Source: Utricularia gibba
Taxonomy: Eukaryota; Streptophyta; Magnoliopsida; Lamiales; Lentibulariaceae
NCBI GenBank assembly: GCA_002189035.1
Contig: NEEC01000009.1
Coordinates: forward strand, 682,001 to 746,000
Length of the DNA: 64,000 nt
Direction: 5' to 3'
Below, in pieces: positions 1-64,000 of this stretch. A program made the translations under genes and the position numbers. How positions within the stretch are numbered: the stretch's first letter is position 1; each line of letters opens with the position of its first letter. The notes below the pieces were generated by a model that had not been told where the DNA came from, made no database searches, and saw only the letters and a program-made list of their open reading frames with translations.

Positions 1-127
1 TTAAGGGACACCACCAACCTCTAAAGCTCCATCGAAAACTTACTCACTCGAGCGATACATGTTCCTTGCTCGCCGTACTGTCTCCCCCTGTCCCTGCGTA
101 TGCTTTAAGGCAAACAAACAAAAGGCC

Positions 128-1620
128 ATGGTTGCGGAGGAAGACGACGTCGCCGTCGTGGTGGTTGTCCGTGAGTACAACGAGAAAAACGACCGGGAGG
201 CGGTTGTGGATGCCGAGTCCCGCTGCGAGGCCGGCGGCTTCGGGGGAAACTCTCTCTGTACACCCATCTCCTGGGTGACCCCTCTGCCGCGTCCGTCATT
301 CTCCCGCGTATCTCATGCTCGTAAGTCCTGCTATTTCCTTCTTCTGCAATTCTCCGGTGGTGGACTGGAATGGAAGAAGAATTTTTATTTTTTTCGTATT
401 TCGCAGGTTGCGGAGATGGAGGTTGTCGGTGGGGGAGAGGATAAACAGAGGAAGGAGATAGTGGGCATGATCAGGGGTTGCTTAAAAACCGTAACTCTAA
501 ATGGGAAGTCGCCGGAGAGCGGTAAACAAGGCGGCGTTCAACGAACTCCGGCCACCAAAGTCGGCTACATTTTGGGCCTCCGCGTTTCTCCATCTCATCG
601 GTAAACACGTATCTGTCTGTGTTGTTATTCTCCTCCATCCCATCCAGTAATAATTTAAAGAGTGCTTGCTGGCTGATTTACCCACTCACTCCCTCGTAGT
701 CGTGGGGACAGGACAAAAACAGATCCCCTGAAATTTCCATTCTTTTTCCAATTTCAATTTTTGTCTCCAGGAGAATGGGAATCGGGCTGAAGCTTGTTCG
801 CAGAATGGAGCTCTGGTTTCGGGAAAACGGCGCCCACTTCTCCTACATCGCCACTGAAAGCGATAACATACCGTCCCTGAAACTCTTCACCACAAGATGC
901 GGCTACTCCAAGTTCCGAACCCCTTCGATTCTCGTGCAGCCGGTCTTCGCCCACCGGATTAAACCCAATAAGAAGGTAGCCGTCATCCGTCTCCCCCAGA
1001 GCGACGCCGTTTTCCTCTACCGGAGCCGTTTCTCCACCGTCGAGTTCTTCCCCGCCGACATCGACGCGGTGCTGAATAACAAGCTCAGTCTCGGGACCTT
1101 CGTAGCCGTGCCCATTGGATCCTACGATCAGAATTCCTGGCCCGGGGCTGCCGCGTTCCTGGCGGCGCCGCCGGAATCATGGGCGGTGCTGAGCGTGTGG
1201 AACTGTAAAGACGTATTCCGACTGGAAGTTCGCGGAGCGTCGCGCCTGCAGAAAGCGGTGGCGAAGACGACGAGGGTAATGGACCGGGCGTTCCCTTGGC
1301 TGCATCTCCCCTCCATACCGAAGCTATTCCGTCCGTTTGGGCTTCATTTCCTCTACGGGATCGGAGGCGAAGGCCCGAGCATGAACACCTTCGTCAGAGG
1401 GCTTTGCAGGCTCGCCCACAATCTGGCCCGCGACCACGGCTGCGGTGTGGTGGCCACCGAAGTAGCCCAGCGAGACCCCCTGCGGTCCGGGATCCCGCAC
1501 TGGGAAATCCTCTCCTGCGACCAGGACGTCTGGTGCATCAAGAGCCTCGCCGAAGGCTTCAAAGACTGGGTGAAATCGCCTCCGGGAACCTCCATTTTTG
1601 TTGATCCTCGGCAAGTATGA
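128..1620 (+). CDS. HLS1-like: HOOKLESS1-like GNAT N-acetyltransferase, two apparent frameshifts in exon 1
   Basis: Putative GNAT-family N-acetyltransferase of the HOOKLESS1 group, which in Arabidopsis controls apical hook formation and differential growth. Exons 128-320, 407-600 and 771-1620; 412 aa once corrected, close to the roughly 400 aa of HLS1. The N-terminus (VVREYNEKND, RCEAGG), the acetyl-CoA loop LGLRVSPSHRR split by intron 2, NNKLSLGTFVAVP, SWAVLSVWNCKD, GLHFLYGIGGEGP, HNLA and the C-terminal SIFVDPR are family signatures. Exon 1 does not read through: it is in one frame to the G-run at 242-246, in a second to the C-run at 279-282 (GKLSLYTHLLGDP), and in a third after it (RHSPAYLML, leading into VAEM of exon 2). 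One extra base in each run restores the family sequence and the splice phase. The start is the ATG beginning MVAEEDD. The family is certain; whether the shifts are real is not. Confidence 0.88.
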
Positions 1621-2290
1621 TCCCCAATCCATGTGGCTCTTCAAATTTCCCTGATTTTAATTTAGGTGAAGACGCCTTTTCAATTTCTAATATTCAGATA
1701 ATCCATAATTAAATTAATTCATTATTTTACCGCAAAGAGGATCCTTGACGTGCCGGCGCGGCATCCAATTTAGAACAGTTCACATGGACGGCATCCATTT
1801 AAATACGTTATCCGTACGATATTATTATATTTCGATATTCAATATTTCTTATTTTACGTTTTCGTTTGACGAAAAAAAGTTGTATAATATTAGTAAATTA
1901 CTTATATTTAAATATATTATTTATTCCGTTTGTAATCAATATAATATATCGTTACTTGTCTCACGATGTTATACCTATATGCAAAAAATGTAAATGAGGC
2001 GTAAAAATTAATATTATTTCGATAATTAAAATGAAGAAATTAGGAGGGTAGGGTGGTCCTTTCAAGCCGGCACTACTAACTATGATTAGTTATTCCCGAA
2101 TAAAGCTAATCAGAATTGGAAACCGAAAGCTTGTCTCCCCTTCCATCATGAAACTGGAGAATCTTCACTCTGACAGATGATTGTTGGTCTCCTTCTCTGT
2201 CTCTCTCGCTCGCATTCAGTGTCCCGACGGGCGTCGGAGGAGTTTAGTATCGGAATCTAAGTGACGGATGAAGCACCGTGGCATCACGGC
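1621..2290. other. Intergenic spacer, AT-rich
   Basis: Spacer between the HLS1-like gene and the formin. The middle (about 1800-2040) is very AT-rich. A short near-repeat, GGCATCCA followed by ATTTA, occurs at about 1762 and 1790. The last 130 bases are rich in CT and probably hold the formin promoter and leader. I see no gene. Confidence 0.5.
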
Positions 2291-4972
2291 ATGTCAGCAA
2301 GACAAATGAAAAGTGGAGTCCTGGGTGAGAGTTTGGTAATCTCTCTTTTGATTCTGTCATTCGCCATTGTTTCCGGCAAGGAGAATGACCGGAGAATTCT
2401 GCACCAGCCGTTGTTCCCATCCACTGCACCCGAACCACCGCTGCCTAGCATGGAGCTGCCTCAGGAAGACCAGCCCTTCTCCCATGAGCTCCCATTTGGG
2501 CCGTTAGTGGATCAGACCCAGGATACGCTTCCGCCGGCGCCGTTGCTTGGAGCGATGGGAACTCCGGCTTCTCCTCCCCCGTCCAGTTCGATTAGAAAAG
2601 TGACGGTGGCGGCGGCATTGACTGTTGTGACGTTGGGCCTACTGTCGGCGGTGGGGTTCTGTTTTTTAAAGCAATGTGGGAATCAGCAGGATGAGTCGCG
2701 GAAGCTTGTCGGTGGGGATTCGATGGCTACCGACGTGGAATCGAGAATGCCGCCTCCGGCAACGTCGTTTCTTTACGTCGGGATGGTGGAGCCTTCCGTT
2801 GGAAGTCTGATTGATGAAGCCAGTGGCGCTAATGGATCACCGTATCGGAAATTGAATTCGGAGAAAGTGTTGTTCGATCGTTATCGGCCGAGCCCAGAGC
2901 TTCAGCCCCTACCGCCATTGCCGAATCTCCCGCCCATGTACTCTCCCGACGACGATAGAAATGCACACACTCCTCAATCCTCCTCTTTCAGCGACGGGTC
3001 TCCAGTTTCGCGTCAAAATCGCATTCATCGATCCAAAGGATCTCCCCCGAAATCCCGACTTTCGTTATCTTCCCTTGATACGGAGCCTGTGATTCGCTCA
3101 ATCAAGCGATCTCAGCCTCCTTCTCCTCCTCCATCGCCGGCACTGGCGATTGCTTCTTCATTTGCGCCGCCGGTACCCAGTAAAAGAGCAGGGCCAAAAT
3201 TCCCGCCACCTCCTCCTCCGCCCGACATTTCGCGTCTCCGATCAATACTTTCCTCCCATCAAGAGAAACCCAGCATCCCAACTCCACCCCCACCGCCGCC
3301 GAACATAGAAAATATGGGGTCTGTGGAAGAAATTGCAAAATCACCGTTTTCAGAGACGGTAACGAGATCTGTGTTAAAAAGTATCACTCCCCAAGAGCTT
3401 GTAACTTCCATTTCACGTCGCGATGATGAATTCAGAGATGATACAGATGGATCGAAGGCGAAACTAAAGCCCTTGCACTGGGATACAGTGCGAGCCACCT
3501 CTGAACGAGCCACCGTTTGGGACCAGATGCAGTCAAGCTCTTTTCAGTGAGTGAAATTGGTCATGGAACTCAAATTTTCCTAATCCTCAGTAACGAATCA
3601 AATTTTTCATCCCGCAGATTGAACGAGAACGCCATGGAATCGCTTTTTGGGTGCAGTTCATCTAGTAAAGACAGTGGACGAAAGCCTGTCATGCCGTTGA
3701 CGCAGCAGGGGAGCCGAGTTTTGGACCCCAAGAAATCCCAAAACATCGCAATTTTGCTACGTGCACTGAATGTCACAGTTGAGGAAGTAAAGGAAGCACT
3801 TTTGGATGGTATGGTTTATACCATCTGAAAAAACTGCATTCCTAGTGACTGCTGGGGAGTTCAATGCTGAAACCTGTTGCAGGCAATTTGGAGGGGTTGG
3901 GAACAGAACTGCTGGAGACATTAGTTAAGATGGCACCAACGAAGGAGGAAGAGATCAAACTCAAAAGCTACAATGGCGACATCTCGAAGCTGGCATCAGC
4001 CGAGAGATTCCTCAAGGAGATTCTAGACGTCCCATTCGCTTTCAGAAGAGTCGAGGCATTGCTGTATCGAGCTAATTTTGAAAACGAGATCGTTTACTTG
4101 TCGAAGTCGTTTCAGACATTGGAGGTACTACTTGCTAGACATGTTGGGATCTATTCTTGCCAGAAAGTTCCAAGTTTCTTGCTTTCTGTACTCAGGAAGC
4201 GAGTGAAGGACTGAGGAACTGCCCCCTTTTTCTTAAACTTCTGGAAGCAGTTTTAAGAACAGGAAACAGGATGAACGATGGGACAAACAGAGGTCATGCC
4301 AGAGCTTTCAAGTTGGATGCATTGTTGAAGTTAGTGGACGTCAAGGGAAAAGATGGTAAGACAACTCTGCTTCATTTCGTCGTTCAAGAGATCATCCGGT
4401 CCGAAGGAGCCGAATCGGAAACACCCCACGAGTCACAGAAGCCAGATTTCAAGCTCAAAGAGCATGAACTCAGGAAAAAGGGATTGCAAATCGTTTCAGG
4501 TCTCAGCAAAGAGCTTGAAAATGTCAAGAAAGCTGCTGGTATCGATCCTGATGTTCTCAAAAGCTACCTCAGCAAGCTCGAGACGGAGCTTGAGAGAGTA
4601 AAATCTGTCATCCAGTGCGGAAAACCATCACCACCCGGAGGTGAATTCTTTGACTCCATGAACGTTTTCATCAAGCAAGCTGTCGAGGAAATAAGCAGAA
4701 TCAAGCTTCAGGAGAAGAAAGCTCTGTCTATGGTTAAAGAAGTGACGGAGTACTTCCATGGCGATGCAGCAGGAGAAGAGGCACATCCTTTCAGAATTTT
4801 CATGGTCGTTCGAGATTTCCTGTCTGTGCTAGACATCGTTTGCAAGGAGATAGGCAAGCAGCAACTGGAAAAACCTTTCTTGGTGCGGGAAGATCATTCA
4901 GAATGGAACCAACAGCAGCAGCGCAGTACATATCATAAGAACATGTGTTCTTTTGGCATCGATTTACAGTAG
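2291..4972 (+). CDS. Class I formin (FH-like) with signal peptide, TM segment, FH1 and FH2
   Basis: Plant type I formin, a membrane-anchored actin nucleator acting at the plasma membrane/cell wall interface. Four exons (2291-3546, 3618-3808, 3883-4124, 4196-4972) give 821 aa. In order: hydrophobic signal peptide (about 1-30), extracellular Pro-rich stretch, one transmembrane helix (about 105-128, [15 protein letters not shown]) followed by cytosolic linker, FH1 with runs of six to seven prolines (about 270-340), then FH2 from [11 protein letters not shown] (about 390) through [21 protein letters not shown] and [15 protein letters not shown]. All junctions keep phase. I start at the ATG of MSARQMK because it leads straight into the signal peptide; an upstream in-frame extension has only a GTG. 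The gene looks intact. The exact member of the FH family cannot be assigned. Confidence 0.93.
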
Positions 4973-5267
4973 TACAAGTTCATAGAGAAGAGGAAGCAGT
5001 CTCCTGGAAATGCAATGATGCACAACAACAACGAGACGTTCCTATAGAAAAGGGCAAAAAAGGAAACTAAAATATAGAAATTATAAAATAATAAAAAAGG
5101 GAAGAATAAAAAATCAATAATTAAGGAATTTCCAACGGTGCGCGTAAAAACTGTTAATTGCCGGGGAAAAAGGTGCCGTTCAATTTATAATCTCCGCTTT
5201 GAGTTCCGGCAACAACACATCATCCTCTTCCGACTGACGGCGCGTAGGTTCACGGTTTCGAATCGAG

Positions 5268-6970
5268 ATGAGTAAAGGTCCGGGACTCTTCTCCGATATC
5301 GGAAAGAAAGCGAAAGGTGAATTTGCCGTTCTCTACTGCATTTCGAGGTTTTTTTTTTTGTTTTCGCTGAGTTTTCACGTTTGTCGGCGTAATTATTGTT
5401 TTGATTCGTAGATCTGTTGACGAAGGATTACACATCTGAACAGAAATTCTCAGTCTCCACCCGTACCGAATCTGGATTGGTACGATAATATGCGTGGCGT
5501 ATGTTCATTGAGAATTTTCGGAGCAATTTTGTTGTTTTTTCAAAATTATTGTGGCTCATACTTTTTTTGTGTAGTGTTTTGAATTCTTAAACCGAGGATT
5601 ACCGAATCTATGGCGATGATGGTGTTGGAATTGGACGCTTTTTTTTCTGAAACTGCTTTTTATTTTTTTGTTAAATCGTTCTTCTGGAGTGTGATTTTAC
5701 TGGATTCTTTTTTGTATTGGACGTTGTTCTCCTCTGTTGGAAGCTGCGTTTTCTTTTCATTTAAGCGAGTTTTTTTTCCTTCTCCTCTGTCAGAATATTT
5801 TGACATGCATTTAAGTTTGTACGCAGAAAATCTATTCCTCTTTATCCTTCAGAATTGGTGACGCCAATAGTATCTGCTCCTGCTATTGGGGATATTTGTT
5901 TCTGTGATTTTCGCATCCATATTCATTCTGATTTTTATATGTTTGTATGGGTTATGCTCGAAGTTCTGTAGTCAATTCCCATTGATATTTTTCCAAATGT
6001 AGGCTTTTACAACATCAACTGCAAACAAGGCTGGCTACTCCAGTGGAGATATTGCAACTCAGTATATTTATAAGAAAACTTCTGCTGATCTCAAAGTTGA
6101 TACAGAATCAAATGTGAGGATTTAAAACTTTATACTCTGGATTTGTTTTCGGTGTTGGCTTATTTTCAATGGAACCATCTTTTCTTTTGTAGTTCTCCGT
6201 CACACTAACTGCTCCTAATGTCGTGCCATCATCAGTAGTGATTGCAACTCTGAAATATCCCACTTACGAGTCTGGCAAGGTCTCTTTAGCTCCTATGATT
6301 TGCCAATAGGATCCTTATCATATTTCTTTTATTGCTAAGAGCAATACTTTACACTTCTTCATGTGCAGCTTGAGTTTCAGCACTTCCACCCTCATGCATC
6401 GCTTTCCGCAGCGGTCGGCACCAACAAAGCCCCTCCACTCGATGTCTCTCTAACCCTCGGCACTCCTACCTTTATTTTGGGTGCAGAGGCAAGCTATGAT
6501 ACCAGTTCTGGTAAAGTAAGCAAATACAACGCGGGGATCAGTGTGGTGAAACCAGATTCCTGTGCCTCAATCATACTGTAAGTACCAATGGTTACTCAAC
6601 AATGGAGCTCCAAGTCTCACTTCAGCTATCATTGATAGAGAATTGGTGTTCTTTTGCCTGTAGGGCTGACAAAGGAGACACAATAAAGGCGTCATACATA
6701 CACACTTTTGATCAGGTGAAGAGGACTGCTGTTGTAGGAGAGATCACTAGAAGATTATCCTCTAACGAGAACACCATCACTGTGGGAGGATCTTGCGGCG
6801 TCGACCCTCTGATGCTCGTCAAAATGAAGCTCAACAACCACGGTTCTCTGGGCGTCGTCCTGCAGCACGAAGTCATCCCAAAGTCACTACTTACTCTTTC
6901 CAGTGAATTCGACACCAAAGCCCTGGAGAAAACTCCCAGGTTTGGCCTTTCCCTCGCGTTGAAGCCTTGA
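5268..6970 (+). CDS. VDAC: Mitochondrial outer membrane porin (VDAC)
   Basis: Voltage-dependent anion channel, the beta-barrel pore for metabolites in the mitochondrial outer membrane. Six exons (5268-5316, 5412-5479, 6003-6113, 6193-6279, 6369-6577, 6664-6970) total 831 nt and encode 276 aa, the normal plant VDAC length. The N-terminal helix is KGPGLFSDIGKKAKDLL, the Porin_3 barrel strands follow, and the protein ends in LSLALKP, the usual plant VDAC C-terminus. Six-exon structure and intact phases argue for a functional gene. It lies 295 bp downstream of the formin stop on the same strand but has its own start region (AATCGAGATG). No unusual residues were noticed. Confidence 0.96.
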
Positions 6971-8597
6971 AAGCATCAGCTTTTTGGTCCCTCCCAGTCC
7001 CAGGTGCGTCGCTCGTTAAATTCCTTCTTGAACTCCCCCGAGAATAAATGGTTTGAAGGGAACACCATTATCATCATGTGACGATCCCTCATTTGATTCT
7101 AACATCACTCCCTTTCATTGTTAGCCTGAAAGCTCAGGCTGTTTGTTTTTCCCAATCCAACCCAAATCCCATGGTCTTTGTAATATTAAGGTGGGCAACC
7201 TCACGTTTTGGGTAAGGTTCGAAAAAAATAAAAAAATAAAAAAAGTTATGCTTATGTTTCGTGTATATTCTTATTTTTATTTTTCATTTTGAAAAGAAAA
7301 AGTTAATAGTCATATAGAATATAATAATTTTTTTCAATAATATCATTTTTATTTATTTAATTCATTTTCGATTTTATTTTTACTTTTAGATTTTTAAAGA
7401 ATTAAGTGCCAAAATTTTGTATAAACTATCATTTGTATATTATAGTAAAATAATTTTTAATTTTTTAACAAAACGTATGCAAATGTTTTAAAAAAAATTA
7501 TAGAACGCATGGATATGTTTTGCATGCATTTTCAAAATTAATTTTTGAAAAATGAGAAGTAAAATGAACTGGTGTTTTTATATGTTTTATTTCAAAATAA
7601 AAAATTAATTTGTAATAATATATAAATGATAATTCAAACCATAGATTTGTTCTCCATTTTTTTAAATTTAGAAATGAAAAATTGAGAAATAAATTTTAAA
7701 AAATGAATTGAAATAGAGGAAACAGTATTATTAAAAAAAGTTATTACAATCAAAATGAAAAATTGGAATGTACAAAATATTTTATTTTATATTGGTGTAT
7801 TACTTTTGAAAAATGATAAATAATTTAATTCCTTAGAAATATATATCATTTTGAGAATGGAAATGTATGCAAAACATAATCTTAATATTTTGTTACTTTA
7901 AAAAAATTATAAAATAAAAAATATTTTTGTTGTAATTTGACGTACTCAAAGTGTGTGAAACATAATTAATATAAAAAGATATCTTTAAGAATTTTTTGGT
8001 TAATTAAATTATATGAATTTAAAAGTAGAATTATAAATTATATAATTTTTAGTTGGTAAGTGTAAATAAATTCGAGATTGCACAATTTTTTTAAATTCTA
8101 TATACATATATTTATTTAGAATTACATTTTTTTTTACTTTACTTAAAATCATTTAATCCTATTTTTAATTTAAATAACTAAACACTAATTAAAAGATTAA
8201 TCCCACTGTCTCATCTTTACTTAAATTCAATCAAATTAAATCCATTTTATCTCATTTCCATTAATTAAACACTAATTCAGTAGCTTAATGTGGAAGTCAG
8301 TAGTGAACAACAATATGTGAACATAACTTTAGATTCATAATTGCTCTCAGGGCTAAAGCATGGAAGTCAATCAAAGCATGTGCAGCATTTACTACAGCAG
8401 CAATGCAACAAAAGCCATGGCCACTGGCTGAATGTATACTGTATGATGGGCAACTGATGGGCAGAATTGAGGCCCAAACGCCCAATCCGCAGTCAGCTTC
8501 ATATATATATATATGCACAATCTTTGTATATTCAGAATGTGCCATCTATTCACAACATAAACAAACACACATGGAGAAGCATGGATCGGCTCTGTGT
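6971..8597. other. AT-rich intergenic spacer
   Basis: Convergent spacer between VDAC (+) and the BSD gene (-). The first 230 bases are probably VDAC 3' UTR (TTTGTAATATTAAG near 7180). From about 7220 to 8290 the sequence is extremely AT-rich with many short A and T runs and no open frame with coding character. Around 8150-8280 the motif AAACACTAATT recurs twice, suggesting remnants of an AT-rich dispersed repeat. An (AT)n stretch occurs at about 8500. Confidence 0.5.
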
Positions 8598-10274
8598 TCA
8601 AGGAACGATCATGTCATCCACATCCAGCCAGTCGCTTGATTCCTTGCTGTCTGAGAGCTTGTCCTTGGACGACCGTGAGGAGGAGCTCTTACCAAGCTGA
8701 ACCCAATCGCGGGTGTCTTTATCATCAGAGCTGTAGTTTGGTTTCCTGAAGCTGCTCTGTGCAGCTTCATCATCATCATCTTCTTCTTCAAGATCACTGA
8801 AGGTGACATCATCATCATCATTGTGGACGGGGGTGGGGTGGGGGTGGGGGTGGTCTTTGAAACCGTGACACTGCTTTCGGTTGCCTCATCCCTTAGCCAA
8901 CCATCTACATCGTCTTCATCTTCCTCCACGGCAAGTTTCAGGGGATTATACGTTTGTAAATTGATTCCAGATTTGCTTGTGTTTGTAGCAGTGCTGGTAG
9001 CCAGCGTTTCAGCTTTCTTTGCGGAATGCCCTTGCAGTTCAGAAGCAACATCAATATCATGGTTGGATGATTTTTCAAGGGAGGCAGAGCTCCATTGTTG
9101 GTGTTGGGGGGTTATGCTCTCATCCTCGTGTTCCGCAGATTCATCCTGCTTTGTTGCGTCACTATTCTTTGAATCATTTGCCAGCAAAGCTCTAGCTTCC
9201 ATGACCTGCAGAGAGCAGTCGCCTCAGACGCAGTGGAAGGTTAAAAAACTAGCTCAACAAAATGCAACATTCATAACAATGAGTGGTTATGTGGGACAGA
9301 CAGGAAGGAAAGAAACCTGTGGTGTGGACAGGAGTAAGGCATCCTCTGTACGTAGCCTAGTGTGAACAATCACAAAGTAAATCTTCCAGAAGCGATCATC
9401 ACTCATGTATCGAGGGCACAGCCTCATTCTCAAAGCAGCCAAATTTGGAACATGTCGCTCTACAGCCAACGCATGCTCTTGTTGCTCGTCAGACATATCA
9501 AAATCTAACATTTCATGCTACTCGTGTTAGAAAACACTCCAACATACTTTGAGTAGCTAAACACAATGTTTCAAACATCCTCCAACTTCATAGCAAAAGC
9601 TTTCAGAATCAATCTAATTAAATGCACTCCTAAACACGAGATCAAGCAGATTTTTAAGTAGAAAACTAGTTAGCAGAAGAGGATAACTACAACAGGAATA
9701 GGAAGCGCACCATCCTCACCTCCATCATTAAGCGGTAACGGGAAATCAAGCCAAGTTTCCGGGTGAGTAGAGATGTCAGAAACAAACGCCACAACTTCCT
9801 GAGTAACGCCCACCGCCCCACCTGCCGGAGACTTCAAGTCTTTACCTTTATTCTCATTTTCGTCATCCACTTCCAACTGAAGAAGGCTAGACGCCATTTT
9901 TGTAATCTCAGCGACGTTAATGTTATTCGAAATTCGAGAAATTTCGCTCCTGAACCTCCCCCAATCTCCGCGAAATCTCCCCGGATCCCTAAAGCTGGAC
10001 CTTTATCCGATCCATCCACATTAGGCTCCGATTCATGCTCGGACTGCGCAGGAGGCGCAAGGAAAGTTGTGAAGCCGCGGAATTGGCGGGTTAGGGTTCT
10101 GCTCAGCTCTGAGAGATCATCCTTAACACCGCGAGATGGCGAAATCGGCGGCGACTCACCATCTTCTTTAGATTCAGTACCTTCCTTCCGCGTAGACTCC
10201 GATTCCCTACCGTCGCCGTCGTTTTCTTCGTTGAACTTGAGAGAATTCGCGATGGACCGAGCTAACCATGACAT
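8598..10274 (-). CDS. BSD domain-containing protein, two apparent frameshifts
   Basis: Plant BSD-domain protein of the type starting MSWLARSIANSL; the molecular role is not established. Exons (minus) 10274-9720, 9504-9317 and 9205-8598; 450 aa corrected. After an acidic, Ser-rich N-terminal part come GVTQEVVAFVSDISTHPETWLDFPL and then the BSD domain (FDMSDEQQEHAL, LRMRLCPRYMSDDRFWKIYFV). The C-terminus is acidic and ends in DWLDVDDMIVP, typical of the family. Two breaks interrupt the frame. One is at the C-run 9958-9962, between GDFAEIGG and RFRSEISRISNN. The other is inside a run of ACCCCC repeats (minus strand), where 8835-8838 has four Gs on the plus strand while its neighbours have five. 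Restoring one base in each gives a coding length divisible by three and returns VHNDDDDVTFSDLEEE. Confidence 0.85.
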
Positions 10275-10630
10275 TCTGGTGTCGGAAAAGTTTCCAGGCG
10301 AACGCTCTCTCTCTTCCTTGAACTCACCGACGATTGGCCTTCAACAGGGATTCAGACGTTTACAGACCCCCGCCGTGCCGGCGGTGGAAGAACCCCCTTT
10401 CCGGTTGCTTTCTTGCTATCAAGTACAGTGAAAGTCAAAATCAATCCATTTATATTTGTTCTTTCCAGCAAAATCATACCATGTGAAAGGAATTTCTTCT
10501 ATTTACACAAAGGTCCCTAAGGTTTCCCATATATACAAATTCAAAGCCTTAAGAAATAGAATTCGCATATTCTACCTATTATTTCAAGACTGCACCTTTA
10601 ACACACAAGCATGGTAGAACGCCTAACTGA
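10275..10630. other. Spacer between two minus-strand genes
   Basis: Holds the 5' leader or promoter of the BSD gene and the 3' UTR of the ACR gene. A GC-rich Arg/Pro-type stretch lies near 10360-10390. I see no gene. Confidence 0.45.
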
Positions 10631-13059
10631 TCAAGACCGGATCGGTCTGAAATTGTACGAAAGCCTCTCCAGATGAGCCCACAGCATGCTTCCTAGAGAG
10701 AACCTCGGCCGCCCCTCCGCCGCAGCAGCCTCATAATCAAGAGTTTCATTAGAAGATATCCGTTTGATGTCGATATCGGTCCCTCGGAACTCCTGTCTCA
10801 CCCTTTCCAGTGTTCTTGGGCTGACATCTTCGCCGGAGGTCTCCTTGATGTAAAATGTACCCAGAGCTTCCTCACCCCGAATGCCTATCTCCACCCTTGT
10901 TATCGACAACCCGTTTTCGCGGAAGATCCGTGTGACATCCGATAGCAAACCAGTTCGATTTCTAGTGCAAATGTCCAGCCTCAATCCCTACAGTGAGCTG
11001 GTAAGCAGAGGGTAGCACAAGATTGATTTGTTTTGTTAGTGGCAATGCCTACCTGAGAGTTTCTTCTTTCTATTGCGGCAGTCAAACATTGAGCAACCCT
11101 GTGTTTCTCTGCTTCTGAATACCAAGTGCATCCATCTTTGCGTGTGACATAGTATTCCTGCATAGCCATAACATGAATGGAGAATTTATGATACTGAGAG
11201 AGGTGAAAGGAAGAGTTTTTTCTGCGTTACCTGGAATGCAGTGGATCCAGTGGAGCCAACAGCTGCGTGATGAACTATGTATTGTAGGTCTGTCAAGGCA
11301 CAAATTGTATCAAACAGCAGCTTTGGTCTATCACGGCTTCTCATCGTGATGATCAAGTATCCATTCTCTTTACAGCTCTCCATCCTTACATGTATGGCGT
11401 CACATTCTTTCTTCTGATCTTTGCAGCAGGGACTCAAAGCGTAGAGATCATCCAGTTCACTGACACCACTACAAGAACAGCATTCCCCATAATTCCTGTC
11501 TGCTGCCATGAGCTGGTGGAGCCGTCTCTCAGAATCAGTCTGGCCAGTGGATGGACTTGTCAACTTCACGCTTCGAAGCTCATCATCGTGGTGGTGAGCT
11601 TCTATCACATTTTCAAGTTGGGATTGAACTTGGGATGCTCGACTAGAGTCTAGATGCAGACCACTTTTTGAAGTGTCTTCTATGGAAATTACACATGCTG
11701 CTCGGCCATTGTGCGTCCATGCCACAGCTGATAAGACATGGCAGCCCAGCTGAGTCAGGGCTGCTGACATCTCCGACATTAGTCCTGGTCTGTCTATACC
11801 CGTCATTTCAAGAGTCATCTGATCAGTGAAAACCTTCGTTAAGCATAGTTCTTGATGCATGCTCGACCCAATCTTCCTACTTTCACAAATCCCCTACAAA
11901 ATTGGCATTTGTTATTGACAGAAAGCAATCCACTTTAAAAGGAACCAGTCCACAGCCACCATTGGATCATTGAAACTAACCCGTTGAATGCGATGTGTGA
12001 GACTTTCGTCTGTGATTTTATTTCCATGATGATCCGTAACATGGAACACTAGAAACCAGAGAGTAAAAGCATGGTTATGGCATTCCCAACATTCACTGTA
12101 TAAAAAAATACAGTTGAAAAATATCATATTACCATCCATCAGCCATCCACCATCAGAGGAAATGTATGACTTGGATATCACAATATCTAGATCTGTCAGT
12201 ACTTGAACTATCTCCAGAAGCATACCGTGCTTATTAGCACTATCAACCTGTGATTGGACAAGCCATTAATGGAAAGTAGATGACCTAAGGTGTAGGTGTA
12301 AAGTTCCATTCTACACTCAGATTCCAACTCAGGATCCGTGCTACATGAGAAAAAAGCCTTTTATATTTAAATCAGGGCCAGTCTTCACTAATACCAAAAG
12401 TGATTGGTTCCCAATAAAGAAAAGAAAAAAGGTCCTAAGCCATTATCCTTGTGTGTCATCCACTTTATCAACAAGATGATAAAATATCACACGTAAACTC
12501 ATCTTGATAAATACTCATAAAAAAAACTCATCTTGGTAAATACTGATAAAAAAAATCATCTTGATAAATATAGCGATAGCTTTAGCATCCAGAAGGATTG
12601 CATAGGAGTGTTTTTCATTATCATAAATGCTTTAGATTCCATGGTTTAATGCTATGAATGAAGCTGCAGGCTTGCAATGTAGTGTGGAATCTGAAGAATG
12701 GAATATGTTGTTGCAGAAGGAACAGCATAATTGATTGTGTGCACTCCCCGATTCCAGGGAAATAAGATGCAAATGACTAACCTTAACAAGAGTGCAATCT
12801 GGGTAGGAGCCATTGTCTATACAGACCCTGAAAAACACAAAATAATAACAAGAAGCCAGAGTTTCCCGTCAAGTTCAAAGAGCACATGCCTGGTGGCATC
12901 CCTCCTCGACCTCTAAGTGCGAGGTTAGGGGTTTAAACGTGAAGTGTACATAACCATGTATGCTTGCCAACTAAAAAAAAAAAGCTACCTTGGAGGGTGG
13001 ATTCTTTCCATAAGCACTTCAAATTCTCTTTCAGCATACGGCCTGTAAGTAATATCCAT
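10631..13059 (-). CDS. ACT domain-repeat (ACR) protein
   Basis: ACR protein of the plant ACT-repeat family, which carries four ACT domains and is thought to sense small molecules such as amino acids. Seven exons on the minus strand (13059-12989, 12827-12782, 12247-12133, 12048-11981, 11893-11231, 11157-11053, 10987-10631) total 1425 nt, 474 aa, all in phase. Markers in order: MDITYRPYAEREFE, MERIHPPRVCIDN, VDSANKHGMLLEIVQVLTD, YISSDGGWLMDVFHVTD, TGIDRPGLMSEMSAAL, WTHNGRAACV, ERRLHQLMAADR, MRSRDRPKLLFDTICALTD, and the fourth ACT at RNRTGLLSDVTRIFRENG. The start ATG matches other ACRs beginning ME-TYRPY. An untranslated first exon further upstream (up to about 13560) is likely but not proven. 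I do not assign the ACR number. Confidence 0.93.
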
Positions 13060-14438
13060 CTTACAAGCAGACAATCAACTGCGAAAAAAAGGTTGAGAAC
13101 AGAGAAATATGTCAAAAAACTCACCTTAATTACTGCATAAATTCTTCCAATCAAACACAACACATGAACAAACCCAAGGTGATACGTAACTACGATTTCA
13201 TACTTGGATTGGAACCATTTATCAGTTTGTTTTCTAGAAAAGTATGGTCACCTACCATAACAGGGAAGTCTCATATCCAGAGACAAAAACCATTTCTTCA
13301 TAAGCAAGATACTCAATGTTTTCGAGATATCAGACAACACAAATACAAAGAACAAAACTTTACACATAAAGAACGAGAAAAAAGACGAGGCGGAAGTTCT
13401 GATAGAGATTCCTAGAAGTGTTCCCATAAGCGGGAATCAGAATACATAAACTCCCCGGAACCAGAATAAAAAAGAAAACCACGACTTTTGAACCCGGAAC
13501 ATAACAAAAAAGAGAGAATTCAGCTCATACCTTAAACCTGCAACACAATCGCAAAGCTCCTGCTTTCAACTTAAAGCCAGAAATTCGGAACAAGCGCAGA
13601 TAATTCTCAGGAAAAATGTATTCATCCAACGCATCTGGTGTGTGTGAGAGAGGGATGGAGCGCGAGATTAGGCCCAATGAACGTTTTCCTTTCTCACATT
13701 AAATTATTCGCTTTATTCAACCAAGTTGGTGCGCCACGTCGGCAGACGAAAACAACGACGCGGCCTCCTATTTCTCAATGGCGGCGCTCCGGCCACCGGG
13801 AAACCCGACACGTGGATACCATGGGGGAATTCTGTCTGCGGCTAATCGTTGATTTAGGAGCAACCTGAATTTATTATGGACTGAATTTTCTCCCTTCAAA
13901 TCACATTTTCAACGTGCCTTCCACTTTTAATTATACTCTATTAGCCTTGGAGTCTTTAATTTTTATTATAAATTTATATCCAGATAATTCAAATAATAAT
14001 TATAAACTATATTTTATTTACTTCATAAGTTTAAATAAATTCAAGATCGAAAATATTTTTTAAAGATTTATTGAAATTTTCATTTTTTTATTTAATTTCA
14101 AATGTTTTATGTCCAAATTATTCTAAACATCATTTTTAATTCTTATAATAAAAAATTAAAGTATATCAAATGTGTATGTATGGTGTCTATTAAAAAATAA
14201 TAATATATTTAGAATAATGAAATATGATTGCTGTTTCAAAAAATGATTAAAGGTTTTCATATAATATCTTGTAGGAATATTTATAAATAATCACAATTTA
14301 ATAATATCTTGTTAGTAATATAGCCCAAAGGAGGAAGGAAGGTTGATTTTTTTTTTTGGATATTTGTTGAAAACCCTAGACCCTGAGTAAACCTTGATCT
14401 CTGTGGATTCGAAATTGCCGCCGAAACTTTCCACCTGC
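13060..14438. other. Divergent promoter region (ACR minus / helicase plus)
   Basis: Head-to-head spacer. 13060-13650 probably carries 5' UTR introns and leader of the ACR gene. 13700-13870 is GC-richer with ACACGTGG at about 13810 (a G-box core). 13880-14330 is AT-rich. Near the helicase start there is a telo-box (AAACCCTAG at 14371-14379), an element often found in promoters of ribosome-biogenesis genes, which fits the RH16/DBP9-type helicase downstream. Confidence 0.55.
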
Positions 14439-17400
14439 ATGGGCAAACGGAAGCGGAATGTTCAGACGGCTGCCGCCGATATGAAGAATCGAGATGATGA
14501 ACACCTTGGAAATGTAGAAAAAAGATCAGTTGTAGCAGAGGATGAGCAGAAAGATGATGATGAGCGGAGCTTCGAAGAACTGGGGTTGGATACACGCCTC
14601 ATCCGAGCATTGTCGGAGAAGTCAATTGAAAAGCCTACGCCAATTCAACGTGTGGCGATTCCTCTTATTCTCGTTAGTTTTCTTCTGAAGTTGAATTCTT
14701 TTTCATTGCTTATTCGGAGGTGCAGTTCCTAATTGAGACTTTGAGATTCTTTTATTTTTATTTGGGGTGTATAGGAAGGGAAAGATGTCGTTGTTCGAGC
14801 AAAAACTGGTTCTGGGAAAACAATTGGGTATTTGCTTCCCCTGCTTCAGAAGCTGTTTGTTAATTCGCCTTCCAAGAAGTGCCTTGCTCCGTCAGCTATT
14901 ATTATAGTCCCAACTCGGGAGTTATGCCAACAGGTAAATCTTCTGCTTTGTCCATTTGTATTGAGTTTTTTTCATTTTTTGTTCTTCATGTAATACCTTG
15001 GTTTGTTGTCATTCAGGTGTTTGCTGAGTCGATATCTTTTATTGAACTGTGCGGAGTGAAGCTAGGAGTTTCTTATTTGACAAGCATGATGACATCTGCT
15101 GAACTGGTTGGTAAATTTTCCAGCACTTTGACATACAGATAAGTTTAAAGTGTAGCTATTTTTAATCGCACGACGTTTGCTTCCTGTAGAAAACTTCGTT
15201 GGATGGATGCCCTGATATTGTTGTATCAACTCCTGCTTGTATACAATCATGCTTAGAAAACGGCTTACTTCACAGTAAGGCTCTCCAGGAATCACTTGCA
15301 GTTCTTATCCTTGATGAGGTTACCATTACTCATACAACTCCTGCATATAATAGTTTTTTGCTATAGGTAGGATTGCCTCTAAGTCTACAGGACACTGATG
15401 GTTTGATTTCCTGATCAGGCTGATCTACTGTTATTGTATGGTTATGAGGACGACCTGAAATCACTCAAAGCTCATGTCCCGGAATCTTGTCAATGCCTTC
15501 TAATGTCTGCCACTTCAAGGTGCGTCTGAGTGGATGTTCTCTCAAAAGTTGTATGTATAGCTATTATTTGTCTTTTTGCTTGCTTTGGACGCTTACAGTG
15601 CTCTTGATCTGATTAACATACTAAAAAATAGCAATGTTTTCAATTCTTCGACTTAAAAATCTAGTCAGATACAAAGTGATTTTTCTACTTGCGTGCTGTG
15701 CAGTGCTGATGTGGAAAAGCTGAAAAACCTCATTTTACACAACCCGTATGATTTAACACTGCCAGAATCGGGAGGTGTAAGGGATGAAATTATCCCCCAC
15801 AATGTGCAACAGTTCTATGTAAGGAGTTGTGGGCATCTTGCACAGTTTACTCTTCTTGTTGTATTGCTGATTTCCATTTTATTTACAATTTATCAGAGGA
15901 GCACTTATTAGTAATATCATCCTGAACTAGTGTTATGAAAAAACCAGCTGATGCTATATGTTAATTGGTGTTGCTTGTGTAGATATCATGCAATGCACGC
16001 GACAAACTTCTTAACATCTTTGCACTCTTGAAGTTAGAACTCATACAGAAGAAAGTTCTGATCTTTACCAATTCAATTGACATGAGTTACAGCCTGAAGC
16101 TTTTCCTTGAACAGGTAGAAATTTCTCTTTGTGCGTCTATGCAGATTTTATGAGCATTTCCTTCATGCTGCCGAAACCATGTTATCTTGTTATCCATAGG
16201 TTTTCGTAACTGTATCCATTTATTCTTTTCATGGCAGTTTGGATTAAAATCTGCAGTTCTTAATGCGGAGTTGCCTCAGAATTCTCGCCAGCGGATAGTT
16301 GAGGTATTTATATAGTCCAGGTTTTGGTTTATTGAACTTTTTTTCCGGCGTTCTACCCTATGTTTGATAATCCTTACTATGGTGTGTTTATTCTGCAGCA
16401 ATTTAATGTTAATCTTTTTGATTACCTTGTTGCTGCTGATGACAATGAATCAATGGCAAGGCATAAAGCAGAAGGCAATCCAGCTCAGAAAAAATCCAAA
16501 CTCGGTGTTTTCAGAGGAATAGAGTTCAAAAACGTGAACACTGTAAGCTGATAAATAGTTTTCATAATGACATTCAATGGAATGGCACATAGATGAAAGA
16601 GTTGAGTGCAAATTAGTGCACTGAAAGAGGTCTAAAAAGGCATAGAATGCTGGGATTATATTATCTAGATAACTTATGGGCTTGTGATATTTTTCCTCCT
16701 ATTCATCATGTGCGTATGCTTTACTAATGGTTGATTATAAAGGTTAAAATCCCTACGGTACTCTCTGTAGGTGGTGAACTTTGATATGCCTCAGACTGCA
16801 TCCGGGTATGTTCATCGGATTGGCCGTTCTGGAAGAACATACAGCACTGGTGCATCTGTCTCGCTGGTTAGTCATTGATATAATCTTAGCTTCAGCTTGT
16901 ATAACATCAAATTGCATACTATTAATCTGTATTTGCAAGTTTCTTTATCACAGGAGGTCGTTGTTTTATATTTACTGTAATTTTTTCTGTACGTTAGAAT
17001 TATCCTAATGTTTTATTTTGGGTATGTGATTTTTGTAACCTCGGCCTTTTTCTTCTCTTTTGTAGGTATCTCCCCAGGAGATGGGTATTTTTAATGAGAT
17101 CAAATCCTTTTTAGGAGAAGATGGTAGTGAAGAGTCAAAATTTATTGTGCCATTCCCCCTGCTAAGTAAAAATGCCGTGGAATCTTTACGGTACAGAGCT
17201 GAGGTAAATTTTCTCAATCAATCTTTCATAGGCAACCTCATGTTCCAAAATGTAATATAGCATTTATTTTTCATGTTTCTTTCTGTGGTAGATGGGACGT
17301 GATGACACTGACTGTGTTTTTCGCAGGATGTTGCAAGGAGTGTGACAAAGATCAAGGTGCGAGAAGCTCGTGCCCATGATTTAAGGAATGAAATCCTCAA

Positions 17401-18066
17401 ATCTGAAAAGTGAGTTGTGCTCTTTCGGATGAGCTTTCTGTGTGCCCTCACTTTCCTGTTATTTTTTGTTGATCTGTGCTGTTGGGTTCCTTACTTTATC
17501 TGGTATCTGTTGTTCAACGTATGCCCTTATGTTTCTATTGTAGTTTAAATTAACATATGTCGACGTTAATTCCATCCCACCTCCATGCAGGTTGAAGGCT
17601 CATTTCAAAGATAACCCAAGAGACTTGGGTAAGCGCTTACTAGAATCATGTAGCCGTTACCAGCTCCCCTAATTATTTACTCTTATAATTGTTTCCCATC
17701 CTTCCACAGATCTACTGAAACGTGACAAAGTTTTGGGTAAAAAGCCCCAGCTTCTCACCTCCAAGATATTCCTCAGTACTTACTGGACCCTGCCACACAA
17801 GAGGTTACCAAGATTTTGAAGGTCGCCAGAGCTGCCATGGGAACCACCACTCACGCTAACAGAGGCTTCAAAAGAAAGTTTAGAAGAAGCAGAGGTCCCC
17901 TCAAGACATCCTCCGAGGTGAACTCTTTTCTTCCTCACATGTTTCTCCCTCAAAGTGCCTCCTGCTATGTGAAATGGCCTTCCGTTATCTAATCCCCTCC
18001 GGTTTAACGTTGGTGCTTCATCAGGGATCAAAAAGGGTACGAAGAAAACGGAAAGAAACTGAGTAG
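14439..18066 (+). CDS. RH16: DEAD-box ATP-dependent RNA helicase, RH16/DDX56 (DBP9) type, one apparent frameshift
   Basis: Nucleolar RNA helicase of the DDX56/DBP9 group, expected to act in 60S ribosome assembly. Fifteen exons from 14439 to 18066; 591 aa corrected. N-terminal basic tail, Q motif ([14 protein letters not shown]...PTPIQ), motif I AKTGSGKT, Ia PTRELC, Ib STPACI, motif II DEAD split by an intron (ILDE/ADLL), motif III SAT, helicase C domain with [10 protein letters not shown], motif V region [19 protein letters not shown] and motif [10 protein letters not shown], then a basic C-terminus. Exon 3 must end at a weak GTTGGT donor (15107) to keep frame. In exon 14 the reading frame breaks at the C-run 17745-17748; one extra C restores [19 protein letters not shown] and RAAMG, and brings the last exon into phase. 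Motif V reads AADD where most relatives have ATDD. Confidence 0.9.
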
Positions 18067-18446
18067 GAAGATTGGCTACTGCAGAAGCCAGAAAAACAGA
18101 GGCAAAGCGCCCAATGGTTAGCTCACACAAATTTGTTGTGGCTTCTGCTCATATTCAAGCTGCAGCTTCATCTTGGAGTCTATTTTGGTACTCAGTATCC
18201 GATTCACTGTTGTATCCTTTTTAACTTTTTTTCACCCCATGCAATGAGATTTCATTCTGGAGGTTTCAAATATTTTGAGAGATTAGATAGGTGGTATTAA
18301 ATGGAAATATTTGATAAGAATCATGAAAGATGTTCCACTTTTTATTTGGCAAGGCCCATAGGTCGTTCGGAGGAATGGGCCCAATGATGTCATGAGGCCC
18401 AAAAAATAACGCGCGTGCGGGGATCATCGGAGTCAAGCGTTAGCAG
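18067..18446. promoter_or_regulatory. Spacer with TGGGCC/GGCCCA (site II) motifs
   Basis: After the helicase 3' UTR, three GGCCCA/TGGGCC motifs cluster at 18353-18402 (AAGGCCCATA, ATGGGCCCAA, GAGGCCCAAA). Such site II elements are common in promoters of organelle and translation genes, and here they precede an mTERF-type fragment, so they are probably the relic promoter of that gene. Confidence 0.45.
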
Positions 18447-18775
18447 ATGTTTCTTCACGCGCAAAGTCGGTGGCTGAACGCACACCGTACCGCTATAAAT
18501 GCTCATCTCGGCGCTTCGCAAGGCGCGGCGGCGGTCGTTGAGGACGCCGGCGTCAAATTCAGGCAAAAACTCATCTACCTGCAATCCTTGAAGATAAAAC
18601 TCTACGGAAGCCCTCCAGCTAAACCCGAACCTCCGTTCCGGTGCCATCTCTACCATCGGTTCAGTCGCTCTCCTTGGGCCTCGATGCAGCCGTCGTCGGC
18701 AGAATTCTCGGTATGTATCCCCAGTTTCTCACAGTAGATCCGTACTGTTCCCCGAAATCGGAGAAAAGTACATAA
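18447..18775 (+). pseudogene. 5' fragment of an mTERF-family gene
   Basis: Resembles the N-terminal part of plant organellar transcription termination factor (mTERF) proteins. Frame 1 gives GVKFRQKLIYLQSLKI; after the A-run at 18596-18599 a second frame gives NSTEALQLNPNLRS and TIGSVALL; after GGG at 18676-18678 a third gives GLDAAVVGRILGMYPQFLTVDPY, the typical mTERF motif. It then diverges and stops at 18775, whereas mTERF proteins continue for several more repeats. The two shifts are gains of a base (or losses of two), opposite in sign to the single-base losses in other genes of this window. The truncation leads directly into repeat DNA. I read it as a true pseudogene fragment. The family assignment rests on motif memory, so it is moderate. 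Confidence 0.6.
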
Positions 18776-18990
18776 ATGTTGTTTTCTAGTGATAAGTCAC
18801 TCTTCTTTTGTATGATAAGTTATCAGGTTCAAGGGAAAATGCCTTTTGAACTTATCAAGTTCAAGGGTAAATGCCGTTTGACAAGTACAAGGGGAATCTA
18901 TAAATATGGGTCTCATTCGAGAAAGCTCAGCTCTCCTCTCGGCAGTTCGGTGATTAGGTATCGGCACTTACTTTTCCTCAGAAATTTATG

Positions 18991-19180
18991 TTCTTTGTTT
19001 CCAGAACATCATATTCTTTGTTTTCCAGAACTTCATGTTCTTTGTTTTCCAGAACTTCATGTTCTTTGTTTTCCAGAACTTCATGTTCTTTGTTTTCCAG
19101 AACTTCATGTTCTTTGTTTTCCAGAACTTCATGTTCTTTGTTTCCAGAACTTCATGTTCTTTGTTTTCCAGAATTTCATG
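18991..19180. repeat. 24-bp minisatellite, about eight copies
   Basis: Tandem array with unit TTCTTTGTTTTCCAGAACTT plus CATG (24 bp), eight copies counted by the TTCTTTG core at 18991, 19013 and then every 23-24 bases to 19157. Copies 1 and 7 have lost one T (TTTCC instead of TTTTCC). The first and last copies carry substitutions (ACATCATA, AATTTCATG). Because 24 is a multiple of three, the array is open on both strands and encodes an eight-residue repeat (FFVFQNFM on plus); this is a by-product, not evidence for a gene. Confidence 0.95.
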
Positions 19181-19885
19181 TTTTTCTTCTTCTATCATAA
19201 CATATTCTTCTTCATTTTTTAAGAGCATGTTCATATGGAAGAACTTGTTCTTTTTTTTTCTTTATATCATGTTGTTATTCTTCTTCGGAAATGTTTTTCC
19301 TCTTCAACACAAATTTCTATTTTTATTCACAACATATTCTTCCTCTTCAACACAAATTCTTCTTCTTCATCTTCAATACAATTTTTTCTTGTTCAACACA
19401 TTCTTCTTCAAAACGTGTTCTTTTTCCTCTTCAACGCACGTTCTTCATGCTCTTCTTCTTCTTCGTAACATGTTCTTCCTCTTCAACATAAATTCTTCTT
19501 CTTCAATACATATTCTTTTTCAAAACATGTTCTTTTTCCTCTTTCACACGTGTTCTTTTTCTTCATAACACTTCATAACATGCTCTTTCTCTTCAATGTA
19601 AATTCTTTTTCTTCAACACAAATTTTTCTTCTTCAAGACATCTTATTCTTCATATTCAACACGTATTCTTCTTTTTCTTCTTCAGAACATGTTCTTCATG
19701 TTCGTCTTCTTCACACCATCTTCTCTTCCCCTTCAACACAAATTATTCTTCTTCAACACATCTCCTTTCTCTTCAACACATTGTCATTCTTCTTCCTTTT
19801 CAACTCGTGCTCTTTTTCTTTAACACATCTTCTTCTTCTTCAACTATGTTTTTCCTCTTCAACACGTCTTTTTCTTCAACTTCTA
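19181..19885. repeat. Degenerate pyrimidine-rich repeat (CTTCTT / CTTCAACACA)
   Basis: About 700 bp of strand-asymmetric CT-rich sequence built from CTTCTTC blocks separated by CTTCAACACA, CATGTTCTT and AACATGTTC words. It continues directly from the 24-bp minisatellite, sharing the CATGTTCTT core, and looks like an older, diverged expansion of the same kind of sequence. Open frames run through it on the plus strand only because stop codons are rare in this composition. Confidence 0.85.
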
Positions 19886-20120
19886 AGTACCCATAGGTAT
19901 AAGTATCATTGTGCAAGCTTCATTGGTTTATATCATTAGATCTTGTATTCATTTTGAACCATAACCTCATGTCCTGCCATCCCTTGAATATACTTTCACT
20001 TAAGATTGATGTATCTTATGCTTTGTGACATAAATATATCTGGCTCTTTTGCCACAGTGTTTTGATGTCTGATCTTATTCTTGACATTGGGGTTGCAGTT
20101 TTTTGAGGTGGTGCACCCAA

Positions 20121-20685
20121 ATGGAATGGTCAGCTGGTATTGTCGGATTCGTACTTCTCACATTGGCTATGAATGCGCACTGTGAGGATCCTGGAGGTTG
20201 GAATCTAGTGAATGCTACGCTCTCCAAGGGGAGTGACCTCTCTATAGCTACGGGTATGGCTTCTATTTTCCTTCATTTAGTTTTTTTGAACTACATTTCA
20301 ACACATGAGCCCTGTGACGGTATTATTTTTGTTCATGGAATGAATACAAGCCTGGCGAGATGTAGCTGACCTTCTAAACTGTGCTTTACAAGCAGGTGAT
20401 GCCTGCGACTATGGGGATTTACACCAGGAAGCATACACCATGTACACTGCCATGGTTAGTACATCCTTCAAACATGCCAGCTGCGGCTGTCTTGAAATAA
20501 AATGTGCGGATGAGAAGGAGTGCCTTCTCCCGGGTCCAATTTCTGTAAAGGTGGTGGGCTTCTTCTCAGAGGCATACCCACATCGCCATATTGATCTCGC
20601 TCCACCGGATTACGACGACAATGTTCTGCGCAACGCTGCAAAAATCTTCCCGCTTGATTGCCGCAAGGTTTCGTGTGAGCCCTGA
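20121..20685 (+). pseudogene. Alpha-expansin-like remnant, N-terminal domain only
   Basis: Two exons (20121-20253, 20396-20685) encode 140 aa: a signal peptide (about 1-25, ending near AMNAHC), a short spacer, then an expansin-like region: DACDYGDLHQEAYTMYTAMVS (expansin ACGYGDL-type motif), SCGCLEIKC and HIDLAPPDYDD in the position of the HFDL motif. The protein stops after KVSCEP, so the C-terminal CBM63-like domain of a normal expansin (about 250 aa) is absent. Much of the middle of the first domain is also shortened. HFD reads HID. The frame itself is open and spliceable, so a small secreted protein is possible, but the loss of a domain and of key residues favours a decaying copy. Confidence 0.6.
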
Positions 20686-20851
20686 AATGCTCACTTGATA
20701 TATGACCCCAACATCAAGCATCAGAACTGCCTAAAAGGATTTCATAGCCTTGACTCTTCGAGTTGTATTCTTGTGTTTCGGAAATTACTATGAAGAATGC
20801 TTCGTGGGATTTGGAAAAATGTTTAATCATTCTACATAATTGATGTAGGAT

Positions 20852-21722
20852 TCAGCTCCCACAGGCCAGGCACTCGTCCCGGTTCTCTAGGGAGCATGCT
20901 ATCTGTGCCATCTTCTTCAACTCATCCTCGCTCTCGCCTTCTTTCAGGTTCTCTCGCAGGCCCTGCAACCAGGCAGGCCATTCATTCATCCTTAGGAATC
21001 AATGAGATGGAGAATGTGCAGAAGCTGATGAACACCTACATTTTGTTTTAGCATGGTGGTTTCCACTGTGAACTTGACGGCGTCCGCTGCAACGCGTGTT
21101 CGTAGATAGTACATTCCTGTCTTCAGGCCCTTTCGTGCACAAAAACACAGACATCAGTAACAGAAAAGGGAAGCAGTGCGGACATTTTAGATGATCGATA
21201 GGACTCGGTTAAGGGGTGTAGAAACAATTCATAAACGATAGCATAAAGATGCGCATAGTACGCTTTCCCAAACCATACTTCTAAATGGCCTTCAACTCTG
21301 AAGGAATCTCGGGAATGTTCTGCACAGAACCATTCTGGTAAATTATCCTGTTCTTGAGAACTGGAGACCAGAGTCCCAACTCTGTCAAATCATGTAGGAG
21401 ATGCTTATTCACTACGAACTCCCCACTACAAACAAAAAATAATAATAAAAGATCAAATTTAGAATGGAGCATACGCAGAAGAAAAATAAAGAAAAACAAA
21501 TGAGTAGTCAAGGAAATCAGACCTTAGAACCCTGCGGTTATATATATTCGATGTATACGGCTCAAAGCATTCATTGTTCCCAAGAATCTGGCTCGTGGAG
21601 GCAGTTGGCATTGGGGACACCAGAAGTGAATTCCTCACTCCATTGCTTGCAACGGCTCTAAGAGTAGGCCAATCCCATCTTTCAGAAGGTTTTACCCCCC
21701 ACATATCGGGCTGAAGAATACG
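20852..21722 (-). pseudogene. RNR1-like: 3' fragment of ribonucleoside-diphosphate reductase large subunit
   Basis: Minus-strand pieces of the RNR large subunit: 21722-21523 ([37 protein letters not shown]), 21425-about 21279 (SGEFVVNKHLLHDLTELGLW, NIPEIPSELKAI), 21129-21040 ([20 protein letters not shown]) and 20964-20852, ending in CSLENRDECLACGS, the conserved redox C-terminus. The first two thirds of the enzyme are absent upstream, where the HflX promoter begins. The segment between LKAI and GLKTG (YIDQSQSLNIHMD and neighbours) is missing; instead LKAI is followed by an in-frame TAG (plus 21281-21283) and 150 bases without the motif, and the phases of the flanking exons do not match. One Val is lost in FVVNKHLL. 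This is a gene relic; an active copy must lie elsewhere. Confidence 0.8.
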
Positions 21723-21830
21723 CTAAACGAGTGAAACGAGCAATATCAAAGCATGGTTCAGCCAGCATTGCCAGAAAAGGAAAAGTTTCAAAGGCTCATA
21801 AAGCTAACTTGCATAAAAGATGGGCATGTG

Positions 21831-21870
21831 CTTATTGGGCCAAAGGGCCTGACTGACAAAGCCCAATAAG
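21831..21870. promoter_or_regulatory. Inverted repeat with site II motifs upstream of HflX
   Basis: CTTATTGGGC (21831-21840) and GCCCAATAAG (21861-21870) form perfect 10-bp inverted arms around a 20-base centre that itself contains GGGCC. The TGGGCC/GCCCA words are site II-type promoter elements. It lies about 165 bp upstream of the HflX start codon. Confidence 0.7.
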
Positions 21871-22035
21871 TCTCCTACCGAGCCCAGAGACGGGGTGTAC
21901 AGAAACTGTTTACGAACTCTTCCGTGTCTCATCTCCGGCGTTCCCTCTTTTCCCGGCACGGCGTTTCTGATCTTCAAAAGTCTGTTGGCTATCAGAGAAA
22001 TATTTGGAGGCATACCTTCAGCCTCTGGTGTTATC

Positions 22036-24713
22036 ATGCTCAAGAAATTTTGGAAACCCTTAGCTTTAAGTGTTTCCTCGTCGACAGAATCCAGGTTAGT
22101 CCCTTTTCATTCTCAACAACTTCGTGCATATATTTCCAGCACAAAAGGCCTGGAAAGGAGAAATCTCGATCAAAGCGACGATGGGTTGTTCAGAGACCCT
22201 GATGATCCCCGAGGCTGTTAGTCGTACAGCCAAGAATGCGCCCCGATACCCGTTTGAGAGCGATGCTCGAGGAAGCTTTAAATCTCGCAAATTCTCTGGA
22301 GCAACAGCGGGATGGGTATTACGCGACTGAGTTTTCCGAAAAGGAAAAGCCACCTCATCTTGTTGTTCAGAATCCAATGTTCAGGTCACCCAGAGCCGGT
22401 TAGTGATCATGCAGTAATTTTAGATGCTGAAGTGCATTGTATAGTCTAATCTTCGATTTTTTGGTGATTCTGATGTTACAGATACATTTTTTGGAGCTGG
22501 AACTTTGGATACTGTAAAGTGTTACTTGAACGAATTAGAAACAAAGGTTTGTTGATCTTGGTGTTTGAGATTTTCTGGGAATGTTTGATTTTAAACCACG
22601 TCTGTAATCTGCTCAACAGAACGAGGTGGATGCCGTTTACGTCAATGCTATTCTCTCCGGTGTTCAACAAAGAAATCTGGAGGCGAGTTGACTGTTCATG
22701 TACTTAGTATTGAATGTTGTAGGGCTATTTCTGATCCTTGTTTTTCATGTTTCCATCAGCGTATTTGGAAGAAGCCTGTTCTGGACCGCGTTGGTGTAAT
22801 AATAGAGATTTTCAATGCTCATGCACAGACAAAGGAGGCTAAACTGCAGGTAAATCTACTTTTCCCAGTGAAAAAAGATGTTCAAGGTTGATTGGACGCT
22901 CTTGTGTTGATTTACAGGCTGAGTTAGCAGCTCTTATGTACAAACGAAGCAGGCTTGTTCGTGTGCATGGTACCGATGGACGCTACACATTTGGAGGAGT
23001 TGCGGAGGCCGAAGTTGTTAGTGCAAGGGGGTGAGCATCTATTTCACTTGAAATGCTTCCAGGCGCTTGCGAACAGCTTGATGCACTAACTCCCTTCAGC
23101 GTGGCTCTTCAGTTGGCTATTGGTGCACATTACCTATTCATGATGCAGCCTTTTTGTTGGATGATTATTTGCAGGAGAGGAAGTGGAGGGCGTGGATTCA
23201 TTAGTGGTGCTGGAGAAACTGAACTTCAGCTTCAAAGACGACGGTCTGTTTACCCCTGTGATCCCCATTTTCTACTTCGGGAAACAGTTCTTAGAAATGT
23301 TAAGTCTGTTCTATTAGAATCTCCGAACGGAGGAAGAAGCTTCTATCTGAGATCCAAGAAGTTCGAAGAACTAGAGCTGTGCAGCGTGCTGCTCGAAAGA
23401 GGCAGGGTAGTTTATCAGGTGAAGAAGTTGCTACTGTTGCCATCGTTGGTTATACAAATGCAGTAAGTAGCTGCCCTTATGCGCATACCTTTACCTTGCA
23501 CTAGATTGTTTCCTTCATCCCTTCTCATGAGTTTTCAGGGAAAGTCCAGCTTAGTCAGTGCTCTCTCAAACAACTATCTGTACTGCGATGACAGGTGACA
23601 CCTGATTCCTATAACCACTATCACATAACTTTTTCCGGCAGTGATCATACAAGGAAAAACTCCTGCCAGATTGTTTGCAACCGTGGATCCGAAGTTGAGC
23701 AGTGTTATCTTGCCATCCGGGTACCACCATGTTAAATTTTGGTTATATTTGCTGCAAGTGTGATACACATAAAGTTGGTTAAGAGCATAAATGCATGCTG
23801 CAATTTAGAAGGAAAGTGCTGCTTAGCGACACGGTGGGGTTTATATCAGATTTGCCTGTTCAGGTTAGTGGAAGTGCGGAGCACTCATCCTATATTTGTT
23901 GAGGCTTATGCTTGTGATTCTCTTGATGGTATTAGGATTCATTTTGCAGCTCGTGGAAGCATTTCATGCTACCTTGGAAGAGGTTCTTGAAGCTGACCTC
24001 CTTGTGGTATGAACTGCCATCTTCTTCCATCCTTTTTGCTGCTCCGGTGACAATGATCGGACCTCTTCGCAGCATGTGCTCGACTCGAGTGCCAAGAATC
24101 TCGACGAACACCGTCAAACTGTTCTGCAAGTTCTTGCGAAGCTCGGTGTATCAGATGAGAAGCTCGACAACATGATAGAAGTCTGGAACAAGGTAACACC
24201 AGAGCTTGAATCTTCGTCACATGCTGTTTTGGGTAGCAATTTCTTCTACTGGAGATACTGTCACAGATTGATCTTGAAGATGAGCAAGATGACATTAGCA
24301 GCTTCTCAGTAGAAGAGGATGCTGAACCTTTGTCAGACCTTGAAAATGAAGATGGATTCAATATTAAAGCAGAGGAGGAGGCATCAGGGGACCTCGCAGC
24401 CTACACTTCTGATGAGTGGCTATTGTCGGAAGATGATGAAGAATCATCTTGGTTCGACTACAGCAATGGATCCATCGGTTCTGCTGACACAGTGACCCAA
24501 AATCAAGACCCTGCAGGGAATTCTTACAGCGGCTCACCCCAGTCTACGTGCCATGTTAAAACTTCTGCCATAACTGGCGTTGGCTTGCAAGAATTGCTTG
24601 AGCTGATTGACAAGAAGCTGGAAAAACCAAGCCACATTGTAGAAAGGAGCATATATGACCACAAGTGGAGGCCACCCCGTGGGGAAGGCAACCTGATAGC
24701 AGTGGAATCATAA
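22036..24713 (+). CDS. HflX-type GTP-binding protein, organellar, one apparent frameshift
   Basis: HflX-family GTPase, a ribosome-associated translational GTPase; plant copies act in organelles. Thirteen exons, 22036 to 24713; 564 aa corrected. N-terminal region (PPRLLVVQPRMRPDT, VQNPMF), the HflX domain (NEVDAVYVNAILSGVQQRNLE, KKPVLDRVGVIIEIFNAHAQTKEAKLQAEL, GGRGFISGAGETELQLQRR), coiled linker ISERRKKLLSEIQEVRRTRA, G1 GYTNAGKSS (about 300), G3 DTVGFISDLP (about 345), G4 NKID (about 416), then a long acidic insert and TSAITGVGLQELLELI. In exon 1 the frame breaks at the C-run 22207-22210; one more C gives DDPPRLLVVQP. Intron 3 uses a GC donor (GAG/GCGAGT at 22683). The start is the first ATG in frame (MLKKFWK); the leader up to STKGLERR is probably a transit peptide. 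Confidence 0.92.
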
Positions 24714-24907
24714 CAGCATCAGAAGCATGCTGCTTATCAATGTGCAAAAACAAACATGAGTGCCTTGCACTTGGATTTTTGACATCTAGAATGAAAGATC
24801 TGTTCAATGATTCAGATAAGATGGCACAAAACAAAAAAAACAAGTGCAAGTTGGAGAGAAATGAAATCCCAAGTGCTAAAGATCACTACTTTAGTGGGAA
24901 GATGAGT

Positions 24908-26956
24908 CTACTTCAGTTCATATATCCACCCCATTTTATCTTCAGTCAGTCCCATCTGTAGTGAGGTGAGAGCCGAGTAAAGCTGCTGCGACACCCGGCC
25001 GACACCGGCATCTCCGTAAGATACCCTACAGCAATATCAAGGGAGGAATGAAATGAGATGCCCTCTTCAAGAATCAAGTCTAAAGTACTTCCAAATGTCC
25101 ATTTTTTGTAAGGTGAAGGAATCTGAGCTGCTAACCTTTCACCGAGGTACGTTATGCTTCCGACCGGTGAGACCACAACTGCAGTTCCTGTGCAGAAAAC
25201 TTCATCAGCAGCAAGAAGTTCTTCAATCGGCACCTGGCGCTCCTCCACCTTCAGGGTCACAGCAGAACACCATGTGTGAGACGTGAAGTATCCACTTAAC
25301 TGTCTAAGAGAACACATACCTGGAATCCTTGGCTCTTTGCAACATCGATGATGCTCTTACGAGTGATGCCTGGAAGGATGGTACCCTTGATTTCAGGAGT
25401 AGCAATCAGATTGCCCTGAAAAGGAAAATGTGTAACCTCAAATAACTGCTTGATGAACACGCCCTGCTGCTGCATCATATAGTATGAGTAGTTTCACCTT
25501 CACAACAAACACGTTGCAGGATGAAACTTCTTCCAAGTACCTATTGTGAATGCTGTCCAAGTAGAGAACATCAGAAAAACCTTTTGCTTTTGCAGCACTC
25601 TGTGCCATTAGAACCTGTAAGTTTTACAAGAGAATCAGTAAAATAAGGACACAGACTACCTTTTGCAGGAAACATATCACAGGCGCACGATGCATTTCAC
25701 TCACCGGGGCATAATTTCCGATGGTCTTCACTGCCCCAGTGCCTCCAGGAGTTGCACGATGCATTTCAGTTTCAACTATCAGGTTTATTGGTGCCAATCC
25801 TTCCTGGAAATAAAGCAGATATGATGGAGCTCAGGCAAAAGAACGTTTTCAATGCTTAAAAAAAGAGGTCGATGATCTAATAAAGCTGAGATGTTGCCTT
25901 GAAATAGTTCCCAACAGGTGATACATAAATCAGAAACGTGTACTCAGGAGCCGGTGCAAGGCCAAGAACAGCTCCACTTCCCATAAGCAAAGGTCTGATG
26001 TACAGGGAGCCTTTACCAGGTGGGGGAATCTGAAGAATGTTTTAAAAAAAGTAAATGAGCACTTGATGCAACCTAACCACAACATAATGTAAACACATTC
26101 GACTGATGAAACATACCCATCTTTCATTAGCTAGAACAGTGGCTTTCACTGCCTCAATGAAATCCTCCACTGTTGGCGCAGGCATGCACATACGCTCCGC
26201 ACCATTCCTAAGTCGACGAGCATTTTCCGCAGGGCGAAACAGTAAAATATTCCCATCATGCTTTCTGTAAGCTTTCAATCCCTCGAATAATCCCTAAGAA
26301 TGATGCGTTACGCAGAGGGAAATTTGGCAGCTTATTTAATTGAGGGAAAATCAACAAAGAGAAGCAAGAAAACCAACCTGTCCATAATTCAAAATTCCAG
26401 CAGATGGGCTCAATTCGATGTTTCCAAAAGTTTGCAAATCACCTTTACAAAAGGTTTCACCTTTGCGACACTTGGTCACGTACATGTAATCGGTCGGCAT
26501 AAGCGAGAAACCCAGATTGTCCCAATCAATGTCAGGCAATTGTAATGGTGCACTGCAGTAAAAGAAATCACACCACAGTTCTCAAAGTCCACATGGGTAG
26601 ACAAGAAAACTAGAACAATCTCGAGCCATCACATGAATCCGCAAACCCACCTGGAAACCGAGCCCACTCGACAACACATTACATTGCCATTTCGGCGGCC
26701 ACTGTGAAAAGCCAAGCCCTGTAACACCAAAAGAGAAAAACACGATTCCGAAGGAACCCATGAAAACATGAACTCAAAAGAAGCAACGGGGCAGTTCCCC
26801 ATGCCACCGGAAGAATAAAAAAATGACCTTGCGCGAAACAGAATTCAAAGAGAAGAGCTTCCTGGAGATGGATGAAGGAGAAGCAATCATAAAAGAATGA
26901 AGATGATGAAAAGTAGGATTTTCACGTGCGCCGGCAGTCAAACAAGCAGCCTCCAT
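24908..26956 (-). CDS. BCAT: Branched-chain-amino-acid aminotransferase, probably plastid/mitochondrial
   Basis: PLP-dependent class IV aminotransferase catalysing the last step of Leu, Ile and Val synthesis or the first step of breakdown. Ten exons on minus (26956-26828, 26718-26651, 26552-26378, 26293-26117, 26029-25898, 25803-25705, 25614-25498, 25415-25320, 25248-25136, 25025-24908) total 1224 nt, 407 aa, fully in phase. Residues 1-66 form a Ser-rich leader typical of organelle targeting. Then [51 protein letters not shown], the catalytic Lys in [41 protein letters not shown] and [16 protein letters not shown]. The intron after VGNYFK uses a GC donor (AAG/GCAACA). Its stop is 194 bp from the HflX stop, tail to tail. 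Confidence 0.96.
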
Positions 26957-28935
26957 CTCCGACTCCGAATCCCAACCTCTTGATCCCTGGCCGCACTATA
27001 CACGAGAAATGAGGAACCTCTCTTCCCCCGCCGGCTGGCGCAGCACACCAAACACCCAACACACTAACAGCAAAACCTCAAATCAGTAACTAAAACACGG
27101 CGTCTTACCCGCCGTTGCAAGGTGATTAATTTCGGAAAGAAGCCAATAAGCTGACCGCATTAACTTCAATTACCGTAAAATACCATCAACTAAAACAAAA
27201 ATTAAAAAAAATCCTCCACAATTAAATTTATCGAATTTGATAAGATATTTAATTTGAAATATAAATAAAATTAAACTAGACATAAGTTAAAAATAGAAAT
27301 ATATTTTTGTAAAAGAATATATTTTAAAAACATTATTTCCATGTCTGATATGAAATTTAATAATTAACTAAATGCATATGATTAATTGTTTTACCATTAA
27401 TAAATGATTAAATAAGAAAACGATCATTTATAAATGAATATCGTAATTAAAAAAAAGTGAAAAATCGGAGAGACGGGCAGCCGACCCGGCTCAGTGATAA
27501 CCCTATTTGGGTTGCCGTTTCATTCTCTCGGCCCAAATAAAAAACTTTGCTTTTTTTATTTTCCTACGAATCCAAGTTACGGGTACGAACCCCAACCCAT
27601 GACTCCAGTCGTTTTCTTCTTAGATTGAATTAGTATCCAATGGCATCATTAAAATTTGGGACCGCAAACTGCTGATTCATGGAATTAAAATATATAATAA
27701 CTTTACAAAATAATTTTAAATTTATTGCATGTATACATTATGAACCACCAAAGGAAAAAATTAACAAAAATTGGAATCAATTTGATTCCCTTAGGGCGTG
27801 TTTGGTTTGGTAGTTTTGGTGAATTTTCACATGGATTTATGGATAAATTCACGTTCTCTATGCGGGTTTGAGACAAGTGAAAATACATCACATCCACTTA
27901 TTACCTACACATTTGGCAAGAACTCTTCGACTTACTGCCTGTACACTTGGCAGTAACTCATCAGACTGGATTTACTTAAACCGAGGGAAGGAGATGGATT
28001 TAAGTAGACAAGAGTTTCAACGTCCAAGAATAATGTAAAGGAAGTGAATAAAGTTCAATTTTTACACAAACTCCAGAGAATTTTCTCGCCTCTCCTTGGC
28101 TCCGTCAATGATTCAAAGGTTCATGTTTTCTCCTCCTCGTTTTCGTCATATATTTCTACCCAAAAAACCCTTATGGTTGATGGGATTGCCCTCTTTTTGT
28201 TACGTACCTTGACCACATCTTTCTGACTGTAGTGATATACATGTCTCTTTTCAGGATAATTTCTGATCGATCTCGGACTAAGCATGCAGATGACAATCCC
28301 ATGTTGTCTAGCATCTTGTCGGATGGGCGTTTGACAACAGTCTACATGGAGCTCACTCATCAGCAACAGCGGGAAGCTTATCATGTCATCCTCACCCTTG
28401 ATCCTTATCGGATGTTCTACTTCTCCTTTTCGAAACAAAATATTTTAAAAATTTAATCCAATCTGTTGTCAAAATTCAATGTCCCAAAGCATCCAATGGA
28501 ATGAAGTGGAAACAAACCTTTTGGTGATTGGGGTGAGGGGGACCAGGAGGCAGGGATTCGTGCCACCGAAGTATTCTTCTTGACCACGTCGACTCATCTG
28601 AAATCAAATAACAAGTATAATATTATTAAAGGGAACAAAATATTCCCAAATCATTTATGCCCCCAGTTAAATATTCCAAATGTTTAATCGAATATTATGA
28701 CGAGGATGAACAGCACCAGGCTCCAGGAATGAAATCATCGCCACGTATGTATGCATCTTGTCCAAAATAACTTCCCCTGTCGGTTAAAAAAAGAAGGGGT
28801 GTCAGCAAAGGTGTCGCCGTGTCCTGGTTCACATTAGTCAACAGATAACCTGTGTCAGTCCGTGTCGTTTTTTGGGTTCTGATATCAGACTCATCGCACT
28901 TCGCTTCTCCTGTGAATCATTCATTATTAATAATC
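26957..28935. other. Divergent spacer between BCAT and HD-Zip genes
   Basis: 26957-27160 is probably BCAT promoter and leader. 27180-27480 is AT-rich. GGCCCAAATA occurs at about 27531. At 27790 GGGCGTGTTTGGTTTGG, a word often seen at the ends of plant hAT-like MITEs, is followed by near-repeats CACATTTGGCA and CACTTGGCAG at 27909-27955; I could not find a matching inverted end. 28040-28450 has short open frames without a recognisable product. 28450-28930 presumably carries the HD-Zip promoter. Confidence 0.4.
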
Positions 28936-30012
28936 ATGGAAAAGGCGCCCACCTACAAAATCCCCGCCCCGCCTCGCCATTCCTCCTGCGAAAAAGACCA
29001 CAATTTCAGACGAATGGATTTCGGCGAAAACGTTCTGGCCTTGGACCTGGGATTGACCTTCTCGCCGCCGGAGACGAAGCCTAAGAAATCCACGCCCGCG
29101 GAGGTATTGAAGGAGCGTGAACCAGCCTTGGCTCTCAGTCTCTCCGGTGAGAGCTACTGTGTGTTTCCCACGGAGAGATCCGGTGACAGGAAAATGAGAG
29201 CAAGGGGCTTGTATACACAAGAGAGTGTAATGAGGGAGAGGTTGATCACCGGAGGGGATAAAGCGGACAAAACAGAGAGGATTTCATCCAGAGTGAGCGA
29301 TGAAGATGACGACGGATCCAACAGCAGGAAAAAGCTTCGTCTCACTAGGGCGCAATCCGCGCTTTTGGAAGAAAGCTTCGGGCAACAGAGTACTCTAAAT
29401 CCTGTAATCCGATGGATCTCGCTTTTCCTATCAGATCACAGAGAAATTGCAATATCTTCCCCTGTTTCTAATACACTCGCGTTGAATCTCAGATTCAGAA
29501 GCAAGACCTCGCTCGGGAACTCAAACTGACTCCGAGACAGGTTGAAGTCTGGTTCCAGAACAGGAGAGCTAGGTAACTGATCCAAATTCAATTTCCCCAA
29601 TTCCTATCCAATTTTTCTCGCAGAGCCTACAATTGACGGAAATCGACGTTGTAGAACGAAGCTGAAACAAACCGAAGTCGATTGCGAGCTTCTCAAGCAT
29701 CTCTGCGAATCCCTGACGGAAGAAAACCGACGGCTGCAGCAGGAATTACGTGATCTGAAGGCGATCCACTCCGCTCAGCCCCTGTACGTACAGTTTCCGG
29801 TGGCCAGCCTCACGATGTGCCTGTCCTGCGAGAGAAGGGGCCCGCCTCCACCGCAGCGGCGGTACCAGAAACCGCCGTCAAGAGTTCGTTCCTCATTGCC
29901 GCCGCCCCAAAGCAGCGGTTGCCCAATCCTTCCGTCAGCAGGGTGTTCATTAATCACTAGAAAACGTGAAGACGGTTGTAGAGTACGTATTTTTAGTGGC
30001 ATGGAGCCATAA
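28936..30012 (+). CDS. HD-Zip class II transcription factor
   Basis: Homeodomain-leucine zipper II regulator (HAT/ATHB2-like), usually a transcriptional repressor in light, shade and auxin responses. Three exons (28936-29403, 29493-29572, 29655-30012) encode 301 aa. Near the N-terminus is an EAR-type LDLGL motif (about residue 37). The homeodomain runs about 135-190 ([39 protein letters not shown]) and is followed directly by the zipper ([32 protein letters not shown]) with leucines at seven-residue spacing. HD-Zip II proteins carry a CPSCE redox motif after the zipper; here it reads CLSCE. At the exon 1/2 junction the usual Asn-Pro-Lys is Asn-Pro-Ile. The C-terminal Pro/Arg-rich tail is not conserved. 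All junctions are in phase. Confidence 0.94.
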
Positions 30013-30994
30013 CCGAACCTATTTTTTTGGTTCGGAGTGCGGCTCGCAGATGCTTCGAAAAGGTTAATACCAACAAGACAAGTACTTTACTAAATAAAAA
30101 TCATCATTCTTAATGCTCCATAATTGGGCCGGAGGTAAGATTATTTGGGCCTCAACACTCTCCGTGTAATAGTTAATTAATGGGCTTTGGCCCAAATTTT
30201 GTTAGTCAACTACCCAATTCATTATAATGACCTAAAGCCCGAAATGGTGAGGCCTTTGTTTCAACTGGGCTTTTTATTTTTGGATGAGGAGATGGGTTTA
30301 TGATTAATCAATTAATAAAAATTAATAATTATAAATTTATCGGTGAAACGAAAATGATTCAGGAATCTGATTTCGGGGGCTCTTCTCACGATATACTTTT
30401 CAATCGCAATTTGTTGTCGGGAGCGCTGTCCTTCAATCAATCATAAGGGGAATTTTGTCTTTTGCTGATTACTCCCCTCATTGTTTTTTTTGGTGAGTTT
30501 GAATTTCGGATTCTGTGTGTGAATCTCGTTGCGCATCTGGTTTCGTATCAATTCTACCTTGCGATTGCTTGCTCGCTGGGTATTGTATTTATTTTGAATT
30601 TCCATGTTTTGTGTTGGGTGATTCATTGTTGTGCGATAGGGTATGGTGAGGATTTGTTATCTAGAACAAAGTATGCATTTTGTGGGCTGTTGGTATGTTT
30701 GTTTTGATTGGTGTGTGGGGTAGTCCTGCCTCAGATTGGAGTTCTGGCTGTTAAGAGTATTCAAACCTTAGATTGGTTTCTTGTGGTGTGGATGTCGAAT
30801 GAAACGGATGTGGAATAGTGAGGAATGGGGGTTTTGCCGCGGAAAAGTGTTCTAGGCTTTTTATTTTCTTGCTCCGATGTTGCAGTTTAATCAATAACGT
30901 TGATGCCACTTAGCAAGGTTAAGTTTTTTCATTTGTGTCGTAGGTTAACGATTTCTATAGAGGGCATCTTGATTGGTGTTTCTGAAATTTACGG
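30013..30994 (+). promoter_or_regulatory. Promoter/5' UTR of the RMD5-like gene with a site II cluster
   Basis: 30120-30275 holds a dense group of TGGGCC/GGCCCA-type words on both strands (TTGGGCCGG, TTGGGCCTC, TGGGCTTTGGCCCAAA, AAAGCCCG, CTGGGCTTT). These are site II-like elements typical of housekeeping promoters. 30310-30420 is AT-rich, then a T/G-rich stretch without ORF character runs to 30994 and is likely leader with an intron in the 5' UTR (candidate acceptor near 30945). Confidence 0.55.
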
Positions 30995-32147
30995 ATGGAG
31001 TTGGATCCCATCAAAGATGCGTTTGATCGTGTGACAAAAAAACAGAAACTTGCATCCTCAAAATGTCAAGAAATACTTCAAAAGATTGAAGAGGAAATAG
31101 CACAAGTCATGTCAACAATAAAGTCAGAGGAGGATCCTGCATCTGATCATAAATCGGTGCTCAGTGGTCTGAATGTAAGATTGAAAACACTGGATCTGGT
31201 TAGTCAGCTTGAAGGGGCCCAAAAAGAGTTGAATGTTGCGGCCAGCAAGTACGCAAAGCTCCTTGAGAAATCCTTCAATCCTGATATTTCGAAAGCATAC
31301 CGTAATGTGGACTTTGATGCCCACCTAGTGAACCAAATCATTGCAAACCACTTCTACAGAGAGGGTCAATTTGACCTTGGTGATTGCTTTATTGATGAGG
31401 CTGGTGAACCTGAGGCGTTGGCTCGGAAGTCGCCCTTTTTGGAACTATTTCAAATTATGGAAGCCATGAGATCTCGGGACCTGGAGCCTGCTATCAACTG
31501 GGCCACAAGGCATCGTCAGCAGTTGATGGAGAATGATTCAAACATTGAACTGAAACTTCACCGCTTACAGTTTGTGGAAATCTTGCAGAACAAGAGTAGA
31601 GAAGAGGCATTGAAGTATGCAAGATCAGTTTTTGCTCCGTTTGCTGAGAAACACATGTCTGAAATCCAAAAGCTTATGGCTTGTCTGTTATGGGCCGGCA
31701 AGCTTGATTCATCTCCATACGCTGAATTGCTGTCCTCTGTACACTGGGATAAACTTTCTGAGGAGCTCAAGCGGCAATTCTGCAATCTCATGGGACAATC
31801 TTATGATTCTCCCCTGAGTGTGACGGTTGCAGCCGGTTTTCAGGCATTGCCAGTTCTCCTGAAGCTGATGAACGTTATGTCAGGAAAGAAACAGGAATGG
31901 CAGAACATGAAACAATTTCCTGTCCCCATGGATTTGAGTACCGAGTTCCAGTTCCATTCCATATTCGTGTGCCCGTTAGCCGTGATCAAGCAACCGAGGA
32001 AAACCCCCCATGTTACTGCCTTGTGGACATGCTTTGTGCAAACAATCCATCACCAAGCTGTCCAAAAACAACAACACTCGACCTTTCAAGTGCCCCTACT
32101 GCCCCTCCGAAGTCGAAGCAGGTCAGTGCAAGCAGTTATTTTTCTGA
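30995..32147 (+). CDS. RMD5: RMD5 homologue (RMND5/GID2-like E3 ligase subunit), two apparent frameshifts
   Basis: Subunit of the GID/CTLH ubiquitin ligase complex. One exon; 384 aa corrected. N-terminal coiled part (MELDPIKDAFDRVTKKQK), LisH motif near VNQIIANHFYREGQFDLGDCF (about 112-140), CTLH/CRA region (FLELFQIMEAMRSRDLEPAI, LKLHRLQFVEIL, ALKYARSVFAPF, MACLLWAGKL), then [23 protein letters not shown] and the degenerate RING (MLLPCGHALCKQSI, FKCPYCPSEVEAGQCKQLFF). The RING is broken twice: at the C-run 31972-31974 (three Cs; four needed) and at 32004-32009 (six Cs; seven needed). With both restored the length is a multiple of three and the gene ends at the expected TGA (32145-32147). Without them the RING would be lost. 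Confidence 0.9.
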
Positions 32148-32682
32148 TACCTGCAGCTGCATCTCACAACCCAAATGCACCGCCATGTGGCATTGTACCT
32201 CCTATGTAGATTGTGTGTCATTGTATTGTTGCTGGAATTGGGAAGTTTGATGGCATATCATCTTGTAAATGTACCCTATGCTCTTTATTAACCGTTACTT
32301 GATCTCCAACTCTATAGCGCCTGGCGTCACATGTGTAAAAAGAGAGCATACACTTTTTTTTTCCCAGAGCCTGAGCTCCAGTACAGGGGTCAAAGGCGGT
32401 GTTTCGAAACTTTAGATTGGAAGTTAATAGATATCTTATACTCGTGTCATCGAGTGGTGGGCCTTATCACAGATGAGCAGCAGAAAACATGTCAACAATT
32501 GTAGAGTAAATAGTAGATCACACATTCAGGCACTTGAAATCTAAGTAGAAGGAAGTTGATAACTTCACATAACAAACAGGGGCACTTGGTGTATAACCAT
32601 CGTACCATAACTAAACTCAAGACGGAAAAATTCACAAGGTTTCAGAGCAGCGGCTCTTTTCACCATGGAAGACAGCATGTGT
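32148..32682. other. Convergent 3' UTR spacer
   Basis: Tail-to-tail region between RMD5-like (+) and Aux/IAA (-); 3' UTRs of both genes probably occupy most of it. I see no further gene. Confidence 0.5.
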
Positions 32683-34295
32683 CTACTTCCGGTTCTGCTC
32701 CTTCTCCACCACCGCTGGGGCTGTGACAGAAATAAAGCACTGGGATAAGCACATTTCCCAAAAGTTCCCAGTTTGTGAGGGCAAGGACAGGAATAAGAGG
32801 CATTCCATTAGAGCCTGGGGCTGATCTTTTCCTTTTCATATTTTAAAACAAGATATGGGGCTGGTCCGGCCAACTCAAACTGAGGTGAACTGAGTTTCGT
32901 GCTAGAAAGTGAAAATCTTGATATAAAAAACATCTAAGAGGTAAATCTTACCTAGTCCAATTGCATCAGATCCCTTCATAATTTTCAGCCTCTTGCATGA
33001 AGCAATGAACATCCTGTATCAATCCATCAGTAGGGTGAGTTCACAGCCGGTCAGTTTTCATGAAAGGTTTTCTTAAATGATAGAAATATGGTACTCATTT
33101 TATACCCAATTTTTAGCTATAAACCAAGCAGGAAATGAAACACATGCTAAATGACTTACTCCCAGGGGACATCACCAACAAGCATCCAGTCACCATCCTT
33201 GTCTTCATATGTCAGCACAAATTCTGAACCATGTAAATCCCTTGACTTACTCTCGGACAGTATTTTCCCGTTTGGTGCCACTGGGGATACATATTGCCCT
33301 AAAACAAGAAAGACATCGTGGTGTCTCCTTCAAGAAAGAAGCAATGAAGGAGTATACGTACCCGTAATAAAGCAGCTGAACATCTTCTCCAAAGCAGAGG
33401 AAAGGTCTTGATATGCAGAAAACATCCTCAAATCTACTTTCCGGAGGTATGGGGCACCATCCATGCTGACCTTAACAAAAAGAGATCCAGGACCTAGTTC
33501 ACCGTCTACTTCATCATTGTTTTTGGAACTTGTTCCAAGGGTATTTTTCCAAAATGACCGAACAGGAGGCCAGCCAACGATCTGTGCCCTGTTGAAAAAA
33601 AAAAATTGAAAGTCGAAGATTCACTAGTGTTCATCTAGGGTATTAAGTTACTAATCACAACGCAAATTAAGCCTTTCATTACTGTTCATTACTCACTTCG
33701 CAGCAGGGGCAGCATTGCTGCTAGAATCATTTATCTTTTCATTACCATCCTTTGATGCTTCAATCTCAGTCTTTACTGCTGCAGGAGTTGCACACTCAGC
33801 ATTAGACATCAAGCTTCCAGGTGTCTTTGGTTGTCCAGCATCAGAGCCGGGAGCACTAAAAATCCAACTTCCCTCGGAAAAAACAGCACTTCTGGGTTCA
33901 GTGAACCCATCCACTGTGTCAGAAAATCCTCTTTTGTTTCCAGAAACAATTTGCTTCTGCAACAAAGAGCAGATCCCATCCTTCGAGGGAATCAAGGGGA
34001 ACAGCTGCTTCTCATCAAGTTTCACTGAGCTGAACAGGTTAAAATCGGAATTATGTTCTGGAGATTGGGATCCTGGAAGACTGAGTCTCAGCTCAGTGGC
34101 CTTGAGATTCAGGCAGCTCTTGTTTTCCTCGGGTGAGGCAGAAACTGAAGAGCTGCCCACAGAAGAACATTCAGACAATCCAAGGTAATTCCTTTCCTTC
34201 AATCCCGATGAATCAGAGTCAGCAGATGCTGGGGAAACCATCAGAGAAACATTGCACAGACCATGCCCCCCTACCCCCACAACTGGCGGAGACAT
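32683..34295 (-). CDS. Aux/IAA auxin-response repressor, IAA8/IAA9-like
   Basis: Short-lived nuclear repressor that binds ARFs and is degraded through TIR1/AFB when auxin is present. Five exons on minus (34295-33697, 33588-33362, 33298-33160, 33013-32952, 32720-32683) total 1065 nt, 354 aa. Long N-terminus with [20 protein letters not shown], typical of IAA8/IAA9; domain [10 protein letters not shown] (LxLxL repression motif, about residue 67); [10 protein letters not shown]; domain II degron [11 protein letters not shown] at the exon 1/2 junction; domain [21 protein letters not shown]; domain [22 protein letters not shown] and [12 protein letters not shown]. After the degron core it reads SFWKN where most relatives have SYRKN. 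The start is the ATG of MSPPVVG. A 5' UTR intron upstream is likely. Confidence 0.95.
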
Positions 34296-36980
34296 CAAGT
34301 TAAAGAAACCAAGATGCAAGCCTGCACAAGCAAGACGATTCAATATTATATGCTGAAGACATATGAATGAGAATTTTGATAGGCAGAAAGCTGAATCCAC
34401 ATTTGAAAATCGATCCTAGTCCTTAACAGTTACAGTACATCGGCGCTCAAAAATAAGCCTATCAAGGATAAAATAAAAAGAAAACACGGGCACCATATCG
34501 CAAGAATAAAACAGGAAAAGCTAAAGATGAAATCAAACAGTTGTAATTTACATACATACAAAAAAAAACAATAAGTTTTCAACTTTTACATTGAAGTATT
34601 CCATCAACCTGCGAACTATTAGAAGAAATCAATCAAGAAACAGCATTCGACGACAAAGAAACCAACAACCCAGAGAAACCATCAACCCCCCAGCTAGAAC
34701 AAACGAGAAAACCAGATGATTTCGCAAACCGACCACCACAGGATCTGAGCTCTCAACCCACAAAGACAGCCCTCTTCACCCAATTTCTTCTGTAGCAAAG
34801 AAGCTCACCTGAAACGCAATCCTGAAGCTCAACAGCGGCCCACGCCCACAAATGGAAATGAAGAATTTCGAGGCAAGAGAAACAACCTAAACCTTAAAGA
34901 GACTTGCGCTTTAAGGTCCTTAAACTAAGTTTAAAAGGCAAAAAAGGGCGTCCATGCGTTGATGTGCGTGAGAGAGAAGCAGTAGCTGCGCCTTCTCTCC
35001 ATACATATATCGATGGCCAAGAAGAGGAACAGCAGCACAAAGAGTGAAAATTAAAGGCATGTAGGGGCATTACTGGAATTTCGTAGATGTTCCACACCAA
35101 CGGCTGGGATTCATTCCCGTAGTGGATTCTCAGCCGTCGATCAGGTTATTATTAATATGTCTTCAGCATATAATATGTCTTCAGCATATAATATTATATT
35201 AAAAAAATCCTATTTTGTAATTTTTTGAATCGTCTTAAGCTATATTATATTTAATGTCTTTATATATTATAAAAATCCTATTTTGTAATTTTTGTAAATA
35301 CATATTAAATATAAGCTATATTAAAAAATCGTGTTAAATTAATTATTATTGATTTGTAATTTTTATATATTTAATTATTTTAGTTTAATTTTCAGATGTG
35401 AAATTATTTGTTTTTAATATCCCTTAACTTTAACTAATTTTTGATTCGTTTAATTTTTTTTTTTTTGTGATTGTAGTTAATCTTTAGCTCATACCATGAT
35501 CTTATTTTGTTAGCTAAACATAAAATACTTCTTTTTTTATGTATAAATGTAAATAGTGTTCTGATTATAAATCAATATAATTTTATCTTTTAAATCCAAC
35601 CTATTTCCTTCTTCTATTTATACAATCACTCATACTAATACGAAACCTATGTTTGCCACTCAAATTGTATCACAAGATAAACGCTTTGATAACATGATGA
35701 ATTGAGATAAGAACAAAGCTTCGAGAATCAAGAAACTATTTCCTTCTTTTGATTTGATAAGTTTTATAGATATAAAGAAATCTAAATAAAAAAATCTAGC
35801 AAATATTGTGTAATCTTGATCACAAGATCCTATAATCACATATCTGGTCCTCGATAGTTTTTCCCTTAATATCACTAGTGCGTGTTATCTAGTATCAATT
35901 TATTTGCAATGAAAGGAATAATATTTTAAATTATTTTTTGCAAAACATATTTATCAAATATAATTTTAATTATCATCATAACCGCAACTTTCGTAAATTC
36001 CCCACTCGCCCACCACCCACTTCGATAAACCTGGTGAGATCTAAGGGCAAAACGGGGAAACCAGGCCAACCTCATCAGGGTAAAGATGATTTGTTTTAGG
36101 GGGGACAGGAAGGCGGCAACAAGGCTTCCCTTTGTCGGGGGCCCCACACCACCAAAAAAATATTCTTAAAACAATAATTTAACAAAGCACTACACCGACA
36201 CCGACACCGACAACGACACGTTACGTGCTTACCTTATCACCTTAAATTTTTTATTCGTAATTAAGACCTCTAATGATACATTATCTTCCAGTAGGTACCA
36301 AATTTAGGGTTCATCATCATGTGATAAGGCAATTACTATTCTACGATATGCTCTCCATTATCATCATCATGTCATGTGACATCTACAAATGTGCAAACCC
36401 AATACATGTCATTTTTTTTATTAACAAAGAAAAGAAATTAGTGTATTTGAAAATTATATCGATACTAAATGCAATAAAATATATCTTATATTTGAAAATC
36501 ACGGGGGGGGGGGGGGGTAGGGGATGATGGGCACTTCACTTTGATAAGCATGGCTTCGTGAGTGCAACTAGAAAAGCAAATTGGCCTGCAAAAAATCTGC
36601 TGCATTCGCACGCTTGGGGTGTGGTGGTGATGAATCATGACACGTGCGGATTTGGGATTTTGGGAATCGCATGATCAAAAAATGAGAAAAAGAAAATGTA
36701 TGGACATGATTTTTATCTGAATATGGGCCCTTTCAACTTCCTCATGAACTTAGTAGTGTTATTTTTTAGATTTGGGTTTGATTCAAATAACAAGTATCAT
36801 GATCTATTTTCTTATTGTATAATATTATTTATTTTAAATATTTAATTTTTACGATTTTATGTTCTTTTATTGTGAGTAAAATATATCATATAAAACTAGA
36901 AAAGATCCAACTATATAAATCGTTCATCTATATCATTTGTAATTGATATGAAACTTACCTAAGGTAATTACACCATTCTT
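34296..36980. other. Aux/IAA 5' region and AT-rich spacer
   Basis: 34296-35050 is less AT-rich and probably holds Aux/IAA 5' UTR, an intron and the promoter. At 35153 an 18-bp unit (TAATATGTCTTCAGCATA) is repeated twice in tandem, and the word AAAAATCCTATTTTGTAATTTTT occurs at about 35205 and again about 70 bases later with one change. 35400-35950 is AT-rich without a gene. 36185-36215 has a CCGACA short repeat. 36503-36517 is a run of fifteen Gs. 36600-36660 contains GACACGTGC. No coding region was recognised. Confidence 0.5.
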
Positions 36981-36984
36981 TCAT

Positions 36985-37260
36985 ATTTATATATGATATA
37001 ATAAATTTTGATATATGTAAATAAAATCACTTAAAATTATAAAACTGTTTCATAATATATTAGAAAATTATATTAAAAATTTAATAAAATAAATTATATA
37101 GTGTAAAATTATATAATGAGAAATTATAGTATAATTTAACATTATAATATAAATATATTTTTATAATAAATAAAAAAGTAAATTTACAATTAATTTTTTA
37201 TTTAATCACTAAATTATATATTGAATGATTTATGTATTTAATCACCAAACAACCACATAT
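36985..37260. repeat. AT-rich dispersed repeat, copy 1 (MITE-like)
   Basis: Shares ordered words with the block at 38025-38320: ATAAAACTGTTT, AAATTATATTA, AAAATTTAATAAA, ATATA-GTGTAAAATT, AGTATAATTTAACATTATAATATAAA and a terminal TTTTTATTTAATCA. Similarity is patchy, consistent with two old copies of one element. Confidence 0.4.
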
Positions 37261-37599
37261 TCAATTTGGATGAGACCTTGATTGAAATATTGCACACAAC
37301 TCATGAGATGATGCAACTCTCATTGTTTCACTTAATTCAATCAATAAAAATAATTATCAGGAAATTCAATCAACTGATGAAATGTGAGTGAAAAACTATT
37401 ATTTCTCAATATAAAAATTTATATATTAATTTATGAAAATAAAAAATATAAAATGATCATATTTCTAAATGATTTGAATAAGTATGAGATGTTTGATGTA
37501 GTAGATTATTTCATAGTATGTTGTTTGATAAGAAAATTATTTATATATAGTTTTTTAGAACTTTATTATTTTGAACTCTCACAACATTATGTTTTTTAA

Positions 37600-37760
37600 A
37601 TTCGAATACAATCTGGTGAGGAAAGGAGCCGGCATTCATTTTAGTGCTATCTGGTGCTTCTTGGATGTGATCGTGCACGGTTGTGCTCCGACAGGGGGCC
37701 CGCCGCCGGTGCACCGGTGAATCATTCATTTCTAATCATGCCGTTTGCTCGAACCATGGT
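37600..37760. other. Small GC-rich island with a perfect palindrome
   Basis: GC-rich segment inside very AT-rich DNA, containing GGGGGCCCGCCGCCGGTGCA and the 12-bp palindrome CCGGTGCACCGG just before 37720. No protein or RNA family was recognised. 37760-38020 continues with CATGGTTA-type short repeats. Confidence 0.4.
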
Positions 37761-38024
37761 TACCATGAAAACACACTTACCTAACTATGGTTAGCAATCT
37801 AAGCATGGCTAGTGAATCCCCAACTTTTCCTCAAGCCCAATTAGCCCATTCTAGCGTCTGGTCATGTTCCATGGACTCAAACCAGCCATCTCCATTCTTA
37901 CAACCTAACCCAATGTAGCAATATACATTCTTACAAAGGCAGAGTTACCTTGGGGCCCATATGTGCCTCATCCCCTCTTTCAAAAAAAAAAAAAAATTCA
38001 CCTTCACCACTATAATCACTTAGC

Positions 38025-38320
38025 CTCTGTTTTATAATTAGAGGTTATGCTTCAGATTATATATAATAAAATCAATTTTAAGATTATGTGAATAGAATTA
38101 ATTTTATATTGTAAAACAGTTTTGTGAAATCATATAAAATTATATTATAAAATTTAATAAAGTAAAATATATATTGTAAAATTTAATATATTAAGTTAAT
38201 GTAGAATTTAATGTTATGATATAATGTATTTTTAGAAATATTGTAATTCTTCTAATTAATTAATTATTTAATTTATGAATTTAATCATATAATCTGATTT
38301 TTTAGTTTTACAGCAGAACA
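38025..38320. repeat. AT-rich dispersed repeat, copy 2, with imperfect inverted ends
   Basis: Left end TCTGTTTTATAATTAG and then CAGATTATAT; the right end read in reverse complement starts TTCTGCTGTAAAACTA and also reaches CAGATTATAT. Imperfect terminal inverted repeats of about 35 bases and a length near 300 bp fit a miniature inverted-repeat element. No clear target-site duplication was found. Confidence 0.45.
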
Positions 38321-38419
38321 TCTAAGGATTAAAATCTTTAAAAATGAAACTGTATTATTTCAATAAATTCATAATATAGAACAAGCACTTATTATTACAA
38401 ACGAAAAACTAAATAAAAC

Positions 38420-38961
38420 TAAATGACACGTCACAGAAAAAGATAAATGACACATGGCAGGACATTTAAGTATCATTGACGCGTACACGTGTGCAAATCT
38501 CCATGCGCACAGCAACGCTGATTATTGACTATGATGTAATAAATTACAGGCTTTGAATAATTAGCTATATAAGACTTTCATTATTACAATTCAGAAGCAG
38601 GCGTCCACGTGCCATCCTGGAATATGATGAAGTTGTCACATTAAATTCCGCAGCTGACAACATGGTCTATTTCTTTTATTATTTCTTAGAAAAAAAAGAA
38701 TAAACCAAACCCGAAAATCAAAACTACATATTATTTGTGCATAGTGGGGGTAAAAGTCCGTACAAGTGACGTGTATTTTATTTTATTTTTGTATTTATCG
38801 TGATAAACATAAACTCGTGGGGAAATAATTTTCAAGATTCAATTGTGTAGGATAAAAGGGAAAAGAAAATAAAATAAGATAGGCGGGGGGCCCAGGAGTG
38901 ATATAAGAAGGAAAATATCAATTTCGCTCAGAAACACGTACTGTGCGTGACTGTATATAAA
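38420..38961 (+). promoter_or_regulatory. Promoter of the 39.0-kb gene: G-box/ABRE cluster and TATA box
   Basis: Perfect CACGTG G-boxes at 38486-38491 and 38607-38612, further ACGT cores in GACACGTCAC (about 38426) and GTGACGTGTA (about 38766), and a TATA box (TATATAAA, 38954-38961) 71 bp before the ATG at 39032. The ACGT-core spacing suggests bZIP control, for example by ABA or light; that is inference. Confidence 0.65.
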
Positions 38962-39031
38962 GGAGAGGCGTCGGCGTGAAGCTTGCTTTATCGTGGAGTG
39001 TGAAGAGTGTGAAGTTGAGCGACAGCTGGCG

Positions 39032-39538
39032 ATGGATAGTTCAAGCATCGGCAACGGAGGGATGAGGACGTCGCTAGGGTTTCCGGTGGGGACGGCGGTG
39101 CTCCTGGCGGTGCTCTTCAGCCTCACCGGGATATACTCCTGTTGCTACCACTGGAATAGGCTCCAACGGGCTTTGTTCCCGCGCACCGCCGATGATATCG
39201 AAGCTCAGGGCGGATTACGCCCCTACTCGGCTTCGTATTTTCCAGAGGTACGGTCTCGGTCTCGGTCTCAGCATATTTGTTTTTATTCGGGGGTGCTGAT
39301 TTGAGCGAATTCGATTTGAATTGAAGCTGTTTCTCATCGATTTTACTGTATCCAGAATTTGGAGATTCAGAAGAATTTTCAATTGCCGGTGATAATAATG
39401 CCGGGGGACGATGTTCCGAAATTCGTTGCGCTTCCTTGTCCCTGTGAGCCACCACATCCGGAGAAAATCTCGTCGGAAGTGTTTCCAACACTTCCCAAGC
39501 AGCCATCGCCGCCGCGGATTGCGGTGCCGCTGTATTGA
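39032..39538 (+). CDS. Small single-pass membrane protein, conserved plant family of unknown function
   Basis: Two exons (39032-39247, 39356-39538) encode 132 aa. The N-terminal region is short and polar, then a transmembrane helix (about 12-38, SLGFPVGTAVLLAVLFSLTG) is followed at once by YSCCYHWNRL. The C-terminal half is proline-rich with the conserved block LPVIIMPGDDVPKF and ALPCPCEPPHPEK, ending IAVPLY. I recognise this layout from plant proteins annotated as hydroxyproline-rich-like or uncharacterised; no biochemical role is known to me. The paired Cys after the helix may be lipidated (inference). Splice phase is intact and a G-box-rich promoter with a TATA box precedes it. Confidence 0.85.
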
Positions 39539-41876
39539 TTGCGGGCCCATCTCCTTGGGGTTGTTTTGGGCGTAAATATAATATCCAATTTTTACAGGGA
39601 TTGATGCAGAAATTTCAAGACCTGATTGAGACACCTTCCTTCTTCTTGCCTTCGTGGTTAATCTTATCATATAGCTCCTTCATGTGATCGACTCTGTCCC
39701 CAAGTGTAGATATCCTCCTATCCGTCTCTTCGAAGACACAACAAAGGAAATCAAACAGGTAACTGGCATGGCGGCTGCTATCTTACCTTGCTGATTGATC
39801 AAAGGGGCGATGGACCGGAGCATTGAAAGCCGGCCGGTGTTGATATGAGCCATTTCCTCCGTCGCCTCTCCGCCACCAATTTCTTAGAAGGCTGGCCAAT
39901 AGATTTCTTACTTCTCCAGCTTCTTCCTCCAACATCACCCGTGATCCCAACTTTAGACATGCTCAAGCAGTGCTCGGAGTGGCTATTAAACTAGTAAAAC
40001 TTCTTGGGATTCCAACCTCACTGCAAAAGGAAGGCGTTTGAGGAATCCCAGGATCCATCATCACCATCGTCGTTGTGAGCTGCTGCACTTGGAAAGGCAA
40101 TCTGGGGCTTTCCTCCTCCTCCAGAGGAATGTTCATTCACCATGCCCTGTCTTGAAGATGAACCCTACTTAGACCCCCTTAACTGGATAGACAAGTTGAA
40201 GAGGAAGCGCAGTGACGTGTACCATAGCATTGTTGTTCTAACATGTAAATGTGAAATGATTTGGACAACTTGGGAAGGAAATGTAGAAACAACAGTCCCA
40301 TCATTTAGGCAATTGACTATATCGTAATATGTGTTAAAAAAATACCCATATTTGTTATTAATTTTATGACAAATTTTGTAAGTGATCTTCAACGAGACAA
40401 TTCCTAGAATCCTACCCAGGCACAAAACAAACATACCTTTTGTGTTTGTGGCAGGGAGAATCATATTCCTTCTCCACATTTCCCAAGTAATTTTTTAAAT
40501 TTAATTATATTATCATAACATTAATTTAATTTACATAAAAATGTTTTTATATATTTAAATATATGTCAATTTTTTAACGGCAAATAATTTTTTTACAATC
40601 ACTTTAAGTCTATCAAAATTGGAAGAATATCTTTTGTGTTAGAGTTAGTTATGAGTTTTCAACTTATAATCATATTCATTATTTTTAAAAATAAATTCTT
40701 TAATGCCATTAGTTATCAATTGATAGTTGATAAATGTTGATATTTTATAATGTTTTTTATTCTAATAAAGTATTAAAATATTTTATATTTTAAATTATAA
40801 TTTTGGCATAAATATATTCAAACTAAAAAAAAATAATTTCCAGATTTATATAATATTTTATAACATAACTTATATATAAAATATAATTCTTATATTTGCA
40901 TATTTACAAAATATGAATGTAAAGAATATATATAAATATATGATTTATTTACAAGATTTATTTCTAATTTTTCATGCTTTACATATGAATTAAATATATT
41001 AAAAAATTCTAAATATATATCAATTCTTATTGTATCAAAATTTTAAATTCTGGTAAAATTATCTCTCATGTGTTTTTTCAAACACAGTTTTAGAGTTTTG
41101 AATGCCTAGTTTTTTAAAAAATATATAAAATTTAGGTATGTATTTTATATTAGTTTTGTATTTTTATTTAAAAAATCAAACAGAATTCCAATTAAAATGT
41201 AATTTTAAATTACATAATAGCTTGCATGGGCCGCTCCTTTCAAGTCGATAGGCCCAATATCCACATGCCATCCCGAAACGACCGCGCGTTCAAAACTGCA
41301 CCAGATGTTTTTAGCTCATAATTACCCGGGGGGGGGGGACCTTTCAACCTGCTCGTTACACACTTTTACAATAGTCAAAGTCAACGATGATTTTTAAAGC
41401 CAATGTAATAGAACCACAATTTAATATTCTAATTTTTAAATATATTAATCATAAATAGTAATCTGATTCCTTTGCAACCCAATAAAGCATGGTATAATAG
41501 ATAATCCACGGGGTACTTTTCTTGTATTTTTAAAATAAAATAAATCTCGGTTTAATTATATTTTCCGAAAATTAATTTTCTTAGTATAAAATAAAAGATG
41601 AATATTTTCAGAAGTATTATTTTTTAAAAAGAATTTTTTAATATTTTGTAATAAAATTGTTTTTAAAAAGTGATGGAACTGGAGGATTGGTTCCTTCTTT
41701 TTTTTTTTTTTTTTTCTAGAAGAGAACAAGAATAATGTTAAGTAGGACACGGCGACGCGGAGTCACTTTCTTAGTTCACAAGGAAACTATGCAACTTGTG
41801 TGTGTATATAAAGAGCCCTTCGTTCTGAGCGGGATCTGCGTTTGCTGCTTCATAACCTTCCCCAGGGACGAAGAAA
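39539..41876. other. AT-rich spacer
   Basis: 39540-40140 is moderately GC-rich and includes the 3' UTR of the small membrane-protein gene; I see no reliable second gene. 40330-41220 is very AT-rich. Around 41228 and 41262 there are GGGCC/GGCCC words. 41338-41348 is a run of eleven Gs and 41697-41715 a long T run. A TATA box (TATATAAA, 41805-41812) sits 65 bp before the CYSTM start. Confidence 0.5.
41805..41812 (+). promoter_or_regulatory. TATA box of the CYSTM gene
   Basis: TATATAAA 65 bp upstream of the ATG at 41877, in normal position for a plant core promoter. Confidence 0.7.
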
Positions 41877-42293
41877 ATGAGCGATCCTAGAGGCTATCCT
41901 CCTCCCTACGGCTACCCTCCCCAAGGTATGACTGGCTGACCTCCGTCACCGGTTTCGTTTCCGGTAGATGGGAAACTTTTGCTGGAAAGCATGCTTCTAG
42001 TTTTATTCTGTGTGGATATGCTTGGTCTTTCAATCCAACCGTTGCTTTAATTGTTTATAGGACCGCCGCCGCCGGTTATGCCGCCACCGCAGTACTACGC
42101 ACAGCCGCCGCCGCAGAAGAACCGTGGTTTTCTTGAAGGATGGTAATATTTACCCTCCACCCTACCCAGGAGCTCCAAAAACTTTTGTTAGAACAGACAA
42201 TCACAGTTTGTGTTTGGCAGTCTTGCTGCGCTTTGCTGCTGTTTCTTGGTGGACGAGTGCTGCTGCGATCCATCGGTGATTTGCGTGTGGTGA
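41877..42293 (+). CDS. Cysteine-rich transmembrane (CYSTM) protein
   Basis: Three exons (41877-41925, 42061-42142, 42221-42293) encode 67 aa. The N-terminal part is Pro/Tyr/Gly-rich (MSDPRGYPPPYGYPPQ, PPPVMPPPQYYAQ), followed by GFLEGCLAALCCCFLVDECCC, the CYSTM module: a short membrane segment packed with Cys. CYSTM proteins are small tail-anchored plasma-membrane proteins linked to stress tolerance in plants and yeast. The exon boundary falls inside the Gly/Cys step of the module, as in other plant members. A TATA box precedes it. The gene looks intact. Confidence 0.93.
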
Positions 42294-43278
42294 TCGGGAG
42301 ATTTCGATGATACAAGAACCCCTGTTCTTCTTCATCAGAGTTTATATGCCTTAGTGTGTGATCTCCATTCGGATGACTATCGTGTTTCACAGTTCACTTT
42401 ATAGATGTTGGAGAAGAAGGAGTAAATTCCATATTCATTTGATGTGTTTTCATCCCCAAACACATCAATCGCGCTGCGAACCTTGCGTTACAAACAATGA
42501 TGCATTGAGAGACACCAGTTTCGCTTTTCTGGATACCCCTTTCAACTTTTGCTTCATCTGGGCATCTTTTTCAGAATTATCAGCACACACTTTACATCAT
42601 CCCTGAAAATCAGGTGCTTTTTGCAGTACTTTGGCTGGGGTTCTCTCGTTCGTGAAATGATCGATGATGTGATCGCAAAATAGGGTCATTGTGAATCTCC
42701 CAGCAACTTCAGCATCAGCTTCCGCCACCGCCACCGCCTTTCCTTTTCCCGAAACCCCGGCACGAAAGACGAAAAACAGTCCCAAGTTGATCGTGAAATG
42801 AAAAAAACGGTGGTCTCATTACATGTGCTTTACGATTCCCGGCGGCCGGAGAGTGAGAAACCGGCAGCTGCTCCGCATTTGAAGAAGGGATTAGGAGTAA
42901 ATACATTATAGGAAACTAATCCCAATATTTAAATAATAAAATATTTTATAAATTTATAATTTAATAATAGTACCTTACATTTTAAAAATAATAAAATGAT
43001 TTAGAGCGATCTAGGATAATAAAACGACGTGGTATAATGACTGAAATTTTGCGAAATGGGCCTGGCCCAGAGTTCAGGTCCACTTTGTACCCGTACCGTG
43101 ATCACACTCTTTGTACCCCCTCTCTTCTGGAGTTGTACGCAGAAATATAAGCTTCCATTCATTTCATTTTCCGCCATCGTTTAGTTCCTGTCGAGAATTC
43201 AAAATTTGGATTGGCTTCAAGCTAAACCCATCTATCTCCATTTAGCCGTAGAATTGGCCGCCGTTGGGAGATTTCCCG
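42294..43278. other. Spacer upstream of the HIT4-like locus
   Basis: CYSTM 3' UTR, then 42600-42890 of higher GC that is open on the minus strand but lacks an ATG start or recognisable domain, then AT-rich DNA (42900-43010) and a probable HIT4-like promoter with TGGGCCTGGCCC at about 43056. Confidence 0.45.
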
Positions 43279-45116
43279 ATGAAGAAAGGTGCCAAGGGAA
43301 AGGTGCGCAACACCGGGTGAGGTCTGGGAAGGAGCCGGAGGAATCGAAAGATGTCAACTGTCTTGCCCCGACGGAGGAGAATAACACGCCTAGCGAAATG
43401 GAGGCCACTACAGGCCCCGTAAGAGAACTAAACTTTCAGAGGTTGAACCAGCGGAGAAGCATAAGACGGAGCGTACCAAAAAAGAGGTTGCACGCAAGAA
43501 AAGTAGAGTTTCCAAGGCCGAGATTGAGACGGAATGTTTTCAGGAGAAGCAAAATTTGGTAAGTATTTTCATTTAGTATATTTCAACAATTGTGTTGAAA
43601 ACGGTGTTGGGCAGCGTAGTGCGCGCATTTCCTTCTGATTCTTGTCTTCATTTTACCGCTCTGGTTAGAATGGGGAATTTCGGGTAGAAGGATTAAAAAA
43701 ATGGCAGATATTCATCTTAGGTTGCACTCAAAGGAGGCATAATTTTTATTTTTGCAGCGTGATGGGATCAGTGCTGACAGAAAACGGTTGATGATTATAT
43801 GCTTTGGATCATTGCGTTTGACATTATGCTTTTTGGCTGACTGCTTTTGTGTGAACTGTTTGATATAATAAAATTTTTACTTGGATGTTAGAATTTTATA
43901 TTTAAAGTGTAGTGGTTTATTACCGCTGATCGTTGAGGCTAAATTTAGTACCACCTGTTGATTGTCGCAGGGCTGGTGTAAAGCATTTAAAGGTTGACCG
44001 CGTAAAGAAACTTGAATATGGCATACAATGTGAGTAAAAGTCTTAATTGGTTTCTTTTATTTGATGTCTTGTCTCGCATGCTCTTGTTTGCTATTCTTTC
44101 TATTGATGGTAGCCCATCTAATTTGGTAATCTTGCTGAATATAAGTATTTTTCATTGAGTTGGTATTTGAAAACAGGCGTGGATGTCTTGTTCTATGGTA
44201 TTATATGATGTAAACGTCCCATTTGTCCATATATCATGTCTTGCAGACTTTTACCACCCGCTACAAGAAGATGAACTCGAGCAGAGCACAGAAGTTGAAA
44301 TTTTATTTCCCTTGGATCGTCAGCCAGTAAGATCGTGCACGAGGTGCTTGTGTCCCTGTACTAAGTTTTTGCCCACGTGGGTGGTTTTTCCCGTTTTATA
44401 ACATCGGCATCTCATCATGATGGTTACAATTGCAAACTGAGTGCGTTTTTTTTTCCTACAGCTTGTTACCTCTTTTGATTGCCTCAGTGTGTGTTCAAGA
44501 ATCCTTTTTTCTGAATTTGCATCTGAACATATTATTTTAAATTGGAATATATTCAGTTGTTCGTTGATCAACTCATTGAAGATGAATCACTGCCAGCAGA
44601 AAGAACCCTTCAAGGTAACATAACAAGGCTTCCGTTGGCACAATCTACCTAGTGTTATTTTTCCATTCTCCTGAGGTTAATTGTTATGGTGGTTCTATTA
44701 GGATTTTGTCAAGCAAAAGGTTCGTGAAGCTAAGCAAGCTAATAATGAGGTAGGCCAATGGAACACAAAAGTCTGGTTTCTAGTGTCTACATTTAAACAT
44801 ACCTTCCACATCCTGATCTTCCCATCCATCTGCTTATAGGCCAGAGAGGCACGTAAAAAGGCACTAGAGCAAATGAGTCCAGAAACAAAGGCCGCTTATG
44901 AGAACATGCGACTCTACAAATTTTACCCAGTTAAAACTCCTGACACTCCTGATTTATCCGGAAAAAAAGGTGAATGCTCTCACCTTTACACCTAAAGCTG
45001 TGAATTTTATCTTATGCCGCTTGGCTACATTTCATCTGTCCGTCAACTGCCCAGCTCGTTCGTTGCAGTGGTCCTTCATCAACAGATACTACGGGATTGC
45101 TCATCAGGTCCTGTGA
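43279..45116 (+). pseudogene. HIT4-like: HEAT-INTOLERANT 4-like gene with missing exons and frame breaks
   Basis: Parts of a HIT4 homologue, a nuclear protein needed in Arabidopsis for heat-induced chromatin decondensation. Recognisable pieces: 43279-43558 (MKKGAKGKGAQH... and EVARKKSRVSKAEIE), 43971-44029 (AGVKHLKVDRVKKLEYGIQ), 44247-44326 (YFYHPLQEDELEQSTEVEIL), 44557-44614 (FVDQLIEDESLP), 44702-44749 (DFVKQKVREAKQANN), 44840-44969 (ARKKALEQMSPETKAAYENM, KFYPVKTPDTPDLSG) and 45055-45116 (FINRYYGIAHQVL). The large central block (LWKEVFP to the Cys-rich repeat in HIT4) is absent: only 412 bp separate the first two pieces and their phases do not match. A second short gap follows LDRQP. In addition the frame breaks at 43296-43298, 43415-43418 and 44593-44594, each one G or C short. 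Probably a broken copy. Confidence 0.75.
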
Positions 45117-46506
45117 TGCAACATTGGAGAAGAGTTTTTTGTCACCATGTGAAGACGCAAGCCGCCCATCTCGTGCTCCATGGCCCATGCCCTCTCGGTA
45201 TGGGATTTTCAGTTTCCAAACTATAGCCTCATATACAATCCTCGATTGTCAACCACATAAAGTGTAAACTTCAAACCATTGACCATGGAAAGCCAGCAGA
45301 GGCCTGCCCCATCTAGTTCCCAGATTATTTCGTTGTTGTAAGCAGCGTTGCATGATTTTCTTTCGTTCTCTCATTGTTTGCACAATATTTTCAGGCATCT
45401 TCCTTCCCAGGAGTGATGACCAACCATAATTCAAGGTGATATTGCAGGTTTTTATCAAAAGGAAAGCCAGACATCACAGAAATTCTCCAGGTCTCGAATT
45501 TGAGTATTTGGTGATATAGTAGGGCGGTTTCAAGTTTGCGTGCTGTATCTAGTTGAACTGCGTCAGTCATCATGAGCATCCTGCCTCCTAGTCCTGGTCG
45601 CGTCGGGTCGGGTCGGGTCTGAGTCCTGGCTGCACTCGGTTGGAGTAGTCAAATCGTGAGCCGTTTTACACCTCAGACCTATCCTTCCGTCAACAAGGTG
45701 TGGCGTCATTCCCACGCCCACCCATAACGAGCGGCCCTCGCCGAACCTTCCATTGATTTGTATTGCTACACAAGTGTTCCCATCACCATACAAAAAAACT
45801 ATTACTCAACAGATTTGTGGGCCTGTTTCCCTGTTCAGCTTTCTAGGTCTCCCGTTTTTGTTTCCTCTCCGGCCGTCGGTTCCTTACCTCGTGCTGTTGC
45901 CACCATTTATTGCATTCTTTATGAACCCTAATTTAGCAGCCGACGTTTCTGATTTTCGTGCCTCCTAGTTTCGCGGTGGGCAAATCCTCTTATATGCTTT
46001 TCTGTGGATGTGATTGGAGGTTTCAGCTTCTGTAATTGCGGTAGGCGCTGGAATCTTCATTATTGGATGTTGGGGATCTTGCTTCTGAAGGTTTGAGAAT
46101 TGGGGTGGGTGTACGGATGATTGGTGGCGGCCCATTTTGGGAACTTTTATGCGTTTCGGTGTTGAGAAAGCGTGTGGCTTTAGTGGGCACTCTTTGTTTG
46201 ACACTGCTGATTGAAGAAAAGATTGATTTTGGTGTCAGTTTTTGTTGACATAGTTCTTGGACCTCAAAGACTGGGTTGGCTCATGAATGTTACCTTAAAC
46301 TTGTGCATGCTAACCCTAGTCTAGAGCAAGAGCTCAAAGGTTCGATGGTTGGAGACCGTGCAAGATGCGTATGGTGATGCTTTCGGCGGTAAGCCTGTGT
46401 TTCAGGTTACATACTCTGGGGTTTTAGTTCTTTTGTGTGCTGTTTATCTCTGTCGTGATTGGGAATTCGAGCAGGAATTAAGATATTGAAGCATTTGTAG
46501 CTTGCA
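45117..46506. other. Spacer and RKP leader
   Basis: 45117-45560 is probably HIT4-like 3' region. 45598-45620 has GGGTCG repeats. 45800-46500 is mixed-composition DNA without a recognisable product and is likely RKP promoter, 5' UTR and a leader intron. Confidence 0.45.
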
Positions 46507-49500
46507 ATGGCTAGTGATGATCCCAAATTCAGGGGTCCTTCGACCGGGTTGGCTATTGTGTTGAATGGAGACGCCAGGAGAGAGGGGTCTGGTAAAGCTC
46601 AGTTGGTTGCAAGTTGCAATGCTTTCTGTGAACAGTCTGTGGAACGCGCAATTGAGCATGTTTTTAATCTACCTTATAAGACGATCAAACCTCTTACTTG
46701 CCCATTGACAGTGCTTGTGTTCGTTCAGTGATAAGGAACAAATTTCTAGGGCAGCTCCTGGACTTGACAATGCCTATGGCTAGGGAAAGGGCTGGAGTAT
46801 CCACGGGTCATGACGCGTCACAATCTGAGTATGTTAAGCTTGAAGAATCTAGCATATTTGGTGACATTCGAATTGTTAAAAAACCTTTTGTGGTGGAAAC
46901 TCATGCTTCATTCAGTAGTGTAAGGGCCAATGCCTGTGTATGGAGGGGGAAGTGGATGTATGAAGTAGTTCTTGAGACATCAGGAGTACAGCAGCTTGGT
47001 TGGGCTACTGCTGCATGTCTCTTCACTGATCATATGGGCGTTGGCGATTCTGATGAATCTTACTCGTACGATGGGAAAAGAGTCAGTAAATGGAATATAG
47101 AAACTGAACCTTATGGTCAGCCTTGGGTTGCCGGTGATGTGATTGGGTGTTGCATAGATCTGGATTCCGGTGAGATATCATTTTACAGGAACGGCATCTC
47201 CCTTGGGGTGGCCTTTAGTGGAATTCGAAAGATGGTTCCTGGATTGGGATATTATCCTGCAATTTCACTTTCTCAAGGTGAACGTTGTCAGTGGAATTTT
47301 GGGGCTATTCCTTTTGCCTATCCAATCGAGGGATACCTTCCAATTCAATCACCTCCTTCGTCACTAGCCCTTGCTAATGGGCTCATTGATTGCTTTCGCA
47401 GGCTGTTACAAATGTGGCGACCCACCAATGCTGAAATTGATAGTGTAGAAACTATTATTAAGCTGAAGCGATTTGAGTCTGTTGAGGATCTTTTCTCTCC
47501 TATTCTTGATGCCATTTGTGAAGAGTTATGCTATATCATCAATTTAAAAAATGAGAGTGCAGCATACATAGGGCGTGGCCTGTTTTGTTCTTTCATCATG
47601 GAAACCTTCAGAAGTCATCCCCCACATGACTACTCAACGCTGGATCGAATAATTGATGCCTTCATCAAATTTCCTGAGTCAAGAATACTGTTTGAACATC
47701 TTCTTGGGGCACTGTCAGCTGCATGTAAAAGCTCACCTTTGGTTCTTACTGAGTGTCCTTATTCTGGGTCATACAGTTATCTTGCTGTAGCATGCCACAT
47801 TCTAAGGAGGAATGACCTCATGATGCTCTGGTGGAAGTCTTCAGATTTTGAGTTCATGCTTGAGGGATTTCTTTCAAGAAAAAGTCCAAACGAGTATGAT
47901 CTTCGCTGTTTGATTCCTTCCGTTTGGTGGCCTGGAGCACATGAGGATGCAACCTCGGAGCATAGCATGCTGCTGACTACATCAGCTTTATCTGATGCTG
48001 TGAATAAGGTAGGCTGCACATAGTCATCCTCTGCTGGGAAACTTGGTGAAATTGAAAATTTACAAAAGAAATCTTTGTTTGACACGCTGATTCTATAGCC
48101 TTTTGTAGCTTAATCCTATTCTAACGCGAAATAAATTTTCATCTGTTTTTCTAATTGCATCTCTCGTATTTTTCTTTAGATAGAGGAAAAGCAAAGGGAA
48201 CTTTGTCACTTGGTAATGCAATTTGTCCCTCCTGTTGCGCCACCTCAATTCCCTGGTTCAGTTTTTAGGACGTTTCTGCAGAATATTTTGTTGAAGAACA
48301 GGGGTGCTGATAGGAACGTACCACCCCCTGGAGTCTCTAGTAACTCAGTTCTTGTTTCCTTGTTTTCCATTATTCTCCATTTTCTATCTGAAGGCTTTGA
48401 TGTATATGGTTGGAGCAAGAGATCTGGACCAGAGTCCAGAGCTCATTTAGGTCTCCTACACAGGGGTGGTGAACAATGTTTTCCTGCCTCCCTATTTCTG
48501 AAGAATGATCCTCATCGAGTTGACATACCCAGGATTGGAGGATCTTACTTCCATTTATCAAAGTGTTGTCCTGTAATAGCTAATCAAGAAGAAGAGATGA
48601 TCCAATGGGAAGAAGGCTGCATGGATGATGAGGAAACCAGAGTAACCCATTTGAGCAGGCAAAAGCCATGCTGCTGTTTTAGTTATAATTCGGATACACT
48701 GCAAAAATCTAAAGATTGTATGAGATATTCATTGAAGGGGCATCTTGGAAGTGGTGGCTCTGTTCCAGAGAGATCTAGTAATGTAACACGAGGGTGTAGC
48801 TCCAGCAACCTCAGTGAAGAGATAGCTGATAAACCCAGCACTAGTCACCGTACAGATTCAGATTTTTCTTTTCGTCCAGTGCACCAAATCAGGATTTTGC
48901 CAACAGTGAACACCCTCCCTTCAGCTATTCTTAACGAGGAAGAACTTTTAGATGCAATGCTTTTGCTTTACCACCTGGGTGTCGCTCCCAAGTTTAAGCA
49001 GGTGTGCTGGGTTTTTGCTATTTTCTGCTCTTTCTACGTGCACTTGCAGCAATGTTACAGCTGGGTTTTTATAATCTGATTCTCATATCATTTCCAGCAA
49101 TGTCACAGCTCTAATGTAAAAGATTGCATTTTGGTCTGTTTCTGTTAAGAAAAAGTCCATCCCACCTAACTCATAGATCTGTTGCCCTGTAATAAGAGTT
49201 TTCACTGTGATAGTTCAGCCAGTTTCTGGAGTAAGACTTATTTTGTAATTTTGATTTCTAAATTAGGTGTCATCTTTCATGTACCGTTATTCTAGCTCTA
49301 TGTCACTTCTGGAAGAAACAGATCGACATATCAGAGAGGGAATCTATGGTGACAAAATTAAACAGTTGAAAGAGGCTCGCCGAGTTTATCGTGAAGAAGT
49401 TATGGATTGTATCAGACATTCTGCTTGGTAATCTCAAAGCCACCTTGTTAATGTTTATTCTGAATGCGGCATCCTTATTCATATTAGAGCCTGTTTTGTG

Positions 49501-51647
49501 TTTTGTAATGCAGGTATCGCCTTTCATTGTTCTCTCATTGGAAACAAAGGGGGATGTATGCCACATGTATGTGGATTGTGCACCTGCTTCTAGTCGCAAG
49601 CCGAACGGACTCGGTCTTCACCTACATTCCTGAATATTATCTAGAAACCCTGGTACACCTGCCTTGCTTTATTTTCATGCATCTTTTTGCAATTATCGTA
49701 TGTTTGGTAAATTTCTGTTGATATTCCACTCATGTGTCACAACTTCTTTAATTTTTTTCGATTACTCTCGCTGTTCTGGAATCTAAATTTTCCAGGTTGG
49801 ATTATCTTGACACCGTGCAAATCTAGTGTTTTCTTTTGTTGCATTGCTTACCGTCCTGAGAAGAGCAATAAGTTGTATGTCCCCTTATTAACTGGATTTG
49901 CACGGTGTTGTGGGTGTGGGAAGTAATGCATTTTGCCTCAATGATGTTTGTTTATGTACCCTGGCAGGTTGATTTGTTTCATGTATTACGTAAGAGCGAT
50001 CCTCCGTTTGTTGCTGCATCGATATTCATTAAGCAGGGCCTCGCATCATTTGTAAGTCTCCACACAAGCAATCTCTCTTTTGTATAATGGTTCCCCCTCC
50101 TAAATGGAGCTTTAGTTAAGATACTCTTTCTGCATCCTAGTTCTTTTGCACTGAAGGATATTAAGCATTGGCAGAGGAATGTTTTAACTTAATTCGCTTA
50201 TTATCAGGTCACATTTTTAGTCACTCACTTCAACGATTCGAGGATATCCAGTGCTGAGTTAAAAGATCAGCTCCTTCAGTCAATTGCAGTGCTGTTGCAA
50301 TACAAGGAATTCTTGGCGGCTTTTGAGTGCAACAAAGCAGCTACACTTGAGATGCCAAAAGCCTTATTTGCTGCTTTCGATAATAGATCCTGGATTCCTG
50401 TCACCAATATATTGCTAAGGCTATGGAAAGGTTCAGGTTTCATTTTCCCAAAACATGGAGAGTCATCTTCCTCTTCTATTTTATTTCAGGTCAGAAGAAG
50501 TTTGCCCTTCAACTCAGCGTTCATTCTTCTTTCGTTCTGCGTCTGTTGACTCGTTAGTTTATCTTTAGAAACTTCTGTTGGAGGCGTGCACAAGTGATGA
50601 ACAATTATTCTCAACTTTTCTCAACCGCTTATTCAACACTCTCAGCTGGGCCATGACCGAATTCTCGGTCTCTGTTCGAGAAATGCAAGAGAACTACAAG
50701 GTCCGTTTCATCCATTCTGCTTGATCAGTTGTTTTGCATGTCTGCACATCGTTTAAATGCGCTGACTTATCACTTTCAGTTGATGGATATCCAACAAAGA
50801 AAATGCAGTGTAATATTCGATCTTTCCTGCAACCTTGCAAGGGTGTTGGAGTTTTGTACCCGTGATATACCTCAAGCCTTTGTTTCTGGAAATGACATGA
50901 ATTTAAGAAGACTTGCTGAACTGATTATTTTCGTTTTGAACCACTTGATACGTTCAGTCGATCCAGAAACTCTTGACTTGTAAGTCCACGATTATTTGTT
51001 TTCTGTGCATCACATATAGCAGTTACTTGATCAAGCTGGAAGCTCATGTGAGGGTTTTGGTCATCATCTTCTTGGTTTACAGATCACTTAGACGGCCAGG
51101 TTACTCCTCCGAAAAGGTGAACACCGGCATGATTCTAGCCCCACTCGCCGGCATCATCTTGAACTTGCTGGATGCTAATCAACCGGCAAACAATGACATA
51201 GTTTCAACCTTTGCACGGATGGACTGTGCAGACACCATCCTGATCGGGTTTCAGTATCTTCTCGAGTACAATTCGGTATGTGGCCCCGGCATGTCTTCCA
51301 CTCGTTCTGCAACCACATGCTCATAGTTGTGTTCCCTGTAGGTTGGTTTGAACAAGGGGGACGATGACTCCATCGACAAGCTGATGAAGCTGGAGCAGTT
51401 CTCGAACCTCTTGATCTCTCAGTCGGAGTTGCAAGCAGCCGAGAAGAGTGTTCATGGAGTGGAGCGAGAAGCAGACGATGGCATCTGCTGCATATGCTAC
51501 ACAAATCCAGCAACTGCTCGCATCACTCCTTGCCGGCACGTCTCCTGTTACAGTTGCATTTCCAGGCATCTCCTCAACTGCCAGAGATGCTTCTTCTGCA
51601 ACGCCACCGTCGTTGACATCTCCCAAGAAGGTGCAGATTCCATGTAG
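46507..51647 (+). CDS. RKP: E3 ubiquitin ligase RKP (KPC1 homologue), one apparent frameshift
   Basis: Plant relative of mammalian KPC1, a RING ligase that targets CDK inhibitors (ICK/KRP) for degradation. Ten exons (46507-48008, 48180-49001, 49267-49427, 49514-49652, 49968-50051, 50208-50489, 50569-50700, 50780-50979, 51083-51275, 51342-51647); 1273 aa corrected, against about 1280 in Arabidopsis. SPRY domain around 100-260 (ANACVWRGKWMYEVVLETSG, QQLGWATAACLFTDH, DVIGCCIDLDSGEISFYRNG), a long helical middle (MQFVPPVAPPQFPGSVFRTF, GCMDDEETRVTH, RKCSVIFDLSCNLARVLEF) and a C-terminal C3HC4 RING (CCICYTN, CRHVSCYSCISRHLLNCQRC, about 1220-1258). After LTC the frame breaks at the C-run 46701-46703; one more C gives CPIDSACVRSVIRNKF and makes the total exactly 3 x 1274 nt. 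Confidence 0.95.
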
Positions 51648-51963
51648 TGGCGCAGAAACCCAAGGCTGCTGCGGAAAATGGGAGCTACGCATTTCTAGCA
51701 GATGATGAATACAAATAATCCATGCCCATGTAGTTCGGGTATGCTCCATGTATACTACCAACTACATGCTGTGAGGGTTTGGAAAGGAACCCGTGGATTC
51801 ACGAATGAGTTTTGCAGGGAAGAAGCTTAGGGGGGATGTGTTGTAAATAGAGAGGTGCTACAGTGCCATGTTCTACACCGTTAATAATGGCTCCAAATAC
51901 TACTGGTTAATAATGGTTTCAAATGGGAATTAGGCATTTGCGGCATTTTGTGTCGTTGCGGAG

Positions 51964-53025
51964 ATGTTGAGTTCCTCGAGGGTGCTGGCTTCGCCGCCGC
52001 CCAGATGCGGCGCCGTCGTCGTTTCTTTCCGTCGCTGTTTCGGTGTCAGACTACGCGCCTGCCGGCGTTTCGCTTCCTTGACGATTAGGTCGTCCGCCGC
52101 CGCTGAACCGTCCGATGAGTCTCAGTTCATTTCATCGGTTGGGTCTCCCACTGTAATTCACCCCCCGAGGTTGGCCGCCGATCAGCGGGAGATGCAGTTG
52201 CTCAGCTACGCTGCTTTCGCCGTGAGTCATTTCCTGATTCCAATTTGTTTTTCGCTTGCGGTTGCGATTCGGCTGTGTATGCGTGCGTGTTCTTTTAGAT
52301 TGTTCATCTTCTCCCCTTGGTCTGTGTCTGCAGGCCGCTACTTCCGCTACACTGCTTTTCTGCGCTGCAATTCCAACCCTACTGGTTCGTCATGTCTGCA
52401 ATTACTCGTCTGTTACCATCCCTACTATATCTGCTTCTGGGTGTTGAAGCTTTTGGTGTGTTTTCGCATTCAAGGCATTCAAGAGAGCTGCGGAGTCACT
52501 GGAGAAACTTATGGATACCACAAGGGAGGAGCTCCCGAGCACAATGGCCGCCATTCGACTCTCCGGCATGGAGCTCAGCGACTTGACGATGGAGCTCAGT
52601 GACATTAGGTCGGTTTCACAGCACCCAACCACAACCTCACAATATCTTGAACAGCAGCATGATGCTTCCTCTACCTTTCTTTGCAGTCAAGGAATCACAC
52701 GCGGCGTCCGGAGTTCCACTCAGGCGGTTCATCTAGCCGGCGAGCGACTGAAACGGCTGGCCAATGTTAACTCATCAGGTTACTACAACACCAATGTGAC
52801 TGGGTCCTGATTATGAGCCTGTGATATGGATTCATTCGATCTCTCTCTCAAATAGCAACATCGCAGGAGGTGGCGCCACACGGACGTGAACCAGCTGTGG
52901 CTAAAACTGCGAGAACGTTGAGGGAAGGAATCGCCAAGGGCCGCGGGCTTCTCCAAGCCTTCTTCCTTCTAACACAGTACTCTAAATCCCTGCTCAGCTT
53001 CCTAGTTTCCAGAGCAAAAGCATGA
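51964..53025 (+). CDS. Plastid-predicted membrane protein, conserved plant family of unknown function
   Basis: Five exons (51964-52221, 52334-52384, 52475-52608, 52687-52778, 52856-53025) encode 234 aa, all in phase. An Arg/Ser-rich leader of about 50 residues looks like a chloroplast transit peptide. QLLSYAAFA-AATSATLLFCAAIPTLL forms one membrane segment. It is followed by a helical region AFKRAAESLEKLMDTTREEL, MAAIRLSGMELSDLTMELSD and ITRGVRSSTQAVHLAGERLKR, similar in style to DUF948-like proteins, and a C-terminal block VAKTARTLREGIAKGRGLLQ. I know the family only as uncharacterised transmembrane proteins. It starts 316 bp after the RKP stop on the same strand and converges with the next gene. 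Confidence 0.85.
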
Positions 53026-53265
53026 TGAGATCCCGGGTTCGCAAGGTTATCCTTGATGAAACAAATGGATATCAAGTTTTACAACTGATTTTCCAGGTTA
53101 TGCTCACTGTCTATATCCATCATACATCATAGATACAGCCAAAGGGGGCCTCATTACATCACAAGTGGAAAGGAGTCACAGTAGAAGAATCACACAGCTC
53201 CACACCAAAAGGAAGCTGTTGGTTCTTGTGTCCATGTGTAGGAACCCGGACCACCCCCTTTCCTC

Positions 53266-53870
53266 CTAGTCTTGCTTATCCTGCTGCGCCTTCCTGTGGG
53301 AGTTTTTGGAGCTGGAATCAAAACCGAAGCATTTAAAAATGGCTTTCATGTACCCACAGGGATGAATCTGGCCGCGGAGGAACTGCACAACTACAGGGTC
53401 CTGGGACTCATCTCCATCCCTATCTTCTTCGGTAGCCAAGCAGTCCTCCCTTCCTCTACCCCCTTCTTCCCCAACATCTTCATCCTGGATGCCAAGAAAA
53501 AAAAAAGTCAGCTTCTCCATGCTACAACAGATTCAACCCCATACTATATACAGGATTGCGCTCCAATCATCATCAAACTTTGCAAATTATGCCTCACTCT
53601 GGCCTCGAGCGAAGAAGCTGTCAATTTTGCTTTTTAAAAAGGAACCCATTGAAATGAACGAACCTTGATTACGCTGATCAAAGAATCCGAATTCACGGGA
53701 GCAGCGCTGGAGAAGGCTGAGGACGTCGGCGGTGCGGCGGAAGCGTCTAAAGTAAGGAGAGTAACAACGAAGAAGAGGAGAATGAAGAGAAGAAACGTGA
53801 CGACAAGTTGGATCCAAAACAACCATGGGACTTTGAAGCCATCGAGCATCAGTTCATCCCCATACTCCAT
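53266..53870 (-). CDS. Small membrane-anchored plant protein of unknown function
   Basis: Two exons on minus (53870-53664, 53484-53266) encode 141 aa. MEYGDELMLDGFKVPWLFWIQ leads into a transmembrane helix (about 17-40, LVVTFLLFILLFFVV), then a Ser/Ala-rich linker and a C-terminal half with acidic patches and a Cys-containing end (HPCGYMKAIFKCFGFDSSSK). I recall similar plant proteins of about 140 aa with the start MEYG and the ending KCLGLDS, without an assigned function. Splice sites are canonical and in phase. The stop lies 240 bp from the end of the convergent upstream gene. Confidence 0.8.
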
Positions 53871-54487
53871 TCTCTTCTACACCTCCTCCCAGAGAAAATT
53901 CCCTCTATGAATCTTCCCTCAAAGTCGGCGACTAGGGGGAGAAAAAGTAGAGGGAGGGTGATGCGGAGACAAACACATGCGTTGGCGTCCACGCTGAGGC
54001 CCGGAGTCCAAGAAGATGTCGTGCTATTTCACTTTAGGTCCTTCGCTTTAGAGGGAATAACAGATAGGGACTTGAGATCTACCGTAATTCGCAGACGCCA
54101 CAACCGCATCCCACCAGGCTTTCAGGGTCGATGTGCTCCATATTTAGTAGAAAAGAAACCAAATGAAGGGTAACCAATTTAGGGTTTGGTGTGCACAAGC
54201 ATCAACTGTCTTCTTTCCGCCCATTTTGACGGCTGACTGGGTCGCCCGACCTAAAAAGGGGAGGATTACTCACACGTGCTTCAAATCAAACGATGGTTCC
54301 CAGCAACATCGATCGGTTCTGCAGTTTAAACACCATGAGTACACCAGAGCCACACCTCCGGATCCAATTATCTTCAGCACTACAACAAATTGAACCCGGA
54401 AATGGGGAAAACGTATATCATAAACGGCAATCTAAGCACCATCAAAATTCTACCAAATTCGTACCGAAGCCACAGCACCCGACCGAC

Positions 54488-54557
54488 GGCGGAGACGACA
54501 GACCGGTTCCCGGAGGCGGAGACGACAGGCCGGTTCCCGGAGGCAGAGACGAGGAGG
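54488..54557. repeat. 27-bp tandem repeat, about 2.5 copies
   Basis: Unit GGCGGAGACGACAGACCGGT plus TCCCGGA (27 bp) at 54488-54514 and 54515-54541 (one difference), then a partial third copy starting GGCAGAGACGA. Confidence 0.85.
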
Positions 54558-55801
54558 AAACGGAAACGAAAATGAAATCTTCTGCGGTTTGTCCAGATTC
54601 TTGCCCACTACGAAAAATGAAAAATGAAATCTATTGGGCCATGTTTGGGCTTCATGGACCACTGCTTAATGGGCCAACATCCAACATATCCACTTCGGCT
54701 AACCAGTTTTTGGGCCGTGAGGATGAAAGCCCAGCTTTTGTGAAACCCTAATATTTAAATATTGAATATTAAAATACAGGTAGCATCGAGAGATGCAATC
54801 AAGCATTATGAAGCATAAAAGGAAAGAGCCTTGACTGATCCCATTGATTGCAGACGATGAACCCGGTCTCTGTCGCAGAACCATTGATTGCAGGTCTCAA
54901 GCACGCATTCAAGACACCATTTGACCAGCTTGACCCGTTTCGCCCGTTCGGGACTTCCGTCGAACAGGTGGCGGGTGTGAAGAATTAAATCTGCACCCGA
55001 CAAGATTCACTCGAAAAAAACGAAACACGATTTCGTAGATCTCCGCGACGGCCCCTCCGGCGCCGCCCCAGCCCAGACAAGTCAAAACCCCATCCCAGAC
55101 AGCCCCTGAAATAATTCGCCTCATCAACATCGAAACCCCCAGCCGATCGCATTAAAACGATTCACACCAAGCGCGATTGCCGCCACCTGCACAACACACA
55201 AACAGCTACTCCCGCCACGTTGATCTCCATTAACCCCCTCTTCGGGATTAAACCGTAAATGCTCCGGGTCGGGTCAATGGGTAACCCAAATTATAAACCC
55301 GAAAGTGTCAACACCGTACATCCCTATTAAAAATATTACTATTTTTTTAAATGGGTTGAATATCGACGTATCTCCTGAGCGGCGTGTGACACTTGATTTG
55401 ACCGGCGGTGACAACTACAATTACATGTCTTGTTGCACCAAGGAAGGGGGCGGATAACACATATGTCACCTCAAATAAAAAATTTATAATTTAATATTGA
55501 GGAAGATTTCCAATTTCATAACTATAATTGATACATGCTCTGCACAACCATACTGTCCCGATTACTTATATAATATTTACATTGTAGGAAATAAGTACAG
55601 GCGTGGCAGATGTGAGTGATTAAGGACAGGATTAGCAGACTAATTAAGTCCATCTTTGACTGGAAAAACCAAAAGCAATTTTGTTTGCTGAGCATTGATG
55701 ACGTGAAATGTGTTATCGTACGAATTACATCAGATCTCGTAGTTGGACACTGGGAAAGCTGCGGCTACCGGCCGGCCGTCACCCCCTAGACACAACCCTA
55801 C

Positions 55802-55838
<37 letters not shown>
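55802..55838. repeat. (CTG)n microsatellite
   Basis: About eleven consecutive CTG units. It would encode poly-Leu in one frame; no gene is associated with it. Confidence 0.95.
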
Positions 55839-55839
<1 letters not shown>

Positions 55840-57363
55840 GTAACGGGGTGATTAAATGTAAAAAACCCAATTTTAATGGTGGGAATCAGATCAGATCTCA
55901 ATCGGTACGAACGGTAATACAGGTTTAATGCAATGAGGGCAACCGCACAGTGCTTGTTTGTGGTGGCGCCGGAATTGGAACAGAAGATGGGTAGGCCATC
56001 AGACGTCTTTTTCCGACCTTGATGGTTGGAGTTGGAAGCATCGGTTACGTGAGTGAAAAGTATATTACGTGGAGATGGCGGTGGTGGGTTCCGACGGCGC
56101 CGCCGGTGGGATCATGTGTTGATATTATATTATATTGACAGTGAGGTAAATCCCGGTGCGGGCAGGGCAGAGCAGAGCAGAGAGAGGAAGGCAGTGGGAA
56201 GATGGGAACGGGAAGGGTCCCCTGAGATTTTTCACGTGACCGTGTTTCCTGGAGTGGCTGGCCCGCTTTAGCTCATTCAATTTCCTCGAACCGCCATCGA
56301 TCCCCGAGCTTGGAGCTACACCAACACAACAAGGAAAGGAAAGGAAAGGAAAGCCAGCCAAATCTTATCACCCCTCTGTAAATCTCTCCCGTCCTTTTCC
56401 TTCTCCGTGTGTACATAAATGGCGTGGGGCACACACTGACACACCCACCCACCCCCACACACACACACGGGCGTACGTAGGAGGAGACGGTGGACGGACT
56501 GCGGGGGAAGGGAGAGAGGGAGGGGTTTAGGTTTAGGGGGGTTTTAGGCCTGGGAAGGATGAGGGCGAAATGACGTGGGAAGGGTGGTCAGGCCGGCAAC
56601 TGTTAGTGAATAGAGTTGCAGCAGCAGCGCCCAGCTGAGCTGAGCTGAGAGAGCGCACAGGAGCGGGTTCAGAACCTGCCATTCAAATCTCTGCTCCATC
56701 GCTTTCCTCCTTCGTGCCCCACGTCGGAGATTGCGCCGGATCTACAGGCCCATCCTCTTTTATTGCCCCGCCTGTTTCTCAACACCGCCCCCCGCCCAAC
56801 GGATGCCTCCACACCCAATCAAAAAGAAAGAAATCCCGATGTTCATCGCATCGCCACCGCCAACCTCCTCATCCCCGCCCCGCGACTGAAACCCTCCCAA
56901 TTCGGCTCACGGTACCATACAACCCTCCAGTTGTCTTCCCATCGGCCGCCATGCACCACCACCTTTTGGGGCAAATCCACGTGGAAAAATCCAAAATGTC
57001 CTCCTGCTTCTGCATGCTGTCTTGTATTTTTCAATCATCCCTTAGGCGTTTATTTAATTCAGTTATTTAACTAATTCTGAAAAAAAAAGATATTGCTGAT
57101 TTTATATATATATTCAAAAATTCGAATAAAAATTTAATTAAACCCATTTATTACTACTAAAGTGGTTGTAAATCACCCTGTAAGAATGAGGTCAGAGTGG
57201 AATACGGACAAGCTAAAAAGGAAATAATAAATAATATTCAACTTTAAGTGGATGAAAATATGCGAGATTTCGGGCAATATTTTCCCCAAATTAATGAAAC
57301 AGTACCGGAATTTAGAATTTTTTTTACCTTTTTTTTAATGGGGTTTGGTTGTTTAAAAATGAC

Positions 57364-57370
57364 TATAAAA
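57364..57370 (+). promoter_or_regulatory. TATA box of CYP78A
   Basis: TATAAAA 95 bp upstream of the chosen ATG (57459). Confidence 0.6.
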
Positions 57371-57458
57371 TCCCCCTTGAGGAGCCCTGATTTCCTTCAG
57401 GGAGGGACCTGTTAAGTCCTAAACAGTGTGGAGTTTGAGTGAGTTAAGTGCGGCCACG

Positions 57459-59132
57459 ATGGAGTTGGCGACTAAGGATTCGCGGTGGTGGGTGTTTATG
57501 CTCCCTGCGTTTCTTGGATCCAAGACACTTGTGGACGAGTACGTGGTTTTGTCAGTGTTTCTGGCATTTCTCTCCGTCGCGATTCTCACCTGGTTTTACT
57601 CCCCTGGCGGCGGCGCCTGGAAGCACCGCAGGAACAGTGCAGGCCCAGCACAGATTCCTGGGCCAAGGGGGATTCCGGTTTTCGGCAGTTTGTTCAGTCT
57701 GAGCCGTGGCTTGGCTCATCGTACTCTGGGCAGAATGGCAGAGACAATGAACGCAAAGCAGTTGATGGCGTTCAGCATTGGGGCAACGCCGGCGGTGGTG
57801 ACTTCCGACCCGCAAATCGCCAAGGAGATTCTGATGTCGCAGCATTTCGCAGATAGGCCGATTAAGCAATCGGCGCGTAGTTTGATGTTCACTCGAGCGA
57901 TGGGCTTCGCTCCCAACGGTACTTATTGGCGTCTTCTCCGCCGTATCGCCGCGTCCCATCTCTTCGCCCCGCGGCAAATCGCCACCCAGGAATGCGGTCG
58001 TTTGTATGATTGCGCTGTGATGGTTAAGGGGATTTCGGGGGATATGGCCCGTGACGGCGTTGTCTCCGTGAGGAAGCATTTACAGGCGGCGTCCCTGAAT
58101 AATATAATGGGCAGCGTTTTTGGAAAGAGGTACGACGCTGCGGCGGAGGGAGAGGAGCTTAGACAACTTAAGGAAATGGTGAGGGAAGGATTCGAGTTGC
58201 TCGGAGCTTTCAATTGGTCGGATTTTCTGCCGTGGATGGCGTACGTTTACGACGCATATCGTATTGTCAGCCGCTGCGAGAAACTCGTTGTTCGTGTGAG
58301 GAAATTGGTGAAGGGCATTATCGAAGAGCACAGAGCGAGGGAGAAGAACGCATCGGGATCCCAGGATTTTGTGGATATCTTACTTTCCTTGGACGGCGAT
58401 GAGAAGCTCGGAGAAAATGACATGATCGCCGTTTTATGGGTAAGTTTTGTCGTCAAGTGCGTGCATTTGCTCTGTTTCGAACTTAAGGGGATTTGTTTTC
58501 TGCAGGAAATGATTTTCAGAGGAACAGATACAACAGCTTTACTGACAGAATGGGTTATGGCGGAATTAATTCTGCACCCTGAGATTCAATCCAAACTTAG
58601 GCAAGAACTCGACGCCGCCGTCGACAGCAAACCTTCACTAACCGCCGCAGACCTCGCGTCGCTGCCGTATCTTCAAGCGGTGGTGAAAGAAACTCTCCGT
58701 GTGCATCCTCCAGGCCCGCTTCTCTCATGGGCTCGTCTCTCCACCGCCGACGTTCATCTCAGCAACGGAATGGTCGTCCCCGCCGCCACAACCGCCATGG
58801 TCAACATGTGGTCAATCACGCACGACCCCGAGTTCTGGGAAAACCCACTCCAGTTCAAGCCGGAGAGATTCGTACCGAGCATGGGCGGCGAGGATATCGA
58901 CGTCCGCGGCGGCGATCTCCGACTCGCCCCGTTCGGCGCCGGGCGCCGCGTTTGCCCTGGGAAAAATCTCGGCATGGTCACAGTTACGCTGTGGGTGGCG
59001 GAGCTCGTCCGCCACTTCGAATGGATCGAGGACTCCAAGAATCCGGTTGATTTGACGGAGTTGCTGAAACTGTCGTGCGAGATGAAATGCCCGCTCTCCG
59101 CCGTGGCGCTCGATCGGAAACTTGCTTACTAG
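57459..59132 (+). CDS. CYP78A: Cytochrome P450 of the CYP78A family (KLUH-like)
   Basis: ER-anchored P450 monooxygenase; CYP78A members (KLU and relatives) set organ and seed size, with an unknown mobile product. Two exons (57459-58439, 58506-59132) encode 535 aa. N-terminal membrane anchor (about 25-52), proline hinge [14 protein letters not shown]-helix [16 protein letters not shown]-helix [13 protein letters not shown], ExxR in KETLR, PERF motif FKPERFVPS and heme loop [14 protein letters not shown] with the Cys ligand. The single-intron layout at the I-helix is the family norm. The start is the ATG of MELATKD; an upstream in-frame GTG was ignored. The 66-nt intron is a multiple of three without a stop, so intron retention would add 22 residues in frame. 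The gene looks intact. Confidence 0.96.
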
Positions 59133-59798
59133 ACGCCAGTCATGTTGGAGTCTTTCCATTTTCCAATAATTCCCTTACGGCTTAGAGTTGCTATAAGAGG
59201 GTAGTCGTGTCTACTTATCTAGCGTTTTTTTGGTGCGTCTCTTCTTCTTAATATATTAAATAATTTAATTTATCTTTAAATAAAATTAATATTCTCTCAA
59301 AACACACTTTTTTTGTCAATATATTTTTTTAAATAAACCTACATATATCTAATTATATTTACAAAATTTGATAAAAAAAATATTCTATATAATTTTTTAA
59401 AGCATGTAATGAATTAATTATTTATTTCATGTTAATATAGCTCATCAAAAACCTTAATTTCTCGTTTGCTAAATAACATACAACTTGTCTAAAACGTTTC
59501 ATTTCATTGTGTACACTATTTTTTTCATTTTACATTCTTTTTTTTAAAATCAGGGAAAATATTTATCAGTTTTTAATTAACAAAATGATGTGGATAATTC
59601 ATTAAAAAACAAATTATCTACAAAAAGTAAATATTATATATATTTTTTAAATCAGCGGTTGTCTAAAATAAAACTAAATAATAAAATAAGAATAACAATT
59701 TAGGTAATAAATTGATTTCCTGGAAAAAAAAAAGGGAAAATGGGATGATTTTAAATTAGGCGATTCATTGCTTTTGATGCGTGTGGCAACTGGGAACG
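59133..59798. other. AT-rich spacer
   Basis: CYP78A 3' UTR followed by very AT-rich DNA (59230-59700). I see no gene. Confidence 0.5.
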
Positions 59799-60938
59799 AT
59801 GGAGTCTTCGGTGGGTGGTATCTCCGCTGAAGCAACGGGGATTGATGGCGGCTGCTTGTCGCCGGATGCAACAAGTCCTCCGGGGAACGGAATTTTTGTT
59901 TCCAGCTCCTGTTTAGGGCTGCCGATCATCCCCAATCTTCCAGATGATGTTTCGATCCAAATTCTAGCGCGAGTCTCCCGCTTTCTGTACCCAATAATCT
60001 CCCTAGTTTCTAAGTCATGGCGTTCGGCTTTGAATTCTCCGGAGATTTTCAGGGAAAGAGCTTTTCTCGGCACGTGGGAATCATCAATTTTCCTTTGTAT
60101 TCGTAAAGATTCTTGCTTCAGTTGGTATTCCGTAAAGCGGATGGCCATTCCTCTCCCTCCTATTCCTCATCACCTCGTTGGATCATCGGTGGTGTCTGTT
60201 GGACCTAAATTTTTTGTCATCGGTGGATCAATCAGGGATAATCCCAGTAACATTACTTGTGTGTTTGATTGCAGATTTAATCGATGGGAATTGGGGCCTA
60301 AAATGCGTGTTTGCCGTGAATTCTCTGCCGCAGGGGAATATAACGGAAACATACTTGTTATAGGCGGTTGTAATGTGAATAATTTGGCAGGAATAATGAA
60401 CTGGGCCGAGGTTATTGATCCTAAACAAGGGATAACAACTGGTGTCCCTTGTCCAGTTGAGGTGAAGCACAAGTGGATGCACGCAAGTGCAATGATGGGA
60501 AGTAAGTTCTATGCGATGGCAGATAGGGGTGGTGTAGTTTATGACGTGGTGAATGGGGAATGGTCAAATGTGCCCAAAAGACTGGATCTTGGGTGGAGAG
60601 GTAGAGCTGCTATGGTGGGCAATGTACTGTATTGTTATGACTACTTGGGAAAGATTAAGGGATATGATAGCCAGAGGGATGTATGGTTGGAGTTGCGCGG
60701 GTTGGAAAAGAGTTTGCCAAGGTTCTTGTGCAGTGCCACAATGGCTAACATGGGTGGAAGGTTGTGCGTAGTTTGGGAAGAGAAGAAAAATGGGAAGGAG
60801 TTGGATATATTATGCGCTGAAATTGAAGTAAGGACTGATGGTGATGGTGGTTTGCGTGGGACACTACTGAGGCTTGATGTTATTCTCGTGTTACCGAAAC
60901 CCGTTGCAATTTCCCATTGTTTAGGAGTGACATTTTGA
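59799..60938 (+). CDS. F-box/kelch-repeat protein
   Basis: Substrate adaptor of an SCF ubiquitin ligase. Single exon, 379 aa. A Gly/Ser-rich N-terminus is followed by the F-box (about 45-90: IPNLPDDVSIQILARVSRFLY, SLVSKSWRSALNSPE), then ERAFLGTWESSIFLCI and kelch-type blades (FVIGGSIRDNPSN, CRFNRWELGPKM, NGNILVIGGCN, HASAMMGSKFYAMADRGGVV, YDVVNGEW, GKIKGYDSQRDVWLELRGL). The layout fits the small F-box/kelch group related to SKIP/At1g-type proteins, but I do not assign a member. The start is the ATG of MESSVGG; an upstream GTG extension was rejected. No damage seen. Confidence 0.92.
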   Translation: MESSVGGISAEATGIDGGCLSPDATSPPGNGIFVSSSCLGLPIIPNLPDDVSIQILARVSRFLYPIISLVSKSWRSALNSPEIFRERAFLGTWESSIFLCIRKDSCFSWYSVKRMAIPLPPIPHHLVGSSVVSVGPKFFVIGGSIRDNPSNITCVFDCRFNRWELGPKMRVCREFSAAGEYNGNILVIGGCNVNNLAGIMNWAEVIDPKQGITTGVPCPVEVKHKWMHASAMMGSKFYAMADRGGVVYDVVNGEWSNVPKRLDLGWRGRAAMVGNVLYCYDYLGKIKGYDSQRDVWLELRGLEKSLPRFLCSATMANMGGRLCVVWEEKKNGKELDILCAEIEVRTDGDGGLRGTLLRLDVILVLPKPVAISHCLGVTF

Positions 60939-61219
60939 AAGTGAGTCTGAGGATTTAAGACCTGCTAAATCATCAAGCTTCGCTTAAGAATCGGTTCTTT
61001 TGACTGTTGCGTGCACTTCATTTGGCAATTCTAATAGAGATAAAGAAATAACATGTGCAAGGAACATCATTACAGTGACTGTTTGTTGGTACGCAAGATC
61101 TCAAACTTTGTGAAGGAAGCCGCGGTTGTTTATTGTGACAGCCGAATCTTTCCGGCAGTTTAAGAAACTGTGACAGAAAGAACTGACAAATGAAGGTATT
61201 GGGCAATACTTTGTTCCTT

Positions 61220-62974
61220 CTACCTTCTCAGGAAGTTCTCTGTTTGTAGCAGAACCTGCGGATGCGTTCATAAATGAGTCATAAATCAGCGTATTCCCTA
61301 CTAAAGAAAAAAGTTGCTTCGAAACGGTGTGGAAAAGGTAAGAAACAAACCTCAAGCGCGATCGCATGTTCTGTGATTTTGCAGACATCCTTTACTCCAA
61401 GTTTTGCTGCAATATCTGTCACAAGAGAAGCATGTTCGCATGCCAACTATTAATCTAGATGTTACCCTTTATGAGAGGATAGTGGTTGGAAACTGGAAGA
61501 TAGAGAGAGATCACACGTTGTAGAGAAACTTTCACATCTGCATTGGCATATGATTCACCCCTCTCTTCAAACAGTGCTGATAATTTCTTCATGGTCTGTA
61601 ACAAATGTACACTTAGTTATGAAGTTTGTTGTACTTGTCTCTTTTAGAAATTCAGAGTAGACATCATACCTCAGTGTACACTTCTCCAGATTGCTGATGC
61701 AAAAGGGGCCGGGAATGTGTCCCAACTGCAGTGATCCTTCGAGCTAAAGCTTCCAACGGTACATCTAGCCAAATGCTGATGCCCTTCCCCATGTGCTTCC
61801 TGTTTCACTTAAAAAAAACGCTGACACTGGAACAGCCTTTTCGTGGAGAGGTGAACTATGGGCGAAAGTGTTGGCATACCAATTGACTGGTCGAATCACC
61901 GCACCCCCACCAGTGGAAACAACCAAATTATGCATCAAAGACAACTTCTGCAGCACCTGGGTCTGATGAAAAAGCAGACAAGATAGAGATTGTCAGTGAG
62001 AACTGCACTAGAAAAGGATCAAACTTTGTGATTGTCCATGCCTATGAGTTTCTGTATAAAGTTCTATTGGACTATCTGTTTTTCCGATTTTTTGTTTGTC
62101 GCCAGGAATTTTATATTCTATGGGCATTTCATGTTCATCCTACTGACCTCATAGTCTCTGAAGAAGCTCTCACCATATGATTTAAAGATTTCAGCAACTG
62201 AATTTCCCCAGCAGCCTCCTCTATTAGTGTGTCACTGAGACATTCTCCAAAAGCGCAAGGGCTTAATTTTATGTTTATGTCTCACATTCACAAGATGTAA
62301 GAGTGATATTTCCAGCTAACCAGTCACAAAATGAGTAACCAAGAGACTCTGACAAAACTTTTCCCACAGTTGTTTTCCCAGATCCCATCATCCCTGTTGT
62401 GGATAAAAAAAGAAAAGATATGTATCCAACAAATAAAGAGAAAACTAATATAAAAAAGGAGCCTATGATTGTACTCACCAACAAGATACAGACATCTTCC
62501 ATTTAAATATTCTTCAACTTCCTCAGATTTACGCAGTAATTGCATCTAAAATGAATATCAAGTTAGCTACAAGAGATTTCTGGTTCAGAGAATACTTTGC
62601 ATATGAGAAAGATGTTGAATGTTTTAATACTTTTATGATCTTTGTTTCATCAGAAAGCGCCGGAGAGCAATCTGGTTTCAAGACTGAAGCTATAAAGAGA
62701 AAACCAATGTAACTTTAGTGCCAGAAGCATCTCATGGATTTTTTTCCCATATTTGGTGCTAAAATATAAGTTCACCAGGAGCGCTTTCTGAAGAACATGA
62801 TATATGCACCAACGGAGGTTCATATCTCCCCCTTCTTCTGCTAGTATTCAAAAAAACACTTAAACTGTGCTTATGCTGCACATGAAAACTGGAAAACTGC
62901 ACAGAAACGCCATGTTTTGTTTCCAAAATCCTCGATGTATGCGGCCAAGTACAGTGGAGATATCCCACATCCAT
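61220..62974 (-). CDS. SK: Shikimate kinase, chloroplastic, one apparent frameshift
   Basis: Phosphorylates shikimate in the plastid shikimate pathway to aromatic amino acids. Ten exons on minus (62974-62776, 62683-62631, 62545-62479, 62393-62321, 62234-62148, 61962-61880, 61799-61670, 61595-61517, 61415-61351, 61255-61220); 290 aa corrected. Residues 1 to about 80 form a Ser/His-rich transit peptide; then [27 protein letters not shown] (P-loop), [16 protein letters not shown] (shikimate-binding Asp), [51 protein letters not shown], the lid SRPLL, and [15 protein letters not shown]. The fifth exon breaks at the C-run 62206-62209 (plus strand); one more base turns EAAGEIQLL into [12 protein letters not shown] and makes the total a multiple of three. 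Head-to-head with the DRG-type gene. Confidence 0.93.
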
Positions 62975-63269
62975 ATTAGAAAGCTTCCTTTTCCCCCAGA
63001 AAACTCAAAACTACACGTATAGCAACAATCAAAATGGTGAAGATTAGCTAAAAGGCATCAATAAAAGAAAAACCACTCCATCGAAGGCCAGCTATGACTC
63101 AACTTAAAACAACCCGTAACGAAATTTCAATTGTATCGCAATAAAGACCCAATCTTTCGAGATCACCAGCAAACGGACGAGAACCCAGTTGCAATAAAGG
63201 AAAATTCAACCAAATCTACAGGAAAGGCAGACACCTACCTAACATAAGTCACATTTCCAAAGTGGGATT

Positions 63270-63540
63270 CTTCAAATCTAAATGAAGCACCATAGTCAGA
63301 ACCCTGACAATGTTCTCTTATCGTAGATGCGTGAGGACATGAACCACTATTGGCTTGGCGAAGCCAAACTCAGACCGGTGGTTGGTAGAATGTGCTTTAC
63401 TCGGTAAAAAGAAAGCGCGAGTTGTGTTAGGTATGCGCCTACCCGCCTTCGATCAGCTCGGTAGTGTAGCTTTCTTCCAGACGGATGGCATCATACCTTG
63501 GTAGGTACCGTGTCCCATAAAATATAGATTTCTGCCCAGA
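63270..63540. other. Hairpin-rich, GC-richer non-coding block
   Basis: Composition near half GC, higher than its AT-rich surroundings, and without an open frame. Perfect short hairpins: TTGGCTT/AAGCCAA with a GGCG loop (63350-63367); TTTAC/GTAAA with a TCG loop (63396-63408); and a long stem AAGAAAGC (63409-63416) with GCTTTCTT (63469-63476), continued inside by CGAGTTG (63418-63424) against CAGCTCG (63454-63460, one G-T pair). Inside the last loop TAGG pairs with CCTA. This could be a structured RNA gene or an inserted piece of organelle DNA such as group II intron sequence. I could not match it to a known family from memory. Confidence 0.35.
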
Positions 63541-63641
63541 CCAACAACGGATCTAGTCATCAATGCATTTCCAGGTTCTCCACCGGTTTACCGGTCCAAA
63601 TCCGTCGGTTTACAAGGCTTTTTAGATGGTTTACCTGTAAC

Positions 63642-63654
63642 GGCCCAATGGGCC
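63642..63654. promoter_or_regulatory. Palindromic site II element
   Basis: GGCCCAATGGGCC, a two-fold TGGGCC element 136 bp upstream of the DRG-type start codon, typical of housekeeping and translation-related promoters. It may also serve the divergent shikimate kinase gene. Confidence 0.65.
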
Positions 63655-63789
63655 TATAATCTGGGTTTCTAAGAAACACAACTTTGTAGGGAGTGCTTCA
63701 AAGTTCCGTCCACGGCTCAGGTGTTCTCCGATTGGAGTCGACGCCGGCGGCAACCGTTTTACAGAGGGTAAACCCTTGATACCATCCAA

Positions 63790-63831
63790 ATGGCGACGGT
63801 TATGCAGAAAATAAAGGACATCGAAGATGAG
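63790..63831 (+). CDS. DRG: Developmentally regulated GTP-binding protein (DRG), first exon only
   Basis: MATVMQKIKDIEDE followed by a GTAATC donor at 63832. This is the conserved start of plant DRG GTPases (OBG/DRG superfamily, ribosome-associated). In these proteins it continues with the MA-TQKNKAT block, which must lie in an exon beyond the right edge of the window. Only 42 nt are visible, so the assignment rests on this signature and on the site II promoter. Confidence 0.75.
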
Positions 63832-64000
63832 GTAATCAACGAGTCGATTGATAGTGTGCGGTATGCCATTCGCTGAAATTAACGGCAGTTTTAGTTTTTT
63901 AGAGTTTCGTCCTTCAGGCATTCGGTTCAGAACAATTGGTAGTGTGCTTGTAAGATTTTGTTTCAGTGTCTTCGGATGCTACTGTTGGGGTTCCCATTTT

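What the first reader, a model, noticed from the sequence alone, without database searches (positions are those of the whole stretch)
128..62974. Thirteen single-base losses, all in G or C runs, break nine genes
Breaks are at 242-246, 279-282, 8835-8838, 9958-9962, 17745-17748, 22207-22210, 31972-31974, 32004-32009, 43296-43298, 43415-43418, 44593-44594, 46701-46703 and 62206-62209. Each needs exactly one more G/C; none is in an A/T run although exons contain many. With them, coding lengths of HLS1-like, BSD, RH16, HflX, RMD5, RKP and shikimate kinase become multiples of three and conserved motifs reappear. One-sided, base-specific errors across unrelated genes suggest a consensus artefact, not selection or decay.
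Basis: partly seen in the sequence, partly recalled or inferred. Interest (0 to 1): 0.75.

Follow-up and report, generated by a model that had tools for sequence, protein, structure and literature searches.

The report
Assembly errors mimic broken bladderwort genes
The apparent breaks in these plant genes are almost certainly a known long-read sequencing fault that drops one base from runs of G or C, found here across the whole assembly, so most of the genes are probably intact.

Summary
The breaks are real in the printed sequence. Twelve of the thirteen listed sites are one-base (-1) losses of reading frame in conserved exons of a ~100 Mb, 516-contig plant assembly, by size and contiguity almost certainly the PacBio assembly of Utricularia gibba. 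Ten lie in seven genes that look otherwise sound. Corrections: 44593 is a 5-bp difference from an intact homeolog, not a one-base loss; that gene also carries an extra A, so this copy (and its breaks at 43296 and 43415) may be truly decaying. At 9958 and 17745 the lost base could be an A beside the G/C run. I count eight genes, not nine. The artefact reading holds well beyond the window: in five other gene families 34 of 35 non-intron frame breaks miss one base, 27 clearly in G/C runs and none clearly in A/T; G/C runs near breaks are enriched (p<1e-5), A/T runs are not. The homeolog of one broken gene is intact, while the homeolog of an intact window gene is broken in C runs. Published PacBio HGAP/Quiver consensus shows the same error. 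Nothing biologically new; it is a warning about gene-loss claims from this assembly. Raw reads were not available.

The parts
242..246 (+). G run, one base short; first break in HLS1-like acetyltransferase gene (gene 128-1620)
   Evidence: frames change 101->100; intact paralogues on C413 and C1 read straight through
279..282 (+). C run, one base short; second break in the HLS1-like gene
   Evidence: frames change 100->102; intact paralogue on C413
8835..8838 (-). one of three adjacent G runs (C on the gene's strand), one base short, BSD-domain gene
   Evidence: minus-strand frame change; exact run not resolvable
9958..9962 (-). C run (G on the gene's strand), one base short, BSD-domain gene; missing base could also be the A beside the run
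   Evidence: frame change; BSD Pfam hit downstream; intact paralogue L102 has AA there
17745..17748 (+). C run beside an A run, one base short, RH16-like DEAD-box helicase C-terminus; base class ambiguous
22207..22210 (+). C run, one base short, HflX-like GTPase
31972..31974 (+). C run, one base short, RMD5/RMND5-like E3 ligase subunit
   Evidence: homeolog on C402 has CCCC in frame; RMND5A chain match ends here
32004..32009 (+). C run, one base short, same RMD5-like gene
   Evidence: homeolog has CCCACCC in frame; RMND5A match resumes; silent-dominated changes in the resumed frame
43296..43298 (+). -1 break in or near this G run, in a gene copy that also bears other lesions
   Evidence: homeolog exon on C402 intact; may be true decay
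43415..43418 (+). -1 break at this C run, same gene copy
   Evidence: homeolog exon intact; may be true decay
44593..44594 (+). not a one-base loss: exon 5 bp shorter than in the homeolog, between CAGA repeats
   Evidence: 58 nt against 63 nt
46701..46703 (+). C run, one base short, RKP-like E3 ubiquitin ligase
   Evidence: RKP_N profile 2-68 before and 65-137 after, in two frames
62206..62209 (-). C run (G on the gene's strand), one base short, shikimate kinase
   Evidence: frame change; SKI profile 1-22 and 32-51 on separate pieces; AtSK2 match
2261..4972 (+). formin (FH2) gene, long first exon open in the window; its C402 homeolog has two C-run breaks there

Best explanation
The breaks are consensus errors of a PacBio-only assembly. 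The reads or the consensus step under-count runs of identical G or C, so the printed sequence loses one base at some of them, more often at longer runs, throughout the genome. Every such loss inside an exon looks like a -1 frameshift although the plant's gene is intact. Shown: the breaks, their one-sided direction, their association with G/C runs, their spread over the assembly and their independent occurrence in homeologous copies. Inferred: that the organism is Utricularia gibba, that the reads were PacBio RS II polished with Quiver only, and that reads would show longer runs.
For: Of 35 non-intron frame breaks from GRAS, HSP70, KCS, BAHD and UDPGT families, 34 miss one base (p about 1e-9 against an even split), 27 are clearly in G/C runs, none clearly in A/T. 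Adding one base raised the GRAS profile score at the GRAS junctions and removing one did not; around profile-chosen points G/C runs are longer than at random positions (mean 3.92 against 2.26, p<1e-5) while A/T runs are not (2.23 against 2.45). G/C run lengths over 302 kb fall off at 7 (5:238, 6:50, 7:3, 8-10:0) while A/T runs decline smoothly. Several GRAS paralogues break at the same run-prone R-P-G-G-P-P codons; open ones have interrupted runs there. The RMD5 homeolog is intact and changes in the resumed frames are almost all silent. The window's formin is open while its homeolog is broken twice in C runs. Redundant contig C316 lacks bases at ten places against C412 and never has extra ones, with one SNP. 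PMC4832174: P6-C4, HGAP, Quiver, 262x, 205 remaining indels nearly all in G or C runs; PMC4888979: 561 single-base run deletions after three Quiver rounds. U. gibba was assembled with HGAP from 88x SMRT reads (PMC5793159).
Against: No reads, transcripts or short-read assembly of this accession were available. The density (roughly one per few kb of coding sequence) is much higher than in the published examples, which would need an incomplete polish or a mismatched model, not shown. Two redundant contigs, C241 and C304, share the same HSP70 break, which fits a systematic error but also a real variant. C376/C413 and C377/C321 are identical, so show nothing either way. One GRAS junction (L074) is +1 or -2. 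One window gene has lesions of other kinds. The base class of the 27 junctions was assigned by eye.
Confidence: 0.94

Rival explanations
1. The genes are truly decaying after whole-genome duplication: real frameshift mutations were fixed because a homeolog or relaxed selection covers for them.
For: U. gibba has been through two recent whole-genome duplications (PMC8333044) and a syntenic homeologous region exists on C402. The copy at 43257-45105 has a 5-bp loss and an extra A besides its two -1 breaks.
Against: True decay gives insertions, deletions of many lengths, A/T-run events and in-frame stops; elsewhere the spectrum is one-sided. The HLS1-like, BSD, RH16, HflX, RKP and shikimate kinase exons have no match in the syntenic C402 stretch, so no backup there. 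RMD5 keeps silent-dominated change in every resumed frame.
Confidence: 0.03
2. Real germline mutation bias: this plant loses G/C bases from runs at a high rate, for example through oxidative damage to guanine.
For: The G/C specificity and genome-wide spread would also follow; a reactive-oxygen hypothesis for bladderwort evolution is recalled from memory only.
Against: About one frameshift per few kb of conserved exon, including HSP70 and GRAS regulators, is hard to reconcile with a viable plant; the sequence beyond the breaks keeps protein-level constraint.
Confidence: 0.02
3. Programmed -1 frameshifting or transcript editing restores the proteins.
For: Breaks recur at one codon motif in several GRAS paralogues.
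Against: The sites share only run composition; paralogues with interrupted runs are unbroken at the same codons; the mechanism would have to act across unrelated genes.
Confidence: 0.01

Closest known systems
Residual indels of PacBio P6-C4 HGAP/Quiver assemblies (Streptomyces albus SM254, PMC4832174)
   Same: single-base indels left after Quiver, nearly all in G or C homopolymers, needing short-read polishing
   Different: there 205 in 7.2 Mb after 262x coverage; here far denser, and in a plant nuclear genome where reads were not checked
Single-base run deletions in PacBio consensus (Enterococcus faecium ATCC 700221, PMC4888979)
   Same: one-base deletions in homopolymers after HGAP and repeated Quiver
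   Different: base class not stated there; confirmed with Illumina reads there, not here
Gene-fragmenting errors in long-read assemblies (Kastor, PMC12007338, which cites Watson and Warr)
   Same: indel errors create false frameshifts and false pseudogenes
   Different: mostly nanopore examples, where A/T runs dominate

Membership tests
PacBio Quiver-type G/C homopolymer deletion artefact | errors are deletions, not insertions | tested here: met
   34 of 35 non-intron junctions miss one base
PacBio Quiver-type G/C homopolymer deletion artefact | errors concentrate in G or C runs, not A/T runs | tested here: met
   27 clear G/C, 0 clear A/T, 3 ambiguous, rest unresolved; enrichment test
PacBio Quiver-type G/C homopolymer deletion artefact | occurs genome-wide, independent of gene function | tested here: met
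   five families on many contigs
PacBio Quiver-type G/C homopolymer deletion artefact | frequency rises with run length | tested here: inconclusive
   needed length 7: about five broken, none in 17 intact GRAS ORFs; length 4: two broken, 87 intact; points the right way but small numbers, and intact genes are selected to be unbroken
PacBio Quiver-type G/C homopolymer deletion artefact | the assembly was made from PacBio reads with HGAP/Quiver | tested here: inconclusive
PacBio Quiver-type G/C homopolymer deletion artefact | accurate reads show a longer run | not testable with these tools
   no reads held
True pseudogene after duplication | mixed lesions (stops, insertions, multi-base deletions) | tested here: not met
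   not seen in the RMD5 comparison; met only for the copy at 43257-45105

The most novel reading that the evidence does not exclude
A part of the G/C-run losses is real and the plant truly carries a strong germline bias toward losing G/C from runs, tolerated through duplicate genes.
Probability: 0.02. Interest if true: 0.7.

Novelty: not a real feature. Interest (0 to 1): 0.22.

Why it matters
If true, many gene models of this assembly are falsely split or truncated, so counts of lost genes, pseudogenes and short proteins in U. gibba, a model for genome shrinkage, are biased unless checked against transcripts. Genes with runs of Pro and Gly codons (GRAS factors, formins) seem most exposed. A short-read polish would fix it.

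Tried and rejected
P450 and kinase families were set aside: only the best candidates were scored and conserved introns mimic breaks. Four junctions (L095-L098) were dropped as likely introns. L074, L077, L078, L087 and L088 were left unresolved for base. The published DCL3 truncation of U. gibba was considered as a possible victim of the artefact and dropped, because the authors confirmed it by 5' RACE (PMC8333044). Pfam found nothing for the short HflX piece and the N-terminal HLS1 pieces. A first GRAS motif scan on one strand missed most loci and was redone. No structure prediction was run: folds do not bear on the question.

Full report
The window is bases 682001-746000 of contig C505 in an unnamed 100.09 Mb, 516-contig assembly. 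Its size, contiguity and recent whole-genome duplication fit the PacBio assembly of Utricularia gibba (HGAP, 88x SMRT coverage, contig N50 3.4 Mb; PMC5793159; two recent duplications, PMC8333044). The name is an inference.

The thirteen runs are present as printed. Three-frame reading around each site shows that conserved protein sequence continues across twelve of them in a frame that requires one more base. Outside evidence backs several: the RKP_N profile is covered 2-68 before and 65-137 after 46701; RMND5A residues 68-337 and 348-391 match the pieces before 31972 and after 32004; shikimate kinase pieces match SKI 1-22 and 32-51 and AtSK2; HLS1-like and BSD paralogues elsewhere in the genome are unbroken.

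A homeologous region lies on C402 at about 1,205,000-1,285,000. It holds an intact RMD5 copy: where the window has CCC it has CCCC, and where the window has CCCCCC it has CCCACCC. Between and after the two breaks, 14 codons differ silently and at most two by replacement, so the protein frame stayed under selection in both copies. The C402 formin copy has two C-run frame losses of its own where the window copy is open.

The thirteenth site fails. At 44593 the window exon is 58 nt and the homeologous exon 63 nt; the difference is 5 bp between two CAGA repeats, and one added base does not restore the frame. The same gene copy has seven As near 44960 where the homeolog's frame needs one fewer. Such mixed lesions suggest a truly decaying copy, so its two -1 breaks (43296, 43415) cannot be assigned. 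At 9958 and 17745 a lost A beside the run is as good a reading as a lost G/C.

Adjacent fragments with a frame change and no room for an intron were fetched and read. Leaving out likely introns, 34 of 35 miss one base; 27 are clearly in G/C runs, three are a C run beside AA, the rest unresolved, none clearly A/T. The base class was assigned by eye. A check with a profile built from intact GRAS copies gave the same direction, and around the profile-chosen points G/C runs were longer than at random positions (p<1e-5) while A/T runs were not. Several GRAS copies break at the R-P-G-G-P-P codons; copies with interrupted runs there are open. Over 302 kb, G/C runs of 7-10 are nearly absent while A/T runs of those lengths are common.

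Redundant contigs gave mixed information: C316 against C412 shows ten losses, all in the small contig, and one SNP; two other pairs are identical; C241 and C304 share one HSP70 break.

The literature describes the same fault: 205 indels, nearly all in G or C homopolymers, after HGAP and Quiver at 262x (PMC4832174), and 561 single-base run deletions after three Quiver rounds (PMC4888979). The density here is higher than in those examples, which I cannot explain without the reads.

Conclusion: an ordinary, already described consensus artefact, shown here to run through the assembly, with one gene in the window that may be truly decaying.

Noticed in passing
window 43257-45105 against L025: A gene copy with a 5-bp deletion between CAGA repeats and an extra A, while its C402 homeolog is intact: probably a true decaying duplicate, function not identified.
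   Followed up: partly
window 36503 and 41328; L023 7658; L035 4003; L048 1008; L051 580: G/C runs of 11-15 bases occur although runs of 7-10 are almost absent: an odd two-humped length distribution.
   Followed up: no
C316/C412, C241/C304, C376/C413, C377/C321, C251/C244: Small contigs (20-31 kb where the length is known) duplicate parts of large ones, from identical to 99.5%: redundant or haplotype contigs.
   Followed up: partly
L098 (C4:1155460-1155600): A GRAS gene seems to hold a very short intron, well under 80 bases, at the run-prone motif.
   Followed up: no
L074 (C414:3444800-3444910): The one GRAS frame break that is +1 or -2 rather than -1.
   Followed up: partly
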